DNA of 64,000 nt, from positions 2,493,711 to 2,557,710 of the forward strand of contig MU001495.1 in assembly GCA_010093485.1 (NCBI GenBank), given 5' to 3'. Shown here in pieces: positions 1-64,000 of the stretch (the stretch's first letter is position 1; each line of letters begins with the position of its first letter). Source of the DNA: Karstenula rhodostoma CBS 690.94 (lineage: Eukaryota > Ascomycota > Dothideomycetes > Pleosporales > Didymosphaeriaceae). The notes below the pieces were generated by a model. That model was not told the DNA's origin. It did not search any database and saw nothing but the letters and a program-made list of their open reading frames with translations. The position numbers and the translations under genes were made by a program.

Positions 1-700
1 GGCCGAAGTCCAAGTGAAGCGGCTGTCGCGTTTAGAGACGAGGCCTATGGGACCGGTGTAGCAGGTCGCCCTGGCCAGGTAAGTCTAGAATATGCGCCAT
101 CCAGACGAAGCGAGCTGTTGGGCAACACGTCATCTGATCAGCATTTCGCGGGGACGTGAGATATGCTGGAGTCGCCCGCCCGTGATAAGGGGGAACACGT
201 TAGCCCTTGCGTACAGCGCCTTTGCAAGTACCGTGGCTGACATGGCACCTCGATGGGTAGCGTTGACCGAGACATCTGCATGATTGAACGACCCTGATAC
301 AATCGATACGACGGCCATGTCCTAGCGGGACTGCCTTGCCGTTGCAATGCGATCAGTACTGCTGCCGTTGAGGTTGAGGCGGGGTCAACATGACACTCTG
401 TTCGAACCGAGTTGGGCAGCTCGAGCTATTCCTTTCTCGGTAAGGCACGTGACCCCTCCCTTAAGGTAGCGTCTCAGTATAGATTCCCTATCTACTATAG
501 GGTTGAAACGGTCGCAACAATGACTTTCACGGCGACTAAAGACCATTCGCATTTTGGGGCATTTCTAGAAGTATGGAAGGCAACACTTCATGTGATTGAC
601 GCCGTCAACAGACCTAGGTAGACATCTACGAGAGCTAGCAATGGCTGTTTGGATATTCAGTATATACTTCTGTACGTCTGGTCTGAAACTGTGCGAGGAT
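1..700. other. No gene recognised; left flank of repeat array 1
   Basis: No open frame here has family resemblance or a plausible start context. A TATA-like ATTATATAG near 730 and TATATAC near 660 may be decayed members of the neighbouring array, but the other unit motifs are absent. Confidence 0.4.
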
Positions 701-3700
701 CAATGGATGTCTTGAAACCACAGTTCAAAATTATATAGCGCCTGCGCGGTGGGAGATGGCGACCCAAAATGTGGATATGGGTTGTGAGTTTGTGGTAATG
801 CCCCCCGCTAATAACAACCAAGGATTGGTGATGGTTCGATGAGCTCAGACGCAGGCGGGGTATATAAGCTCGTCTTTGCACGAACGTAATCCCCACACTT
901 TTTCAGCCCCGGGTTGTCTAAAAGGTGACGAGTCCTATACGATGTCTCTATCGTTCACATGTCATGTGTGTCTCGCGCGGGTCTAGACCCTAGCTTCTAT
1001 TTCCGAGAACACGCCTCGGAAACACCGCGCTCGGAATGTGATGATGAATCTTACCACCCATAACTGATGATTCCCTCTACCATCAAGATATAAGTTCAGA
1101 CGGAGGTTTGGTATATAAACCAGCCTTGCAGCAGACAGAATCTTCACATAAATTTGACCTTCGGCTTGACTAAAACTTGCACTGGACCATCAGATGTTCA
1201 AAAAGCCGATTCCCATTTCCCATGTTTTTCTGCGCGGCCGGAGCCTCTCCAACGGCGATTCGAGTCAGGCCCCACTGTGTCTGGCACGAGTATTCAGAGA
1301 TGCTCATCATTTGCACTCAATGGCGAAATAGAAGAGCGTTTTCAAGTCCGGGCGGCGGTGGAATATATAAGTAGACTTGCCAGAAACCTCTCCCCTACAC
1401 ACCCACACGGCCTTTGTGGCAAACTTAAAACGATCTCGCAACCTTTCCATTTTGGAAGCATGGAAATGCATCGTTTAGCCTTTCCGTCGTGGTCGGAGCC
1501 GTGGACACCAGCAAATAACTTGCCTAGGTCCACCGAGTTTTATGTCGAATATGTGATGATAACCATCACCAGCACCTAATTGCGAAACTGAACCATTTTC
1601 TAAGTTCAGATGCTGGCAGGGGATGTAAAGCTTTTTCCGGGGGAAATTATCTGCACACCTCACACAGCCTATGGGTAGACTAAAACCGAGCGTTATCTCT
1701 GCTTATGTTTAAAATGCAGTTGCTGAAACTCCATGCTTGCCTGCCGCGCTCAGAAATCTGTTCTTCATTATGATGGGTACTTCGCGCTCGCAGTGTTCGA
1801 TGTGATGATGCGTAACAACTTTTCTCGACGCCTGATCATCGCTTGAGCTCGAAACCACTACATCAACTACACCAACTCAGGAGATAGTGCGAGTTCAGAT
1901 GACGGCGAGGTATATCACCTCGCTTTCTAGGGGCTTTTTATCTTCACACATTCATTCTCTTTGTCGGGCACTAAAATCGAGCTTCGCCACAGGCATGTCT
2001 AAGAAACGCCACATCCGCGTTCTCATATTTCGCGCTTTGGCGTTCGTGGGAGAGTACCTAGTTGATGATGAGGTGTTCATTGGATGTGATGATGTCCACC
2101 ATCTTTCATGAACGCTGCCTAATTCCTCGCTGGACAAAGACAATGTATCACTGCGCGAAATACAAACCTGCAAGATCAGATGGCGGCGGAGTATATAACC
2201 CCACTGTCCGGGCCATAGTTCTATCTCCCCACATCTAATCTCTGCGGTGGACTAAAATTCTCCGCAACCACTTGACATGTTTAAAAAGTGCAGAAGATAA
2301 CACCTAATGCTTGGTCGCGCTTTTGTGCCGGCTGAAGCGCACTTGGTACACCACACTATAATAGTCCTAGTGTTGAATAAATGTTATGGTGCCCACCATC
2401 ATCCATGAGCATTGCCAGATCCCTCGGAGAATCCAAATATATATGGACATTGAAGCGCGCGTCTAGATCATATCGCGGGGTCAGATGGCTGTGGGGTATA
2501 TAGTCCCGCTTCCTGAGGATACAACCTGCACACTTACCGAGTCTTGAGTGAATCAAAGCGGAGGAAGATTTCACTCATGTCGAAAAGGGATCGGGCGAAC
2601 AGTTTATGCTTTGCGGAGGGTGTTCTCCACTACTGAGCCATTAGAAAAGTATTTTGAGTACTATTGTGCGCGCGAAAGATGATGCTCAGCGCCTGCAATG
2701 AGCAGAGCGAGTTGGCTGGGTACAAAACGTAGAGCTCTGATGGCGGCCGGGTATAAAACCTCGCCGACGAGGGCATTCTTTCCACACGCACAGCCTCTAG
2801 CGAGGACCAAAAAGAATTTGCACGATGATTACATGTTTTAAAAAGACTTTGGAACCGCCACATGCTTTGTGGAGGGGTTGGGCTCGCCCCCCGTGCCGTT
2901 GAGTTGTTACAGGATATGATGATGCACGGCATCCCCGACAATGATGAGTGAGCCTTGGCTGGGCGGTTTATAGGCCCGCAGAGCACTCAAGCACTTGTGA
3001 ATAGCGAAGCGTCCATATAACAAGCAAGTATAAACTCTAGCCGATGGAAATAGTTCTGTCACTCACGATTCTTTCCTCTGTGGGAGACTAAAAATGTACA
3101 GCGAAAGAAGAATGTCTACAACGAAGGGTACAGATACACCATGCTTCGTGGGAGAGCGGCTTCTCTTCGTATGCATACTGTTTCATGTGTGCCCGGTACA
3201 ACGTTGGCAGAATTATCAGCCAACGATGATGGTGTGCGACAGCCCCAAGTGATAGTGAGTATTGTTCGAGTGGGCGTTGTAATATGCGGGATAACCAGCA
3301 AGCCACTGGGAGAAGTAATCTCAGATGGAGCGAGGGTATAAAAACCTCGGCGACGGGACGTTTCTAACACTCTATCTCTACACAACTTCTCTTCTGGGGA
3401 AGACTGAAAGCAATTGGTAGAAAAATTGATGTCTAAAAGCAACACGGCAAAAATGCATGCTTCGTGGATCGGCATGGCTCCTGTACCGTCAACTAAGCAC
3501 TCAGTGTCTCGACTCGTGCTCGTCCTGGATAGATATGGTAATGCTCAACATCTGCGACATTGAGTGGGAGCTGCCTCAACGGCCTCGCGAAAAGACAGAG
3601 TCACTTGGTGAAGGTATAGCAGAGAGTTTACTGGCGGTGGGGTATAAAAGCAACCTCACCAGAGACATATCTTTCCCTCGCACGTCACGCAACGTCTCTT

Positions 3701-5600
3701 CTATATGCGACGAAAAGATGATACGATCTAAGATGATGTGTAAAAGCAAGTTGCAAGAGCTGTTATGCTTCGTGGGCGGCATTGTCTCGCTGCCGTGCGG
3801 CGACATGTGTGCTTGACATATGGAGTTAGTACTGGTATCTCATGCTGCGTGACTGCGATGATGCTCGCCAATACCGACGGAAACTCACTCGTTCTGACCC
3901 AACGAGTGTTCTGTAGATTGGCAAGAGTTCAGATGGCGGGAAGGTATAAAATCTAGGCTGATAGTGACGTTGCTATCACACAGTCATTCTAAGAGACCAA
4001 ACATGGTTGGAAAAACTCATGTTTGAAAAGAAGAAATAGTCGACTCATGCTTTGTGGAGGGGTTTTTCTCGGGACGTCGCTATTCCACGCCCATTCATCT
4101 CCTAAGGAGACTAAAATATGGTTTGGAAAACTCATGTCTGAAAAGCAAGAAGCGGCGAACTATGTTTCGTGGAGGGGTTTTACTCGCTACCATCGTTTTC
4201 CACGTGTACTTTACATGTTTCTTTTTTTCGCTGGCGTTGATGCTGATACTCGTGCTGACGGGTGTGATGATGCGCGGCAACTACAATAGATTGCGTACTG
4301 ACAAAACAGGGCGGAAAGATCGGATGATGGAAATGTATAAAACTAACATTATTAGACATACTTCTATCACACGCATCTCTCCTCTACGGGATACTAAAAA
4401 CTACAAACGCAATGTCTTATGTCTAAAGAAAATGGAAGCTTGGTACATGCTCCGTGGGAAGTGCCCTCGCTCTTATGCCATCGACAAGTAGTCTACACGT
4501 TTTACTACTATTGGACAGCCCATGCTGGCAGAAGTGATGATGCGCAGAGTCTTCAATGGGCTTCACATTCCGACCAAGCAGTCGTAGCGTAAGTTTGAGG
4601 TGTAAAGCCTGACCCTTCAGATGACCTTGAGCTATAAAACCAACCCGCCAGACACGCTTAGCACATACGCGCATCTATCCTTCGCGGGTACTAAAGATAA
4701 CATGCGTCCAGAACATGTTTAAAACTTTGAACCGTCACCTTCATGCTTCGTGGCTCCTGTATAAAACAGGAAACATCATGGAAAATGTTTATCGAGTCTG
4801 GCGACTGAGAAGCCAGCGTATACTATAACCCCAGTGGATACCACATCCCACTTGATGGTGCCGGCCAACTCCCCCGCAGTGTGATAATTTAGAAGGAAAA
4901 GCAGGTTCAGACGGTGAAAAGTATATAACCATCCATACCCAACGGACTCGTTTCTATCGCTCACACCTCACGGGCTTCGGGGAAGACTAAAAGCCGCCGA
5001 TAAACCCAAGTATGTCTATAAACGGACTGCTATCGATATGCATGTCTGAAAACAGAAGACTGGCAATCTCATGCGTGGCGAGTCGTCTCGCTCGTACTGG
5101 TGACGTATCGGACTGTGCTTGACATGGCGCTGTGATGATATCCGGCATCTGCGATGGATGGCGAGGACCTGCCTCACTTGGCGAGCGGGCGCGGATGGTG
5201 GGGGGGTATATAAGCAGACTCTGCGTGCTCGTTTCTCTCCTACACTACTTCTGCCTTCTCGGGGGCTAAAAGAGACAGAAACATGCAAGATGTCTAAAAA
5301 ATGACTGGAGCAGAGGTCATGACTCGTGGAGAGTGGCTCCGCTCCCGTACTAGTAATGTGTCGGATTGTGTGTTGGTAGACGTGATGGTGTGCGGCATCT
5401 TTGATAGATATTGCAGAGTGGGTACTGAACTGGCGTGGTGTTGATACAGGCTTTCACGATGGCGATGAGGAGGAAGGGAGGTTCAGATGGTGGAGATGTA
5501 TATAAGTGAGGTAGTGGACGTGACTTTGTAACTTATGGAACTCCTGGGGGGAGGGGGGGGACTAAAAATGAATTCGATGACCAGAATGTTTCAAACCGGA
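700..5600 (+). repeat. Array 1: about 17 diverged promoter-like repeat units
   Basis: Diverged tandem repeat with TATA-type elements at about 861, 1112, 1364, 1624 (degenerate), 1911, 2192, 2497, 2752, 3029, 3337, 3642, 3944, 4336, 4633, 4922, 5207 and 5499, that is every 250-310 bp apart from one 392-bp step. Each TATA is usually preceded by TTCAGATGGCGG-like sequence and followed by CACAC-rich sequence about 30 bp on. An ACTAAAA-type motif comes 55-65 bp after the TATA, often as CTCTNNGNGGGANACTAAAA. Next come ATGTCTAAAA, then CATGCTTCGTGGAGGGG, then GTGATGATGCRCGGCATC 70-120 bp before the next TATA. No frame is conserved between units, so I see no protein. Motif order and spacing are directly visible; a role as promoters or ncRNA genes is inference. 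Confidence 0.8.
4020..4200 (+). repeat. Partial unit duplication inside array 1
   Basis: The segment with TTGGAAAAACTCATGT, GAAAAG and ATGCTTTGTGGAGGGG at about 4005-4065 recurs at about 4120-4175 as TTTGGAAAACTCATGT, GAAAAG and ATGTTTCGTGGAGGGG. The second copy has its own ACTAAAA but no TATA box. This accounts for the one long TATA-to-TATA step (3944 to 4336). Confidence 0.6.
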
Positions 5601-5832
5601 CCAGCACCCGTTGATGTTTGGTGGAGTGAGGAGCTTTGTCCTGCTTAGCACGTGTCGCTGCGAAGCGAAGGGATCGGTGAGGCGATGATGATGATGCTCA
5701 GCAACAGCCTTGCAAAATCTCGTGTGGTAGTGTTATACAAGTGACCCATTGCACTGCCTGCCATGGCTCTCGTTACTGGCTGTACTTCTATCCTACACAC
5801 CCTGCAATGCCCGCGCGACAAACCCAAGCCCC

Positions 5833-6921
5833 TCAGACCTGGAAAGCTACCCCGTCTCTCTTGACCATGGCCTTGCCGCCGCCGGCAAACCCAGTGCCTT
5901 CGCTCCGTATCTCGACGAGTCCGGGTTCCAGTCCTCTCTCCTTTTCTTTTTTGCTCTTTTTCCCTTCCTTCTCTTTCGATTTCGTCTCTGGCGCATTGGT
6001 CAAGTCTGCATCGCAGACATAGCAGTGCACGGTTTCTGGCTCCGGCCCGTCATCATGCGCGTCCCGGTGATGCCTGTGCTCCGGGCGGAGGAACTTGTCT
6101 ACGCAAGGCTTGCACAACACATGACCGCATGGTATCGCGATCACAGCTTTCGACGCATTGGACAGCGCCTTGCGACAACTCGGACACGTGAACGTGGACT
6201 TCCCCGTCTCTGGCGATTTTTCCATGTTGAAGTTGGCTGGGACGAGTGTTTTGAGCGATAGCGCATGGGGATGCTCCGGATCACCAGACGGACACGTGGG
6301 ATTCTGCTTCGCCTTCTCTTTGCTTCTGTAGTTCTGATCTGGCGTCTCCCCCGGCACCCAGAAGCTTGGGAGATGCCCCTTCGCCGCCTTTTTCTCCTCA
6401 TCGAGCGCCAACTTCGCGCGACTGCGCTCTTCGAGGGCGATGCGCTTCAGCTCTTCCTCGTCAATCTCGAACTTCCTCTTCTTCCCCCTCGCCTTCCCTA
6501 CAGCACTCTCGTCCTCCTTCTCCACGACAATCTTCCCGCCTTCCCTTCCCACGACGCGCAATTCAGCGCCATGCTTAACTCGCAATCCCATTTGCACAGC
6601 CTCAAAATCCGCGACTGCCCGCAGCCGAGCCTCCTCGTCTTCACGAGTTTGCTGGTCCTCCTCTTCCTCCCGTCGTCGCTCCGCTGCCTTTTCCAATCTC
6701 TTAATTTCCTTCCGCTGCGCAAGGAGATTCGTCATTGCGCACTCGCGGCAGAAGAGGTCACCTGACGGGCAGCAGACGGGGTCGACTGCGGGGAGGAGAC
6801 AGAGCTGGCAGCTGCCGAAGGGGAGGAAGGAGTCGCGGGACAGGCGGGCGGCTTGGGAGCCCCATGTTGCTTTCATGTTGTTCCGCTCATGGGAGGTGAA
6901 GATTGTTTTGGGCGGCGGCAT
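5833..6921 (-). CDS. NOSIP-type zinc-finger protein
   Basis: Single-exon gene of 362 aa. The N-terminus has the fungal NOSIP pattern: WGSQAARLSRDSFLPFGSC, then a first zinc-binding module with CQLC at about residues 38-41 and CRECA near 58-62. It continues into a charged coiled coil of Lys, Arg and Glu (about 70-195). A second RING/U-box-like module follows at about 245-310, with CPSC, CGHVLCKPC and CYVC. Family members are nuclear proteins with an atypical U-box, linked to ubiquitin ligation and the spliceosome. I start at the ATG in CATCATGCC at 6921 because the conserved region begins soon after; an in-frame ATG at 6975 would add 18 residues. It is divergent with the tafazzin gene. Confidence 0.85.
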   Translation of the reverse strand: MPPPKTIFTSHERNNMKATWGSQAARLSRDSFLPFGSCQLCLLPAVDPVCCPSGDLFCRECAMTNLLAQRKEIKRLEKAAERRREEEEDQQTREDEEARLRAVADFEAVQMGLRVKHGAELRVVGREGGKIVVEKEDESAVGKARGKKRKFEIDEEELKRIALEERSRAKLALDEEKKAAKGHLPSFWVPGETPDQNYRSKEKAKQNPTCPSGDPEHPHALSLKTLVPANFNMEKSPETGKSTFTCPSCRKALSNASKAVIAIPCGHVLCKPCVDKFLRPEHRHHRDAHDDGPEPETVHCYVCDADLTNAPETKSKEKEGKKSKKEKERGLEPGLVEIRSEGTGFAGGGKAMVKRDGVAFQV

Positions 6922-7274
6922 GATGGCGTGGTAGATGGAGATTGAATTCGAAGTGCGTGTGAAGTAAGGCTGCACGTGTTTGTGTAGCCAAGACCGGGAT
7001 ATGGAAGTAGCGACAGGCTGTTTGGTGGGAGGTGCGACTGATTGCTTCGACTCAAATCGTCAAGTGATGGTGTGAATTGTTCGCTGCCGTCTGGGGTACG
7101 GCGCGTCACGAAAAGATGTCGGGGCCTCGGAAAGAACGCGATCGCCACACGTGGCTCAGGGCGCGAGGACGTCCGACGTTGGCGCTAGTCCAGGCCCAGC
7201 CCAGCCAGTTCCGAAAAAACATTGCCATGTTCCGTTGATGGCGTTTTGCGCATTCTCACCTCAACCCACCTGCG
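6922..7274. promoter_or_regulatory. Shared divergent promoter region, NOSIP-like / tafazzin
   Basis: The 353 bp between two divergently oriented start codons must hold both core promoters. No convincing TATA box is visible, as is common for housekeeping genes. Co-regulation is not shown by sequence. Confidence 0.4.
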
Positions 7275-8552
7275 ATGCGACCCGACCCAGAAGAGCAGCC
7301 CGCTGCTCCGAGCGCGCCATGGAGGGCCGGCTCATCCTTCGTCATGGGCGCCGTGGGCCTGCTCTGCCGCGGATTCCTCATGATGAGCAAGACCGAGACG
7401 CATGGGCTGGAGAAGTTCGTGAAGCTGATGGAAGAGCGCGAGGATGTCGAGGGCAGGGAAAGAGGACTGATTACGGGTATGCGACCCCCCAGAGCCTACG
7501 TAGAACCCAATTGACACGCGTAGTATCGAACCACGTCTCTGTGTACGCATGTTTCGCCGCGAAGTTTGGACGGAATTGAAACTCATACGTCATTTGCATA
7601 GGCTCGACGATCCGATGATATGGGGCATCATGCCGTTGTCTTACATGTTCAGCCCTGACAACCTGCGATGGGGCTTGGGCAGCTACGACCTGTGCTTCAC
7701 AAACAAGTAAGTTTCCCTTCGCTCATGTTCACGGCATGCTGACGACGTAGGGGCCTCTCGACCTTCTTCACCCTCGGCCAAGTCCTTCCTACGCATCGCA
7801 CCGCGCATTCGGACTTTGGCGGCCTCTTCCAGCCCACCATAACGCAAGCGATACGCCTGCTTTGCCGCGGGCCATTCCTCAACGCGAGCGACCACTTCGC
7901 GAAACCTTCCAAGTCGCTGCGCAGCCCGGACGTCTCTGACCCCTTCAGCGGCGGCCACCTTACGTTCTCGACCAACGGCACCGACACGTTCCCTTCGCCG
8001 TCTGCATACCTCACGCGCCGCCATGCTTGGGTTCACGTTTTCCCGGAAGGCATGATACACCAGCACCCAGACAAGACAATGCGCTACTTCAAGTGGGGCG
8101 TGTCGCGACTGATACTGGAGAGTGATCCTATGCCGGACGTTGTGCCGATGTGGATTGACGGCCCGCAGGAGGCGATGAGCGAAGAGCGCACATTCCCGCG
8201 CTTCCTGCCGCGACTGGGCAAGAACATCAGCATCACCTTTGGCGACGCCTTGGACGGCGAGAAGGTGTTTGGAGACTTGCGCGCGCGCTGGAAACAGCTA
8301 CACGCGCAAGAAGCGGCGAGGAGTGGCAAGCTGGAGGTCGGGATCCTCAACGACGCGCTCAAGTACTCGGACGAGGTGGTTGCGCTCCGAGAAGAGTGCA
8401 CCGCAAGAGTGCGCAATGCCGTGCTGGACGTGCGGCGATCGCGCGGCCTTGTTGACGAGGATCCGAAGGCTGGATTCGCAGAGACGTGGCTAAGAGAGGG
8501 ACCGGGGCGGGAGGGCAGGAAAAAGGACGACAGCATCGTAAAGGATACCTGA
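7275..8552 (+). CDS. TAZ1: Tafazzin-like phospholipid transacylase
   Basis: Four exons by my reading: 7275-7476, 7524-7542, 7602-7706 and 7751-8552, giving 375 aa. The tiny 19-nt second exon restores the acyltransferase motif I, VSNHVSVLDDP (HX4D), and all junctions have GT..AG ends and keep frame. Downstream are the glycerolipid-acyltransferase blocks GGLFQPTITQAIRLL and FPEGMIHQ. Tafazzin remodels cardiolipin acyl chains at the mitochondrial inner/outer membrane interface. An N-terminal hydrophobic stretch (FVMGAVGLLCRGFLMM) fits membrane association. The region around residues 165-205, rich in Ser, Asp and Phe, is a fungal-type insertion before the FPEG motif. Confidence 0.9.
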
Positions 8553-9283
8553 GGCAGTCAGGCTGTACAATATGTATTGAGTATTTGCGGCGATTTATTT
8601 CTAGCGACCGAGAGCACTATACCCCTCGAGGACCTCTCGCAGGCAGCGCAGCCTGATGGCGACCCGGGCGGACATTCCGACGCTCCTCTGCATCGTGTCT
8701 TCAACGACGTCGCCGCCGGCGGGTTGCGACGGACGAACAATGAAAGAGACATCCTTGGGCGCAGGCTGTCAGATTAGATCAAGTAATTCACCGTCAGCGA
8801 CGTCTGCCCAACCTCCAGCGCGGGCGCCACTCGTAACAGAACCACGGCACAGCCTGACGGCGGCGGGCTTCGTCATCGAATAGCGACGCGTGCGGGAGGA
8901 CGGGCAGGGCGCGACACCGGTTCAGAGGTGGGCGCGCGCGTCTCGGAGTGCTCTTATCATCACCCAGCCTGCGACGCTCCGCGTGCCGCCGTCGCAGCCG
9001 TCGACCAAAGTTGAGGCGACGGCGAGGGCGACGGGCGGGCGGGCGCGGTGGAGTGAAGCAGCAGCAGCAGCAGGCAGCCGCATTGCGTTGTTCAGCGAAG
9101 GGGCAGCTGGCGGCTTGGCACGACGGCTAGCAAGAAATTTAAGAGAGCGCGCGCCCGCAACGCAGCGGCGCTACTGCGACCCACCCGCTGTTCGCATCCA
9201 CTCAAGTGCTGCCTCGCCAGTCCCGCCAATCAACGCCCCGCACCCCTGCGTCCATATCGCAAAACGCCTTAAGAACCGCGAAC
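8553..9283. other. Intergenic region, GC-rich, no gene recognised
   Basis: Holds the 3' end of the tafazzin transcript and the upstream region of the NC2-alpha gene, with a short CAG-rich run near 9059-9075. Long open frames on both strands are low-complexity Arg/Ala/Pro translations with no family resemblance. An in-frame ATG at 9206 could extend the next gene by 26 residues. Confidence 0.4.
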
Positions 9284-10101
9284 ATGTCGTGGGCGCCCGA
9301 ATCGCCAGACCTCTCCACAAGCCACTTCTCAAACGACGACGAGCCCGTCCACCCGCAGCACCAGGGCTACCGCGGCTCCATCTCGCACTCGCTGCCCTAC
9401 TCGCCGCCCGCCTCCAGCCCGACCCTCCAGCCCCAGGCCCTGCCTTTGTCTGACGCGCTTCCCATGCCGCGGGGCGTGCGCAAGGAAGAGAGCATGCACG
9501 ATGCAGACTACGTGCCTGACCAGGACGCGCCCGTGATCCAGATGCACACGCCGCGAGGCAAGGGTGTAAAGAGCGAGGACAATGGCGCCCCCGCCACGCC
9601 CCCGGACGTCAACATCACCGTGCACTTCCCCGTCGCCCGGATCAAGCGCATCATGCAGGCCGACGACGACGTCGGCAAGGTCGCCCAGGTCACGCCTGTT
9701 GTTGTTTGTGAGTGCTCCTTGCTTGCTCTGCACCTTCGAAAAACGCCCCGTAGACCCCGCGCCGCCGTCTTTCTTTCTTTCTTTCTTTCGTTCTTGCATG
9801 CTTTGCATTGCGCCCAAACTAACCCCCCGCAGCAAAAGCACTCGAGCTCTTCATGGTCTCCCTCGTCACAAAGTCCGCCGCCGAAGCCAAGGCGCGCAAT
9901 TCCAAGCGCGTCGGCGCCGTCCACCTCAAGCAAGCCATCGCAAACGACCCGCAGTTCGACTTCCTCAGCGACATTGTGGCCAAGGTGGCCGATGCGCCCG
10001 CAGCCGCAGAGAAGAGCGAGGACGCCATGGACGTAGACGGCGGCAAGAAAAAAAAGACGTCGAGCAGGCGCAAGAAGAAGAGTGACGATGACGACTTTTG
10101 A
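9284..10101 (+). CDS. BUR6: NC2 alpha (DRAP1/Bur6) histone-fold corepressor
   Basis: Two exons, 9284-9707 and 9833-10101, giving 230 aa; the intron runs from GTGAGT to CCGCAG. The histone fold spans about residues 113-197: [20 protein letters not shown], the splice junction after PVVV, then [26 protein letters not shown] and FDFLSDIV. This matches NC2 alpha. NC2 alpha pairs with NC2 beta on TBP-bound DNA and blocks TFIIA/TFIIB recruitment in the nucleus. The N-terminal ~110 residues are a Pro/Ser-rich extension of the kind found in filamentous fungi, and the tail is a Lys-rich then Asp-rich stretch, probably a nuclear localisation signal. Bur6 is the best name; a CHRAC/Dpb-type subunit is less likely because of the IMQxDDxVGKVAxxxPVV block. 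Confidence 0.9.
9768..9789 (+). repeat. CTTT microsatellite in intron
   Basis: About five tandem CTTT copies within the NC2-alpha intron, forming part of its pyrimidine tract. The locus is a likely length polymorphism. Confidence 0.85.
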
Positions 10102-10790
10102 GCCCGGGAAATGACATGAGATCAAGACTTACGATGAATACATGTTGCACGAAGGATCATGCGGCTTCCTCTTCGCGGGTAAAGCCAGTCGGCAGGAGGA
10201 CTGAATGCTTGCGCAGGCCCGGCGAGCTGAGAAGACTTCTGCTGACGAAGGCCGGCGCAACGACTCGGCCTCACATCACCCCTCTGCATCCACGTTCCGC
10301 TCCTTGCGCACTACGTGTACGGATCATTCGAGCGGGCCCGGCGTTGAGCAGGTGTGCACTGTACACTAACTTTATGAATTATTTCTAACTGCTTGAAGGT
10401 TCGGTTCAATGCGGCGATACCAATCAATTTGAGTTACTTTTCACACATGATGCTCCTCCGTGATGGTTGATGCCAATTTTTTTTTACTACGCAACGATTC
10501 GGAGCAGGTACTGACATAGACCATTGGCGGTATTCATTCGTATCTTGCGCCGAAATCCGATGCCCCATACCGCGGCGATACTGCTTTTTCGAAAGTCTGA
10601 TATGGATCGATGGGTAAATTGCTAGGTTCCGGGTCTGCGGCGCGTTCAACGTCTACGACGCAATTTATCCGTGATCTAGTAGATCCCCGCATGTCGCGCC
10701 CGTCAGGAACCGTCCTGCGATTGGCTCCTCCCGCATCGAAGACCATTACTTCGTTAACCCTGTCGATACTCCGCTACCTCGCCATGACTT
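10102..10790. other. Intergenic region, no gene recognised
   Basis: No supported coding frame. It contains an isolated ACATGATGCTCC / TGATGGTTGATG pair near 10446-10470 that resembles the GATGATG element of the arrays, and a 10-base T run near 10480. Confidence 0.4.
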
Positions 10791-10799
10791 CTCCCGTAG

Positions 10800-10883
10800 C
10801 GCCGGGAGGTATAAAACCTCGTGCTCCCAGCATGTGTGGGTTCCCTCTTTGCGGGCACTCAAGCGGTAGTGAGTTTGGTCAAG
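10800..10883 (+). promoter_or_regulatory. Core promoter of the SGNH hydrolase, array-unit type
   Basis: GGGAGGTATAAAACCTCG with its TATA at 10810, then CTCTTTGCGGGCACTCAA at about 10844-10861, then the start codon in AAGATGCATGCTCTTCGG at 10884. The downstream element closely matches CTCTTTGTCGGGCACTAAAA of array 1 (near 1957-1976). The start region resembles the CATGCTTCGTGG module of array 1. This is the clearest link between the arrays and a real gene. Confidence 0.6.
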
Positions 10884-12283
10884 ATGCATGCTCTTCGGAT
10901 CTTCGTCGCTTTGGTTGGGGCTTTGCTCCCAGCGATATCAGCGCACGGCAATGATCTCTCTGTCGGAAGGCATGCGGGACGCGCTCTCCGACCAAACCCT
11001 CCAAATGGGCACTGGGTCGATACCTGGGCGTCCATGCCGCAGCTCACGGAGCCAGCAAACCTTCCGCGTGCTCCATTTGTACGCCGTCCCCAATGCTTCC
11101 AGGATGCCCTCACTGACATGCCCAGAATCAAACTGGCGCCGTCTTCGTAAACTCTACCATCCGACAAACCCTCCACATGACCGTCGGCGCCTCGCACATC
11201 CGCCTCAAAATCTCGAATGCGTTCGGCGCCACGAACCTGCCCATCACCGCCGTGACCATTGCCCTACCCGTAAACGGCAGCGCAGGCGTCCACCAGATCC
11301 AATCTTCCACGGTACAAAAAGTTACTTTCTCGGGAAAATCATCCATCTCCGTCCCCAACGGCGCGCTCGCCCTCTCGGACCCATTAAACTTCAAGATAAA
11401 GCCCCAAAGCATGCTCACGGTCTCCATCTACCTCGCCACCGGCCAGACAACAAACAGCATCACGTCCCACCCAGGCAGCCGCACGACATCTTTCTGGCAG
11501 TTCGGTGACGCGGTATCTGCGCCGGCTCTCGCAATAATAAATACCACTACGCAGTCCGCAGCACACTGGTACTTCGTCTCCGCTGTAGAAGCCTGGGTCC
11601 CACCATCCACCGGCACGCTCGCTATAATCGGCGACTCCATCACCGACGGCCGCGGCAGCGAGACGGACAAGAACAACCGCTGGCCCGATCTCCTCCTCGC
11701 ACGCCTGCAGAAGAATCCACGCACGTCCCGCATCAGCATCGCGAACATGGCGGCAGGCGGAAACCGCGTGCTCGCCGACGGCCTGGGCCCGAACGCGCTG
11801 GGCCGCGTGGAGCGCGATGTCCTCTCGCATCCCGGCGTGAAGTACGCTCTGGTATTCGAAGGGGTAAACGACATGGGAACCGCAGCCGCCACGCCCGACG
11901 CCCAAGACGCCGTGTACGCCGGCCTAACGCAGGCGTATGCACAAATCGTATCGCGGCTCCACGCATTCAGCATCCCCGTCTTCGCGGCGACCATCACGCC
12001 CTTCTCCGCGCCCGCGAATTTCACGGGTCAGCCGTACAGCCATCCCGAGAGGGAAAAGACGAGACAGCGGGTGAATACTTTCATCAGGGAGAGCGGGGTG
12101 TTTGATGCGGTTGTGGATTTCGACAAAATGCTGGCGGATCCGGAGATACCGAGTCGGCTGAAGGGAATGTATGACAGTGGGGATTATTTGCATCCTAATG
12201 TTGAGGGGTATACGAGGGTGGCTGGGCTGTTTCCGGTGGGGGTTTTTGGGGAGTGGGAGGGGGGTGTTGGGGGGTGGGTGTGA
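10884..12283 (+). CDS. Secreted SGNH/GDSL-family esterase
   Basis: Two exons, 10884-11078 and 11126-12283 (47-nt intron, GTACGC..CCCAG, CTGAC branch point), giving 450 aa. The protein begins with a signal peptide (hydrophobic FVALVGALLPAISA, cleavage near AHG). A beta-rich N-terminal part follows, with HWVDTWASMPQ and, across the splice, PFNQTGAVF. The SGNH catalytic core has block I LAIIGDSITDGRGS (nucleophile Ser), block III GVNDMG and block V DYLHPNVEGY (Asp-His of the triad). This layout is typical of secreted fungal esterases acting on acetylated plant polysaccharides; the true substrate is unknown. I chose the start at 10884 over an in-frame ATG at 10821 because only the former puts the signal peptide at the N-terminus and follows the TATA box. 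Confidence 0.88.
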
Positions 12284-13083
12284 GGGGGTAGGGTGGGGGG
12301 GAGTTGAGCTCCTTATAGCTTATGTTGGTGTTGGGAATTTAGATTTGTTTTTGGAGAGGAGAGTTCGATATGCGGTGCTCGTGGCATTTAAGACCTCTAC
12401 GCATATACTAGGAATGCGGATATCACAGTTCGATATACGAAGCGAGGCAGTCCATATTTTTGTCTATGACTCTACGGGACACCACTTCGTTGTTCGTGTC
12501 AGGAATCAAAACATCATCGCGAGGCTTACTCTGAACGTGAATATCACTAGCTGCAGGTGTGATAATCCCACATCCGCAACGCGCGGTATGTGCCGATTGC
12601 CGCAGGCAAACCGGGGCGGTGTTGGTGTCGTGTTATATCCGGCGACATTCCCGCAGATAGCCCGTGCAGCCTCCACTCGGCGAAGCTTTGTAGGGCTGAA
12701 TCCTACGACGACGCCTTGGCGCAAGCATGAAGGTGGGAACCAGGACACGCAGCGTAATCCTTACTACCCCAGTTGCATGCTGCATGTAGGTACCTTCGTA
12801 GTCAGGCAAGGCGGTGACTGATAAAGAGCGGTAGTTGGTATGTGCTACGGCCTGAATCGGTAAGCGTGAAGGATAGTACGGATCGGCCGAGAGGGTGGGG
12901 ATGAGGTCACCAACCTCCAACTTTTCGTGCCGCTGTACATGATGCGAAGTACCGAAAATTCCGGGATCGTAGCCAGGATCGCCTGCAGGGGTAAAAACTG
13001 CGCGGCGACGAGTTATGGTATATAGATGACGAGCGCCACATCTTCGTGCGTGGGAACAACTGCAGAGCTACAGTGTTGATAAC
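12284..13083. other. Intergenic region upstream of MFS gene
   Basis: No supported gene. Near the 3' end, GGTATATAGATG at about 13018 is a plausible TATA box for the MFS gene, followed by CATCTTCGTGCGTGGG, which weakly recalls the array-1 CATGCTTCGTGGAGGG module. Confidence 0.4.
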
Positions 13084-14979
13084 ATGGCAGACGGTATCGA
13101 ATCGCATCCCCATATCAGCAGAGGAAAAAGTATGGATCCCTACGCCAATGATCTGGAGGGCCAGTACGTGGAGCCGGCGGTCGAGGAGGGCGAGTCGCCA
13201 CTGGAGAAAGGTCGTAAGAGGAGGAGCGCGAGCAACTCTACGTCTAGCGGGTCGAGCTGGAACACGGCGGACTACCAGGGCATGGCCAAAGACGACCATG
13301 ATGGACACCGGCCATCGCGCCTCGAGCTGTCTCGATCCATCTCACGAAGTCGCACCCGCAGAGAAAGCCTGCACCGCGCGAGATCAGAGGCTGAAGGCGC
13401 GGGAGTCGCGACAAGCTTGTCGCGTCCGGTTACTAGGACCAATACCGTACTGAGTCGCATCCGCACCAGGCCTGCTATCCCACCCTTTGATCACCCTTTG
13501 GCCCACCAGCCGACTACGGTTGATGTACTGGTTGATTTCGACGGGAAAGACGACCCGTATAGGCCTATGAACTGGCCTACCAGAAAGAAGATCATCACCA
13601 CGGGTCTCTACGGGCTGTGTACCATGTCTTCTTCCTGGGCTTCTTCGTCATACTCGGCTGGCACCACGCAAGTAGCTCGGCATTTCCACATTGATGAGCA
13701 AGTGGCTACGCTGGGTACCAGTCTGTTTTTGTTCGGCTTCGGGCTAGGACCGCTGCTCTGGGCGCCGCTGAGTGAGGTGTACGGGCGACGCATGGCAGTG
13801 CTGGCACCGATGTTTGTGGGCGCGTGCTTTAGCTTTGGGAGCGCAGTGGCCAAGGACGTTCAGACGCTCATGATCACGCGGTTTTTCGGGGCGTTCTTCT
13901 CCAGCGCGCCGGTCACAAACACGGGCGGCGTGCTGGGTGATTTGTACGATCCGAGTTGGAGGGGGATAGCTATGGCGGGATATGCCATGGCTGTCGTCGG
14001 TGGACCTTGTCTGGGTATGTCATTCTCGTGTTCCCCTACTCACACCACGGACTGACCAACCGCAGGACCCATTGTCTCAACCGCCTTCGTGATCAACCCA
14101 TCCCTCGGCTGGCGCTGGACCGAGTACTTCACCGGCATCCTCCAAATGACGGTCCTCGTCCTCGGAACCCTCTACATCGACGAGTCGTACCCGCCGGTCC
14201 TCCTCGTCGCCAAAGCGCGGCGCCTCCGCCACGAATCCGGCAACTGGGCCCTCCACGCCAAATTCGAAGAATGGGACGTTTCCATCGTCGAGCTCGCACG
14301 CAAATTCCTCTTCCGCCCGGTCCAGCTCCTCACCTCCCCGATCTGCTTTCTCGTCGCGCTCTACGCCTCGTTCTGCTACGGCATCCTCTACATGCAGCTC
14401 GGCGGGATCCCCATCATCTTCGGCGAGTTGCGCGGCTGGCGCCCGCTCCCCGCGAGCCTCCCCTTCCTCTGTGTCCTCATCGGCACCTTCCTCGGCTGCG
14501 CCGCAAACGTCTACAACCAAACCCTCTACAACAAAGCCTACCACGCCAACGCCAACCGCGCCGTCCCCGAAAAACGCCTCCCCCCCATGATGCTCGGCTC
14601 CCTCCTCTTCTCCGCGGGGCAGTTCCTCATGGGCTGGACCGCATCCCCCGCCTCGCACTGGATCTGCCCGTGCATCGGCCTCGTGCTCCTCGGCACGGGC
14701 TTCTTCACCATCTTCCAGGCCGCGCTCAACTACCTCGTCGACACCTTCACGCTGTACGCCGCGAGCGCGGTGGCGGCGAATACGTTCCTGAGGAGCTGTT
14801 TCGCGGGGGGGTTCCCGCTCGCTGTGGGGCCGCTGTACCATAACATTGGGGTTGGGCCTGGGAGTAGCATCACGGGGGGGTTTGCGGCGTTGTTGGTGCC
14901 CGTGCCGTTTGTGTTTTATTTATATGGGAAGGAGATACGGCGGAGGAATAGGTGGAGTCGGGGGAGTGTGTATGACTAG
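13084..14979 (+). CDS. MFS transporter, DHA1 (drug:H+ antiporter) type
   Basis: Two exons, 13084-14014 and 14066-14979 (51-nt intron GTATGT..CGCAG), giving 614 aa. A hydrophilic cytosolic tail of about 150 residues, rich in Ser and Arg, is followed by the DHA1 entry motif (PYRPMNWP) and about 12 membrane segments. Motif A-like SEVYGRRMAVL lies after TM2 and the junction reads GGPCLGPIVSTAFV (antiporter motif C region). The family exports drugs, fungal metabolites or polyamines across the plasma membrane in exchange for protons. No biosynthetic cluster is next to it, so the substrate cannot be inferred. Start context AACATGG is good. Confidence 0.9.
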
Positions 14980-15099
14980 GGGACTATTTGCGATTGGTGG
15001 CGCGGTGGACACGGGGGGTTGGGCACGTGAGTGGCTGTGTTCCTGCGAAGACCATGTTACCCTCCGCCTGGTGCTGGTTCTTGCGGGGTTTTTAAGAAG

Positions 15100-15520
15100 A
15101 CTGGACTATGTGTAGATGGTATCCACCATCGGGGGCTAGATATACACCAACCCAACTCCGACACCGACACCTTTGAAACTCCCTATGCCCCAAAACACCA
15201 CCTCGCAAAATGCATATAAGCACAGCACAACGTCCAGGCGGAAAATATCAACGATGATACCCACTATTATGCCTATAACACCAATACTTGCGTCTTGGGA
15301 TGACATCTGCGTATAAAACGGCGCGCTGGGAGCTGGTGAAGACGCTACACCGAACCCTCTTTCCGAGTGGCTAAAAACAACCACGGGGCAAAAACATGTT
15401 GCAAGAAAATAAATGACAAGATGCTATGGGGGTCGTGTGTTTGTTTTTGTGTCTGGTCTAGGTCTGGGTCTGTGTCTAGGATGGGGCTGGGATGTAGGTG
15501 ATGATGGTGCGCACCACTTC
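15100..15520 (+). promoter_or_regulatory. Solitary array-type unit and palindromic elements
   Basis: GATGATACCCACTATTAT near 15253, TATAAAA at 15312, CTACACC about 25 bp later and CTCTTTCCGAGTGGCTAAAA ending 59 bp after the TATA reproduce the syntax of the arrays in one copy. Two palindromes flank it: GATGGTATCCACCATC at 15115-15130 and TGGTGCGCACCA at 15505-15516. No gene lies immediately downstream on this strand, so the unit may drive a non-coding transcript or be a relic. Confidence 0.5.
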
Positions 15521-15602
15521 CCGCTCCCTACGGAGAAGATGTCGAAGCCCATTCCCCACTTCTGACTTCCCATCCTCTTATCCTCCGCCCTCAAAAACCC
15601 CC

Positions 15603-16313
15603 CTAAATCACCCACTCCATCCCAACCGCCAGCCTCGTATCCCACTTCTCTCCCTCCGCCCCAACCGGAATCCCCCCCTCGTCCCCCATCGCCACAAACG
15701 CCTCCCGCTGCGTATACAACCCGCCCTTCACAAACCCCAACTTCTCATACAACCCCACGACGCCTTTATTCTTCGGATGCACAATGAGTCTGAACCGCGT
15801 TGGCGCCGGCGCAGCCCCGCTAGACCCCGCCCGCACAGCCGCCAGCGTAAGCTTGCCCGCTATCCCGCGGCCCCGGTGCGCGGGCAGAACGAAGAGGCTG
15901 GTTAGATGGCAGCGCGTCTCGGCGCCGTCTGCGGCGGGGGGAGGTTGGTTAGATAGAGGGAATAGCCAGGCGGAGAGCGGGACGGGGCCGACGAGGGTGA
16001 AGGTGCCGGCCCAGGTGCTGTGGAGGAGCTGGTGGACTGCGCGTTCTTCTTCTCCCAACGCCTCATCCCCGGCTTGTGGTCTTTCTTGCTCGCTGGCGTC
16101 GACGACGCAAACGACGATCCTAGACGTCGGGTTCGTGAGACGCGCTTCCCATGCTGAGAGGGGGAGGAGGGACTCGGTGGCGTGGTCTTGCGAGAAGGCG
16201 TTGGGGTCAGAGAGGAGGGCGTGGAGTTTGAAGGTGCGGAGTTTGTGGGCGAGGGGGGTGAGGGAGTGGAGGGGGAGGGAGGGCGGGATGGGGAGGGTGG
16301 TGTAGGTGGGCAT
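15603..16313 (-). CDS. GNAT-family N-acetyltransferase
   Basis: Single exon of 236 aa. The acetyl-CoA binding motif A is clear: LTSLFVLPAHRGRGIAGKL (R/Q-x-x-G-x-G/A loop) at about residues 139-157. The motif B region follows, with RLIVHPKNKGVVGLYEKLGF. The Pro-rich N-terminus and an AWEARL segment are typical of fungal GNAT proteins annotated only by fold. Such enzymes transfer acetyl groups from acetyl-CoA to small amines or protein N-termini; the substrate here is not predictable. Cytosolic location is inferred from the lack of targeting signals. Confidence 0.85.
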   Translation of the reverse strand: MPTYTTLPIPPSLPLHSLTPLAHKLRTFKLHALLSDPNAFSQDHATESLLPLSAWEARLTNPTSRIVVCVVDASEQERPQAGDEALGEEERAVHQLLHSTWAGTFTLVGPVPLSAWLFPLSNQPPPAADGAETRCHLTSLFVLPAHRGRGIAGKLTLAAVRAGSSGAAPAPTRFRLIVHPKNKGVVGLYEKLGFVKGGLYTQREAFVAMGDEGGIPVGAEGEKWDTRLAVGMEWVI

Positions 16314-16679
16314 TGTGGGTTGGTGAAGGTTGCTTTGCTTTGAAGAGAAGAGTTTGGACGAGGTTTGGGGAGGTAGGGTGTGGGGGGTGAGTCAAGTTTG
16401 GGACGGTGTTTGGGGAGGTGGATGAGAGGTGTGGGGAGGGGGTGAGTCAACGGGCACGTGATTAATGATCTAGATTTTTGGTGTCCACTTATTTGGAGAT
16501 GGGGAAGGGGGTAGGGTTGGTTTGGTATGGGGAGGGGAACTGTGTGGGATGGGTGTGTCTAGGTCTAGACGGGGCAGGGTATGTGGTTTTGTTTGTTCAG
16601 TTGGACTGGAGACTGGGTGCGTGGGGATGTGTCGAGCATTCAGTTGTGGGCTCTTATGCCTGATAGTACTCACGATATT

Positions 16680-18480
16680 CTAGCACGATGGTGGTTCTAA
16701 ACACCATAATCGCCATCATTATCATCATCACTTATCCATAGCTGTGAGAAAGGCTAAACTCCAGAAGCGACGGAGAGAGCGCGCAGGCAGCATGCATTAA
16801 GGATGAGGTTACTTTTCGAAACATTAAGTTTCGCTCATTCCATTTTAGTTAACCCAAACGCTGCTTGTGCGTACGTGTACTAAAACAGCTTCTAGGTTGG
16901 GGCTTTTATACCTCGTCGTCGTCTCAACACGCGCAATCTAATACTCTAGTAGGGAATTTGTGGTGGTGAGCGTCATCACTGCCCCGTGGGCTTGGGTCGT
17001 GATCTATAAGTAGGGATCAAGGGGCGCACGGAGCCCTCCGACATATGTCCTCTTATGATAATGTTTTTTTAGTATACAGCCTGTCTAACATAGCTTTTAA
17101 TCAACCCGAGGGTCGCGATGCGAGTGTGCATCAAGACATTGCCGGCTAGAAGAGGTTTTATACGCTGCCGGCCTCGGGGTGTATGTATGATGATGGTGTT
17201 GTTCGGCTCCGTCACTACAGAAACACGAAATCATGGAGACGATAGCTGGATTGTTTTAGTAGAGCGGGAAGGGCGGCAGGGTCCAGGCCATGCATCCTTT
17301 AGTTTGTACTTTTTAGATATGATCCGATTTGCTTCTTTGTTTTAGTTTATCTAAGGGGTAGTTGCGTGTGTGGGTTAAGACGCTGCTTGCTGGATGAGTT
17401 CTTATACCCTGTTGGCCTTGAATTATAGTAATAATGATGGTGATACTGTTCAGCATCATCGCCACAGACGTTTGCGGATATGGAGACGAGAGCTAAACTA
17501 TTTTGGTATCGCGAGTAAGGCGGCAGGTCTCAGTCCATGGTTTATCTGACTTTCGCTTTGAGAAATGACTTTCTTTTTCCCCTGTTTTTTAGTCAACCCG
17601 GTTCTGGTGATTGGAGTGTGGACCGAAAGCAGTGCTTGCCAGGTAATCTTTATACCCCGCCCACTTCCCATTTCTGCTCACGCGGATATGGTGATGACCT
17701 TCATCAGTCACGACAACGAGACGTACGGAAAGCGAAACCAGCACTTGGCACTCGTGGTACAGACGAGGGCGAAAGGAGCCAGCTCATGAGTTCGGATTTG
17801 GGAACATTTATAGGATGTTGACTCGTTTTAGTGAACCTGGTGGTTGTGACTGTGAGAGTAGTTTGAGAAGACTGCCATCTGGACAGCCACTTGTACACCG
17901 CTGTGACTCTAATCTTTTCTTCACAGGTTTTATATTTGTAATCGTCAGTGTGCAGTGGTTCCCATGGAAATGGGTACAGATATGTTTGTTTTTGGGATCC
18001 AGAAGGGGGCGAGAGGAATCAGTCCATTCTACGAACTGTGGTGAGCTTTGAGACATGCTACTAACTCTGGTATGTTTTAAGTCAACCCTGAGGCTGTGTT
18101 GAGAAGAGTGCAGTAGGAAGCCAAGGTTTTATACACCGTTATCATCTCAACGTGAACTTCTCTATTATCATGTGACAACCATGGTGCTGAGGATAATCAC
18201 TACGCATAAGGCAGAGGTTTTTCAGCATAGGTAAGAAGTCTTCGGATTTTGGTACCCAGAGGAGGGCGACCGGGACCAGTCCATAACCCACTTTCATCAC
18301 GATTTTTAGATATTGGCATAAGCACTCTGGTGTTTTAGTCAACCGGGGGGCTTTTTATGAGCATAGTAACCAACCTTCTAGGTGGTCGAGTTTTATACCC
18401 CTTCATGTTCCAAATTGGCCGTTGGTGCACTTTAAAAAGGATATGGTGCCAAGCATCATCATTGACGGTCCATTTACGTG
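16680..18480 (-). repeat. Array 2: at least 7 promoter-like units, reverse orientation
   Basis: On the minus strand each unit has a TATA (plus-strand TTTATACC) at about 16904, 17157, 17400, 17649, 17891 (TGTACACC), 18127 and 18391, a period of about 236-264 bp. A GGTTGACTAAAA-type motif (plus-strand TTTTAGTCAACC) lies about 58-65 bp downstream of each, at about 16843, 17094, 17340, 17587, 17826, 18075 and 18333. A third module, CCCAGAGGAGGGCGA followed by CCAGTCCAT on the plus strand, recurs near 17280, 17530, 17770, 18010 and 18260. Upstream of each TATA is a palindromic element such as GATGGTGATACTGTTC with CATCATC (17436-17460). The motif order matches array 1, but the intervening sequence and orientation differ. 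Confidence 0.75.
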
Positions 18481-19057
18481 CGTATAGATGCTAAAGCTAT
18501 CTCTGTAGATTTCATAGACGGAGAGCGACACGACTCGCACCATGGAACTGGAGAGATTTCGTCTTGGACATACGGGTCTTCAGGTACACTTTTGTTCGAA
18601 CCAGCGGCTGGTAGCGTGAGAGTGTAGGGAAAGTGGTGTTCAACAAGTGGGATTTATTGTAGGAACCAGGCTACATATCCTGGGCAAGATGCACGACACA
18701 ATCGAGAACATACTTCCGAAGGACTCTATCTTTTGGACGTTTTGAGCTTTTGTGTCATGAAAAGCACGTACTATCTACGCGTGGGCGCTCAATCAAGCTT
18801 GGGCCAGCCGGATCCATACATATATCGAGCCTGGGGGCTTCTCTCCCTACGCTCAGTGACAATACAATCGATCACCCTGAACTTGCTCCTAAGCTCCCTC
18901 TAACAGCTTTGCATCAGTCTTTCTATCTGTTGCTGAAGCTCGCAGAGCGCACGGATATCCCAACGCATAACATGGTTTGAAGACCTAGAATAGCTCTGTT
19001 GCCGCTTTTTAATAAAAAATGAGATTGTGTTATTGTGAAGAGGGCATTTCCTTTAGC
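18481..19057. other. Non-coding stretch between array 2 and the inverted-repeat element
   Basis: Further array-2 motifs are too degraded to place with confidence, and there is no supported gene. Confidence 0.35.
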
Positions 19058-19815
19058 TGTATTGTAGAGATTCACTATGAGGTAGGGTGACTCAATAAAG
19101 TAGGGGGGACAAAAAGGCGCGTTGTGCTTTGCCAATGCACGAACAAAGGGGGACCAAAAAAGCAGCTAAGGCGCGCCCAGCGTCTGTGCGCAATCCTTTA
19201 GCTGTATTATACACCTTCTCGTTATGCGAACACTTCTGGACATCCATTTAGGCTCATGATGGTGCCGAGGATCATCACCACACAAAGCCACGTGATACTG
19301 ATCCTTCAAGACAGAATACTACTCCGGGAAGGCGCAAGGCACGCCCGAAAACATGTCGTTGATTCCATAATCTTTGAGGCCATCGAACAGCCCTATAGAC
19401 GCGTTTATTTGGGGTTCCAAAAGCCAATGTAAGTATGGAAGCTACGATTTCGCTCTTGGATGGATTCATATACTTCATCGTTATTTGATTAAAATGGGTC
19501 TATCTTGGCCGGTGATGGCGCTGAGTATCCGGTGCCATGGAATCCTCCAAGCTCCGCCTTCCCAACAACTCCAATTCCGTCAGACCAAATCATCCACCAT
19601 AGGGCCGCTGCCTAGCACGTGCGCGAAAACCTACATGAGTATCTGGCGCTGTTATCATTGGCGCTCTACAGCTAACATATCTAAAGAGCACAGACGCTGG
19701 GCGAGCCTTAGCCGCTTTTTTTGGTCCCCCTTTGTTCGTGCATTGGCAAAGCACAACGCGCCTTTTTGTCCCCCTTGCTTCATTGATTTACCCGCCCTCA
19801 TAGTGATCGTATACA
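19058..19815. mobile_element. Inverted repeat of about 135 bp flanking about 480 bp; probable transposon relic
   Basis: The arm at about 19058-19195 reappears in inverse orientation at about 19680-19815. The core (GGGGGACAAAAAGGCGCG, then TGCTTTGCCAATGCACG, then GGGGGACC) is nearly identical, with more divergence at the outer ends. The interior carries an array-2-type palindrome (ATGATGGTGCCGAGGATC at 19257-19274) and no intact transposase. Either one element with long terminal inverted repeats or two solo copies inserted in opposite orientation would explain it. No clear target-site duplication is visible. Confidence 0.55.
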
Positions 19816-19915
19816 ATATATTTAAAGATTTTGGTATATGCAACCACGCTCAGAGAATGCCCGAGCGCATTGAAGGGCGAGGTCCTATCTTGTGGAGTTT
19901 CTAACTTGTTCATGT

Positions 19916-20600
19916 GCTATTAAGTCCGCCCCGAGGGTCGCGTCATTGCAGAAATTGTTCCGGGGCTGGCTTTCTATATCGTGCTGTCAGCTGAAAGCAT
20001 GCGCATTTCCATTCTAGTGGATAATGGTGTTAACCATCATCATCGAACAACTCGGGGCCAGCCGCAGATGGTGACCATGTGGCACTGCTTTGCATTGGGA
20101 TGAACATGGAGCCTCCCGCACTTAGCTTTTAGTCGGTAATGGAAGCTGTTTGAATGTGAGAAATAAATTGTCGCTGTACTGTCTACCTCTTATATCATTT
20201 AAACCTCATTTTATCTCACTAGGCTGGATCAAATCGCTGAAGATCCTTGTCATCACTACATGAATTTTTATGTGCAACAAACAAGGCAACACATAGAACA
20301 GTTACAGACTTTACACTCGGTCCGTAAAATGGTATATTATTTCATGGCCTTTTAGACATAGCTCCCCAATCCGGTTGTTCTTAGTCAGACTAAAACCTGC
20401 GCGCGAGCGGGAAGGCAAAGAGTGCGAAATAGAAGCACTTATGTATCCATCCACTAACCTAACGCCCCTAATGTATTTCCTTATTATCTCCATATGATAA
20501 TCAACACCAAAATCATTACCATCATCATAAATATTTGGAAGGCCAAGACCTCAATCATAGCGGAAAGTTTTGTACACTCTAGAGTCGCCTAAAACACCAC
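19916..20600 (-). repeat. Decayed continuation of array 2
   Basis: CCCCGAGGGTCGCGTC at 19930 matches CCCGAGGGTCGCGATG at 17104 in array 2. ATGGTGTTAACCAT (20024-20037), TTTTAGTCGG near 20128 and CATTACCATCATCAT near 20514 are further members of the motif set. TATA elements are less clear. The inverted-repeat element at 19058-19815 therefore appears to interrupt array 2. Confidence 0.5.
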
Positions 20601-21204
20601 TGGAGAACACAGAAGCTTAATGTATACGATTCTAGAGATATGAATTAAAGGTTGCGTAACTGCGGATACAGAGGACTGATTACTGCTGATCCAGTATATC
20701 TAGTACATAGTTACTGACCCCGGGCAATTTCAATTTCAATAACTCCGGCAAATATCTAGGTAATCGCGGCGTTGAACAAGTCTCAGAGTTTGCAGGATCA
20801 CCCAAAACCAGAATTTACTCGAGCCTTGTCGCTGCTCAGGTTAGTGGCGACGACCATCGTCCACTGCGAACCGAGGCTCGCGTCATGTGCGAGTGAGACG
20901 GGAAGACCAAGGTATCCATCACGTGATCGCTAAGGCAGCAGCACATCTCGCTTCATCACCCATGTCTATCCGAGAACACAGCAACTTTATGACTCACATG
21001 CTACTTGGCTCAACCTAAGCTGTCACCGCCCTTACGACTCGGCCCCTGTAGACATGCACGAAGGTGCTCATATCTAGTGAGTCACCCTTGCCTACTTCGA
21101 AATAGTGAGGAGGTGAGCTCCTCCGTATATATAACAATGCCACCGAGTATCTGAAGCACCCTCATCTCATCTCTTACTGACATACTCAAGACGCCGCACT
21201 AGGC
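20601..21204. other. Upstream region of the F-box gene
   Basis: No supported gene. A strong TATATATAA at about 21126 lies about 80 bp before the F-box start codon. Confidence 0.45.
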
Positions 21205-22986
21205 TTGGTTACGTGCACGATGGATGATACCACGGGAACGACTGCGTATCGAACAACGATTCTGGATCTGCCGAAGGAGGTACTGCTTGATATTTTTGGC
21301 TACTTCGTTGAAAAATTCCCCATTCACGACCCCTCCGACTACTATAAACCTCGGGCTTCCGAAGCCAGCGATCGAATCACATTCTTGGGCAACAACCGGC
21401 TAGTCTGTCGCGCGTTCGACAGACTCATCAGTCCCCTGCTATGTCCGGTGGTGAGCGTGTCGCTTTTTCCAGCATCAATTGTTCGTTTGGAGGGCCTCTT
21501 TCGCAACCCGTTAATTGCGCAAGGTGTCCGCGGCATTGCTATAAGTCTTCGCTTTCGACCACGCGCTATTGCAACAGACTTCCGGAGGTTTCATGCTCAT
21601 GCGAACTCAGTCCTTGATGATTGCACACGGGAGTGTGACTGGAATACCGAGTTTCAGAATTATGATCAGGATGACATTTCCGATGATGCAGTTACATATC
21701 GAGCGTATCACGACGCTTGGTCCAAAATTTGTCAAATGCAGGGCGCTTGGGACAACCTTTTCGAAACGATTAGCCCTCAAGAAGAAGCACTAGCGACAGC
21801 AGATGGTTTGGAGAACGACAATAGCACGGACGAAGAAGAAAAAGCAGCACAAAGTCTCTTGAAAAGCTGTTTCGAGAAGTATGCTGCTTCACATGCGGAA
21901 CAGGCTCGCATCGTCTCGGATGGGTCTTTTGTTCGCAGTATCACAATGGCGCTGTCTTTATGTGGCTCGTTGCCATTTGTTTGGTTCAATGAGAATCAGC
22001 TTGGGAAAGACTGGTCGGCCGGAGGCGCAATCACCCTGGCGACTACGAAGGAAGCTCTGGCTCGCACACTGGTACAAGGCCATGAGTGGTTGGCAATCGA
22101 AGACAGGCTTTGCAACGATGACGATGATACAGGACTTTTCTTTCCCGCCAGAATCCTGACTGACCTTCCAATTGCCTGCCATGACGCTGGGATACAGCTA
22201 AAGGGGATTTCAATCGATTGCTTTCCTCTATTGAGAGGTTACAGTTCTCTCCTACCAAGTTCCAATCAAGCCGACTACAGTGTCACGAGAACTCCTTGGG
22301 TTCGATTCGCTGCAGCGTGCAATGGCTTGGAGATCTTCAACTTTGGCCGCCGCGGCATGAGTTGCTCACCCATACGTCCCGAGCGTCAGAACACTTACGA
22401 CTTAGCGATCATCAACGGTTTCATCGGCGCAGCTATCTCAGGGCCATATCTGCAAAGGTTGTATGTGAACATGAATCCTTTCAGAGTAAGAAGTGGACGT
22501 GCAGGCGAAAAGGAAAAAGAGCATCCATATCTGGCCTCGCCCATTGTCGCTGCCATTACATCCACACAGCTACGCAGTATCGTGCTGCACAATGTCGATA
22601 TTTGCGAACAGGAGTTAATGGTGCTCATAAAGTCAGCTTCCCCAGTGCATCTGACAGACTTATACCTTGCTAGTATAACGCTTTCACATGGCCGCTATGC
22701 GGAAGCTATGGGCCTACTCCATGACATAGTATTGCTTAGGAGAAACAACAATTCCTCCAAGCCGAATGTTACCTTCAGTACCTTACAGGGCGCAGAGTTT
22801 GGAGTGCCTTCTATCTTCGACGACGACGGCAATAGTTGGATGTGGGGTTCCAAGGAAGAGCGGGACGCATTTTGGGACAGATTGGAGGAGCACCAACATC
22901 CCGATCTCCTCAAGCAAGTTGAGCAATGGATTAAGGAAGGACAAGGAGACGAAGCGAACCCTTTATTGAAGTTTGAAGTCGCATAA
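21205..22986 (+). CDS. F-box domain protein
   Basis: Single exon of 593 aa. An F-box is visible at about residues 18-75: TTILDLPKEVLLDIFGYF, then NRLVCRAFDRLISPLLCPVV. F-box proteins link substrates to Skp1-Cullin1 ubiquitin ligases. The remainder has the leucine-rich, irregular alpha/beta look of the large Pezizomycotina F-box/LRR families (for example LRSIVLHNVDICEQELM and LTDLYLASITLSHGRY), with an acidic insert near residues 205-225. The substrate is unknown. The start could be the second ATG (residue 6). It sits alone between array 2 and array 3. Confidence 0.75.
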   Translation: MVTCTMDDTTGTTAYRTTILDLPKEVLLDIFGYFVEKFPIHDPSDYYKPRASEASDRITFLGNNRLVCRAFDRLISPLLCPVVSVSLFPASIVRLEGLFRNPLIAQGVRGIAISLRFRPRAIATDFRRFHAHANSVLDDCTRECDWNTEFQNYDQDDISDDAVTYRAYHDAWSKICQMQGAWDNLFETISPQEEALATADGLENDNSTDEEEKAAQSLLKSCFEKYAASHAEQARIVSDGSFVRSITMALSLCGSLPFVWFNENQLGKDWSAGGAITLATTKEALARTLVQGHEWLAIEDRLCNDDDDTGLFFPARILTDLPIACHDAGIQLKGISIDCFPLLRGYSSLLPSSNQADYSVTRTPWVRFAAACNGLEIFNFGRRGMSCSPIRPERQNTYDLAIINGFIGAAISGPYLQRLYVNMNPFRVRSGRAGEKEKEHPYLASPIVAAITSTQLRSIVLHNVDICEQELMVLIKSASPVHLTDLYLASITLSHGRYAEAMGLLHDIVLLRRNNNSSKPNVTFSTLQGAEFGVPSIFDDDGNSWMWGSKEERDAFWDRLEEHQHPDLLKQVEQWIKEGQGDEANPLLKFEVA

Positions 22987-23850
22987 GACTGAGTGCGTAG
23001 TTATTCCAATTGTAATTAACTTTTCATTTTGGGCCAGAAGTTACTGATATGGTGTGGCTTTTCACCTCGACCTCATTTTGCGCTGACCAGATAAGGCAAA
23101 GGCTGGATTCGTACAGTGGGGCTCTGGATGGCCCGTCCAGGGGCTGCCCGCACTTTCACACTTCGAGCTTTCCTCCAACCCCGAACAATTCTACATGTAC
23201 GCGAAGTCTTGGTTCAATGGCCTGACGCGCAGTCCTCGTTGATGAAAGCCAATGGCGGAGATAGTACCGTGTTCTTCAACGCAGGATACCACACCTCCAG
23301 GTATATTGTAAAGATTCGTAACAAGACGCTTCCCGTGCGAGTACCTAACTGAATACAATTCTTGTCCAATCGACCAACTCAGATGTACGTGCAGGCATGC
23401 AGGCGTTCAGAGTGAATCAAGAATCATTCTATGGATTCACGTATGTTGCATCACGTGCAGATTCTGGTTTCGCCAATGACAAGATAGGCATCCGTCGCAT
23501 CCTCATGAGATATTGGTGAAGTATGAAAAGTGTCTCCAAAATCGCAACATTTGCGATTACCCCAGGCCTTTGGACCACTCTTGTCTAAACTATTCCTTCC
23601 AAATACTTCCAACATTCGCGATACTGCCACCCGCCATTACTCTTGCAACTTTAGCATGTGTGGCTCGGGCACAGTCATACTACGATGGTCAGGGACCTGA
23701 GATTGGTGACGACACGACCAATTGGCCAATGATTGCACGGATTTATGGCCTGTCAACGCGACCGCTTTCCAATGCACTACGTTCAGAGTGCTCTGAAATA
23801 CGTGGATTTGAACAACAACGAGACCCTTGACATTAGGATAAGTCCCAAAA
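22987..23850 (+). other. Probable gene relics, no intact gene
   Basis: A short frame near 23090-23240 reads like the C-terminus of a globular protein (for example HFELSSNPEQFYMYAKSWF) but has no start. A frame shift away lies FFNAGYHTSRYIVKIRNKT (about 23270-23330). A second frame at 23513-23830 includes a signal-peptide-like segment (TLATLACVARAQ, then SYYDGQGPE). I cannot join these into one gene; they look like decayed or heavily spliced fragments. Confidence 0.25.
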
Positions 23851-23989
23851 GTTGTTTTTCTATTTCATCACCATCATAACGATTCAAAGGTGGTCAATCT
23901 GTAAGCAGGGATGAGCATGCAAAGATGCGCCGAAGGACATTTGCCTGAAAACCTATTCATTCACACTTCTTCCATGCCCCTGTTTTGAA

Positions 23990-26900
23990 AGGAAAAGCCA
24001 CTTACCACGAATCCAAGGGGGTCGGCTACATGTCTTTCCCTCCGCTTGCCTTTGCGAAAGGTGTGTAGACATCGACACTCAGAATCGGTTGAGGCAAAGT
24101 TCCACACTTTGGGGATAATCATTGAGCCGGTGATGATGTTTCTCACTACCATGGTATGGAGATATGATAACAGAATCATACAAAGTGCGGCTTTTAACTC
24201 GGTGACTTGCACACCACACCGCCCCGAGGCGCAACTAAAAGACCATGTGGTATCTTTTCCTGATGGATGCTCTAAGATAGAAGATTTCCATGATCATGTC
24301 TTCTCTTCTACTCGTCTATGATCCTTCACGGAAAGAATCTAGGAAGAGCCCATGATACCCTGTCCCTTTCGGCTTTAGCCAAGATGCATTGATATCTGGC
24401 GAAGACGTGCCTCACCATTGTTCTTCGCGGATCCCGAGTCGATAGCTTGCAAGAAGCGGCTCGCTTTTCAACGAGTTACACAACACACTGCTCTGCGGCG
24501 CGACTAAAAGTCCAAACGGCAGCTCTTTGTGGGGGAGGGTCTATGGAAAGAATGTCTGTGTCTGGACTCTATCCTGCTGTTCCTGGTGTACTGCGGTTCA
24601 AAACAATCACTACGGCACCACATGGTGCGAAACTACTATTATAAAATAGAAACATGTTCCAAGTCATGAGCTGCTGTTTTGAGACCCAGATGTCGCGGAT
24701 CGCTATGGGTAGCTCGGAGCTGGGGAGACTGGCCTCTACTGTGGGAACCACCATCATTAGATTACAGAGGTGAGATTTTGTCACCATACGTCGCCACAGA
24801 TTCTAAATTGACGTATTTAAGAAACTTCCGTACCCTTATTTTCGTGCACACGACACTCTGTTCCACTGGGACGCTGAAAAGCTGGACGGCCCCCGTTCAT
24901 GGAACTAAAAACAGTACAATTGGGGAGGTATGGTTTGGCTTGCTTCTCGCTGCGTATAACTTCTAGACAGACCAGTTTTGGTTTGTGTTATGGCACTGTT
25001 CTGGCTAGAAAGCGCAGATAAAGCCCAGCCTGGGTCATCCCCGGTTTTTCGGCTGAGGGCATTTAAGCGGCATCACACTCATTTTGGCACATACACCACT
25101 CCGCTCCACTGGAACACCAGAACCGTACCTCTCTTAAGCTATGGAGACTAAAATTTCGAATGAAAAGACATGTCCGGCTGTTGCTGCGCTAAAATCAACA
25201 AAACCACATCGAAAGTGGTGACTTCTTCTTCCTCCATACCTCTCGCGAGAAAGCGGACGCAACACATTGTATACGTTTCCTCATTCGCAGTCGAGCACAT
25301 AAAAACATTCTTCCCCTCTCTCGATTCCTCATTTAAACCTCTCTGTTCTGAAGGAGACTGGAAAACCAATCCTCAACCATCCATGAAGACTAAAAGAAGT
25401 ATGGGAAGAGATATAATGTCCGGTCGGCGGCTCGCTGCGCAGCGATCGATATGTCTAAAACTGACTCTTCTCTACTTCTATGGCGTACAGGTCCGGGGAG
25501 AACGCGGAGATGATGTAGAGTGTGTGGTCTTTCTGTTTGGAGTTGAGGGCATATAAAAAGCCTTTTCTGACTGAGTGCCTTACACGCACACAACACCTCG
25601 CAAAGGTGCGATTAAAAATTGAATAAAACACCCGCATAGGGATCGAAAAGCCGTCTTCAAAATACCAATGGTTGGGTCCGCTCCGGTGCTGCGAGTTGAT
25701 CAACTTCAAAAACAGCCTCAACCTCTGCATGGCAGGGATCCCGAGACCAAGCCGAACACAACCGCAGTCAGTATGCGTCTGTCCGTTGGGTATTGGGGTA
25801 TATAAGCCGCTCTTCTTCTTCGATCTCAGCGACACACCACCGCATCTTGGTACGCAAAGAAACGGAGTGCAATTTGTTCGTGGGGACGAAAAGCCAAGTG
25901 GGCAAAAGACCATTGTTGAGTTCCCTTTTGGTACCTCTTCATGACCACCTAAAAATGGTTATCTTTGATTTCTATGGGGTGGGAATCCTGGACCAAAACG
26001 GACACAATCCGCGTACATTCTCGGGGTTGAGGGTGTAGAAGCCGCTTCTTTCTTGAGTTGTTTCACACACGGCAACGTCTCCGGTGGAGACTAAAAACCC
26101 CCAACTCTGGATTCATGAGCACTGGCGTTTCAAAGTTCCGCATTTAATATGCTATGGCTTGGTTCCGTCTCGGTCGTGTTTCACCGACTCGAAGTCATGC
26201 AGGTGGCGACCCATGTGGTGCGGACCCTGAAAAGAAAAAGATAAAAAAGCTGCAAGCATATATCACGTGTCCCTTCGACTTTGAACCCGAAGATATAAAG
26301 TAGCTTCTCCTCAGCCAGTGTGTTGCCCACACACGCCAACGTGAACTATTTAGGTGGGCACTAAAAGAAACCAGTCGCAGTTGCATGGGGACTAAAATAC
26401 AGATTGACTATTCCCATGTCCGGGCCCCTTGGCGTCTCGGAATTGATCGACTAAAAAAACGCCATCTTCACGACTACGGGCTCGGAGTCCTGGAATCATG
26501 GTGTTAGTCCTCTCCAGGCAAGGTATCGGTACTCCCAGGTCTGACGTATATAAGCTGTTCCTCCTCCACCAATCTCTTGCACACACCTATTCCACCGCGT
26601 CCCCAAGAGACTAAAAAAACGATAAAAACGACCCATGGGGACTAAAGAATTAACCCCGACGCACTCATGTTCTGAGTGCCTCTCGCTGAGTCCGTCTAAA
26701 AGTCCAACTGCACCAGTTAATGTGCGCTGGCTCAGGTGAAAAGAATGCACCGTACGCCTTTGCCTAATCTGGTATTACATATGTATAACAAGCAGCTCCT
26801 GAGCCCGTTATTGTACACACGCCAGAAAGCAGGTCGAACCTTAAACACCATACATGGGGACGAAAACCAATATTCTCTCACCCAATGTCTGCGCACTGTC

Positions 26901-27870
26901 GTCCCTTGGCCCGACTAAAATTACAGTTGGTACCCCATCGTGGGGCGAGACCGGGGCAAAGCGGCCGCAACCACAATATGCATCTTCCCAAGGCCAGTTT
27001 TGCATAGGGTTGAAGCTGAGGATATATAGATGAGAACTTTCTCTTCCCCAGTCTCACACACGCCATAATGTTTTCGCGGGATACTAAAAACCCCTGCGTC
27101 CCGCTTCCATGTGACTAAAAAGCATAATATCAAGACCTAATGTCTGGTTCCGTCTTCGTGCCTCGTCGACGAAAAGGCGCCTAAATCCCCCTCACGGGGC
27201 GAGATCCGTGGCACAAATGAGCAAATTGCGATTGTATGTGTCTTCCCGGGTCGGTCTGGGACCGTGGGGATATAAGAAGAGCTTCGCACCTGGTGTCTAT
27301 CTTCCACACACGCCATAGTGTTTCAGCGGGACACCAAAAGGACAGCCACAAAGGAGTAATGTGGACGAAAAGCCGTCGTGTCAAGATGTCATTGTTGGGG
27401 CGCGTTCTGGTGCTTCGGTTGTTCGACAAAAAAACGTGACCAGGCTCTTCATGGGGTTGACAAGTCTGCGGGAAGCGGACGCGATACAATGTATGTGGTT
27501 CGCCCGGGTCCGAGGCTGAGGGTGTATGAGAAGGGCTTCGCACTCGGTGTCTGTCTCCTACACACGCGGGGGAGAGTCCAGGGTTTACACTAAAACAACG
27601 TATGCGCTCAAATCATGGCGACTAAAACGACAGCGCTAAGTTGCTATGGTTGGACTGCGCCTCGGCGGCTCGGATTGATTGCCTAAGGACCCCGCCGAAG
27701 CTGTTATGGGGTGACGAGTCTTGGGAGGAGCGGGCGCAGAAGTGTATAAAGAGGGCTTCGCACCCAGCGTCGTTTTGCACATGCAGCGTCCGTGTTCAAT
27801 GGGGACTAAAAACGAAGACGCGAAAGAAAAAAAATCATGCTTGCGGTCCTGCTCGGTGCGAAGGAATTGA
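23990..27870 (+). repeat. Array 3: about 13 promoter-like units, about 245-bp period
   Basis: TATA-type elements lie at about 24814, 25061, 25297, 25551, 25799, 26034, 26293, 26548, 26783, 27022, 27271, 27524 and 27744, nearly all 225-258 bp apart. Many are preceded by GGNNGAGG and followed by AAGNNGCTTC, then CACACACGCC about 28 bp on, then GGGGACTAAAA 50-65 bp on. A second CATGGGGACTAAAA often follows (for example 26385, 26635, 27112). Next comes a module like AATGTCTGGTTCCGTC that ends in ATTGATCGACTAAAA. Further degraded copies extend left to about 24000. No coding frame is shared by the units. Motif order and spacing parallel arrays 1 and 2, but the upstream GATGATG palindrome is rare here (near 24126 and 24737 only). 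Confidence 0.8.
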
Positions 27871-28165
27871 GTGACTAGAAGTGAACCTGTCGTTCTCTCA
27901 TGAGGTGGATGCGTTCCCAGAAGCAGACATTGCGTGCTGACATTCCATTATCGACAGTCGGTGGTGCGTTTCTTCATCAGCGTTGAGATGAGTTGAATGA
28001 TGTATTCTCGATATGTACAGGGGATCATAAAACTGACAGGAGAGCTGCGTAACGTCCACACACCACAAACAACACCATCCTTCCACCCACATCCAACGCC
28101 CCAACACCGCCTCACTACACCATCTTATGCGCGACCGATGTCGCCGAAAGCATCCAAGCAACATC
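27871..28165. other. Gap between array 3 and ATG33-like gene
   Basis: Holds the 3' untranslated region of the minus-strand gene. No other feature is seen. Confidence 0.4.
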
Positions 28166-28784
28166 CTACGCGCCGTCCCCCCAGATCCCCACCACACCCA
28201 TCGCAAACGCCACCCCGGAGATGCCCGCCCTCACAGTCTCCGTAAACTTCATTCGCTCGACCGCATGCCGCACCTGCTCACCATTAACGTCGTCGCCCTG
28301 CGCCTCGAGATCCAGCAGCGCGCGCTGCTCGTTCTTGCCCTCGCGGAACGCAACGGCGTAGTCGACGCCGGGGCCGGACACGAATGCGAAGATGGAGGTG
28401 TAGAGGAGGTAGGGGTGGCGGAGGCGGCGGGGCGAGAGGAGGTATGCGGAGAAGAGGGTGAAGGTGGTGATGTGGCGGAGGTAGGAGGAGAGGAGGCGCG
28501 TTTTGGAGGAGAGGTAGGTGTGTGTTGAGCGGGCGGCTACGGCGGTGGGGAGCGTGAGGAGGGCGGGGAGCGCGGTTGTGGAGAGCGAGGCTGAGATGCC
28601 CTGTGGTGTGTTGTGTTAGTAATGATTTAACGTTCTACGCCAGGCCAATTGCTCGCCGGCGCTCCGGGAGAGATGGCGGGGGCGGCGGACGAGAGGCTGC
28701 GACAAGGTGGTAAACACGTACAGTGAGCAATCCCAGACTTATCGTCCCTACGAACTTGCAGATGGAAACCGTCGGGCTCGTCAT
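28166..28784 (-). CDS. ATG33: Atg33-like mitochondrial membrane protein
   Basis: Two exons on the minus strand, 28722-28784 and 28166-28600 (GTACGT..CCACAG), giving 165 aa. The first exon encodes the hydrophobic SICKFVGTISLGLLT block; the second continues as GISASLSTTALPALLTLP, with further membrane segments and the conserved ending VNGEQVRHAVE..GVAFAMGVVGIWGDGA. This arrangement matches fungal Atg33, a mitochondrial outer-membrane protein needed for mitophagy. About four membrane segments are predicted by eye. An in-frame ATG at 28901 would add 39 residues; I prefer 28784 because homology starts there. Confidence 0.75.
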
Positions 28785-29104
28785 GGTGTCGCAGCTCGGG
28801 AGTGCGGCGGGCGGAATGGATAAGACGTGGACGGTGGGAGCTGGAGCTTGAGCTGGAGCTTGCTTGGAGGATGTCGTGGGGGCAAGGCTGCAGTCATGCA
28901 CTTTGACGTATCTCTGATTGCCCAGCGCCGGCGGCTGAACACGTGCGGGGATTACTAGGTAGGAAGTAGGAGGTGGCCCAAGCTCCTGCGGTCCGACGAA
29001 CTCAAAGAACCCATGGTTGCGAGCGCTGACATGATGATTCCCGCCTTGACTTGAATTATAGAAAGGTCAAATTGTTGAATTCACCTTCAGTCCTCTCAGA
29101 CGGA

Positions 29105-29282
29105 ATGCAGTCTCTCCGCCTGCTTCCCCAACGCGCTGTTACGGCCGTTGGTAGCGTTCGAGTAAGCGCGTCGCCAGTACCGAGCCTCGGTCCAGCGTCA
29201 TTGCGGTATTCTGGAGCTGCAACACCACGACTAATCGTCAGCAACGACTTAAGGTCTCACGGCAGCAGCTTCTTTCACACAG
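29105..29282 (+). other. Possible alternative first exon with mitochondrial presequence
   Basis: From ATG at 29105 the frame gives MQSLRLLPQRAVTAVGSVRV and continues Arg/Ser-rich without acidic residues for about 40 residues, like a mitochondrial targeting peptide. A GTGAGC donor at 29283 would leave phase 1, the same phase as the acceptor at 29585 of the downstream reductase. Splicing 29282 to 29585 would give a mitochondrial form of that enzyme. The exon could instead belong to an unrelated short transcript. Confidence 0.3.
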
Positions 29283-29440
29283 TGTGAGCATTCCTTTGAT
29301 CGACCCCCGGAAATTCCAGCTTGTCCGCCGTCGCTCGCCGTCGATCTCCGAATCGCCAGCTTACAGTCGCCAGCTCTACGTTGCGACAATCATCCGAAAC
29401 CGAACAGACCGCAGGTCCTCTTTGGAAGACACCGCGCACC

Positions 29441-30571
29441 ATGCCTATGGACAAGTACGAGTACTTGAGCGATGTGTGGAGGGATGGCATTTTCGGTACT
29501 TATCCCCGCAATTGGATTTGACCATCCTTTCACCGGTCCAAACGTCTACGATGAAACGCACGCTAATCGGTCCATCTTCTACAGATAACAAAGTCGTCTT
29601 CTGCACCGGCGGAGCAGGCTCCATATGCTCCGCCCAAGTCCGCGCCATGGTGCACCTCGGTGCCAACGCCTGCATCATCGGACGCAATGTCGAGAAGACG
29701 GAGAACATGGCCAAAGACATCGCAACCGCTAGAAAGGGCGCAAGAGTGCTTGGTCTGGGCGCTGTGGACGTAAGGAAACCAGAGGCGCTGGCCGCCGCCG
29801 CAGAGCGTTGTGCGAAAGAGCTGGGCAGCATCGACTTCGTGATGTGAGCTCCCTTGCGTGGAGTCTGAGGCAACGTGCTGATGCAGTGTAGTGCGGGTGC
29901 AGCAGGCAACTTCCTCGCTACCATGGACCAGATCTCGTCCAATGCGCTGAAGTCGGTCATGGAGATTGACGTGTTGGGCTCCTACAACACACTGAAAGCA
30001 ACTCTACCTTATCTGGTCGAGTCAGCAGAAAAGTACAAGGTGGACGGCAAGACGCGCCCCAAGGCTGGCACCGGCGGTCGTATCATCTTCGTCAGTGCTA
30101 CACTGCACTATGCGGGTACGCCGCTGCAGAGTCATGTCTCTATCGCGAAGGCAGGTGTCGACGCCATGTCGGTCTCGGTAGCTATCGAGCAAGGACCGAA
30201 AGGCATCACTTCCAACGTGATTGCGCCAGGCCCGATCGCGGGCACAGAAGGCATGGCGCGTCTGTCCACAGATGACAGCCGCAGGGAGACACGGCGCCAG
30301 ATCCCGGCCCAGAGGATGGGCTACGTCAAAGAGATAGCAGACGCCACCATCTACCTCTTTTCGGACGCCGGTAACTTTGTCAACGGGGAGACGATCGTCG
30401 GTAAGTTCATCTCCCGGGAGCCTCATCTCGCCTCGCTGACTCGGAATACTAGTGGACGGCGGTGCATGGCACACGTCGAGCATCGACAGCGGGGCCTTCA
30501 AGTATCCCGACTTCCTTCTCTCGGGAGAGACGGTGACGGGTGTGGCTGGCATGAAGAAGTCCAAGCTGTAG
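29441..30571 (+). CDS. SPS19: Peroxisomal 2,4-dienoyl-CoA reductase-type SDR
   Basis: Four exons, 29441-29495, 29585-29843, 29892-30400 and 30453-30571, all with GT..AG junctions and kept frame, giving 313 aa. The Rossmann nucleotide-binding block is VVFCTGGAGSICSAQV, then CIIGRN. The NAG-like motif across intron 2 reads FVIAGAAGNFLA. The short-chain dehydrogenase core continues with GGRIIFVSATLHYAG and HVSIAKAGVDAMS; the Lys is present and Tyr is absent from the usual YxxxK, as in dienoyl-CoA reductases. The protein ends NGETIVVDGGAWH and finally KKSKL. The C-terminal SKL is a canonical PTS1 signal. The enzyme reduces 2,4-dienoyl-CoA with NADPH during beta-oxidation of unsaturated fatty acids. 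Confidence 0.88.
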
Positions 30572-30585
30572 TTGACGAAATATAA

Positions 30586-30751
30586 TACCGTAGAAATTGG
30601 ATGCTCCCGGTTGAGCTGAATTAGGTTAGATTGTTTTCTACCCCAATCATGTAAGCTATAGAGCGTTCTGACCCCGCTTTTACGATCTATTCTGTTTTCT
30701 GGTTAGTTCGCTTATCAATAGCTCAACCGGGAGCATCCAATTTCGACGGTA
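30586..30751. mobile_element. MITE-like element with 32-bp terminal inverted repeats
   Basis: The left arm 30586-30617 (TACCGTAGAAATTGGATG, then CTCCCGGTTGAGCT) is repeated inversely at 30720-30751 with one mismatch. About 100 bp of AT-rich sequence lies between. The TA at both outer edges would fit a TA target duplication, as made by Tc1/mariner-type elements. It begins 15 bp after the reductase stop codon, so the transcript's 3' UTR probably folds through it. Confidence 0.7.
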
Positions 30752-31424
30752 ACTTGGAGACCCTGATGTGCAAGATGTTGAGATGGTGATGTATGGCTAC
30801 AGCACTCTAGCGCAGCCACGCGCCATGTGGTTAGGTATTTGGCGCCGACCATGGTCCACGCGCTGCAGCTAGCCCTCGGGCAACGAAACAAGCCAAAAGC
30901 TTATTAGCCGTCGCGCGCCCACCTGCCCCTCGACAACGAAGCAAGAAAAGCTGACGCTCCGCCGCATCCGATCCACCCTCACCACGACGCAGATAGGCGA
31001 CGTTGGATCTCCCGACGCGGTGCTGGACAGCCAAGGCAGCGCGCAGCACACGATTGGCTCGCTCCACGCTTCCCAAAACACGAGTGACGACAGTGGCTGG
31101 GGGCGCGCGGACGTCCTCATCTCGTCTCCTGGCGATGGTGCTGGCGACGTGCGCTCCCCGTCCCGTGCGCGCGAATGTGTGTTTGTGATCGCCACCGAGG
31201 CCGAGAAGGGCATGGGGCGGTGACGTAAGCGTCCGGAAAGGGATGCAAGCGTGGACCGAGGGGAGAACGGTAACCCCTGTCGGAAATGGTTGGGAGGAGA
31301 CGGGCGTCCGGGCTGGTTGATCTCCAGAGGGATGCGCTGCCGACGCGCTGGAGATGGGGATTCATGTGCGAGGATTCATGTGCGAGGATGCAGGTGCGAG
31401 GATGCATGTGAGCGGCGCGTGTGG

Positions 31425-31504
31425 CATGGTTGGTTGCAGGCGTGTTTGCGATGGAGGGAGAGACGACAAGTCCACAATCGCAAACACGCCTACAACCAAC
31501 CATG
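31425..31504. repeat. 28-bp inverted repeat, long hairpin
   Basis: Arms at 31425-31452 (CATGGTTGGTTGCAGG, then CGTGTTTGCGAT) and 31477-31504 are complementary with one mismatch around a 24-nt loop. No coding or terminator context is evident. It may be an ncRNA hairpin or the remnant of a small inverted-repeat element. Confidence 0.7.
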
Positions 31505-32165
31505 GCACAGGCAGCATAGGCTTGGAGGCGTCAATTGCGAGCGCGCGCTCGGGTCGTGGGGAATTGTTATTGTTATGATTTGGGCCAGCACGTCGGCCAT
31601 GGGCATCCGTACGCGCTGCCACGACGGCTTGGCGGGCTCTCGCGGGCCTTGGGTGTGGTTGCAGTGCAGTCGACGCCGTGATGGTCATGGTGATGGGGCA
31701 TGTGTTGCAGCGGGCGACGTGCTGGTCGTGCCATGCTTGCGAATACACAGTACATGATGGCCGAGGTGCCCTCATCAACACCGAGTATCCATGGCCGGCA
31801 CCCCCCGCAAGTTCTCGGTAGGGTGTTGGCGCTCATTGGCTGGCACACGGGCGCGCCCCTGTCGTCGATGGTGGGACGACCACGACGGCGCTCCTATTCG
31901 GGACCGTGCGCAGGTGATCGCCATCTGCGTATTCATCACCACAGGGCCGCAACTGCACAGGCCGGCGGACAATATCATCCACGCGGCCCCATGCTGCTCT
32001 TCCCTTCGTTTGCAGCCCTTTGTTCACCGACACACTCGCTTTCCGTCCGCTCCTTTCCTTCGTTCCTTGTCGTCCTCGTCCTGCCATTCGCTTCACACCA
32101 GACGTATACAAGGCCTTTGCTCTGCCTCTGACCGCACTACCGCCGTGCCCGGAACTGCGTCCGAA

Positions 32166-32253
32166 GCGGGTAGCGGGTAGCGGGTAGCGTGCACCAAAAC
32201 ACGGCGCGAGTTGATTGCAGCGCGAGTTGACTGCAGCGCGAGTTGGTTGCAGC
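32166..32253 (+). repeat. Two short tandem repeats
   Basis: GCGGGTA repeated three times at about 32167-32188, followed by three copies of an 18-bp unit (GCAGCGCGAGTTGATT type) at about 32208-32253. Confidence 0.8.
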
Positions 32254-33043
32254 GCGACGCTCCTGTGCTCCTGGAGGCTCCGCTTGTCCTCGCCGAGGAC
32301 CTGCCCGCTTGGGAGTTGCTCGTTCATGCACGTCATGACGAGAGGGGCTCTGAACAGCACCGTGCATCACGACTACTAGCCGAGGAGCACCATCTGCGGC
32401 GGTGCGCGGAAGCTGTTTGCAAACGCTCGCTCTCGCCTCCTCGACCTGATTCGACCGGGTTCGACCTGATTCGAGGTGAAGGAGAAGCCGCCGCCGCCAA
32501 GCCTCACCGCACACCACCGTCGCCTCGTGCAATAAACCCCAAGGGTAAGTTGCTAGTGCCCAGCTCCACTTAACACCGCTACCGCTTCCCGGATTCCCAT
32601 GCTAGCACCACCCTAGCCCTGCTCGCCCGCCTCTCTGTTTCTGTTCTTGATCTGCTTGCATCCCACGTCGCCGCCCTCGTCTTCAAGTGCAGACATGCTG
32701 ACAAGCCCTCGTCGCGCAGGTTAGCCTTCGACAAGGCCTCATCTCTGCGAGAGCACCGGTCCTCCGCGCCATTGCTCCCGTTACCACGCTCACTGCCCTG
32801 CCCTGCCACCTTTTTCTATTTTCTTGGACCGAGTCCGTACGCTGCAGCCACCGCAGCAACAAACCAAACTCACGCTCGCTCCTAGTGCATACCCCAGCGC
32901 AACCGGAACCCCATCCACCACGTGTGTAGGCTGAAAGACGGCAAACAAAGCTGTCGTAGCCACACCTTCCGCTGTGCCGCCACCATACAATAGTGGGGAA
33001 CGCCGCTACCATCGTTTGCCGCAAAACCACTTCACACGCCGTC

Positions 33044-34588
33044 ATGTATACCGCGTCAAGAGCAGCCTTCCCGGGCTTGGCCTCCCTGCTTGCTCTGTAC
33101 CTTCTCATCGCCACAGCCATGGCCGACTGGGACTACAAGTACTGCTCGTCGCAAAACACATCACCAGACGATGCCTGTAAGTGTGTCGCTTTTGCATTGT
33201 ATCCATATACTGACCCCTGTAGTCTTCTGGACCTGGCAATCCAACGGCAAATGCCACGACTACTGTGTTGAACAGGGCGACTTTGCCTTCTTCGTGATCC
33301 AGGACAAGAACTGCTGGTGCACCAATTACATACCAGCGGAACAGTCGGACATCAGCGACTGTAGCGAGACTTGTCCCGGCTTCGATTCAGAAAACTGTGG
33401 AAAGGCGGGCCAGTATTACATCTACGTCAACCTCAACGGGAACGCCGCCGGAACTGTGGGAGCCTCGCAGCCATCTTCCTCAAGTGTGAGTGCGAGTCCT
33501 TCCTCTAGCGAAGCTCCTTCTTCGACAAGCCCCTCCAAGGCTCCGACAGTTAGTAAAACCCCCTCCTTTCCTCAGAAACGCTCATCACTGCGAGTCGAGT
33601 CTTTTCTCTATTGCATTTCCCCCGAGTTACTGCATGTCATTTTCTTGCTTCTCACTTGCTTTACATTGTTTTGTCCTGCTTTTGGAGGAGTGGTGTTTGA
33701 CTTGCAAGTAGCCTTCATCGGCTCCGCCAAGTTCTTCTGCTGCGGTAGAGACTAGCGTAGATTCGTCGTCCGTCTCGAGTACGGTCACGTCTGCGGCGCC
33801 TGACACTACCTTATCTCTTGTATTTCCTCCCTTTCTTCTTCTCCCCCCACTTCTCTTGCCTTGATCAGTCCTAAACTGACATCTGTTTCAGAGCACGAGC
33901 AGCACGTCGGCTTCGCAAAAGCCCACCACGACCGCCAACAATCCTCCCAATTCGACGCCAGAGGTGCAAACTCAGTATAAAACCGTCACGGATCCCAACG
34001 GCAACGGCAATGTCATCACCCAGACCCTCATAATCACTCCGACTGCTACGGCCCAGCCTGAACTTTCCGGAAAATCCAAGACAAACACCGGTGCCATTGT
34101 CGGAGGCGTAGTAGGTGGTGTCGGAGCTCTTGCGGCCATTGTTGCGGGCGTCTTGTTCCTGCTTTGGCGACGGCGCAAGCAGCAGCGGAACGGGCACGAT
34201 AGCGAAACCGGAGATCAGAGTGCATCCGGCGTACACCGCTACGCCAGCACCATGAGCAAAGCTGGTCTTCTTCGCGGCGAAAAGCAACCCGAGGTCCCTC
34301 AACCCATCGCAACCTCCTACAACCGCCGGCACAGTCGCACCCTCGACCAGGAATCTATCAGCCCAATCTCTGCATCGGATCGGCGGAATAGCTCCTTCCG
34401 CATCGCGGATCAGCGACTGAACCCCTCGACCATCTTCGTCTTCGACAACACAAGTAGAGCCAGCGTGGGAAGCTTGGACGACAGCCGAGATTACCACCGC
34501 ACTCTCAACGTACGTACCAGTCTCTGATAGGACTCCTTGGTTCAAAAAACTAATCCTTCGACAGGTTCGGAACCCAGATGCGCAGTGA
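33044..34588 (+). CDS. WSC-domain cell-wall stress sensor
   Basis: Five exons by my reading: 33044-33176, 33223-33548, 33712-33819, 33892-34509 and 34565-34588, giving 402 aa. The order is signal peptide (LASLLALYLLIATAMA), a WSC domain with eight Cys (CHDYCVEQGDFAFFVIQ, NCWC, CSETC), and a long Ser/Thr-rich stalk. One membrane segment follows (AIVGGVVGGVGALAAIVAGV) with RRRKQQR stop-transfer, then a cytosolic tail ending VRNPDAQ. The short last exon matters because it restores the NPD-type ending shared by Wsc/Slg1 sensors, which bind Rom2 to activate Rho1 and the cell-wall integrity MAPK pathway. The two stalk introns are less certain; Ser/Thr-rich frames tolerate other splice choices. Confidence 0.85.
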
Positions 34589-35417
34589 TGATCGCTTGTG
34601 TCACAGTACTTTCTCATCGGCTAGCGATTGCAGTGCTGCTTCTTTACTTGCAGTTGGATTTGACTGGCTGTTCACGACCTCACGAACATACTTTAGACAC
34701 ACATACTCGGCATTGACAGGCGCCAATCGTTCCCGGCACATACTAGAAGCGCTGTCAGCAGCTCGCAACAGCCGAGCGGCCTCTGCGCACCGACGCTTTT
34801 CTCTTCTCGTGGCTATCGCTGCTAATGCCTTTACTGTATATTCTACTTTCTAGTTACTCTACCATGCTGTCACGTACATAAGGAAAGGACAGGCCGCTTC
34901 CGCGAGAGGCGTCGAGGGCAGGGAGAACGAATATTGGGCAAGCCACATGATGGCCGGTGGATGCTGGAAACCCCGACCAAGAGGGTACGAGTTGAGGAAG
35001 AGGCAACATAGGTAGCCACCGACATGTGCTGGCGGGCTGAAGATAGCCGCGGAAGCAATGTCTGCAATTGAAGAAAATCGCCCTTGATGTTTGTTGCTGC
35101 TTGTAATCGCAATATTGCGTGGTTGTCAGTGGTCAGCGAGACCGTGCAGTGTTGAAATCTTTACGACATCGTTTCTCGGAATTCCGTACAACAAATGTCA
35201 TTAGCAACTGCCAACAACCCACAATGCGGCTGTCCGTCTCCGTGAGGCTCAGCCGGAGACGAGAGCGCTTGGGCCACCATTTCCAGGGAGGGCTGACGTT
35301 GCTGCCCCTCGAAACACTGGACCTGCGCGCCGCAATTCCACCTCACCTCCACGTTCTCTCTCCGCACTTACGCTATACATCACCTACGAGTCGCGCAGAC
35401 TCGTGCACGTCTTCAAA
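34589..35417. other. Intergenic region, no gene recognised
   Basis: Contains the 3' end of the WSC gene and the promoter of the ArfGAP gene. Open frames on both strands have no recognisable features. Confidence 0.4.
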
Positions 35418-36757
35418 ATGAGTAAAATGTGGGAGGTGGATCCGGAGACGAGGAGCAAGTTGCTGGAGACACAGAAGACGAACGAGAACAACAGGTGTGT
35501 GGATTGCAATGCGCCGAGTCCACAATGGGTACCTCCTCCCTCTCCCTACCCAACGCATATACCAATGCCATGTTACAGGCCTCCCCCAAGCTCGGCATCT
35601 TCATGTGTCTCTCCTGCTCCGGCGTGCACCGCGGCCTCGGTGTCCACATCTCCTTCATCCGCAGCATAACTATGGACGCGTTCAAGGGCTCCGAGCTCGC
35701 GCGCATGGCAGCCGGTGGCAACAAGCCGTTCCAGGAATTCTTCGATTCGCACTCCTCCAACACGAAAGACGGGCGCAAGTTCGATACCAGCTCGATTCAG
35801 GAGCGGTACGATTCCGAGGCGGGCGACGAGTGGAAGGAGAGGCTGAGCTGCAAGGTGGAAAACAGGGAATTCGACAGGAGTAATCTGCCCAAGCGGTTGC
35901 CGAAGAGGGAGACCACGGCGCCGGGCTCGGGCGCGCCGCTGAGCGGGCGAGCAAGCGGACCGGGCAGCAGGAGCGGGACGCCGCTCGGCACGACGAGGAG
36001 GAACGACTCTGCGAGCGCGCTGCGCTCTGGGTCTCCGGCGCTGGGCACGAACGCCATGGGCAACCCGCAGAAGGCGCGGAACGAGGCGTATTTCGCGCGC
36101 ATGGGGTCTGAGAACGCGAACAGACCAGAGGGTGTGGCGCCGAACCAGGGAGGAAAATACGCGGGCTTCGGCAGCGAGCCGGATCACTGGAAGAAGGAGG
36201 ACGACTTCGAAAAACCGCCTGCGTTGGACGACTTCCAGAAGGATCCGGTCGCGGCACTGACGAAGGGGTTCGGCTGGCTGGGTGCGAGCGTGAGCAAGGC
36301 GGGGAAGACGGGGTATGAGGGCTGGGTAAAGCCTGGTATGGCCAAGGTATGTATACAGGGCACCCCCCCACGGCAAGTTTGCACAATTAATGACATGTAA
36401 CAGCTCGCCGAAGCAGACCTCGCCTCGCAAGCGCGCAACACCGTCGGCGTCGTCGGCCAGGGCCTCCAGTCCGGCGTCGCGACCGCTGGCACCACATTCA
36501 ACCGCTTCGTCGAGGGGTCCGACGGCCCCGCCTCGTCCTCGTCCTCGCGCTCGCGCGCCGAGCCCGAAAAGAAAGACTTCTGGGACAGCTTTGGGGCGCC
36601 GCCTGCTGGGCCGGCCGCAGATAAGAAGGACTTCTGGGACGAGTTTTCGAATGTGGGTGGGCAAGCCACAGCGGGAGCGAAGAAGCCGAGTGGTATTGGG
36701 ACGAGCGCGATGAAGAAGCCTGCGGCAAAGAAGGAGGAGGAGTGGGGGGAGTGGTAG
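35418..36757 (+). CDS. GCS1: ArfGAP, Gcs1-type
   Basis: Three exons, 35418-35528, 35579-36346 and 36404-36757, giving 410 aa. The ArfGAP zinc finger is split by intron 1: NRCVDCNAPSPQW in exon 1 and CLSCSGVHRGLGVHISFIRS in exon 2, with CxxC-x16-CxxC spacing and the catalytic Arg in VHRGLG. Exon 2 continues with the MDAFKGSELARM and GGNKPFQEFF helices. The C-terminal part carries an amphipathic membrane-sensing region (WLGASVSKAG) and a repeated KKDFWDSF / KKDFWDEF motif, ending in EEEWGEW. Gcs1-type GAPs stimulate GTP hydrolysis by Arf1 during COPI vesicle formation at the Golgi. Confidence 0.92.
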
Positions 36758-37750
36758 TGAGAGGGAGATGGAGGGATGCATGGGTGGAGTTTCGGAGTAG
36801 ACGGTAGTGGGCAGGTCTGTACTGTATACACGGTTTGGATGTCTCCTTTGCGTGAGAAATGTCACGTTGTTATCATCATTACTACTTTCCCGGTTGTATC
36901 TTTTTTCCTGCGCTTTGCTGTCCTGCATTGCATTTGTTCGCTGAAGCCTTCGCAGACCCGGCTCGAGGACCGCAGACGCTCCTTCCTCCGCAACGCCGCG
37001 CGCTCCTACTCGATAGAAAATAGCAGACGAGCATCTAGCCCCTTCTCTCCAAACATCATCCTCCTTTGACGTCACAGCCTGCGCCGCTCCTGCAACATTG
37101 CCCGTCCTTCCTGGGTTATAAACTCCCCGCCGCTCACGCTGGTCTCTTCTCCACCCAACACCACCTCAAGTAACCGCCTCTCAACAACAAGTTACCTGGA
37201 CCGCGAATAGCTTTGAGGTACGTTTGCATTGCCTCTCACTCTTCTTCCGTCCGTCCTGTTACACTCACTTTTGATCCCTTCCTGTTCCTTTCTCGGCCTT
37301 CATCTTGCCCAACTGGGCACCCTCCTCTCACGCCCGCTCATCGGCAGATGGTGCAGTCTGCAACGGTGCATGACTGACGCTTTCTACAGATTCCTGCGTT
37401 TTGGTTGCATCGGTGTGTACCCTGCCATTCCGCCCTGCATTGGACACTGGCGGACAGGGTCGATTGTCGAGTTTGGGCTTTTACTGACGCGGGCTTGGGT
37501 AGTTCTGCTCGGCATTGTTTATCGGTGTGAAGGTATGTCTGTTCGAAAGGCTTTGGTGGCTACTGCATACCGCACTGCTTACCCACCTCCACCTCCACCG
37601 CTTCCCTCCCTCCTTTGCTGCCTGCCGCCTATCTGTCCACCTCCCCTCTTCCCTCCCCTATCGCATGGTATATGTGGTCAGGATTGTTGCAATGCATCTC
37701 TCATCCCAAGTCAATGAGATACTGTCTGACTGGCCCAGGTACTAGCCACC
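36758..37750 (+). promoter_or_regulatory. Promoter and 5' UTR intron of the secreted repeat-protein gene
   Basis: GGGTTATAAACTCC near 37114 is a TATA box. A GTACGT donor at 37218 and a CTGACTGGCCCAG acceptor ending at 37738 would define a 521-nt pyrimidine-rich 5' UTR intron just before GCCACCATGG at 37751. Upstream (36758-37100) I see nothing beyond the ArfGAP 3' end. Confidence 0.55.
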
Positions 37751-39499
37751 ATGGCACCTCTCAGCAACGTCCTCACGGTCGCACTCCTGATCCTCGGCGG
37801 TGTCGATGCCAAGCGCAAGGACAAGGTCGCCTACTCGCGATACATTGCAGGCGACTGCAATGGACATCCTCTCTCGGGTGACATCGACGCTCTCCAACTG
37901 AGAGGCGAAACCAGCGAATGCACACACATGGCAGGACAAGGTGTCCGGTTCCACAAACACAAGAAAGACAAGTACAGCAAGTGGATCGACAATGTGAACT
38001 CTGGAAGAGACGAGTGCGGCGTTACCCTATATCGAGCCTCTGGCTGCATCTCGGAGAACGTCGTGGGCCAGGTCTCCCTTCCGGCAGTTTTCAACGAATG
38101 CAACCCTCTGCATGCGAGCGCCGGCTCGATTCAGTTCTGGTGCCGCCCCAACCATGGTTACCATGGCATTGCGCAGGTACAAGAGATTGAGTTGCCCGTC
38201 ACCTCCTACTCGATTGACAAGTATGGGAAAGCCCATCCATCAGTGTACACAACTGCTATCAACGTCACGCAGAAGATATACAATCCCCGGGACGATTTCA
38301 CCGGCATTGACCAAGTCACGGTGACCGTCACCAAAGTTGGTGAAAGCCCGATCAACGTGAATGCTACCACCCACGTCGAGACAACTACTACAGTGGCCAC
38401 GCCCAAAGTCGCTGCTCGTGCTGAGCCAACCCCCAAGGCAGCACTTGAGCCGCGCAAGAAGCAGTACAACGTGAAAGGAGTCTGGATGAAACACCCTTGG
38501 GCGAGCTCCGACATCTGCTTCAAATGCTGGACCAAGAAAGAGGAGGATTTCGACAAGTTCAAATGCCGCTCTGGCAACTACGGCAAGTATTCCGTCGACT
38601 GCGGTCCGGAGCCCGCTTCAATCGTACCGACCAGTGTGGTGGACGTCACGCACACAAAGACCATTGAATTCTGGAAAACCCAGTTCTCGCTTTCACCGCG
38701 CCCGACAGCCTTAGCTGAGAGGCACTCGCCGCACAAGGCGGTTGTACTCCACAATCCCTGGAGACCCAATTTGAAAGTGTGCGCCGATGCTGAGTGGGAG
38801 AACTCGGGAAAAGACGACGCCGAGGTGCGCATTCAGAAGATCAAGCCGTCCTACAACTGCGCAGGGAAAAACCCGCTATACATCGACATCGGCCGTCCGG
38901 AGACAACTCGCTCTGAGTACGTGTATGTCACTTCAAGTATCACTCACACCGTCCGTCCCCCGCGTCTCCGTCCCACCATCATCACGACGACTTTCGTTAC
39001 TACTTCTGAAGTTTTTCTTCCGGTCACGACCACCGAGACTATCGTCAATCCTACGGTTGTTACCACCAAGACTGTTTTCCTTCCTGTTACCACCACGGGT
39101 GTTGCCCTTCCTGCGCCTGTTACCACCGAGTCTGTTACCACCGAGTCTGTTACCACCGAGTCTGTTACCACTGAGTCTGTTACCACCATGATTGTTACCC
39201 TTCCTGCGCCTGTTACTACTGAGTCTGTTACCACCAAGACTGTTTTCCTTCCTGTTACTACCACGATTGTTGCCCCTCCTGCACCTGTTACCACCGAGTC
39301 TGTTACCACTGAGTCTGTTACCACCGAGTCTGTTACCACCGAGTTTGTTACCACCATGATAGTTACTCTTCCTGCGCCTGTTACCACTGAGTCTGTTACC
39401 ACCACTACTTTTGCCATTTTTGCGCCTGTTATCACCACGACTGTTGCCTCTTTTGCGACTGTTAACACCACGACTTCTGTTCTCCCTTCTCAGCGATGA
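37751..39499 (+). CDS. Large secreted protein with VTTES repeats
   Basis: Single exon of 582 aa. A signal peptide (VLTVALLILGGVDA) precedes a Cys-containing N-terminal region of about 150 residues, then a second Cys-rich segment (GVWMKHPWASSDICFKCW, CRSGNYGKYSVDC, VCADAEW, SYNCAG). From about residue 400 the protein is almost wholly Thr/Val/Ser/Pro, with tandem VTTES and TLPAPVTTES blocks. Such stalks are usually O-mannosylated cell-wall or extracellular segments. No clear GPI signal ends the protein (it stops at LPSQR), so it is probably secreted. I do not recognise a family. Start context is optimal. Confidence 0.7.
   Translation: MAPLSNVLTVALLILGGVDAKRKDKVAYSRYIAGDCNGHPLSGDIDALQLRGETSECTHMAGQGVRFHKHKKDKYSKWIDNVNSGRDECGVTLYRASGCISENVVGQVSLPAVFNECNPLHASAGSIQFWCRPNHGYHGIAQVQEIELPVTSYSIDKYGKAHPSVYTTAINVTQKIYNPRDDFTGIDQVTVTVTKVGESPINVNATTHVETTTTVATPKVAARAEPTPKAALEPRKKQYNVKGVWMKHPWASSDICFKCWTKKEEDFDKFKCRSGNYGKYSVDCGPEPASIVPTSVVDVTHTKTIEFWKTQFSLSPRPTALAERHSPHKAVVLHNPWRPNLKVCADAEWENSGKDDAEVRIQKIKPSYNCAGKNPLYIDIGRPETTRSEYVYVTSSITHTVRPPRLRPTIITTTFVTTSEVFLPVTTTETIVNPTVVTTKTVFLPVTTTGVALPAPVTTESVTTESVTTESVTTESVTTMIVTLPAPVTTESVTTKTVFLPVTTTIVAPPAPVTTESVTTESVTTESVTTEFVTTMIVTLPAPVTTESVTTTTFAIFAPVITTTVASFATVNTTTSVLPSQR
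39090..39415 (+). repeat. 15-bp coding minisatellite (GTTACCACCGAGTCT)
   Basis: Two clusters of the 15-bp unit encoding VTTES, four to five copies each (about 39118-39190 and 39290-39355), sit within a longer 120-180 bp duplicated block. Unit variation is mostly synonymous. Copy number is likely to vary between strains. Confidence 0.85.
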
Positions 39500-40544
39500 A
39501 CTGTGTCGCTACTAAGAGTGACGGGAGGCCAGGAAGGATGATGCTTTTCGGGAGGGCCGGTGTCGCTGTGCTGGGGTTTTGTTCATTTTTCCTTTCGGTA
39601 TGGGTATGACAGCATGGTGTTCTGTTCTCTTTTCTCTTGTTTTCCGACAACACGTTCCGTACATAGACGTTCCGCTCAATATGACTTGTTGATGCACATC
39701 TGCCTTGGTTGTCTGTGTATTGGTACACGAACGCTGTATGATTGCAAGTGATTGATGGGTCTTGGAATTTGAGTGTGGTGGCTGCGCAGTGGAGTGGCGC
39801 ACAGTGGTCGCGGGCTTCCTTCTGGTGGCTGGTGCAGACGTAAGGGTCCGTCGGATAGGCTATGTCTGTGTTTGCTGCCGTCAAGCATTCCGGAGCAGAG
39901 ACGTGGTGGGTATGGCGGTAGAAACAGTGGGTCGAGGTGCTGGCGGGGTGTTGATGAAGCGTGAAGGGGGGAAGACAAGCAAGGTAAAGGCTTGTATATG
40001 CTACACGGCAGCTGTTAGTCTTTTGGGGTTGTCTTCGGTACAGCTGGCGAGCGGGCGGGCGTGGGGATTGAGGAGGTTAGGGAGGGGGGAGCGATGTATT
40101 TGGGGGTTTGTGGTGCGTTGTACTTTGAATTCGTCGTCGAGGCGTCGCTGGGTCATGTGTCATGTGCATGTGTAAAGTAGATAGAATGACGATTCCTGGA
40201 GACTGGATGCTGGATGTGGGTTGGAGGGATTGAGGCGAGGGTTCGAGGGTAGCTGGTTTGATCGTGTAGGTAGCGTGGGATGATGCGCTGCGAGAGCACG
40301 TCGATTTCACGGGTATGGAAGAACTGGGGATGCTGTAAGAGTCCCGTGGACGATGAGGATTTCTCTAGGGATTTTTCTGTTGCATGCTGTTGTATGTATA
40401 TCATGGGAATTTGAAGTGGGGATGGGGATTAGAAGGTGATGGTCATCTATTGGGTGGATATCACGTTTGGTGTAAATAGCTGGGGGATTTGGCTGGGGAG
40501 TATTGACTAACGCGGAGACTGAGGTGTGGAGGGGTGGATGGATG

Positions 40545-40588
<44 letters not shown>

Positions 40589-40842
40589 GATTCCTGCTCC
40601 ATCAACCCTCAGGTGCGCGGTCGCTTTGTGTGCCTTGTGTTCACTTTCACCACTACCATTCATCGCTCGCCTCCCCGTTTCCCAGCTACGTGTATTTGCC
40701 GCATAATAGCAGCGCAAAGACATAATAGCGTTTGCTCATTATCATTAATCATATTTCCGCTCACGTCTGTTTCCAAGATCCGTCTTCGACAACCTGCCGT
40801 CAGAAAACACCACACACCCATCAAGTCACACCTCGACACACC
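39500..40842. other. Intergenic region, no gene recognised
   Basis: GT-rich sequence with no supported frame, apart from a hexanucleotide microsatellite at 40543-40588. Confidence 0.4.
40543..40588 (+). repeat. GGCTCT hexanucleotide microsatellite
   Basis: About seven perfect tandem copies. All three plus-strand frames stay open across it, which creates false coding signal. Confidence 0.9.
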
Positions 40843-41148
40843 ATGGACTCGCCATTCCACATCACGATGGAGTATCGCAGGTACCAGCGCGAATGCGACA
40901 TGCGCCGCCACCGCCACCGCCGCCGCCGCGCCCGCAACACCACCCAGCCCGCCTCGGAAGCCCCTCAAGCAGTATCCGCAACCACAGCCAAGAAACCCAA
41001 GGCTCCTACCACACCGACAACATCGCAAACTCAAACGCCTACCACCACAATCCCCGCTGCGTCGAGACATCCAGCACTCGACCTCCAACAGAGCTGTACC
41101 GTATCACGTAACTGGAATGACCACGGGCTGGAACCCGTTATTCGGTAG
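40843..41148 (+). CDS. Possible small basic protein, uncertain
   Basis: 101 aa from an ATG in CACACCATGGAC context. The product begins MDSPFHITMEYRRYQREC, continues Arg/His-rich, then becomes a Thr/Pro-rich tail. There is no family resemblance. The Arg run comes from CGC/CAC repeats, so it could be a chance frame. Confidence 0.25.
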   Translation: MDSPFHITMEYRRYQRECDMRRHRHRRRRARNTTQPASEAPQAVSATTAKKPKAPTTPTTSQTQTPTTTIPAASRHPALDLQQSCTVSRNWNDHGLEPVIR

Positions 41149-41340
41149 TGAGTGGTCAAGACGGGCGTTTGAACAAGGGGGTATAACGATCGTATTAACA
41201 TTACAGTTCATCTATGCATATATCCACATCTCCCTCCGTCTCTATGCTACTCCTACACCGCGTCGCTTCAAACTCCCCAGCACACAACCCGTGCAGTGCC
41301 AACGGTACGCAGCGAGCCCATAAGCCCGTGCCGCACCCGT

Positions 41341-43238
41341 CTAGATGAGACCCACGGTTCTCTGCTTCGTCTTCCTGACGTCGACGTTCTGCCAGAGCGC
41401 GACGCTAACCCAGGTGAGAAGGTAGATGCAGGTGCCGGTGATGAGCATGTAGCGCTGGGCCTGCCCGTAGCTGAGGTTGATGGCATCGCGGGTTGCGCTG
41501 CCGACGGGGTACGAGCTTTGGACGGTGAGGTCGCCGTAGATGGAGGCGAAGTCGGCGAGGGATTCGGCGGGGAGGTTGTTCATGAGGCGCACGGGGAAGA
41601 CGCCCGTCCAGATGGCGCCGGCGATGGTGGAGCCGATGGCGGACCCGACGGCGATGATCATCGACTCGGTGGCGAGCAGCGCCGGGTAGTCCTGCTGCTT
41701 GGAGACGGCCATGAGGGTCGTCTGCTCCGAGATGACGAGGATGCCGCCGCCAAAGGCAATGAAGATGAGGCACATGACGATGTAGCCGACGTTGACCTCG
41801 GGCTGCCGGAAGTGGATCATGAGGCCGACACCGAGGATGGTGAGCGGCACGCCCAGGAAGAAGGAATACACCTTGAGCTTTCCGTAGTAGCGGAGGGCGA
41901 GGCCGTAGATCAGACTGCATGTGCAGGAGCCCATGGTGTAGGTGTTGTTGATGTAACCGGCGTAGAGGACGGGCTGGTTGAAGACCACGACGAGCATGGA
42001 GTAGAGGTACGAGTCCCAGACGTACCACCCGATGTACAGGGTAAAGGCCATGGTGTATGTGAAGATGACGGTGCGGTTCTTGAGCAGGTGCCATGGCACA
42101 AAAGTAACTGGCGCGCCCCATTTCTCCCACACGCCGAACGCGACAATCAGCAGGAATCCGAAGATGATGAAACAGATAATCAAGGGCGACTTCCATGTGT
42201 CTTTCTGGAGACTGTAGAGGTTGAAGGCTAGGAGGAAGAGCGCGAGACCAGTGGCAAGGATCAGCAGACCGACAACGTCGAACTCAACGAAGTAGTACTT
42301 GAGTGATTGGAGGAAGTTGCCACGGCTGGGTTCCTCGGGGACGAGACCTTGAGCACGAGCCTTCCTGTTGTTTTTTATGAACAGCAAGATGAGCGGCGCT
42401 GCAACGATAGGGACGAGGATCGAGAAGATGCCGAATGCCCACTTGAATCCAATGCCACCATCAGCAAGGACCCGCTCCATTGCAGGTGGGTACACCCATG
42501 TGGTGATGAGGAAAGGCGAAGATACGAAGCCGAGGTAGAAGCCTCTGTTCTTGAGCTTGGAAGTGTCGGCGACAAAGATGGTGATGGAGAAATCAACCAT
42601 GTTGTAGCCCGCAGACCAGAATGTCATGGCTGCGCAGTAGGTTTGGACATTCTTGCAGGCTGCCATCATGACCAGGCCTACAACGCAGCTGGTGACACCA
42701 ATGGTGAGAGCCAGTGGCCGACCCCAGACGTTCATGATCTTGGCATATGGCAGCTTCCAGATGCCAGCGACGATATTTGAGATGACACCGGTCAATGCGG
42801 TCAAGGAATGGGACTGGAATGAAGAGGTGACGTAAGGCGCCATGAGGTAGAGACTGCTTGACGTAAAGGACAGAAGGAATGCGAGTAACCATACACTGTC
42901 GCGAAGTCAGTAGTGTTCCACTCGAGGTGGACTTTTCGAACTCACTTCGCGTAGGCCATCAAGATCTCACTCTTCGTCCAGACCAACGTCATGGCCTGCG
43001 CCTTCCGCACACCGGCCTCCACGGTGGTGTCAACCTTGTTCAGGGAATCATCGTCGACCTCGAGCTCAGAGCGAGGAGCGCCCAACTTCTCATCGCCAGG
43101 TCGGTGGCCCGCATCGACGCTGCTGGCGTGTGCAACGGAGGCAGGAACATCAGCGACGTCCTTCTCGGTCATGGCGGCGTCGCGGCCATCCTTGCTGGCC
43201 AGAGCAGCCGTCGTGAGGCCTCTGAAGCTGATACCCAT
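41341..43238 (-). CDS. Siderophore-iron transporter (SIT/ARN family MFS)
   Basis: Two exons on the minus strand, 42946-43238 and 41341-42895 (50-nt intron GTGAGT..GACAG), giving 615 aa. A cytosolic tail rich in Ala, Asp and Lys leads into TLVWTKSEILMAYANVWL, the SIT-family entry. About 14 membrane segments follow, with family landmarks YVTSSFQSHSLTA, WGRPLALT, YPPAMERVL, VPWHLLKNRTV and SYPVGSATRDAINLSYG. These H+ symporters import ferric siderophores at the plasma membrane. No siderophore synthetase is adjacent, so it may serve xenosiderophores or intracellular siderophores made elsewhere. Two ATCTGATAA sites upstream indicate iron repression through a SreA-type GATA factor. Confidence 0.92.
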
Positions 43239-43296
43239 CTTGTCTGCACGTGCAAGACCCTCGAGGGATGGGGGGTCGGGAGGGGTGTGGGAAAAG

Positions 43297-43305
43297 ATCT
43301 GATAA
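43297..43305 (+). promoter_or_regulatory. Iron-responsive GATA site (ATCTGATAA), proximal
   Basis: Perfect match to the ATCWGATAA consensus of SreA/Urbs1-type repressors, about 60 bp upstream of the transporter start. A second GATAAG lies next to it at 43311-43316. Confidence 0.7.
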
Positions 43306-43766
43306 AGATTGATAAGATCCGAGGGCTTGCGCGAGACACGGGCAGGTACATATACTGGCGTCGGTATCAGAGCTACGGCAGGCGAATTGCAGGGTCCACT
43401 GGCCTTACGGAACCAGGTAATGGACTGTTGCAAGCGGTGGAGCCGTGTCTTCCTTTGCTTTACGCAACAAACGCACAATAAGCTCTGGTGCAAACGCGTG
43501 CAGAGAGGCTAGGCCCAGGTTCCCGCGTCGGCGCTCCCGCCCATTCCACGCAAGGCATTGGAACGAAGGGCAAGGCAGAACAAAAATTTGCGCAGGCCGG
43601 CCACCTCTTCGTCCAAGTCCGACCCCATTCTGGCAGTTGGACCGTCCATCACTAGTCCTAGCATGCACGCTAAGCTCCGACCTCAACGCTTAGGCTGCTT
43701 ACTTCGGATATAGACCGGGGCGTGGCGTTTGCGTGTTGCTAGCATCCAATTAGCCGCATCTAATCA

Positions 43767-43775
43767 TTATCAGAT
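43767..43775 (-). promoter_or_regulatory. Iron-responsive GATA site (ATCTGATAA), distal
   Basis: TTATCAGAT on the plus strand is the exact reverse complement of the consensus, about 530 bp upstream of the transporter start. It sits within a near-palindrome (CATCTAATCATTATCAGATG), with another ATCTAATCAGAT at about 43787. Confidence 0.7.
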
Positions 43776-43799
43776 GAAGACTTTTCATCTAATCAGATC

Positions 43800-44694
43800 C
43801 CCTGTCCCGTCACACGTCTGGGTGCGTCGCCGCATTCCCATTGTCAAAGCGTGCGAGTGGACCCGATATCGGGAACGAGACTCGTACGGCTAAATGGTGG
43901 TACCACATCTTGGGGTCATACGGCGTGGGCAGCTATCTTTCGGCGCGATTCGGACCAGAAGTTCGCAGCTCGTTCACTTTGTGTGCCCTGGTAGAGGGAA
44001 TACGCGACTGATCTTCCGAGTTGGGCATGCTTTGATGTTTGCACTGTGCACAACAGCGGAACGAGTTTCTTGTCCAACTTTTCAGTAGCATTCATCTGTG
44101 ACTCCAGTCGACGGCAGCTGTCGCAACTCGGAGCCCAGCGCTCCACAAATCATCATGGATCGACCGTATATTGTGTACTAGACAAATTAGTCCCCGTTAG
44201 TCTAGTTCACATTCTGATATTCGCCATGGGCTCGGCCGATGCGCAGAATTTTATCTAATCTGATCCTCTGAAGGATCTAATCTGATTGCGCGTTTGGAGA
44301 GCTGGAGTCGGCCCTCACTTTCCCTCAGCTTGGGAGCTTTGCGTCTCTCACGACCGAGGCTTGAGAGCTTCCCGCGCGGCGCTTCCGAAGCCGGGCCGAG
44401 CTCGCCGAAGGTTCCGTGTTCTGCGCACCTTTGCCGATCTGTTCGAAGAGTGGGGTATTTCCAGACGGCTTCCCATTCAGGTGGAGATGGGCTTTCGCGA
44501 AGACATGGTGATGTCGGAGGCTTGGAGAGAACCTCTTGGAGAACGAACGGTTGAGCTGTGATGCAAGTGGCGCCTTGCGGACGGGCAATCATGGAGGACG
44601 CTCAAGCCCGACAACTCCTCGAGCCAGCCGTACCCGGACTCCAACCCTCGCAAGGCTAAACCGATCGACTGCGAGAAGGCATTCTTTGGTCGCC
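43800..44694. other. Intergenic region with ATCTAATCTGAT repeats
   Basis: No gene recognised. ATCTAATCTGATC occurs twice near 44255-44285, resembling degenerate iron-GATA sites on both strands. The region lies upstream of the transporter and downstream of MTG1. Confidence 0.4.
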
Positions 44695-45780
44695 TCACGC
44701 TTCCCCCCTCGCCTTGCTTCTCGCTCGCCGTATCTCCCGCTGCGCCTTTCGTGCCTGGTTCATACTTGGCGCCATATCCTGCTCGGCCAACTTGCTCGCT
44801 TGCAGGCCATCGTCGCTCACTCCATCGAACAGGAACTTGCCCATGTTACCAGTCCTCCATCTCTGAATCATCCACAGCGCTGTGGCCTCCGTGTCGGCCT
44901 TTCCGCCCTTGCCCAGTCTACCGGTCCTCCTCGCAATGCCCTCCAACAACTCCACGATGTCGTTTGTAGGACCTGGAACATACTCAGCGTAGAGTGTGGT
45001 GTCGATAAGGTTCATGTGGTAGAGGAGATAGTCGGCAAGCATGACAGGCGGGATGATGGAGTCCTTGACGCTGCCGCAAAGCGCGAGCTTCATCATCGCC
45101 TCCGCATCAGGAACGTGCGGTATGAAGACTCCAGGTGTATCGACGAGATACACGCCGCCGCCCACGCCCTTGAACCTTTTCCTGCTCGCCTCGTCCATGC
45201 TCTCCGCATCGTCCTCGCTGGGTATGATCTTAACGCCGCTGCCAATCTTCCTCGTGACGCCCGGCTGTGCGCCCGTCCTCGCGACCTTGCCTTTGCCAAT
45301 GCCATGCGCGCGGAGGGCGTTGAGAAGCGTCGATTTGCCCACGTTCGGCATGCCCACCACAAGTAGCCTGTGCCCAACGAGCTTCCACCTCTGCTGCGCG
45401 TGTTCCCGCAGGAAATCCAGTAGCTTCTCCACACTCCTTCGCCTGCTCGCCTTGCCCTCCTCGTCGCTGCTGTTCCTGATGAACATTGTTGGCGTTGGCG
45501 CGTGCCACTTCATTATGACCTCCTCATTTCTGCTGTCGCGAGCCGGCCCGCCGAGATCGCGCTTCGTGTACACGATGAGCCGTTCTTTGCCTTCGAGCGA
45601 CTCTTCGAAAAGGGGATTGCGTGACGTGAGCGGGACGCGGTAGTCGCGGCATTCGATGACGAGGTCGATGCTGGAGAGGAGAGTCTTCATCTTCTGCAGG
45701 CCAGATTTGTGGTGCCCTAGGAAGTAGGAACGCGGCAGATGCGCGAGCGACGGAAAAGCGGCTCGAGGAACGAAAGACAT
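44695..45780 (-). CDS. MTG1: Mitochondrial ribosome-assembly GTPase Mtg1
   Basis: Single exon of 361 aa. GTPase motifs occur in circularly permuted order, as in the YlqF/Mtg1 family: G4 TKRD at about residue 71, G1 GMPNVGKST near 142, G2 PGVTR and G3 DTPG near 215. The start FPSLAHLPRSYFLGHHKSGLQ includes the family GHMxKG-like region. Mtg1 binds the mitochondrial large ribosomal subunit at the matrix face of the inner membrane during assembly. The N-terminus is short but lacks acidic residues in its first 30, which fits import. The C-terminus ends in a basic helix. Confidence 0.92.
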   Translation of the reverse strand: MSFVPRAAFPSLAHLPRSYFLGHHKSGLQKMKTLLSSIDLVIECRDYRVPLTSRNPLFEESLEGKERLIVYTKRDLGGPARDSRNEEVIMKWHAPTPTMFIRNSSDEEGKASRRRSVEKLLDFLREHAQQRWKLVGHRLLVVGMPNVGKSTLLNALRAHGIGKGKVARTGAQPGVTRKIGSGVKIIPSEDDAESMDEASRKRFKGVGGGVYLVDTPGVFIPHVPDAEAMMKLALCGSVKDSIIPPVMLADYLLYHMNLIDTTLYAEYVPGPTNDIVELLEGIARRTGRLGKGGKADTEATALWMIQRWRTGNMGKFLFDGVSDDGLQASKLAEQDMAPSMNQARKAQREIRRARSKARGEA

Positions 45781-48034
45781 TTTGTAAACTTCTTGAATGG
45801 ATTAAGTGTGTATAGGTCTATGGTGTTGCTGGATGTGCGCAATGGCGCGTCTCGAAGCTACCGTCTCATAGCGAGTGGAGAGGGCGGGTGCCAGTAGGCT
45901 ATTAGGTCTGCTCAAGGCCCGATGTATGCTGTGTTGCCTCTGACAGTGTGATTTCAGATAGTAACGAATGACATGTAGCCGTTGTGCGAAAACCACGAGA
46001 GTCAAATGGGTGTATGTGCAACAACGCGGAGGTCCGCAACATTTTCCTGATGCGAGTCATGCAACTAGTTGAGCCAGCGCAGCATGAGTCATCCACCCTC
46101 CAGACCGCGTCGACAATCGTCGGCTTCATCGTCCCCTGTAACGTCCGAGTCCAAGTCGAAAAGCTCGTACGCGTCTTCATCATTGCCTGCAGAAAACGGG
46201 TCCATAAAGTACGAGACCCAGAACGCCGTTTCTTCGGGATCCCACCCCTCGCGCTGGAGCATGGTCACGCACAAAAGGAATTTAGAAATAGACATGATCA
46301 CGATGAAACGAGAGTGAAGAGAGACATGGCGAGGTTTTTGGGTTAAATTGACGGGAAACCTGCAACGACGCACACGAGCGTGGTTTCACCGCCAGCGTGG
46401 CTTCCAACACAACTGATCACCAGCCTGTCATCAAACGGCAACATGGAGACCAGTCACCAGGTAAACTCTACGCGCAAACACCTTCCATGCAATGAGATTC
46501 TGATGTCGGCTTTGCCACGGAGGGGTTTGTGTATCTTCGTAACAAATTGGAGTACGTAGCGCGATGTGGCTGGTCCTGGGGAGAGCCCATCAAGCGCGCC
46601 GCCGCTATCCCGAGGTCGCACTTCAAACACGCCCACCAACCTCAGGTCTTTGTTCGCAAATCAGTTCTGACTGGAGAAGTACGAGCCGCATTTGTTCCAG
46701 CGGCTGGCGTTTGCGTATCTTGTTGCGCTGAAGTGGATCTTGAGAAGAGGAAATAGGATATTTGAGAGGGTGGGGAGTGAGGTGGATGGTGGGAATGTGG
46801 TGGTGATGGGGAGATTGGATGATGATGTGCAGCAGACGTTTTTGCATCGGTTTAATTATATCACGGAGGGCGGTATGGGGTTGAGAAACGAGCGTAAAGG
46901 TAGACAGGCTCGAGCCACGTCTGCGGTTGAAGGGACGGAAGTACCGCTTTGTGGTTGGTTGTTATCAATATTTCGAATCGTAGAAACCCCGCCGTTCGTT
47001 GACTTCGTAGCTGTTCCAACTCCAACTCCAGCGTTCACGTTTGTATTCTTAATTGTCACCATATTTCGTCCTACACTGCCCACCCCACCACCAGTGTCAA
47101 CGGCCTCCCCAGCCACATCCCTACCAACCTCCTCCACTTCAGTACCCGGACACGATCCTGAATCCGCGTCCAGAATCTTGAACTTCGCTTCCAGCACCTG
47201 CTGCGGCGTAGTAATCCTGTCTGCCTGCCCGAACACAAGGTATCCCGTGTGCTCGGGTCGACCCTCTTACCTTACCCCACCTGCACGCCCAAGTGCTCGG
47301 TAAGTGCCGTCATTGCCGGTGTATGGGTGGCGATGGGAGCAATCTGGGGTGTGGGTAGGAAGTGCACGCGGAGGACGATGTAGGCGGTTTGCGTCATTGG
47401 GTAGTCAAAGAAATGGACAGGTGGTAGGAGTTGGTAGGTAGAGGTGTTGTTGCAGAGTGTGCAAAGCGGGTAATTGCAATGTTGACAGGGGTGGTAGCAC
47501 TTTGGTTGGTGCGTGTTGAAAGATTTCTCGTCAGCTTATTGGGCAGAAATCGTGTTTGTAGGGCTGGTGTTTGTCTGCTTGTCGCAGCGGTGTGGAAAGT
47601 TCACGTGCGTGAGCGAGACTTAGTGTAGGGATGGCGACATAAGTTCGAACAAAGCAGTTTCTACAACACCGTCTGAGATGGTGAGTATCCTTGATGTCTT
47701 TGGTAGCAGACTAGACTTGTGTCCATTGATGCGAAGGGAGAGGTATCAATTAGTGTGGGTTCTGTAGGTTCAATGGAAAAGGAGCACTGTAGATTGACTG
47801 GAAGAGCTTGAACTTGATCGCAGTAGCACCGAAAAGTGGTGGACATGGAGGGTATCATTTCTTCGTCTAAACCAGTCGTATGCATGACTCTGTCTTCGCA
47901 CTTTTGGGCGCCATCTGTTTCGCGCACCTGAAGCTCCAACATGGTCTTCTTCACGCTCTCGCGCGGGTGACAGAAGCTTTTGGGCATGCACTGCCTGTTT
48001 TTGATTCCGTGTTTTTGCTGTAGTGACGCGTGGC
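45781..48034. other. Unresolved region, possible fragments of one or two genes
   Basis: No frame could be assigned to a family. Candidates are: a minus-strand 68-aa frame from ATG 46295 (REGWDPEETAFWVSYFMDPF and an acidic tail); plus-strand frames near 46515-46860 (EGFVYLRNKLEYVARCGWSW, then LFQRLAFAYLVALKWILRRG) that look protein-like but need unproven introns; and a minus-strand frame from ATG 47397 (MTQTAYIVLRVHFLPTPQIA, then ADRITTPQQVLEAKFKILDA) that needs a weak GTGGGG donor. The strands conflict, so at most some of these are real. Nothing is seen at 47400-48034. Confidence 0.3.
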
Positions 48035-48689
48035 TCATGTTTGAAACAGCGTGTCTTCTTCTCTGAGGTACTCTCCAATATCTGCTTGTCGGAAGGTAAC
48101 AACGCCGGTGGGGTCTAACTTTCTCGCCTCTGCTGTTGACCGTGCGCTGACACCGAAGCCCTGTATGATGGTTAGCGGGTTATCTCGAGTAGAACTTGCG
48201 TCTGACGTACCAACGGCGTATCACTCATGCTCAACACTATCACACCCTGATGTTCTGGGCAGTCCTCGCTCCACCTCCCCACATGCGCCTTGAGTACATT
48301 TCCTCCATACAGGAAAGGCATCTCGCCGTTCGGCTTGACCCACACCTTGTACCTCGCATGCGGCGCGATCACGGACAGTGCGGTGATGTGCAGGCGGAAC
48401 TTTCCCGTCTTAGTGAACTTTCCGAGGCAAGTGCCGAGAGAAAGCAAGTTGTCGCGCGCTACAGATGTGGCAAGATTCGCAAGCGATTCGCGCACGTAGT
48501 AGACGCGGGAGCCTTGGATGCGGAAGACATGGCGGTCGTCTGCGCCGCCGGCGGTGATGAGGTCCTGGATGCCCTTGCCGCAGTAGCCGGCGAGCTTCTC
48601 GAAGAGCGTCTTTGTCTCGGGCTGGCAGTTGTTAGCGAGTATCACAGACAGCATGTTTCGTGCGCGTGTACCTCTGTAAGTGGTCTCAT
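48035..48689 (-). CDS. NIP7: 60S ribosome biogenesis protein Nip7
   Basis: Three exons on the minus strand, 48672-48689 (only 18 nt, encoding MRPLTE), 48211-48621 and 48035-48160, giving 184 aa, close to the usual ~180. The joined protein reads [20 protein letters not shown], then [20 protein letters not shown], then [20 protein letters not shown]. The C-terminal PUA domain includes [20 protein letters not shown] and ends [17 protein letters not shown]. Nip7 acts in the nucleolus in pre-60S particles and 27S rRNA processing. The tiny first exon carries the conserved N-terminus, so a start at the downstream ATG (48657) would be wrong. Confidence 0.95.
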
Positions 48690-48874
48690 GGTGGTGTATG
48701 AAGAGTCTGAAGTCGCAATGCGGTAGGCGCGATGCAGACGCAGTTGCACCAAAAAATTGTGGATGTCGGCGAAAACTGCAAGCGCAACCGCCGACGCCAA
48801 GGGAAAAATTACTGGTGCGAGAGCTCCGCAACACCTCCGCGCACTCGACGGCAATACTCACGTAAATACACCCA
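48690..48874. promoter_or_regulatory. 185-bp bidirectional promoter, NIP7/NOC3
   Basis: Only 185 bp separates the start codons of two pre-60S assembly factors. No TATA box is visible. Shared control of ribosome-biogenesis genes from one intergenic region is plausible but not shown by a recognisable site. Confidence 0.6.
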
Positions 48875-50911
48875 ATGTCGCGTACCATACCCGCAGCGAA
48901 GAGACGGCGCCTGTCGCCTCCCGAAGACGACGGAGGCGCGGTTCAGCCGGTCCAGAACAAGAAGGCCAGCTACCTGGCCAATGCCGCCAAATGGGACCTC
49001 GAGCAGGACTACGAGCAACAGCCGCGAAAGCAGAAGAAGCAAAAAGAGGCTGCCAAGCTGCCTGTAAGGACGACCGAGGGATGGCAGACCCAACCCGCAG
49101 CGGACGGGGCGCACGAGGAAGAAGACTCGGACAGCTTCCTGGGCTCTGGCAGTGAGGCCGAAGAGGAGGAAGAAGTAGTGGCAGAGGAGCCCAAGGTGTC
49201 GTCGAAGCAGCAGATACTCGAGGCGAAAGAAGAGGTTGCGCGAATAGCTACCCTCGTCAATGAAGACCCCGAAGAGCACATTGGCGCGCTCAAGACACTG
49301 GCTGCGCTTGCGGCATCCAAAAACATCACCGTCCGGAAACTGACCCTAGTTGCGCAGTCGGCCATCTTCAAGGACTTGATTCCAGGCTACCGCATACGAC
49401 CGCTTACTGAAGAAAACATGACCGACAAGGTATCAAAGGAGGTTCGAAAACTTCGCGCATTCGAGCAGAAGCTTGTTTCGGGATACCAAGCTTATGTACA
49501 AGACTTGGCCAAGGGGGCAAAGAGGGTTGGCGGTGGCGCTGCTGCTGCGAGCGTTGCTACGGTTGCCATCGCTTGCGCATGCAGCATGTTGCTGGCGGTG
49601 CCACATTTCAACTTCCGAGGAGACCTACTCGGTATCATTATTGGCAAATTGAGCACGCGACACCCAGACGCAGAATTTGTCAAGTGTCGGAGCACGCTGG
49701 AGAAGCTTTTCGAAGACGACGAAGAAGGAAACGTTTCACTGGATGCTGTCACTATGTTGACTAAGATGATGAAGAGCAGGAATTACCACTTCGACGAAAG
49801 CGTACTCAATACGTTTCTCCATCTACGCCTGCTCTCTGAATTCTCCCAGAAAGCTTCGTACAACTCCGTGGATAAGGCGGAACCTGAGCGAATCAATGGC
49901 AAAAAGATCAAACAGCAGCGCGAGTTCCGAACGAAGAAGCTCAGGAAACAACTAAAGGAAAACAAGAAGATCGAGAAGGAATTCAAACAGGCAGACGCTA
50001 CGGTGGGCCACGAAGAGCGCGACAGAATGCAGGCAGAGACGCTAAAAATGGTCTTTGTCGCATACTTCAGGATCTTGAGAGCGCGCTCCGGGAAGCTCAT
50101 GGGTGCTGTGCTGGAGGGTTTGGCCAAGTACGCACATCTCATCAACCAGGACTTCTTTGGTGACATCCTGGAAGCGTTGCGCGACATCATCAGCACAGCA
50201 GAAGTTTCGGCGGCTGCGCAATTAGACGATGACGAGGAAGAGGATGAGGACGAAGAAGACGACAACGAGGCACCGGATCGAAACCTCACGCGCGAGTCGT
50301 TACTTTGCGTCATCACAGCTTTTGCCCTGTTGCAAGGACAGGACGTTACCAAATCTGCATCGGGCCTGAAGCTGGACCTCAGCTTCTTCATTACACATCT
50401 GTATCGTACACTCCACGCAGTGTCGGTAAATCCAGACATCGAATTGAGTGCAAAGTCACTGCATCTCGCCGATCCAAACTCTGCGGAGGCACAACCGCAG
50501 GCCGAGGCAACGAACAAGATCAATGTCCAGACCACCATCGTCTTGCTCATCCGATCTCTATCATCGATTCTTCTACCAGCAACAGCGATACGGGCCGTGC
50601 CGCCGAACAGAGTCGCTGCATTCTGTAAGCAGCTGATGACAATATCCTTACAGCTACCCGAGAGGTCGTGCACAGCAATGCTCGGACTGCTCAACCAAGT
50701 CACAAAAGCGCACGGTCGCAAAGTCAATGCGCTATGGATTACCGAAGAGCGACGCGGAGATGGTGTGTTTGATGCGCTGAAGCCCGAAATCGAGGGCAGC
50801 AACCCGTTCGCGGGCACGGTTTGGGAGGGCGAGATTTTACGGATGCATTTCAGTCCGACGATAAGGGAAGCGGTTGTTGGCATCGAGAAGAACGTCATGG
50901 AGTCGAGATAG
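48875..50911 (+). CDS. NOC3: Nucleolar complex protein Noc3
   Basis: Single exon of 678 aa. The N-terminus is basic with a likely nuclear localisation signal (AAKRRRLSPPEDD), then a coiled-coil/acidic region (EEEEEVVAEEPKV). The Noc3 N-domain follows (IGALKTLAALAASKNITVRK, IPGYRIRPLTEENM, KVSKEVRKLRAFEQKLVSGY). The HEAT-like middle is interrupted by a DDDEEEDEDEEDDNEAPD linker near residues 450-467. The CBF/Mak21 domain closes the protein (LPERSCTAMLGLLNQVTKAH, NPFAGTVWEGEILRMHF). Noc3 pairs with Noc2 for intranuclear transport of pre-60S particles; yeast Noc3 also helps load replication factors. The start codon lies 185 bp from that of NIP7. Confidence 0.94.
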   Translation: MSRTIPAAKRRRLSPPEDDGGAVQPVQNKKASYLANAAKWDLEQDYEQQPRKQKKQKEAAKLPVRTTEGWQTQPAADGAHEEEDSDSFLGSGSEAEEEEEVVAEEPKVSSKQQILEAKEEVARIATLVNEDPEEHIGALKTLAALAASKNITVRKLTLVAQSAIFKDLIPGYRIRPLTEENMTDKVSKEVRKLRAFEQKLVSGYQAYVQDLAKGAKRVGGGAAAASVATVAIACACSMLLAVPHFNFRGDLLGIIIGKLSTRHPDAEFVKCRSTLEKLFEDDEEGNVSLDAVTMLTKMMKSRNYHFDESVLNTFLHLRLLSEFSQKASYNSVDKAEPERINGKKIKQQREFRTKKLRKQLKENKKIEKEFKQADATVGHEERDRMQAETLKMVFVAYFRILRARSGKLMGAVLEGLAKYAHLINQDFFGDILEALRDIISTAEVSAAAQLDDDEEEDEDEEDDNEAPDRNLTRESLLCVITAFALLQGQDVTKSASGLKLDLSFFITHLYRTLHAVSVNPDIELSAKSLHLADPNSAEAQPQAEATNKINVQTTIVLLIRSLSSILLPATAIRAVPPNRVAAFCKQLMTISLQLPERSCTAMLGLLNQVTKAHGRKVNALWITEERRGDGVFDALKPEIEGSNPFAGTVWEGEILRMHFSPTIREAVVGIEKNVMESR

Positions 50912-51397
50912 CATATATCACCTGCTGAGCGTATTTCATACCTTTCTAAGCGGATGCACAGCCGGCGCAAGGCTGTGGCTCTAAAATTAATCCTGGCCCT
51001 AAATCTCTTGGCGATCTCAGCTTGCACTGCCTTGTGAACGACCCAGCTAATCAGACTTTTCGCGCTGCAGATCGACATGTTTGACTTGTTCGCTTGCGAC
51101 TTACATGCAGCGCATCCTGGTTAAGGCGATCCTCATCGGCGGTGCTTGGACAGCCATAGGCTGACATTGGGATCCATTCTTACCACTAGCGGAGGCCAAA
51201 GGCTGAATCAAAACCATACAAAACTGAAGTTGGCCGCCTAGTCCTCAGGGGCCCGACATCCACGTTTCCTGCACTTTTGTCCTCGGGTGACGCACATTAT
51301 TCTGCTAGAGCCCTGCGCGGTTTGCACTATCCTGAGACAAATTTTATAGAAGTAAACAGGCGGTACTTAAAACTTCGTCTCTTCTTGAACCGACATC
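50912..51397. other. Intergenic region
   Basis: No gene recognised. It holds the 3' end of NOC3 and the promoter of the next gene. Confidence 0.4.
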
Positions 51398-52317
51398 ATG
51401 GCGAACTTCGATCGGAACCAATGGTACCACATCTACTACAATAAGAACAACGAAACAGCCTTTATGGGCGGCGAACTACACAACCGCACCGCACAAGCCG
51501 GCACCACGTTCTTCCAAACCTTCGACCCAAAGGAGCCAGCGCATCATTGGCAATTTTACCGAGTGGAAGACTCCAAATTCTACTTACTGAGAACGATGGC
51601 GTCAGGAGCGGAGGGCTTCCTAGGCACCAGGTACTCTGAGACGGAAGACACGCCTGGCAAGACAGTGCCGTACATGATACGCGGTAATGTCTCCGACGAC
51701 AGCATATACTGGAACGTCGGAACCTTCCCGGACGGCACCTTCTTCTTGTCCAACAAAGCAAACAAAACGACGTACCACCTCACGCGAAAGGCCAACGCTT
51801 TGGGCGCCATGACATCCAAGACCGACGCCAGTCTCGATCTGCCCGGCCAGCACTTCTCGTTCGACACGATGTCTGCGATTGACGATGAGAACTTTTCCAC
51901 TGTTTCGGTAAGTTTGGGCGAGATGTGGAATGCGACGAATCTAACACGCCCCAGCTCCCCTCCACAACCGCCACCGCCACCTCCAGCTCCACACCCACAG
52001 CCTCACCAGGCGCCCCCAACGATTCCTCCAGCGGTCTCTCCCCCGGCGCAAAAGCCGGCATCGGCATCGGCGTCGCTCTCATCGCGCTCATCCTCCTCGT
52101 AGTTGCCGGTCTTTTCTTTTGGAGACGCCATCGAAAGAACAGAGGGGCCACGCAGTCTGGGGATCTGGGCGAGAGAAACGTCGAGAGCGTGGTAACGGTG
52201 CCGTACGAGATGCCACAGAACGAGGTGATCAAGTACGAGGCGTATGGGACACCGACTGCGGAGCTGCAGAGCGAGCGCCGGCCGGCAGAGCTGCCGGCGG
52301 AGGTACCAAGGAAATGA
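51398..52317 (+). CDS. Beta-trefoil-like single-pass membrane protein
   Basis: Two exons, 51398-51907 and 51955-52317 (GTAAGT..CCCAG), giving 290 aa. Residues 1-165 (NQWYHIYYNKNNETAFMGGE, HHWQFYRVEDSKFYLLRTMA, DDSIYWNVGTFPDGTFFLSN) have the repeated W/Y-rich strands of a ricin-B-like beta-trefoil. A Ser/Thr linker and one strong membrane segment follow (AGIGIGVALIALILLVVAGL), with an RRHRKNR stop and a 60-residue tail. No N-terminal signal peptide is visible, which is unusual for this layout. The family occurs in Pezizomycotina without assigned function. A role in sugar binding is inferred from the fold only. Confidence 0.7.
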
Positions 52318-53511
52318 GCATGCAAATGGATTTGGCGAAACAAGACAGGATGGGTGGGTGGGGAGTGTGGAGTAGGCCTGGACTTGTTAGGCAGTTCATG
52401 CCGCGGCGACCAATCAGGCTTGCGGGACACCAATATATACTCCCCCCGCGTCAATCGGGCGGGAGGTCGATGCAGATTTTCTTCTTCGACGACAGAGCGA
52501 GGCGCGCAGCGGGTATGATGGCGCGTGCTTTGTTGCTATACCAGAAAAGACCGAATCCACTTGGACATCGGATCGACTACGGAACTACGACATGCTCGTG
52601 CAAAGTCCTTGGGGCTCGTTCATCCAATTCTGGACAGAGAAAGGGCACCAACCCTGCGAGATTCAAACGACGAGCATCCTCGTGGATTTCGAGCGTGGAA
52701 GCGGTGCAATATGGCGAGCATTGTCCGAACTATGATAGTGACGTAGGAGGAGATGCATGGAGATATGAATAAGGAGATGGGCATTATAGCCGACGGTGCA
52801 AGCAGTGACTTTGGTTGAAAGCGTAGACGAGGGACTGGGAAAATTGGCATCGAGAGATAGGTTGCTGGATCGGAGCGACCTGGATTTGCATTTGAAAGTG
52901 GAAAACAGTCGTTGTTGTTTTTATGAAAACAAAATTCTATTCGCACAGATTCTTTTTCTATTGATCTCAATGGGGATGTCGCCACTGTCGTGATCGATCC
53001 AGCTTCATGGATGTGGGTACAGAAGTCAACAGAGCTAGAAGTAGTCACTATATGAAAAGACTCCTCGAAAGACGCAGCGTCGCTATAGCTACTGACACTA
53101 AACCGCCGCTCCTCTACGGGGCCGTCTCCCCAGGTTTACCAAGCCCAACGAACTCCAGGGCTAATAAAAACTCACTAAGATGATCTTGATTACGTGTAAT
53201 GATTGGTAATATGGGCACAGATTCTTGAAAATACCTTGTCAACCTTAATCTCTTTACAACCATGTCAAATATTACGGACCTATCCTACGATGTCATCTCC
53301 TATTCGTGTGAAGAGACCGCCGTTACTTCGTCAGGAATGTGGGTAAAATAATTGCACGCGCACTGATATTGTTCCACTTTCATCATGACTTGATCCGTTT
53401 ATCACAATCACGCTTCCTATATGAGATCCCCTCGAAAGATGGATCCAATCGTCACACCGTACCAGACTCGGACCACTACATCAATCCCACCGCAGACGAA
53501 ACATCCGATAA
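52318..53511. other. Intergenic region, no gene recognised
   Basis: AATATATACTCC near 52434 is TATA-like, but no convincing frame follows it. Otherwise nothing is seen. Confidence 0.4.
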
Positions 53512-54100
53512 TTACGGATGTCCGGTGATCAAGGGACTGAAGACGTCCCAAAAGAATTTGCCGGTCTTGAAAGCGAACTCAGCAGTGCTGAGGTAGTCGC
53601 TAACATCGGTAGCGCCTTTGCAGGGGTCTCCAGCCTTGCCGACGGTGACGATGGCCTTGAGGCCGGTGTCGCCTTTCATCGTGTCCCAAGGCTTAACATT
53701 GCAAGTGTCATGCAGATTGTCTCTGCCGCCACAACAGTTGTACATGCCATCGGCGACCACCAGGGCGATATCGATGCGCGCGTAATGCGCGTTATCGAAC
53801 AGGTACTGGTTCTGCAAGCACCTGCACCGTACCGGCTTTGATGAGATAACCGTGGCTGGCTTTGATTAGGATTTGGTCATCTAGGTGCCCGCTCGTCAGG
53901 CTGTTCTGCTGGACCGCCGTTGCCGGTGGCTGCATGTCGTCTGTTTTGATGTCAAAGTTGGCTTGTCTTTCATTGGGACCCGGACAGGACCAGGAAGGGA
54001 TCAGCGAGCGAGGGCTTAGCGTGATGGCGCCCGCATTGACCTGGCCGAAGGAGGTCACGGCGATGGTCGCAAGGATAGTGGTAATTTGAGCGCTGAACAT
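53512..54100 (-). CDS. Small secreted Cys-containing protein, structure uncertain
   Basis: The minus-strand start at 54100 gives a clear signal peptide (FSAQITTILATIAVTSFGQV, then NAGA). That frame continues to a stop at 53792. A second frame overlapping its end (about 53830-53512) is protein-like and Cys-rich: NQYLFDNAHYARIDIALVVA, NCCGGRDNLHDTC, GDPCKGATDVSDYL. An intron with a weak GTCCAG donor and a CTTGCAG acceptor would join them in frame; a frameshift in a decaying gene is the alternative. TATAAAG about 60 bp upstream of the start supports transcription. Size, signal peptide and Cys content fit the broad class of fungal small secreted proteins; no function is claimed. Confidence 0.5.
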
Positions 54101-54886
54101 TGCGAACGTTGCTTGAGGAAGTTGCTTGGCAGCTTGTGCTAGGAGTAGCGAATGGAATCTTTATATGTTGAATTGGCGATAATTTGGATGGGATGCTCAA
54201 AGACTGTAAAGTCGAAGGAGTAGTTGATATTGAAGCAATCGTTGACAAGAATGTTGTGGTAGAATGTAGAACGACTGTAAGATTCTGAATCGGGTAGTAA
54301 GATATCTATATATGCATCTTTCATCATATTGAATGCTCATATCGACATTCCACAAGTGCTCCAGGCGCCGCTCTCGCGCACAGTGTTCGCTGATGGCTGA
54401 GCTCACACAGTTGTTGATGGTTGAGTTTACACATACCTATCTTGTGTTTCGGAAAACAGCGATCTCGTGTCTATACGTCAAAGTTGAGTTGTCAAAGACG
54501 TGTCGTAGCGCATGTGGTGAACGTGTTCTCACGCCGCATGGTACGTCTAATGCGCTATTACCTCCGAACAGTCGTACCTATGCTCCTCTCTTACCTAATC
54601 TTGGAAAGTGCCAAAGATTTCGAACCTTCGTACCCCATATGTTCACCTCTAAATTAGGTATGCACACGGCAAGATCAGCAGTGAGAACTTGCAGTGGGTC
54701 TTGTGTCGGAGATGCGATACTGACTCACAGATAACTCCATAGCCTTTGCTCAGCTCCGTTGTTCACATAAGAGGACTATGGCGATGTCAAAGTGTAAAAT
54801 GTAAATAACGCAATATATAGCAACCTAGTAAGCAATCATTTTAGAACCAGTTGCATCTTGTAAGATACATGTTTTTACTACTTCAT
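54101..54886. other. Intergenic region, no gene recognised
   Basis: AT-rich at 54130-54330. No supported frame. Confidence 0.4.
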
Positions 54887-56842
54887 CTATCGTAAAAAAT
54901 CGAAAACGCAACCCTTCGGTACACGTTCCAAAACTTGGCTGTCCAGGATTTCGATGGAGAACGCGGCCGAAGTCGACAGTCTCCCATCAACCAGCGCCAT
55001 TAGGGCCGGCTCTACAGCTTTGCTAAGAGCCTCTAGATACTGACCTTGGTGCCTGCAAAGAAGTGTCGAAAAGGCTTTGATCCTTTTCTCAGTCATGTTT
55101 AGCAGCCTGTGCTTGTCAGTGTACATGAGATTGATAGAAACGCTTATAACGGTGCATACATATAATCAGTAAGGTTGAACTCGGATTGGTTCGCGCCTGA
55201 CGGGAGTAGTGCGAGGACTCCAAGCCCGTAAAAGTCGGTCCAGATTGTGAGTATGTTGGCGAGTCTTCGTAGTTGCGATATGTGTCTGCGAGTCTTTTGA
55301 TAATCCGGGGATCCGTTTGCCAATCCCGGCAGTATCATCCCCAACACTTCTTCCGTCAAGTCGGCTTGGGCTCTATTGGCAGGATTGCCAGGCATGGCCC
55401 GTTGGCCTGTCATGTGCGTTGATGGGGTCTCTACAATCAGCCCGCGGTCCTGGAAGAGACTAGTCTGTGCCTTCCTGAACAGCTCCACGACATGATATCG
55501 TCGCAGTAGAACGCTTAGAGCTTCCTGGTTGTCAAGTCGGCAAATCTCGGCGTACCTCTCTGGGGGCCGCAGGTCAGACCCGGCACTGTGAGAATGGATG
55601 TTCGATAGGTTTCGGGCCGTGTGGAGCATGTCTTTGAACCCCAGAAGAGACTGACAACTGCCAATCGTGATATAGAGTAAGCGCAATCTAGGAACTTGAG
55701 CGTCGTCTGGAACAACATTGCTAATTTCAGGATGGTCCAGCAGAGCTCCCAGGCTGCTTCGAATTTGACATGGGAGGTCTTTTGACTTCTCCAGTTGTTC
55801 TTGGAGAAGACGTTGATGCAGTGCGGTCTCGTCATTCCTATCAGCATGCTCACTGCGGGCTCTCTTCTGGGTCTTTCTCATCTTTGCGGCCGGCTGTGAA
55901 CCGTCGCCCGTGTCGATTGAGCCTCGTTTTGCAGTCGATACTTCTTTGCTTCCAGGATAAGGCATGTTATATGGGTTGTCTGCAATTTCATTCATGCCAG
56001 GAAGACCAATACAATTCCAAATGCTTCCAACAGCATCTGAACCGAAGTCAAAGATGTCGAGATCCTGAACGAAATCTATGATCGTGTAAGCGTATTTCTC
56101 TCGTGTCGAGGTGGGGGTCGGACCTATGCTATTACTGAAGGATGCAATGTCATACGGATGGCTCTGGTCATGCGCCAGATGGTTGCTATCCGGGTTTAGT
56201 ATGCCGCTGGATTCCGGGTTGGTGTGCGCTTCGATAACGCTGCCCGCTTGCGATCCTTGTATATTGTGCGAGAATGGGGAACTCATCTCATCATCCGTCG
56301 AGAACAGACCCGGGGCGGTACCAGTGCTTTCCGCTCGTGCTATAGCTGTCTCCATATTGCGCAATATTGCAAAAGTTTGCTCAACGATGATTGGAAAATC
56401 TCTATTTTGCGTTTGAAGGTCTAGCCAGATAGCGCCAAGTATGGCGCTCAAGGCGGTTGCAAGAACATCTGTTGACGGCGCTCGGTCCTGTTGTCGGACG
56501 CTCTGAGTCAGACAGTGGTCTATTCCGAGTATCCGGCACACACTGGCTCGTTTCCGTTTGTTTTTGAACCAGTGATCTTGAACATTGGCGTCCTCTATCA
56601 GGCTTAGCCATGGAGTAGAACGATAGAACTCGAAGCCTACTGCTGGTTCCTTTCTCCACAATAATCGTCCAGTATGTCTCAGTCATTTCTACCGCGCACA
56701 TTCCTAGCTTAGCTAGTCCCCTATTACCGTCATCTGAGGTACCGTCTATACCACTCCGATGGGCTGCTGTAAGAGCTAAACGAAGACGGTCAGGGCCGGC
56801 AAATTGGTAGCCGATTTGTGCTTGAACCTGTTCGATCTCCAT
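54887..56842 (-). CDS. RNase III-like domain protein, catalytic residues apparently lost
   Basis: Three exons on the minus strand, 56641-56842, 55160-56594 and 54887-55106, in frame throughout, giving 618 aa. Residues 1-120 follow the RNase III fold: IEQVQAQIGYQFAGPDRLRL, ALTAAHRSG, then GNRGLAKLG where active enzymes have NERLEFLGD, then STDVLATALSAILGAIWLD where they have DAFEALIGAIYLD. The acidic residues of both signature blocks are thus replaced, leaving only the structural GAIWLD. The middle is Ser/Asp-rich with a basic nuclear-type signal (KMRKTQKRARSEH). The C-terminal ~250 residues are helical and unknown. Related fungal proteins carry an RNase III domain without dsRNA-binding domain. 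Function unknown; RNA binding without cleavage is a guess. Confidence 0.65.
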
Positions 56843-58412
56843 GTTGCGTATCGCAAAAGGCGAAAATTGGTAACATATACTCAATTTAGTTGATAAAATC
56901 TCATCGCAGACAATCTCCACGAAGATTCCTTGATAAGGCGTTGGGGAAGATCTTACAGATCACAAGTTTCAGCTTTGCCACATCCATGAGGTGCGTTACA
57001 CAGCAGTGGACTTGCTCGCAAGCGAGACGTTGCAGCTCCAATTGCAGGTGCGGTAGCAAAGTGTAGAGATGTCCTCGTCAAGCAGCTTGGGTATCTTTCC
57101 TGCTTGATCCACATCGTGCAGATCATTTTAGGTCCGGCAACGTAATTTAAGGACGATTTTAACATGTGCATGTCCTTAGGTGCAGCATCAAACCATGAAT
57201 TGTGCCTCGACTCTCTCCTTTCAGGAAGCGCGAAGTGTAGGGCTATTCGCCCTTTGAATGCCGTATTACACAACATGCATTTCATGTGCCTCGTTGATCA
57301 TTCAGTTCGAGACGGTTCTGTCGATGCCTAATCGACCTTAACTCGGGTTTTCAGGGATCTTCTGATGTTTGATCATTGGCTGAGCTAGTGTGAGTGTTTT
57401 GCGGCAAAATAGAAACCCCTCTGCGGCAACGCGGGTCGGGGTTCTGCCACCCCAATAGCGATGGCGCAATGTCTCAGCCCAGGTTCCCTGCGACTCTGAG
57501 TCTGGAGTATTCCCCCAACACTTTCGTCTCCCCATCATGCACAAAGGGCACAGTAAGTTTGACCAGAAACATCAACAACCCTTCCAGTCGCGACCAAATA
57601 AGTGGGACGAACCCGAATTCTCAGATCCTTCTTATTCCGTGTCTTTGATCTCAAAGGGCCTAAAGATGGACGGAGCAAGTCGAAGGTACTGTGGTCGGAT
57701 GGGTTGGTAGTGTCCGCTAGGGTATTGTTGAGCCTTGTTTTTTCGTCCATTATGCGCTTTGCAACGCCCTAAAATACATCTTTTACCACTCAAAGTGTAT
57801 AAAATGCGCCCTCTTTATGCGTATTCGTTTCGGATTCTCTGTTAGGATTGCCCCTGCGACACTAATTGCCCATCCGACCACAATAGTTGGATCCAATGAT
57901 GAGCGACGGGGCACTAACTGTGGTCGATTTGCATCATCAATAATGCAGATAGAAGACCATGCTACTGATCTAGAAGTGCAATGGAGCGCCAGATATCCAC
58001 TTCATTTTGGCCACAATTGTGAGGCACCTGCCACAAAAATCGTATTCAGAAAGAATTCCCTTCCCAGGTTTTCCTCATGAAGTGGTTGCGCTAGTCCGTT
58101 TTGGGGGAGTTCCTTCCCTCGAAGAAAGAAAACCCCTCAAATAGGCGGGGCACGGTGATTCGGAGTTGGAGATCTTTGCCCCATTTGTTTAAATTCAACC
58201 TCTATTATTTTTCATCATCAATGTGAGACAGCGCCGTGAACCCGCCTTCTTTGCTCCAAAATTTTCGCCATGCTTGAACCCCCACGCTCTGCCTTTAATT
58301 TGTCCAACGTCCACACATTATTCGCTCGGCGCAGAGATCGTGATACGCCCTGTTAAGGAACACACAATAATTTACAAACGGCTTCGTTTTTGCCTTTGTT
58401 ACCACTCATCAT
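56843..58412. other. Intergenic region, no gene supported
   Basis: GTGTATAAAATGC near 57797 is TATA-like and followed by an 87-codon frame (57817-58080) without family resemblance. A minus-strand 110-codon frame at 56953-57285 is likewise unsupported. Confidence 0.35.
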
Positions 58413-58952
58413 TTGGCACATCATATCACGCCTAACAAGAAAGTTCAAATCCACATCCATCAGACTTCTATTATCGGAGTACTTATGTCGAAGACGAGCT
58501 GCCGATCAACCTTGCTCTTGCGCCGGTGGCACATAATGTTGGGTCTTCCTCGCCAATCACCTACTCGCTGGTATCGGGATCGACTTCGAGAGGAGCTTTG
58601 CGAACGCCGCGCGGCGACAACATATTTGCAGAAACTCAGTGAAACATCCGACGTTCTCTTTTCCATCAGTCGTGCCCTGCATGACGGGTTTCCGATGCGC
58701 CAACTCCCCGCGCTCTCCTTGCGCAATGCCCCCGCATACCTGTATATGCTAGCAAAATATACTTCGCGTTGGAAGTTCTATCGCGTGGCCGCCAAGCTGT
58801 GTGATGCACCGCGCCGCGAGTCGATTCGCGAGGTCATCAATCCGGATAAAGACCATAAGCTTCTCGAAGTTGCTTTGCGTCACGATATCGACCCAGTAGC
58901 TTTCAAAGTCGCTGCTGGGAAACTCCAACGGTTCTGGCCCCTTCTCCCTTAG
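58413..58952 (+). CDS. Conserved fungal protein of unknown function
   Basis: Single exon of 179 aa from 58413, or 138 aa from an internal ATG at 58536 (MLGLPRQSPTRWYRDRLREE), where the conserved part begins. It is a compact, basic helical protein: RRAATTYLQKLSETSDVLFS, ISRALHDGFPMRQLP, AYLYMLAKYTSRWKFYRVAA, REVINPDKDHKLLEVALRH, ending RFWPLLP. I recall this pattern as a recurrent uncharacterised family in Pezizomycotina, with no domain I can name. No targeting signal in the short form. Confidence 0.6.
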   Translation: MAHHITPNKKVQIHIHQTSIIGVLMSKTSCRSTLLLRRWHIMLGLPRQSPTRWYRDRLREELCERRAATTYLQKLSETSDVLFSISRALHDGFPMRQLPALSLRNAPAYLYMLAKYTSRWKFYRVAAKLCDAPRRESIREVINPDKDHKLLEVALRHDIDPVAFKVAAGKLQRFWPLLP

Positions 58953-59272
58953 TTTGATCTGCATAGATTGTCATGGTGGGTTGTACTGCAGATAGAAACT
59001 TAAGGATGGGAAAATATGATAGCTTGCCTTAAATTAGGGTGTTCTACGGCGAAATAGAGCAATTTGCATTCGCCCATCTGGCCGATAACACGATAACAAG
59101 CTAACAGGCAATCATACATCACGTGCCAAACAACAATCCAGCTGATCTATATCTAAGATCCGGAGGATCGTACAACTGCTCTTCACCGATCAACCTGATC
59201 ACCTTCCCACACTGAAGTTGCAATCAAGTGTCATTTGGTGGCTTTCTTGCAACCCTTTCAGAAACCGTTACA
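58953..59272. other. Short intergenic region
   Basis: Promoter of the fusion-enzyme gene. No specific element recognised. Confidence 0.4.
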
Positions 59273-61372
59273 ATGTTTCACCACGACCAACAACTTTCGG
59301 CTCTCCCAACGAACCATGACACGAATCGACAGTCGAAGCAGTCTCCGCCCATCAACGGGCTTAGTTCGGATGCAAAACCAATTGTAATCGGTATCTATGG
59401 GATATCGGGCTCTGGAAAGACTTTTCTCATGGACCGTTTGAAGCAGGACTTGAGCGGGGCTTCATTCCACTTCCATGAAGGGTCGGATACGATAGGAAAT
59501 CTCGTTCCTGGAGGTCTCAAGGCTTTCCAAGGGATGGATGTGCCAGACAAGACGCGGTGGCGCGAACATGCGATGGACAATATCAGCACTAAGAGTAAGC
59601 ATGATGGGAAAACGGCGGTAGTCACTGGTCACTTCATGTTTTGGCCAGAAGAGGATGAGACAGGACGGATAGTCTGCACGAAAAACGATCTGGCTACTTA
59701 CACGCATATCCTTTACCTTGACATCCCCGTCAAGACCATCGAGCAGCGCCGCTGGAACGATGTCTCAAAACCGCGTCCTCACACATCAGTCGCTCATCTC
59801 TTGAAGTGGCAACAGACTGAAAAAATTCATCTACAAAAGTTGTGTCGCGAGCATGGTATCCTGTTCTCAATCCTCACCTCTGATGAAACTGCAAAGAGCA
59901 GAGCATTAGGGCTTATCCGTGACTTCAGCGTTCACACTGAAAATCACAACGAAGTTCAGGCTCAGACCAAGTTAGATGAGGCTATGGCATCCTACCGAAA
60001 TGTACCGGATACAATGTTGGTGATAGACGGCGACAAAACACTAGCTGCGCAGGATACCGGAGCATTGTTTTGGAAGAACTTATCGAATGCCGGACTAGCC
60101 AACAACGATCCCTTGAAGTCACTGTTCGGTGGCCCAATGGGATACTCATACAAAGCCTTTCGACAAGCCATGCTTCTTTACGAAGATGCAGTCGACGAGA
60201 AAGCTTACGACGGCATGTGCCAGAAAGTAGCTTCTGAAGTGAAGATTTATCCGGAATTTGAGTCTCTGCTACGATTAGTGTCGGAACAGGAACACATCGG
60301 TGTCGTTGTTGTAAGCTGCGGCCTCCGCCGGGTTTGGGAGAAGATACTCGACCAAACAGGCTTGTCTCAAAGCGTACCTGTCATCGCAGGGGGTCGGATT
60401 TCAGACGGTTTCGTGGTAACGGCGGAGACTAAAGCTGCTGTTGTCAACCGTTTGCAGATGCTACACCATGCACATGTCTGGGCCTTCGGAGATAGCCCGC
60501 TGGACATTCCCATGTTGAAGGCGGCGGACGAAGCGATTGTTGTGGTCGGGGACAAGCTTACCAGGAGTAAATCGATGGATCTGGTTCTCCGCGATGCCAT
60601 TTATAAGGGGCTGTTACGGGCACGCCAAGTAGTTTTGCCTCGTACTGCTCCACCGCGACTGGACGATCGGGCGCTTCCGGTGGCCGACGTGAACGGTATA
60701 GATTTCATCAGAGACCTGCTTCACCGCCATGATCGCTCCGCCAAACTCAAAATCTATCATGCGACGAACAAGAACGCAGCCAAGGTTATTGCAACTCAAA
60801 TGCGCGATGCAGCTGTTGCCGGACCTGCGCTACGGAAAGCACATCGTCAGGCTGGATGGTATCTTTCCCACGAATACTTGACCCACATAATCGGAGTGGA
60901 AGACTGTCCCATCTCGCATGTCCTAGGACATGGAGCCACTGGATCCCGGCTTCTAGATGAACCGAAGACAACGATTGTGGCAATCATGCGAGCTGGTGAG
61001 CCCATGGCGTCTGGCGTCAGCGAAGCATTCCCACTGGCAATGTACGTGCACGCAAAGCATGCCAGCGAGCTCGCACTTCATCATTTGCAAGGCCGAAGCC
61101 AGATTGTGTTGGTCGACTCGGTCGTAAATAGCGGGAAGACGGTAATCGAATTTGTACAGCACATTCGCAGTGTCAGTGCTGACATTCGTATCGTGGTTGT
61201 CACAGGGGTTATTCAAGGTCAATGTGTTTCTTCGAGGAGTGCTGTGTACCAGGCACTGGAAGCTTGTGGGAACGTTAGTCTTGTGGCACTTCGGATCTCG
61301 AGCACAAAGTTTACTGGCAGTGGTACAACGGACACGGGTAATCGTCTGTTCAACACCACACACATTCTTTAA
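59273..61372 (+). CDS. Three-domain fusion: P-loop kinase, HAD phosphatase, uracil-phosphoribosyltransferase-like
   Basis: Single exon of 699 aa from the ATG in ACAATGTTT. Domain 1 (about 35-230) is a P-loop kinase: Walker A GIYGISGSGKT at 40-50, LYLDIPVKTIEQRRWND as lid region. Domain 2 (about 245-445) is a HAD phosphatase: VIDGDKT as DxDxT nucleophile motif near 250, VVVSCGL as motif II, FGDSPLDIPML near 405 as motif IV. Domain 3 (about 480-699) is a uracil-phosphoribosyltransferase-type fold: TTIVAIMRAGEPM near 565 and a PRPP-binding loop VLVDSVVNSGKT at about 612-624 in which the usual paired acidic residues read D-S. Fungal homologues with this architecture exist but lack an assigned reaction. 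A role in nucleotide or nucleoside salvage is inferred from the parts. Confidence 0.85.
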   Translation: MFHHDQQLSALPTNHDTNRQSKQSPPINGLSSDAKPIVIGIYGISGSGKTFLMDRLKQDLSGASFHFHEGSDTIGNLVPGGLKAFQGMDVPDKTRWREHAMDNISTKSKHDGKTAVVTGHFMFWPEEDETGRIVCTKNDLATYTHILYLDIPVKTIEQRRWNDVSKPRPHTSVAHLLKWQQTEKIHLQKLCREHGILFSILTSDETAKSRALGLIRDFSVHTENHNEVQAQTKLDEAMASYRNVPDTMLVIDGDKTLAAQDTGALFWKNLSNAGLANNDPLKSLFGGPMGYSYKAFRQAMLLYEDAVDEKAYDGMCQKVASEVKIYPEFESLLRLVSEQEHIGVVVVSCGLRRVWEKILDQTGLSQSVPVIAGGRISDGFVVTAETKAAVVNRLQMLHHAHVWAFGDSPLDIPMLKAADEAIVVVGDKLTRSKSMDLVLRDAIYKGLLRARQVVLPRTAPPRLDDRALPVADVNGIDFIRDLLHRHDRSAKLKIYHATNKNAAKVIATQMRDAAVAGPALRKAHRQAGWYLSHEYLTHIIGVEDCPISHVLGHGATGSRLLDEPKTTIVAIMRAGEPMASGVSEAFPLAMYVHAKHASELALHHLQGRSQIVLVDSVVNSGKTVIEFVQHIRSVSADIRIVVVTGVIQGQCVSSRSAVYQALEACGNVSLVALRISSTKFTGSGTTDTGNRLFNTTHIL

Positions 61373-62123
61373 AAACCCGTCGCGAGTTATTGTCATTCCT
61401 TTTAGATTAGTTTAGTCGCTCATTACGCGTTGCGTTGCTATATCAATAACACACTCCTTTCGCAATACTGCGTTGCCAACGCGTTCACAGCTTATTAGCC
61501 AGTTGCTATCCGTCACTGACCGTGCTTGCGATTCCGACGTATGAGATAACCCACTCGTGACTCATTGATAACAGTCATATCTGCCCTCGCATAGCTGTGA
61601 AACCTCTTATTGGCATGTGGGGATCCCGGAGCTGTGGGAAACAATAGAGAGTCGCGCGTGGGTGCCTATGGGGCGCCTGCGAGGAGGAGGGATTATGGGT
61701 GTGATGGGTGGGGTAAATCACGTGTGAACCGTGGCTCTGGGACTTGGTGGCCCCAAATCTGTCAGATACCTTGTTTCATACGAACGTACCAATAAACAAC
61801 GCTGTCACGGTCCCGGTCCCTGTCCCTGTCCCAAATCTATGGAATGCATTATCAATCCACGTCTTTCGGAAGCCCCCACGTGTGTATCACCTTCCTAGCT
61901 AATAGTCAGTATCGGGGTTTTCCCGCGCCTTGCCCAGGTGCACTGCCTTGCCTCGTCCCACACACATACACGCATTTGGAATGGGTGTGCGGGGAACGTC
62001 GTATGTTGGGCGCTGATTTTATATTCCTTGCCCTTCCGCTGTTTAATCATCCATCGCAAACGAATATTCACTTATTCGTACGCCAGAACAGCATCCGAAT
62101 TGTTTCCTGTAGCCATCTCCACC
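61373..62123. other. Intergenic region
   Basis: No gene recognised. A short GTCCCG/GTCCCT hexamer repeat lies at about 61808-61832. Confidence 0.4.
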
Positions 62124-62624
62124 ATGCCACCCAAGAAGAAAAACACGAAAATACCACCGAAGCAACCAGAAGTAGTACCGAAGTGGTTGATGCATCCGGA
62201 GTTGCATGGCGACGTCTCCCGTCTTCTAGCAGAGGAAGATATCCACATGTCCTTCCACAACGTCGACTCTGACACAGAATGCATGGAGGACTGGGACACC
62301 AACATTGTTGGTCGATTCAAGTGCCAAGATAAGACTTGCAAGTCTCGTAGCTGGGTCAGCGGAAAGGTTGCCATCACAATACGACTCTATCCCGGAGAAC
62401 GTTACAATGCAAGGGTATACCATCAAGGCTGTGAAAAGTGCGATTCCATCAGCGTGCCGCGTCTTGACGATACGTACGCGGAGAGAGTGGCGAATCGCTT
62501 GAAGATATGGCATGGTGTGGAGGTGGAGGCGCCCGCCTACGAGCGCCGAACCGAAAAACCACATCATAGTCAGCTGTGTGAGGGCTGTAAGGCTGGACAC
62601 TGCAGAAGCAAATCCATATATTAG
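62124..62624 (+). CDS. 3CxxC-type zinc-finger protein
   Basis: Single exon of 166 aa from the ATG in CTCCACCATGCC. A Lys/Pro-rich start (MPPKKKNTKIPPKQPE) precedes a zf-3CxxC domain: TNIVGRFKCQDKTCKSRSW, then VAITIRLYPGERYNARVYHQ, then CEKC, and finally CEGCKAGHC. The domain is shared with animal receptor-transporting proteins and with large fungal families, where it is thought to bind zinc; the cellular role in fungi is unknown. An upstream in-frame ATG at 61938 is discarded because its context and composition are poor. Confidence 0.85.
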   Translation: MPPKKKNTKIPPKQPEVVPKWLMHPELHGDVSRLLAEEDIHMSFHNVDSDTECMEDWDTNIVGRFKCQDKTCKSRSWVSGKVAITIRLYPGERYNARVYHQGCEKCDSISVPRLDDTYAERVANRLKIWHGVEVEAPAYERRTEKPHHSQLCEGCKAGHCRSKSIY

Positions 62625-62940
62625 GGTACGTCAAACTCTTTAGCAAACGATCTAGAGTAGCTCTCAAATAATCATATAGGTTCATACGCATCGTACCATC
62701 GTCTAGTAATACGTATGGTCTACTTGCTCAGTTCAACTGTGAACACGTTGGACAACTCACGGACTCCAGAGGTGTTGCATAATTTAGACATGCCTCCTTT
62801 AGTTATACACAAGTATAGCTCTCCCAATAATCTACATCTCCCCCCTCTTTCAATCGTGCAACCTGCGACCAAGTGCATAGTCGCCTTGTCCTGTTGTTTT
62901 CCATCGATTGCCCCCAACTCTTAATGCCCTTGATGGGCTC
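62625..62940. other. Short intergenic region
   Basis: Convergent gap between the zinc-finger gene and the minus-strand membrane-protein gene. Nothing else is seen. Confidence 0.35.
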
Positions 62941-63460
62941 TCATCTAGTTTGTATCCATGCTACCAATACAGATAAGAGATCATATCGAGCGGGCACATG
63001 AATATTTTGCAGCATTTGAACCGCAATGACCAACCCCAGACACCCTGAAATAAATAACAAGCTTACAAACTCGTTCTCTGCTATCTTAGTCTCATGCCCG
63101 ATGGCTTTTTGCGTGACGGCCCAGCCGGCACACACAATCATTTCCCCGCCGCGGTTACGGAAGGAGGAGAGGATCGTGTTAGTTGCGTCCATCGGCGGAC
63201 CAGCGCGTGCATTGAAAAACCCCACAACAATCCCCCAGACAAATATTTCCAGGTCATACAGGAGGTTTTGACAGACCATGGTCTGCAGGAAGAAAACACT
63301 GAACGCGTTCAAGAGCCCAGCCCAGACCTGGGCCCGGAACCAGCCCACCTGAGAGCCGAGTGCAAGTCCAGGGGAGCACCTTCCACCATCAGCTTTACGC
63401 CTGTCGCACCATCAACAACACTAACCCCGCTACCGCAACACCAGCACCTGTCCCTGCCAT
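62941..63460 (-). CDS. Small membrane protein, possible GC-AG intron
   Basis: The minus-strand frame 62941-63348 encodes about 135 residues with three to four membrane segments (VWAGLLNAFSVFFLQTMV, FVWGIVVGFFNA, VSLLFISGCLGLVIAVQML) but begins without a convincing ATG. Upstream, an exon 63401-63460 supplies MAGTGAGVAVAGLVLLMV, itself a membrane segment. Joining them needs a GC donor (CAG/GCGTAA) and a CTCAG acceptor, in phase 0, giving about 155 aa. The family is not recognised. The splice may be wrong; a GT donor one base away would break the frame. Confidence 0.4.
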
Positions 63461-64000
63461 ACCGGTTACTACCAACTTCTGCTGTGGGTTGATTATTCTG
63501 CAAGCCGCTTGGAGTGTTGTTTGTTTGTGCTGAGGTGGGTTAGGGATTAGAGACGGTGGGTGTTGGGAGGAGTCGTTAGCGCCGAGGCTACGGGTTGGTT
63601 AAGTGCCGAAATGAGAGAGATTTGTGGATACGGGTTCTTGAGAGAGGTTGGGGGAGGGGGTAGTGCGTGGGTATATATGGTGGGAAGTTTCCATGGCTGG
63701 AGTAGGGTTGTTATGCGGGTACGATTGAGGTTTAGATTGAGAATGTTGTTATCCAACGTCTCTCATGACTACCCGGTGAGATATGACGGACCTACGAATT
63801 CTCGTTTGCAAAATCCGAAAAGCCATTCGGAAGGACATAATACTCAGAGCCTCCTAGACCTCCGCTCCACCTCTCTACACCCCCCTCGCACGCCCCGTCT
63901 CCGCCCCAACACCCCACCAAGCACAACCAGCGGAAAGCTCAAAACCGCAAACCCTACCCCCACACCCCGCACGACGCCCGCTTCCGACATCAACCGTCAC
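63461..64000. other. Window end; possible minus-strand gene fragment
   Basis: TATATATGG near 63671 (minus-strand CCATATATA) could be the core promoter of the membrane-protein gene. A minus-strand 48-codon frame at 63844-63990 (GVGVGFAVLSFPLVVLGGVL, then a basic tail) may be the last exon of a membrane protein beginning outside the window. Confidence 0.25.

What the first reader, a model, noticed from the sequence alone, without database searches (positions are those of the whole stretch)
700..27870. Three arrays of about 37 promoter-like units sharing one syntax
Arrays at 0.7-5.6 kb, 16.7-18.5 kb (inverted) and 24.0-27.9 kb consist of 220-310 bp units, each with a TATA box, a CACAC-rich stretch about 30 bp on and an ACTAAAA motif 55-65 bp on. 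Linker sequence has diverged heavily, and the modules beyond ACTAAAA differ between arrays, yet the core motifs and spacing persist. A neutral satellite would be expected to lose such spacing. The inference is a tandem family of small RNA polymerase II transcription units, or a reservoir of promoters, not described in any family I know. The units share no protein-coding frame.
Basis: partly seen in the sequence, partly recalled or inferred. Interest (0 to 1): 0.88.

Follow-up and report, generated by a model that had tools for sequence, protein, structure and literature searches.

The report
Fungal arrays of unique short spacers
A fungal genome carries many arrays in which promoter-like sequences are followed by short, nearly always unique 18-20 base stretches held between two conserved sequence marks, a layout that suggests a large, apparently undescribed set of guide-like RNAs.

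Summary
The window lies in a 44.3 Mb fungal genome (Pleosporales, near Didymosphaeriaceae by Noc3). The arrays consist of same-strand units: TATA box, C/T-rich CACAC stretch, ACTAAAA about 52-66 bp on. The promoter syntax is genome-wide: 60 hits, 55 after merging overlaps, against 0 reversed. Behind the promoters follow modules: [C/T]TAAAA, 18-20 variable bases, ATG. Over 22 array regions ATG starts 18, 19 or 20 bases after the box 80, 100 and 20 times among 273 boxes; in the window 35 times among 50. The intervals are nearly all unique (548 distinct of 549), have almost no sequence signal, no hairpin excess and no reading frame. In duplicated segments they are 57% identical, against 81% for the joints between modules and 51% for unrelated intervals. 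L032 has one promoter and about 21 modules. I read this as a repeat-spacer, guide-like noncoding RNA family. Transcription, processing and targets are not shown: of five spacers searched genome-wide none has an exact site outside its array; one has a 17-nt antisense match in a transporter gene.

The parts
700..5800 (+). Array 1: promoter-module units; 31 matrix-scan modules [C/T]TAAAA-N18-20-ATG; short ATGTYTAAAA joints between modules
16650..18700 (-). Array 2 (inverted): units mostly about 250 bp apart, 15 matrix-scan modules
23900..27950 (+). Array 3: units about 250 bp apart or multiples, 34 matrix-scan modules, several per promoter (for example ATGGGGACTAAAA joints)
26294..26299 (+). Example TATA box (TATAAA) of an array 3 unit; CACACACG follows, first box 66 bp on
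26360..26387 (+). Example module 1 of that unit: ACTAAAA - 18 nt variable - ATG
26391..26418 (+). Example module 2 of the same unit: ACTAAAA - 18 nt variable - ATG
4922..4927 (+). Example TATA box of an array 1 unit
4986..5014 (+). Example module: ACTAAAA - 19 nt (4993-5011) - ATG; its spacer has a 17-nt contiguous antisense match in an MFS transporter frame on contig C1
3989..4186 (+). Duplicated segment pair (3989-4071 and 4102-4186) whose spacers are still related

Best explanation
The arrays belong to a dispersed family of noncoding, RNA-polymerase-II-type transcription units that carry repeat-spacer modules. Shown by sequence: a promoter-like region (TATA, CACAC stretch) is followed by one to about 21 modules, each made of a conserved box (G)GACUAAAA or like it, a variable interval of 18-20 nt, and AUG (often AUGGG or AUGUG); joints between modules vary in length and resemble each other within an array; the intervals are almost all unique and differ more between duplicated copies than anything else in the array. 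Inferred: the region is transcribed, the transcript is cut or bound at the two boxes, and each interval is presented as a guide that pairs with a target RNA (or DNA). The fixed length and free sequence fit a guide of nearly two helical turns. Local duplication followed by rapid change of the interval would create new guides. Targets, processing enzyme and biological role are unknown.
For: Fixed interval: ATG at 18/19/20 nt 80/100/20 times among 273 boxes in 22 regions; one first-order shuffle has 61 boxes and 2/1/4; boxes 273 sense against 19 antisense. The loci were fetched by the promoter syntax, which ends at the first box and says nothing of what follows; but the spacing was first noticed by eye in L012, one of the regions counted. 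Genome-wide GGACTAAAAN{17,19}ATGKG has 51 hits against 1 reversed; ACTAAAAN{18,20}CATGG 40 against 8. Intervals: 212 of 212 distinct in the strict set, 548 of 549 in the matrix set; 0.01-0.11 bits per position except the last base before ATG (0.26 bits, C 50%); no folding excess. Fast divergence: in the 21 self-BLAST segments of at least 50 bp with at least 10 aligned spacer columns, spacers are 313/551 identical (57%; unrelated pairs with like scoring 51%), joints 384/474 (81%), promoter-to-box 149/206 (72%), other 249/290 (86%), boxes 315/346 (91%); spacer against joint Fisher p = 5e-17, overstated because some segments overlap. L032 and L031 have one promoter-like region and 21-22 and 18 modules at low threshold, antisense 0-3 and 0. 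One of five spacers searched has a 17-nt contiguous antisense match in a coding frame.
Against: No RNA data. No exact site outside its own array for any of five spacers searched in the whole genome; inexact sites sum to 7 against 6 in the reversed controls. A 17-nt match would arise by chance in a few per cent of such five-spacer trials (my estimate). In 230 kb of held non-array DNA, 13- and 14-nt matches on one strand exceed shuffles slightly (19 against 10.2; 7 against 2.7), on the other not clearly (12 against 9.9; 3 against 2.0); that DNA includes the 3 kb fetched because of the match. No gene family recurs among 20 neighbouring frames scanned, mostly one per locus, 8 of them without any Pfam match. 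Box quality falls with distance from the TATA box (rho -0.16, p = 2e-4, 501 modules), but this vanishes without the first box (rho -0.05, p = 0.3, 409 modules), and first boxes were favoured by how loci were chosen, so there is no good evidence of polarity. One duplicated pair keeps an identical spacer while its flanks differ. Spacers of homologous modules keep some similarity (23 same-length pairs, mean 0.385 against 0.268 for unrelated ones), so they are not simply replaced.
Confidence: 0.43

Rival explanations
1. Ruler or platform RNA: the two boxes are contacts for one RNA-binding machine that needs 18-20 nt between them; the interval is a free linker whose sequence does not matter.
For: No convincing spacer target; almost no sequence signal in spacers; lengths of 17-20 nt tolerated.
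Against: A free linker should diverge like other free sequence, yet spacers differ more than the joints and the promoter-to-box stretch in the same duplicated segments (57% against 81% and 72%). That counts only if joints are not themselves under array-specific constraint, which cannot be excluded.
Confidence: 0.32
2. Ordinary tandem noncoding satellite with promoter-like motifs, decaying after duplication, without function.
For: Arrays lie between ordinary genes; many copies are degenerate (293 of 549 boxes end exactly in TAAAA).
Against: A decaying satellite should lose the 18-20 nt spacing and diverge alike in all parts; instead boxes are 91% and spacers 57% identical in the same segments, and the strict module pattern has 51 genome hits against 1 reversed.
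Confidence: 0.13
3. Arrays of polyadenylation or termination signals: ACUAAA is a rare poly(A) hexamer variant (recalled); 18-20 nt on comes CA, then G/U-rich sequence.
For: C before the A of ATG in about half of the strict modules and G/T-rich joints (G 0.39, T 0.28, A 0.12).
Against: The spacing is far tighter than at poly(A) sites (recalled); ATG as a whole is kept in 484 of 549 modules of a scan that rewards it; about 21 such signals behind one promoter are hard to explain.
Confidence: 0.07
4. Coding: tandem short peptides or a repetitive precursor with variable cores.
For: ATG in each module; variable cores between conserved flanks recall fungal RiPP precursors (recalled).
Against: ATG-to-ATG distances below 80 nt fall 93/103/93 in the residues 0/1/2 modulo 3, and the frame of the ATG runs a median of 21 codons to a stop against 19 and 21 in the other two frames; 18 and 19 nt intervals are both common (193 and 278).
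Confidence: 0.02

Closest known systems
CRISPR arrays (bacteria, archaea)
   Same: A leader/promoter, many modules, conserved flanks with unique spacers of nearly fixed length; flanks alike within an array (CRISPR side recalled).
   Different: Nuclear fungal genome; joints vary in length instead of a constant repeat; no consistent hairpin in the joints; spacer 18-20 nt; no recurrent neighbour gene family found; often many promoters per locus.
C. elegans type 1 piRNA (21U-RNA) loci
   Same: Many small polymerase II units in clusters, each with its own upstream motif and a unique short RNA (starts of abstracts in the listing: PMC3597512, PMC7917550).
   Different: Here several modules can follow one promoter, with boxes on both sides of the variable part; the upstream motifs differ from the nematode motif (recalled); fungi are not known to have PIWI-clade proteins (recalled).
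Dictyostelium Class I RNAs
   Same: Lineage-specific family of small noncoding RNAs with conserved motifs and an upstream promoter element (outline and abstract of PMC7919456).
   Different: Class I RNAs are single short RNAs with a conserved terminal stem (recalled); here modules are serial and no conserved stem is found.
Box C/D snoRNA guides
   Same: Variable guide next to short conserved boxes; clusters occur (recalled).
   Different: Boxes are CUAAAA and AUG rather than RUGAUGA and CUGA (recalled); no Rfam match.

Membership tests
CRISPR-Cas | Unique spacers of near-constant length between conserved elements | tested here: met
CRISPR-Cas | Near-identical repeats of constant length within an array | tested here: not met
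   279 joints spread over 9-48 nt (the script kept 8-48 nt)
CRISPR-Cas | cas genes nearby | tested here: not met
   20 neighbouring frames against Pfam: no recurrent family; the only nuclease domain is in a PAN2-like frame beside L012. About one frame per locus; PADLOC not run
CRISPR-Cas | Spacers match mobile elements or viruses | not testable with these tools
   5 of 549 spacers searched, in the own genome only; viruses of this fungus not searched
Type 1 piRNA loci | Own promoter motif per short RNA | tested here: inconclusive
   promoter-like regions recur but serve one to about 21 modules
Type 1 piRNA loci | 21-nt RNA with 5' U bound by PIWI (recalled) | not testable with these tools
   no RNA data
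Dictyostelium Class I RNA | Conserved terminal stem and short sequence motif (recalled) | tested here: not met
   joints without the A-run z -1.0, joints without boxes z -0.5, whole joints z -2.9 with no consistent stem between arrays; spacers z +0.6. A stem closing a whole transcript was not tested
Box C/D snoRNA | C and D boxes; Rfam family match | tested here: not met
   other boxes; in window 1-28,500 two C/D matches far below gathering score, E 0.98 and 5.1; none at E<=1 in four arrays
Protein-coding repeat gene | Reading frame kept across modules | tested here: not met

The most novel reading that the evidence does not exclude
A eukaryotic, nuclear repeat-spacer system: thirty or more loci with perhaps a thousand or more promoter-driven modules, each yielding a unique 18-20 nt guide RNA defined by two boxes, with spacers diversified by an active or selected process, serving RNA-guided regulation or defence in a fungus.
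Probability: 0.3. Interest if true: 0.97.

Novelty: categorically new. Interest (0 to 1): 0.85.

Why it matters
Fixed-length, nearly unique spacers held between conserved boxes and driven by many promoters are the signature of RNA-guided systems, which in this arrayed form are known to me only from prokaryotes. If the arrays are expressed and processed, fungi would have a large guide-RNA repertoire that my literature searches did not find described, open to direct test: sequence the small RNAs, find the protein that binds the boxes, find the targets. Even if the intervals prove to be mere rulers, the family would be a new kind of noncoding RNA with a strict two-box geometry.

Tried and rejected
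Spacer targets by a joined query: 30 spacers joined by N as one DNA query found nothing, not even themselves, so this route says nothing. Spacer k-mers in held DNA: the first version subtracted self matches wrongly for minus-strand loci; replaced. Ribosomal RNA as target: three SSU searches gave no answer; a 5.8S search gave loci, but the stretch fetched (L033) reaches gathering score only for 5.8S, so the rRNA comparison is not a test of rRNA targeting. Conserved hairpin in the joints: weak and inconsistent between arrays. Hairpin inside spacers: none. Whole-unit global alignments: identities inflated by cheap gaps (spacers 0.53-0.56, other 0.59-0.72, boxes 0.90-0.94), replaced by BLAST segments with an unrelated-pair baseline. 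Polarity of the arrays: seemed present, not upheld without the first box. Relatives elsewhere: 0 matches in viral contigs; 89 matches in prokaryote genomes, of which the 80 listed show one match each; judged chance and not read. Related fungal genomes were not available here. L010 was fetched but left out of the array set because only three promoter-core hits, two of them weak, stood in it. Literature: nine searches listed nothing that describes such arrays; I saw listings with the starts of abstracts, and the outline with abstract and first part of the introduction of PMC7919456; the library lacks most subscription papers and all bioRxiv preprints.

Estimates: merging the printed places at 10 kb gives 56 clusters, 32 with at least two places, these on 11 contigs. 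The 51 strict hits less 1 control, 18 of them in the 263 kb held with 549 matrix modules, scale to roughly 1,500 modules; this is rough, since held loci were chosen for promoters and the matrix set contains false positives (20 in a shuffled 64 kb window, both strands).
Full report
SOURCE. The window is contig 4, bases 2,493,711-2,557,710, of a 44.3 Mb assembly in 29 contigs. Its Noc3 protein is 87% identical to Didymosphaeria variabile, 86% to a Kalmusia and 85% to Bimuria novae-zelandiae, and 95% to an unnamed protein: a pleosporalean fungus near Didymosphaeriaceae (family name recalled). No genome name was available.

THE OBSERVATION. The three arrays are there. A TATA matrix from units outside the window finds 16, 6 and 11 units on the stated strands against 1, 0 and 0 on the other; 20 of 30 neighbour distances are 244-308 bp. 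The syntax TATAWA-N22..48-CACAC-N12..38-ACTAAAA occurs 60 times in the whole genome and 0 times read backwards; merging overlapping readings leaves 55 places on 13 contigs, a few of which, such as the one on C18, are AT-rich and may be chance. Neighbouring frames are ordinary: PAN2-like (my reading of its two domains), squalene epoxidase, MATE, P450, kinase; 8 of 20 frames had no Pfam match.

THE MODULE. Twenty loci of 8-10 kb around these hits were fetched. Nineteen array regions, bounded by eye from promoter-core hits, plus the window's three make 22. In them [C/T]TAAAA occurs 273 times on the sense strand and 19 times on the antisense strand, and an ATG starts 18, 19 or 20 nt after it 80, 100 and 20 times; the other offsets up to 49 hold 0-13 (13 at 17 nt), and a first-order shuffle with 61 boxes holds 0-5. 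The promoter syntax used to pick loci ends at the first box; the spacing itself was first seen by eye in L012. The window alone gives 19/14/2 among 50 boxes. A looser matrix scan of 24 arrays lists 549 modules (19 nt: 278, 18: 193, 20: 44, 17: 30, 16: 4); 484 end in ATG and 293 boxes end in TAAAA exactly. Joints from ATG through the next box, kept by the script if 8-48 nt, run from 9 to 48 nt (279 joints), are G/T-rich and resemble each other within several arrays. In L032 a single promoter-like region is followed by about 21 modules at steps of about 46 nt (16 at the standard threshold, 21-22 at lower ones, antisense 0-3); L031 has 13-18. What is kept is the length of the variable interval, not that of the repeat.

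THE INTERVALS. They carry almost no information except a preference for C just before ATG. All 212 of the strict set differ; in the 549 there is one exact pair, in L018, and a few near-duplicates, chiefly in L031; 11 pairs have at least 14 matches, one shuffle gave 3. They do not fold more than shuffles and keep no reading frame. In the 21 self-BLAST segments that met the length rules, boxes are 91%, other array sequence 86%, joints 81%, promoter-to-box stretches 72% and intervals 57% identical; columns where the two copies differ in class (308/382 identical) were left out of these classes. Unrelated intervals aligned with like scoring give 51%, and 23 same-length homologous pairs average 0.385 ungapped against 0.268 for unrelated ones; 19 further homologous pairs differ in length. 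So intervals differ much more than their surroundings though traces of common origin remain. Segments overlap in part, were chosen by similarity, and joints may be under array-specific constraint; all three temper the claim of accelerated change.

POLARITY. Boxes 40-80 bp behind a TATA are perfect in 58% of cases, those at 80-400 bp in 37%, those at 400 bp or more in 27%. Without the first bin the rank correlation is gone (rho -0.05, p = 0.3), and first boxes are favoured by the way loci were chosen. I draw no conclusion from it.

TARGETS. Five of the 549 spacers were searched in the whole genome. Each found itself; one found its known duplicate. Other sites within the allowed mismatches (2; 3) numbered 1, 5, 1, 0 and 0 against 1, 3, 1, 0 and 1 in reversed controls. 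One of them, for the window spacer at 4993-5011, matches 17 contiguous nt at C1:1557202-1557220 and lies antisense within a frame that Pfam calls MFS (E 6e-35). By my estimate such a match would arise by chance in a few per cent of five-spacer trials. Held non-array DNA shows a slight excess of 13-14 nt matches on one strand, partly built in because it includes that stretch. Ribosomal RNA could not be tested.

WHAT IT IS. Best reading: a genome-wide family of noncoding repeat-spacer transcription units with guide-like intervals. The anatomy is shown; transcription, processing and guiding are inferred. The main rival is a two-box ruler RNA with free linkers. Known kinds with a similar layout are CRISPR arrays, nematode type 1 piRNA loci and dictyostelid Class I RNAs; for each, a defining feature was tested and not met or could not be tested. 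Rfam has nothing at or above a gathering score in window 1-28,500 (two weak matches) and nothing at E<=1 in L031, L032, L012 and L018.

Noticed in passing
window about 19096-19775: An insertion of roughly 0.7 kb between arrays 2 and 3 with inverted ends (GGGGGGACAAAAAGGCGCGTTGTGCTTTGCC... and its reverse complement near 19715-19775), seen by eye; similar AT-rich sequences stand in the listing, perhaps RIP-mutated copies.
   Followed up: no
window 19060-19087; L018 2211-2242; L014 minus strand, in its array region: A 32-bp stretch (TATATATTGTAGAGATTCACTATGAGGTAGGG) is identical between two array regions and 28 bases of it also stand in the window: probably the end of a dispersed element inserted into arrays.
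   Followed up: partly
window 39058-39476: Coding tandem repeats of Val-Thr-Thr-Glu-Ser type inside a 589-codon frame (37730-39499), possibly a cell-surface protein.
   Followed up: no
window 59216-61372: Single frame joining AAA, HAD hydrolase and uracil phosphoribosyltransferase domains.
   Followed up: no
L033 (C13:945200-951300): A 5.8S rRNA match of 133 bits without SSU or LSU at gathering score in the 6.1 kb stretch, with a strict module hit at C13:947484-947515.
   Followed up: partly
L031 (C25:208700-210300): Several spacers in this array are near-copies of each other (TGTTCCAAGAGGTTGGACC and kin), so spacers can be copied within an array.
   Followed up: partly
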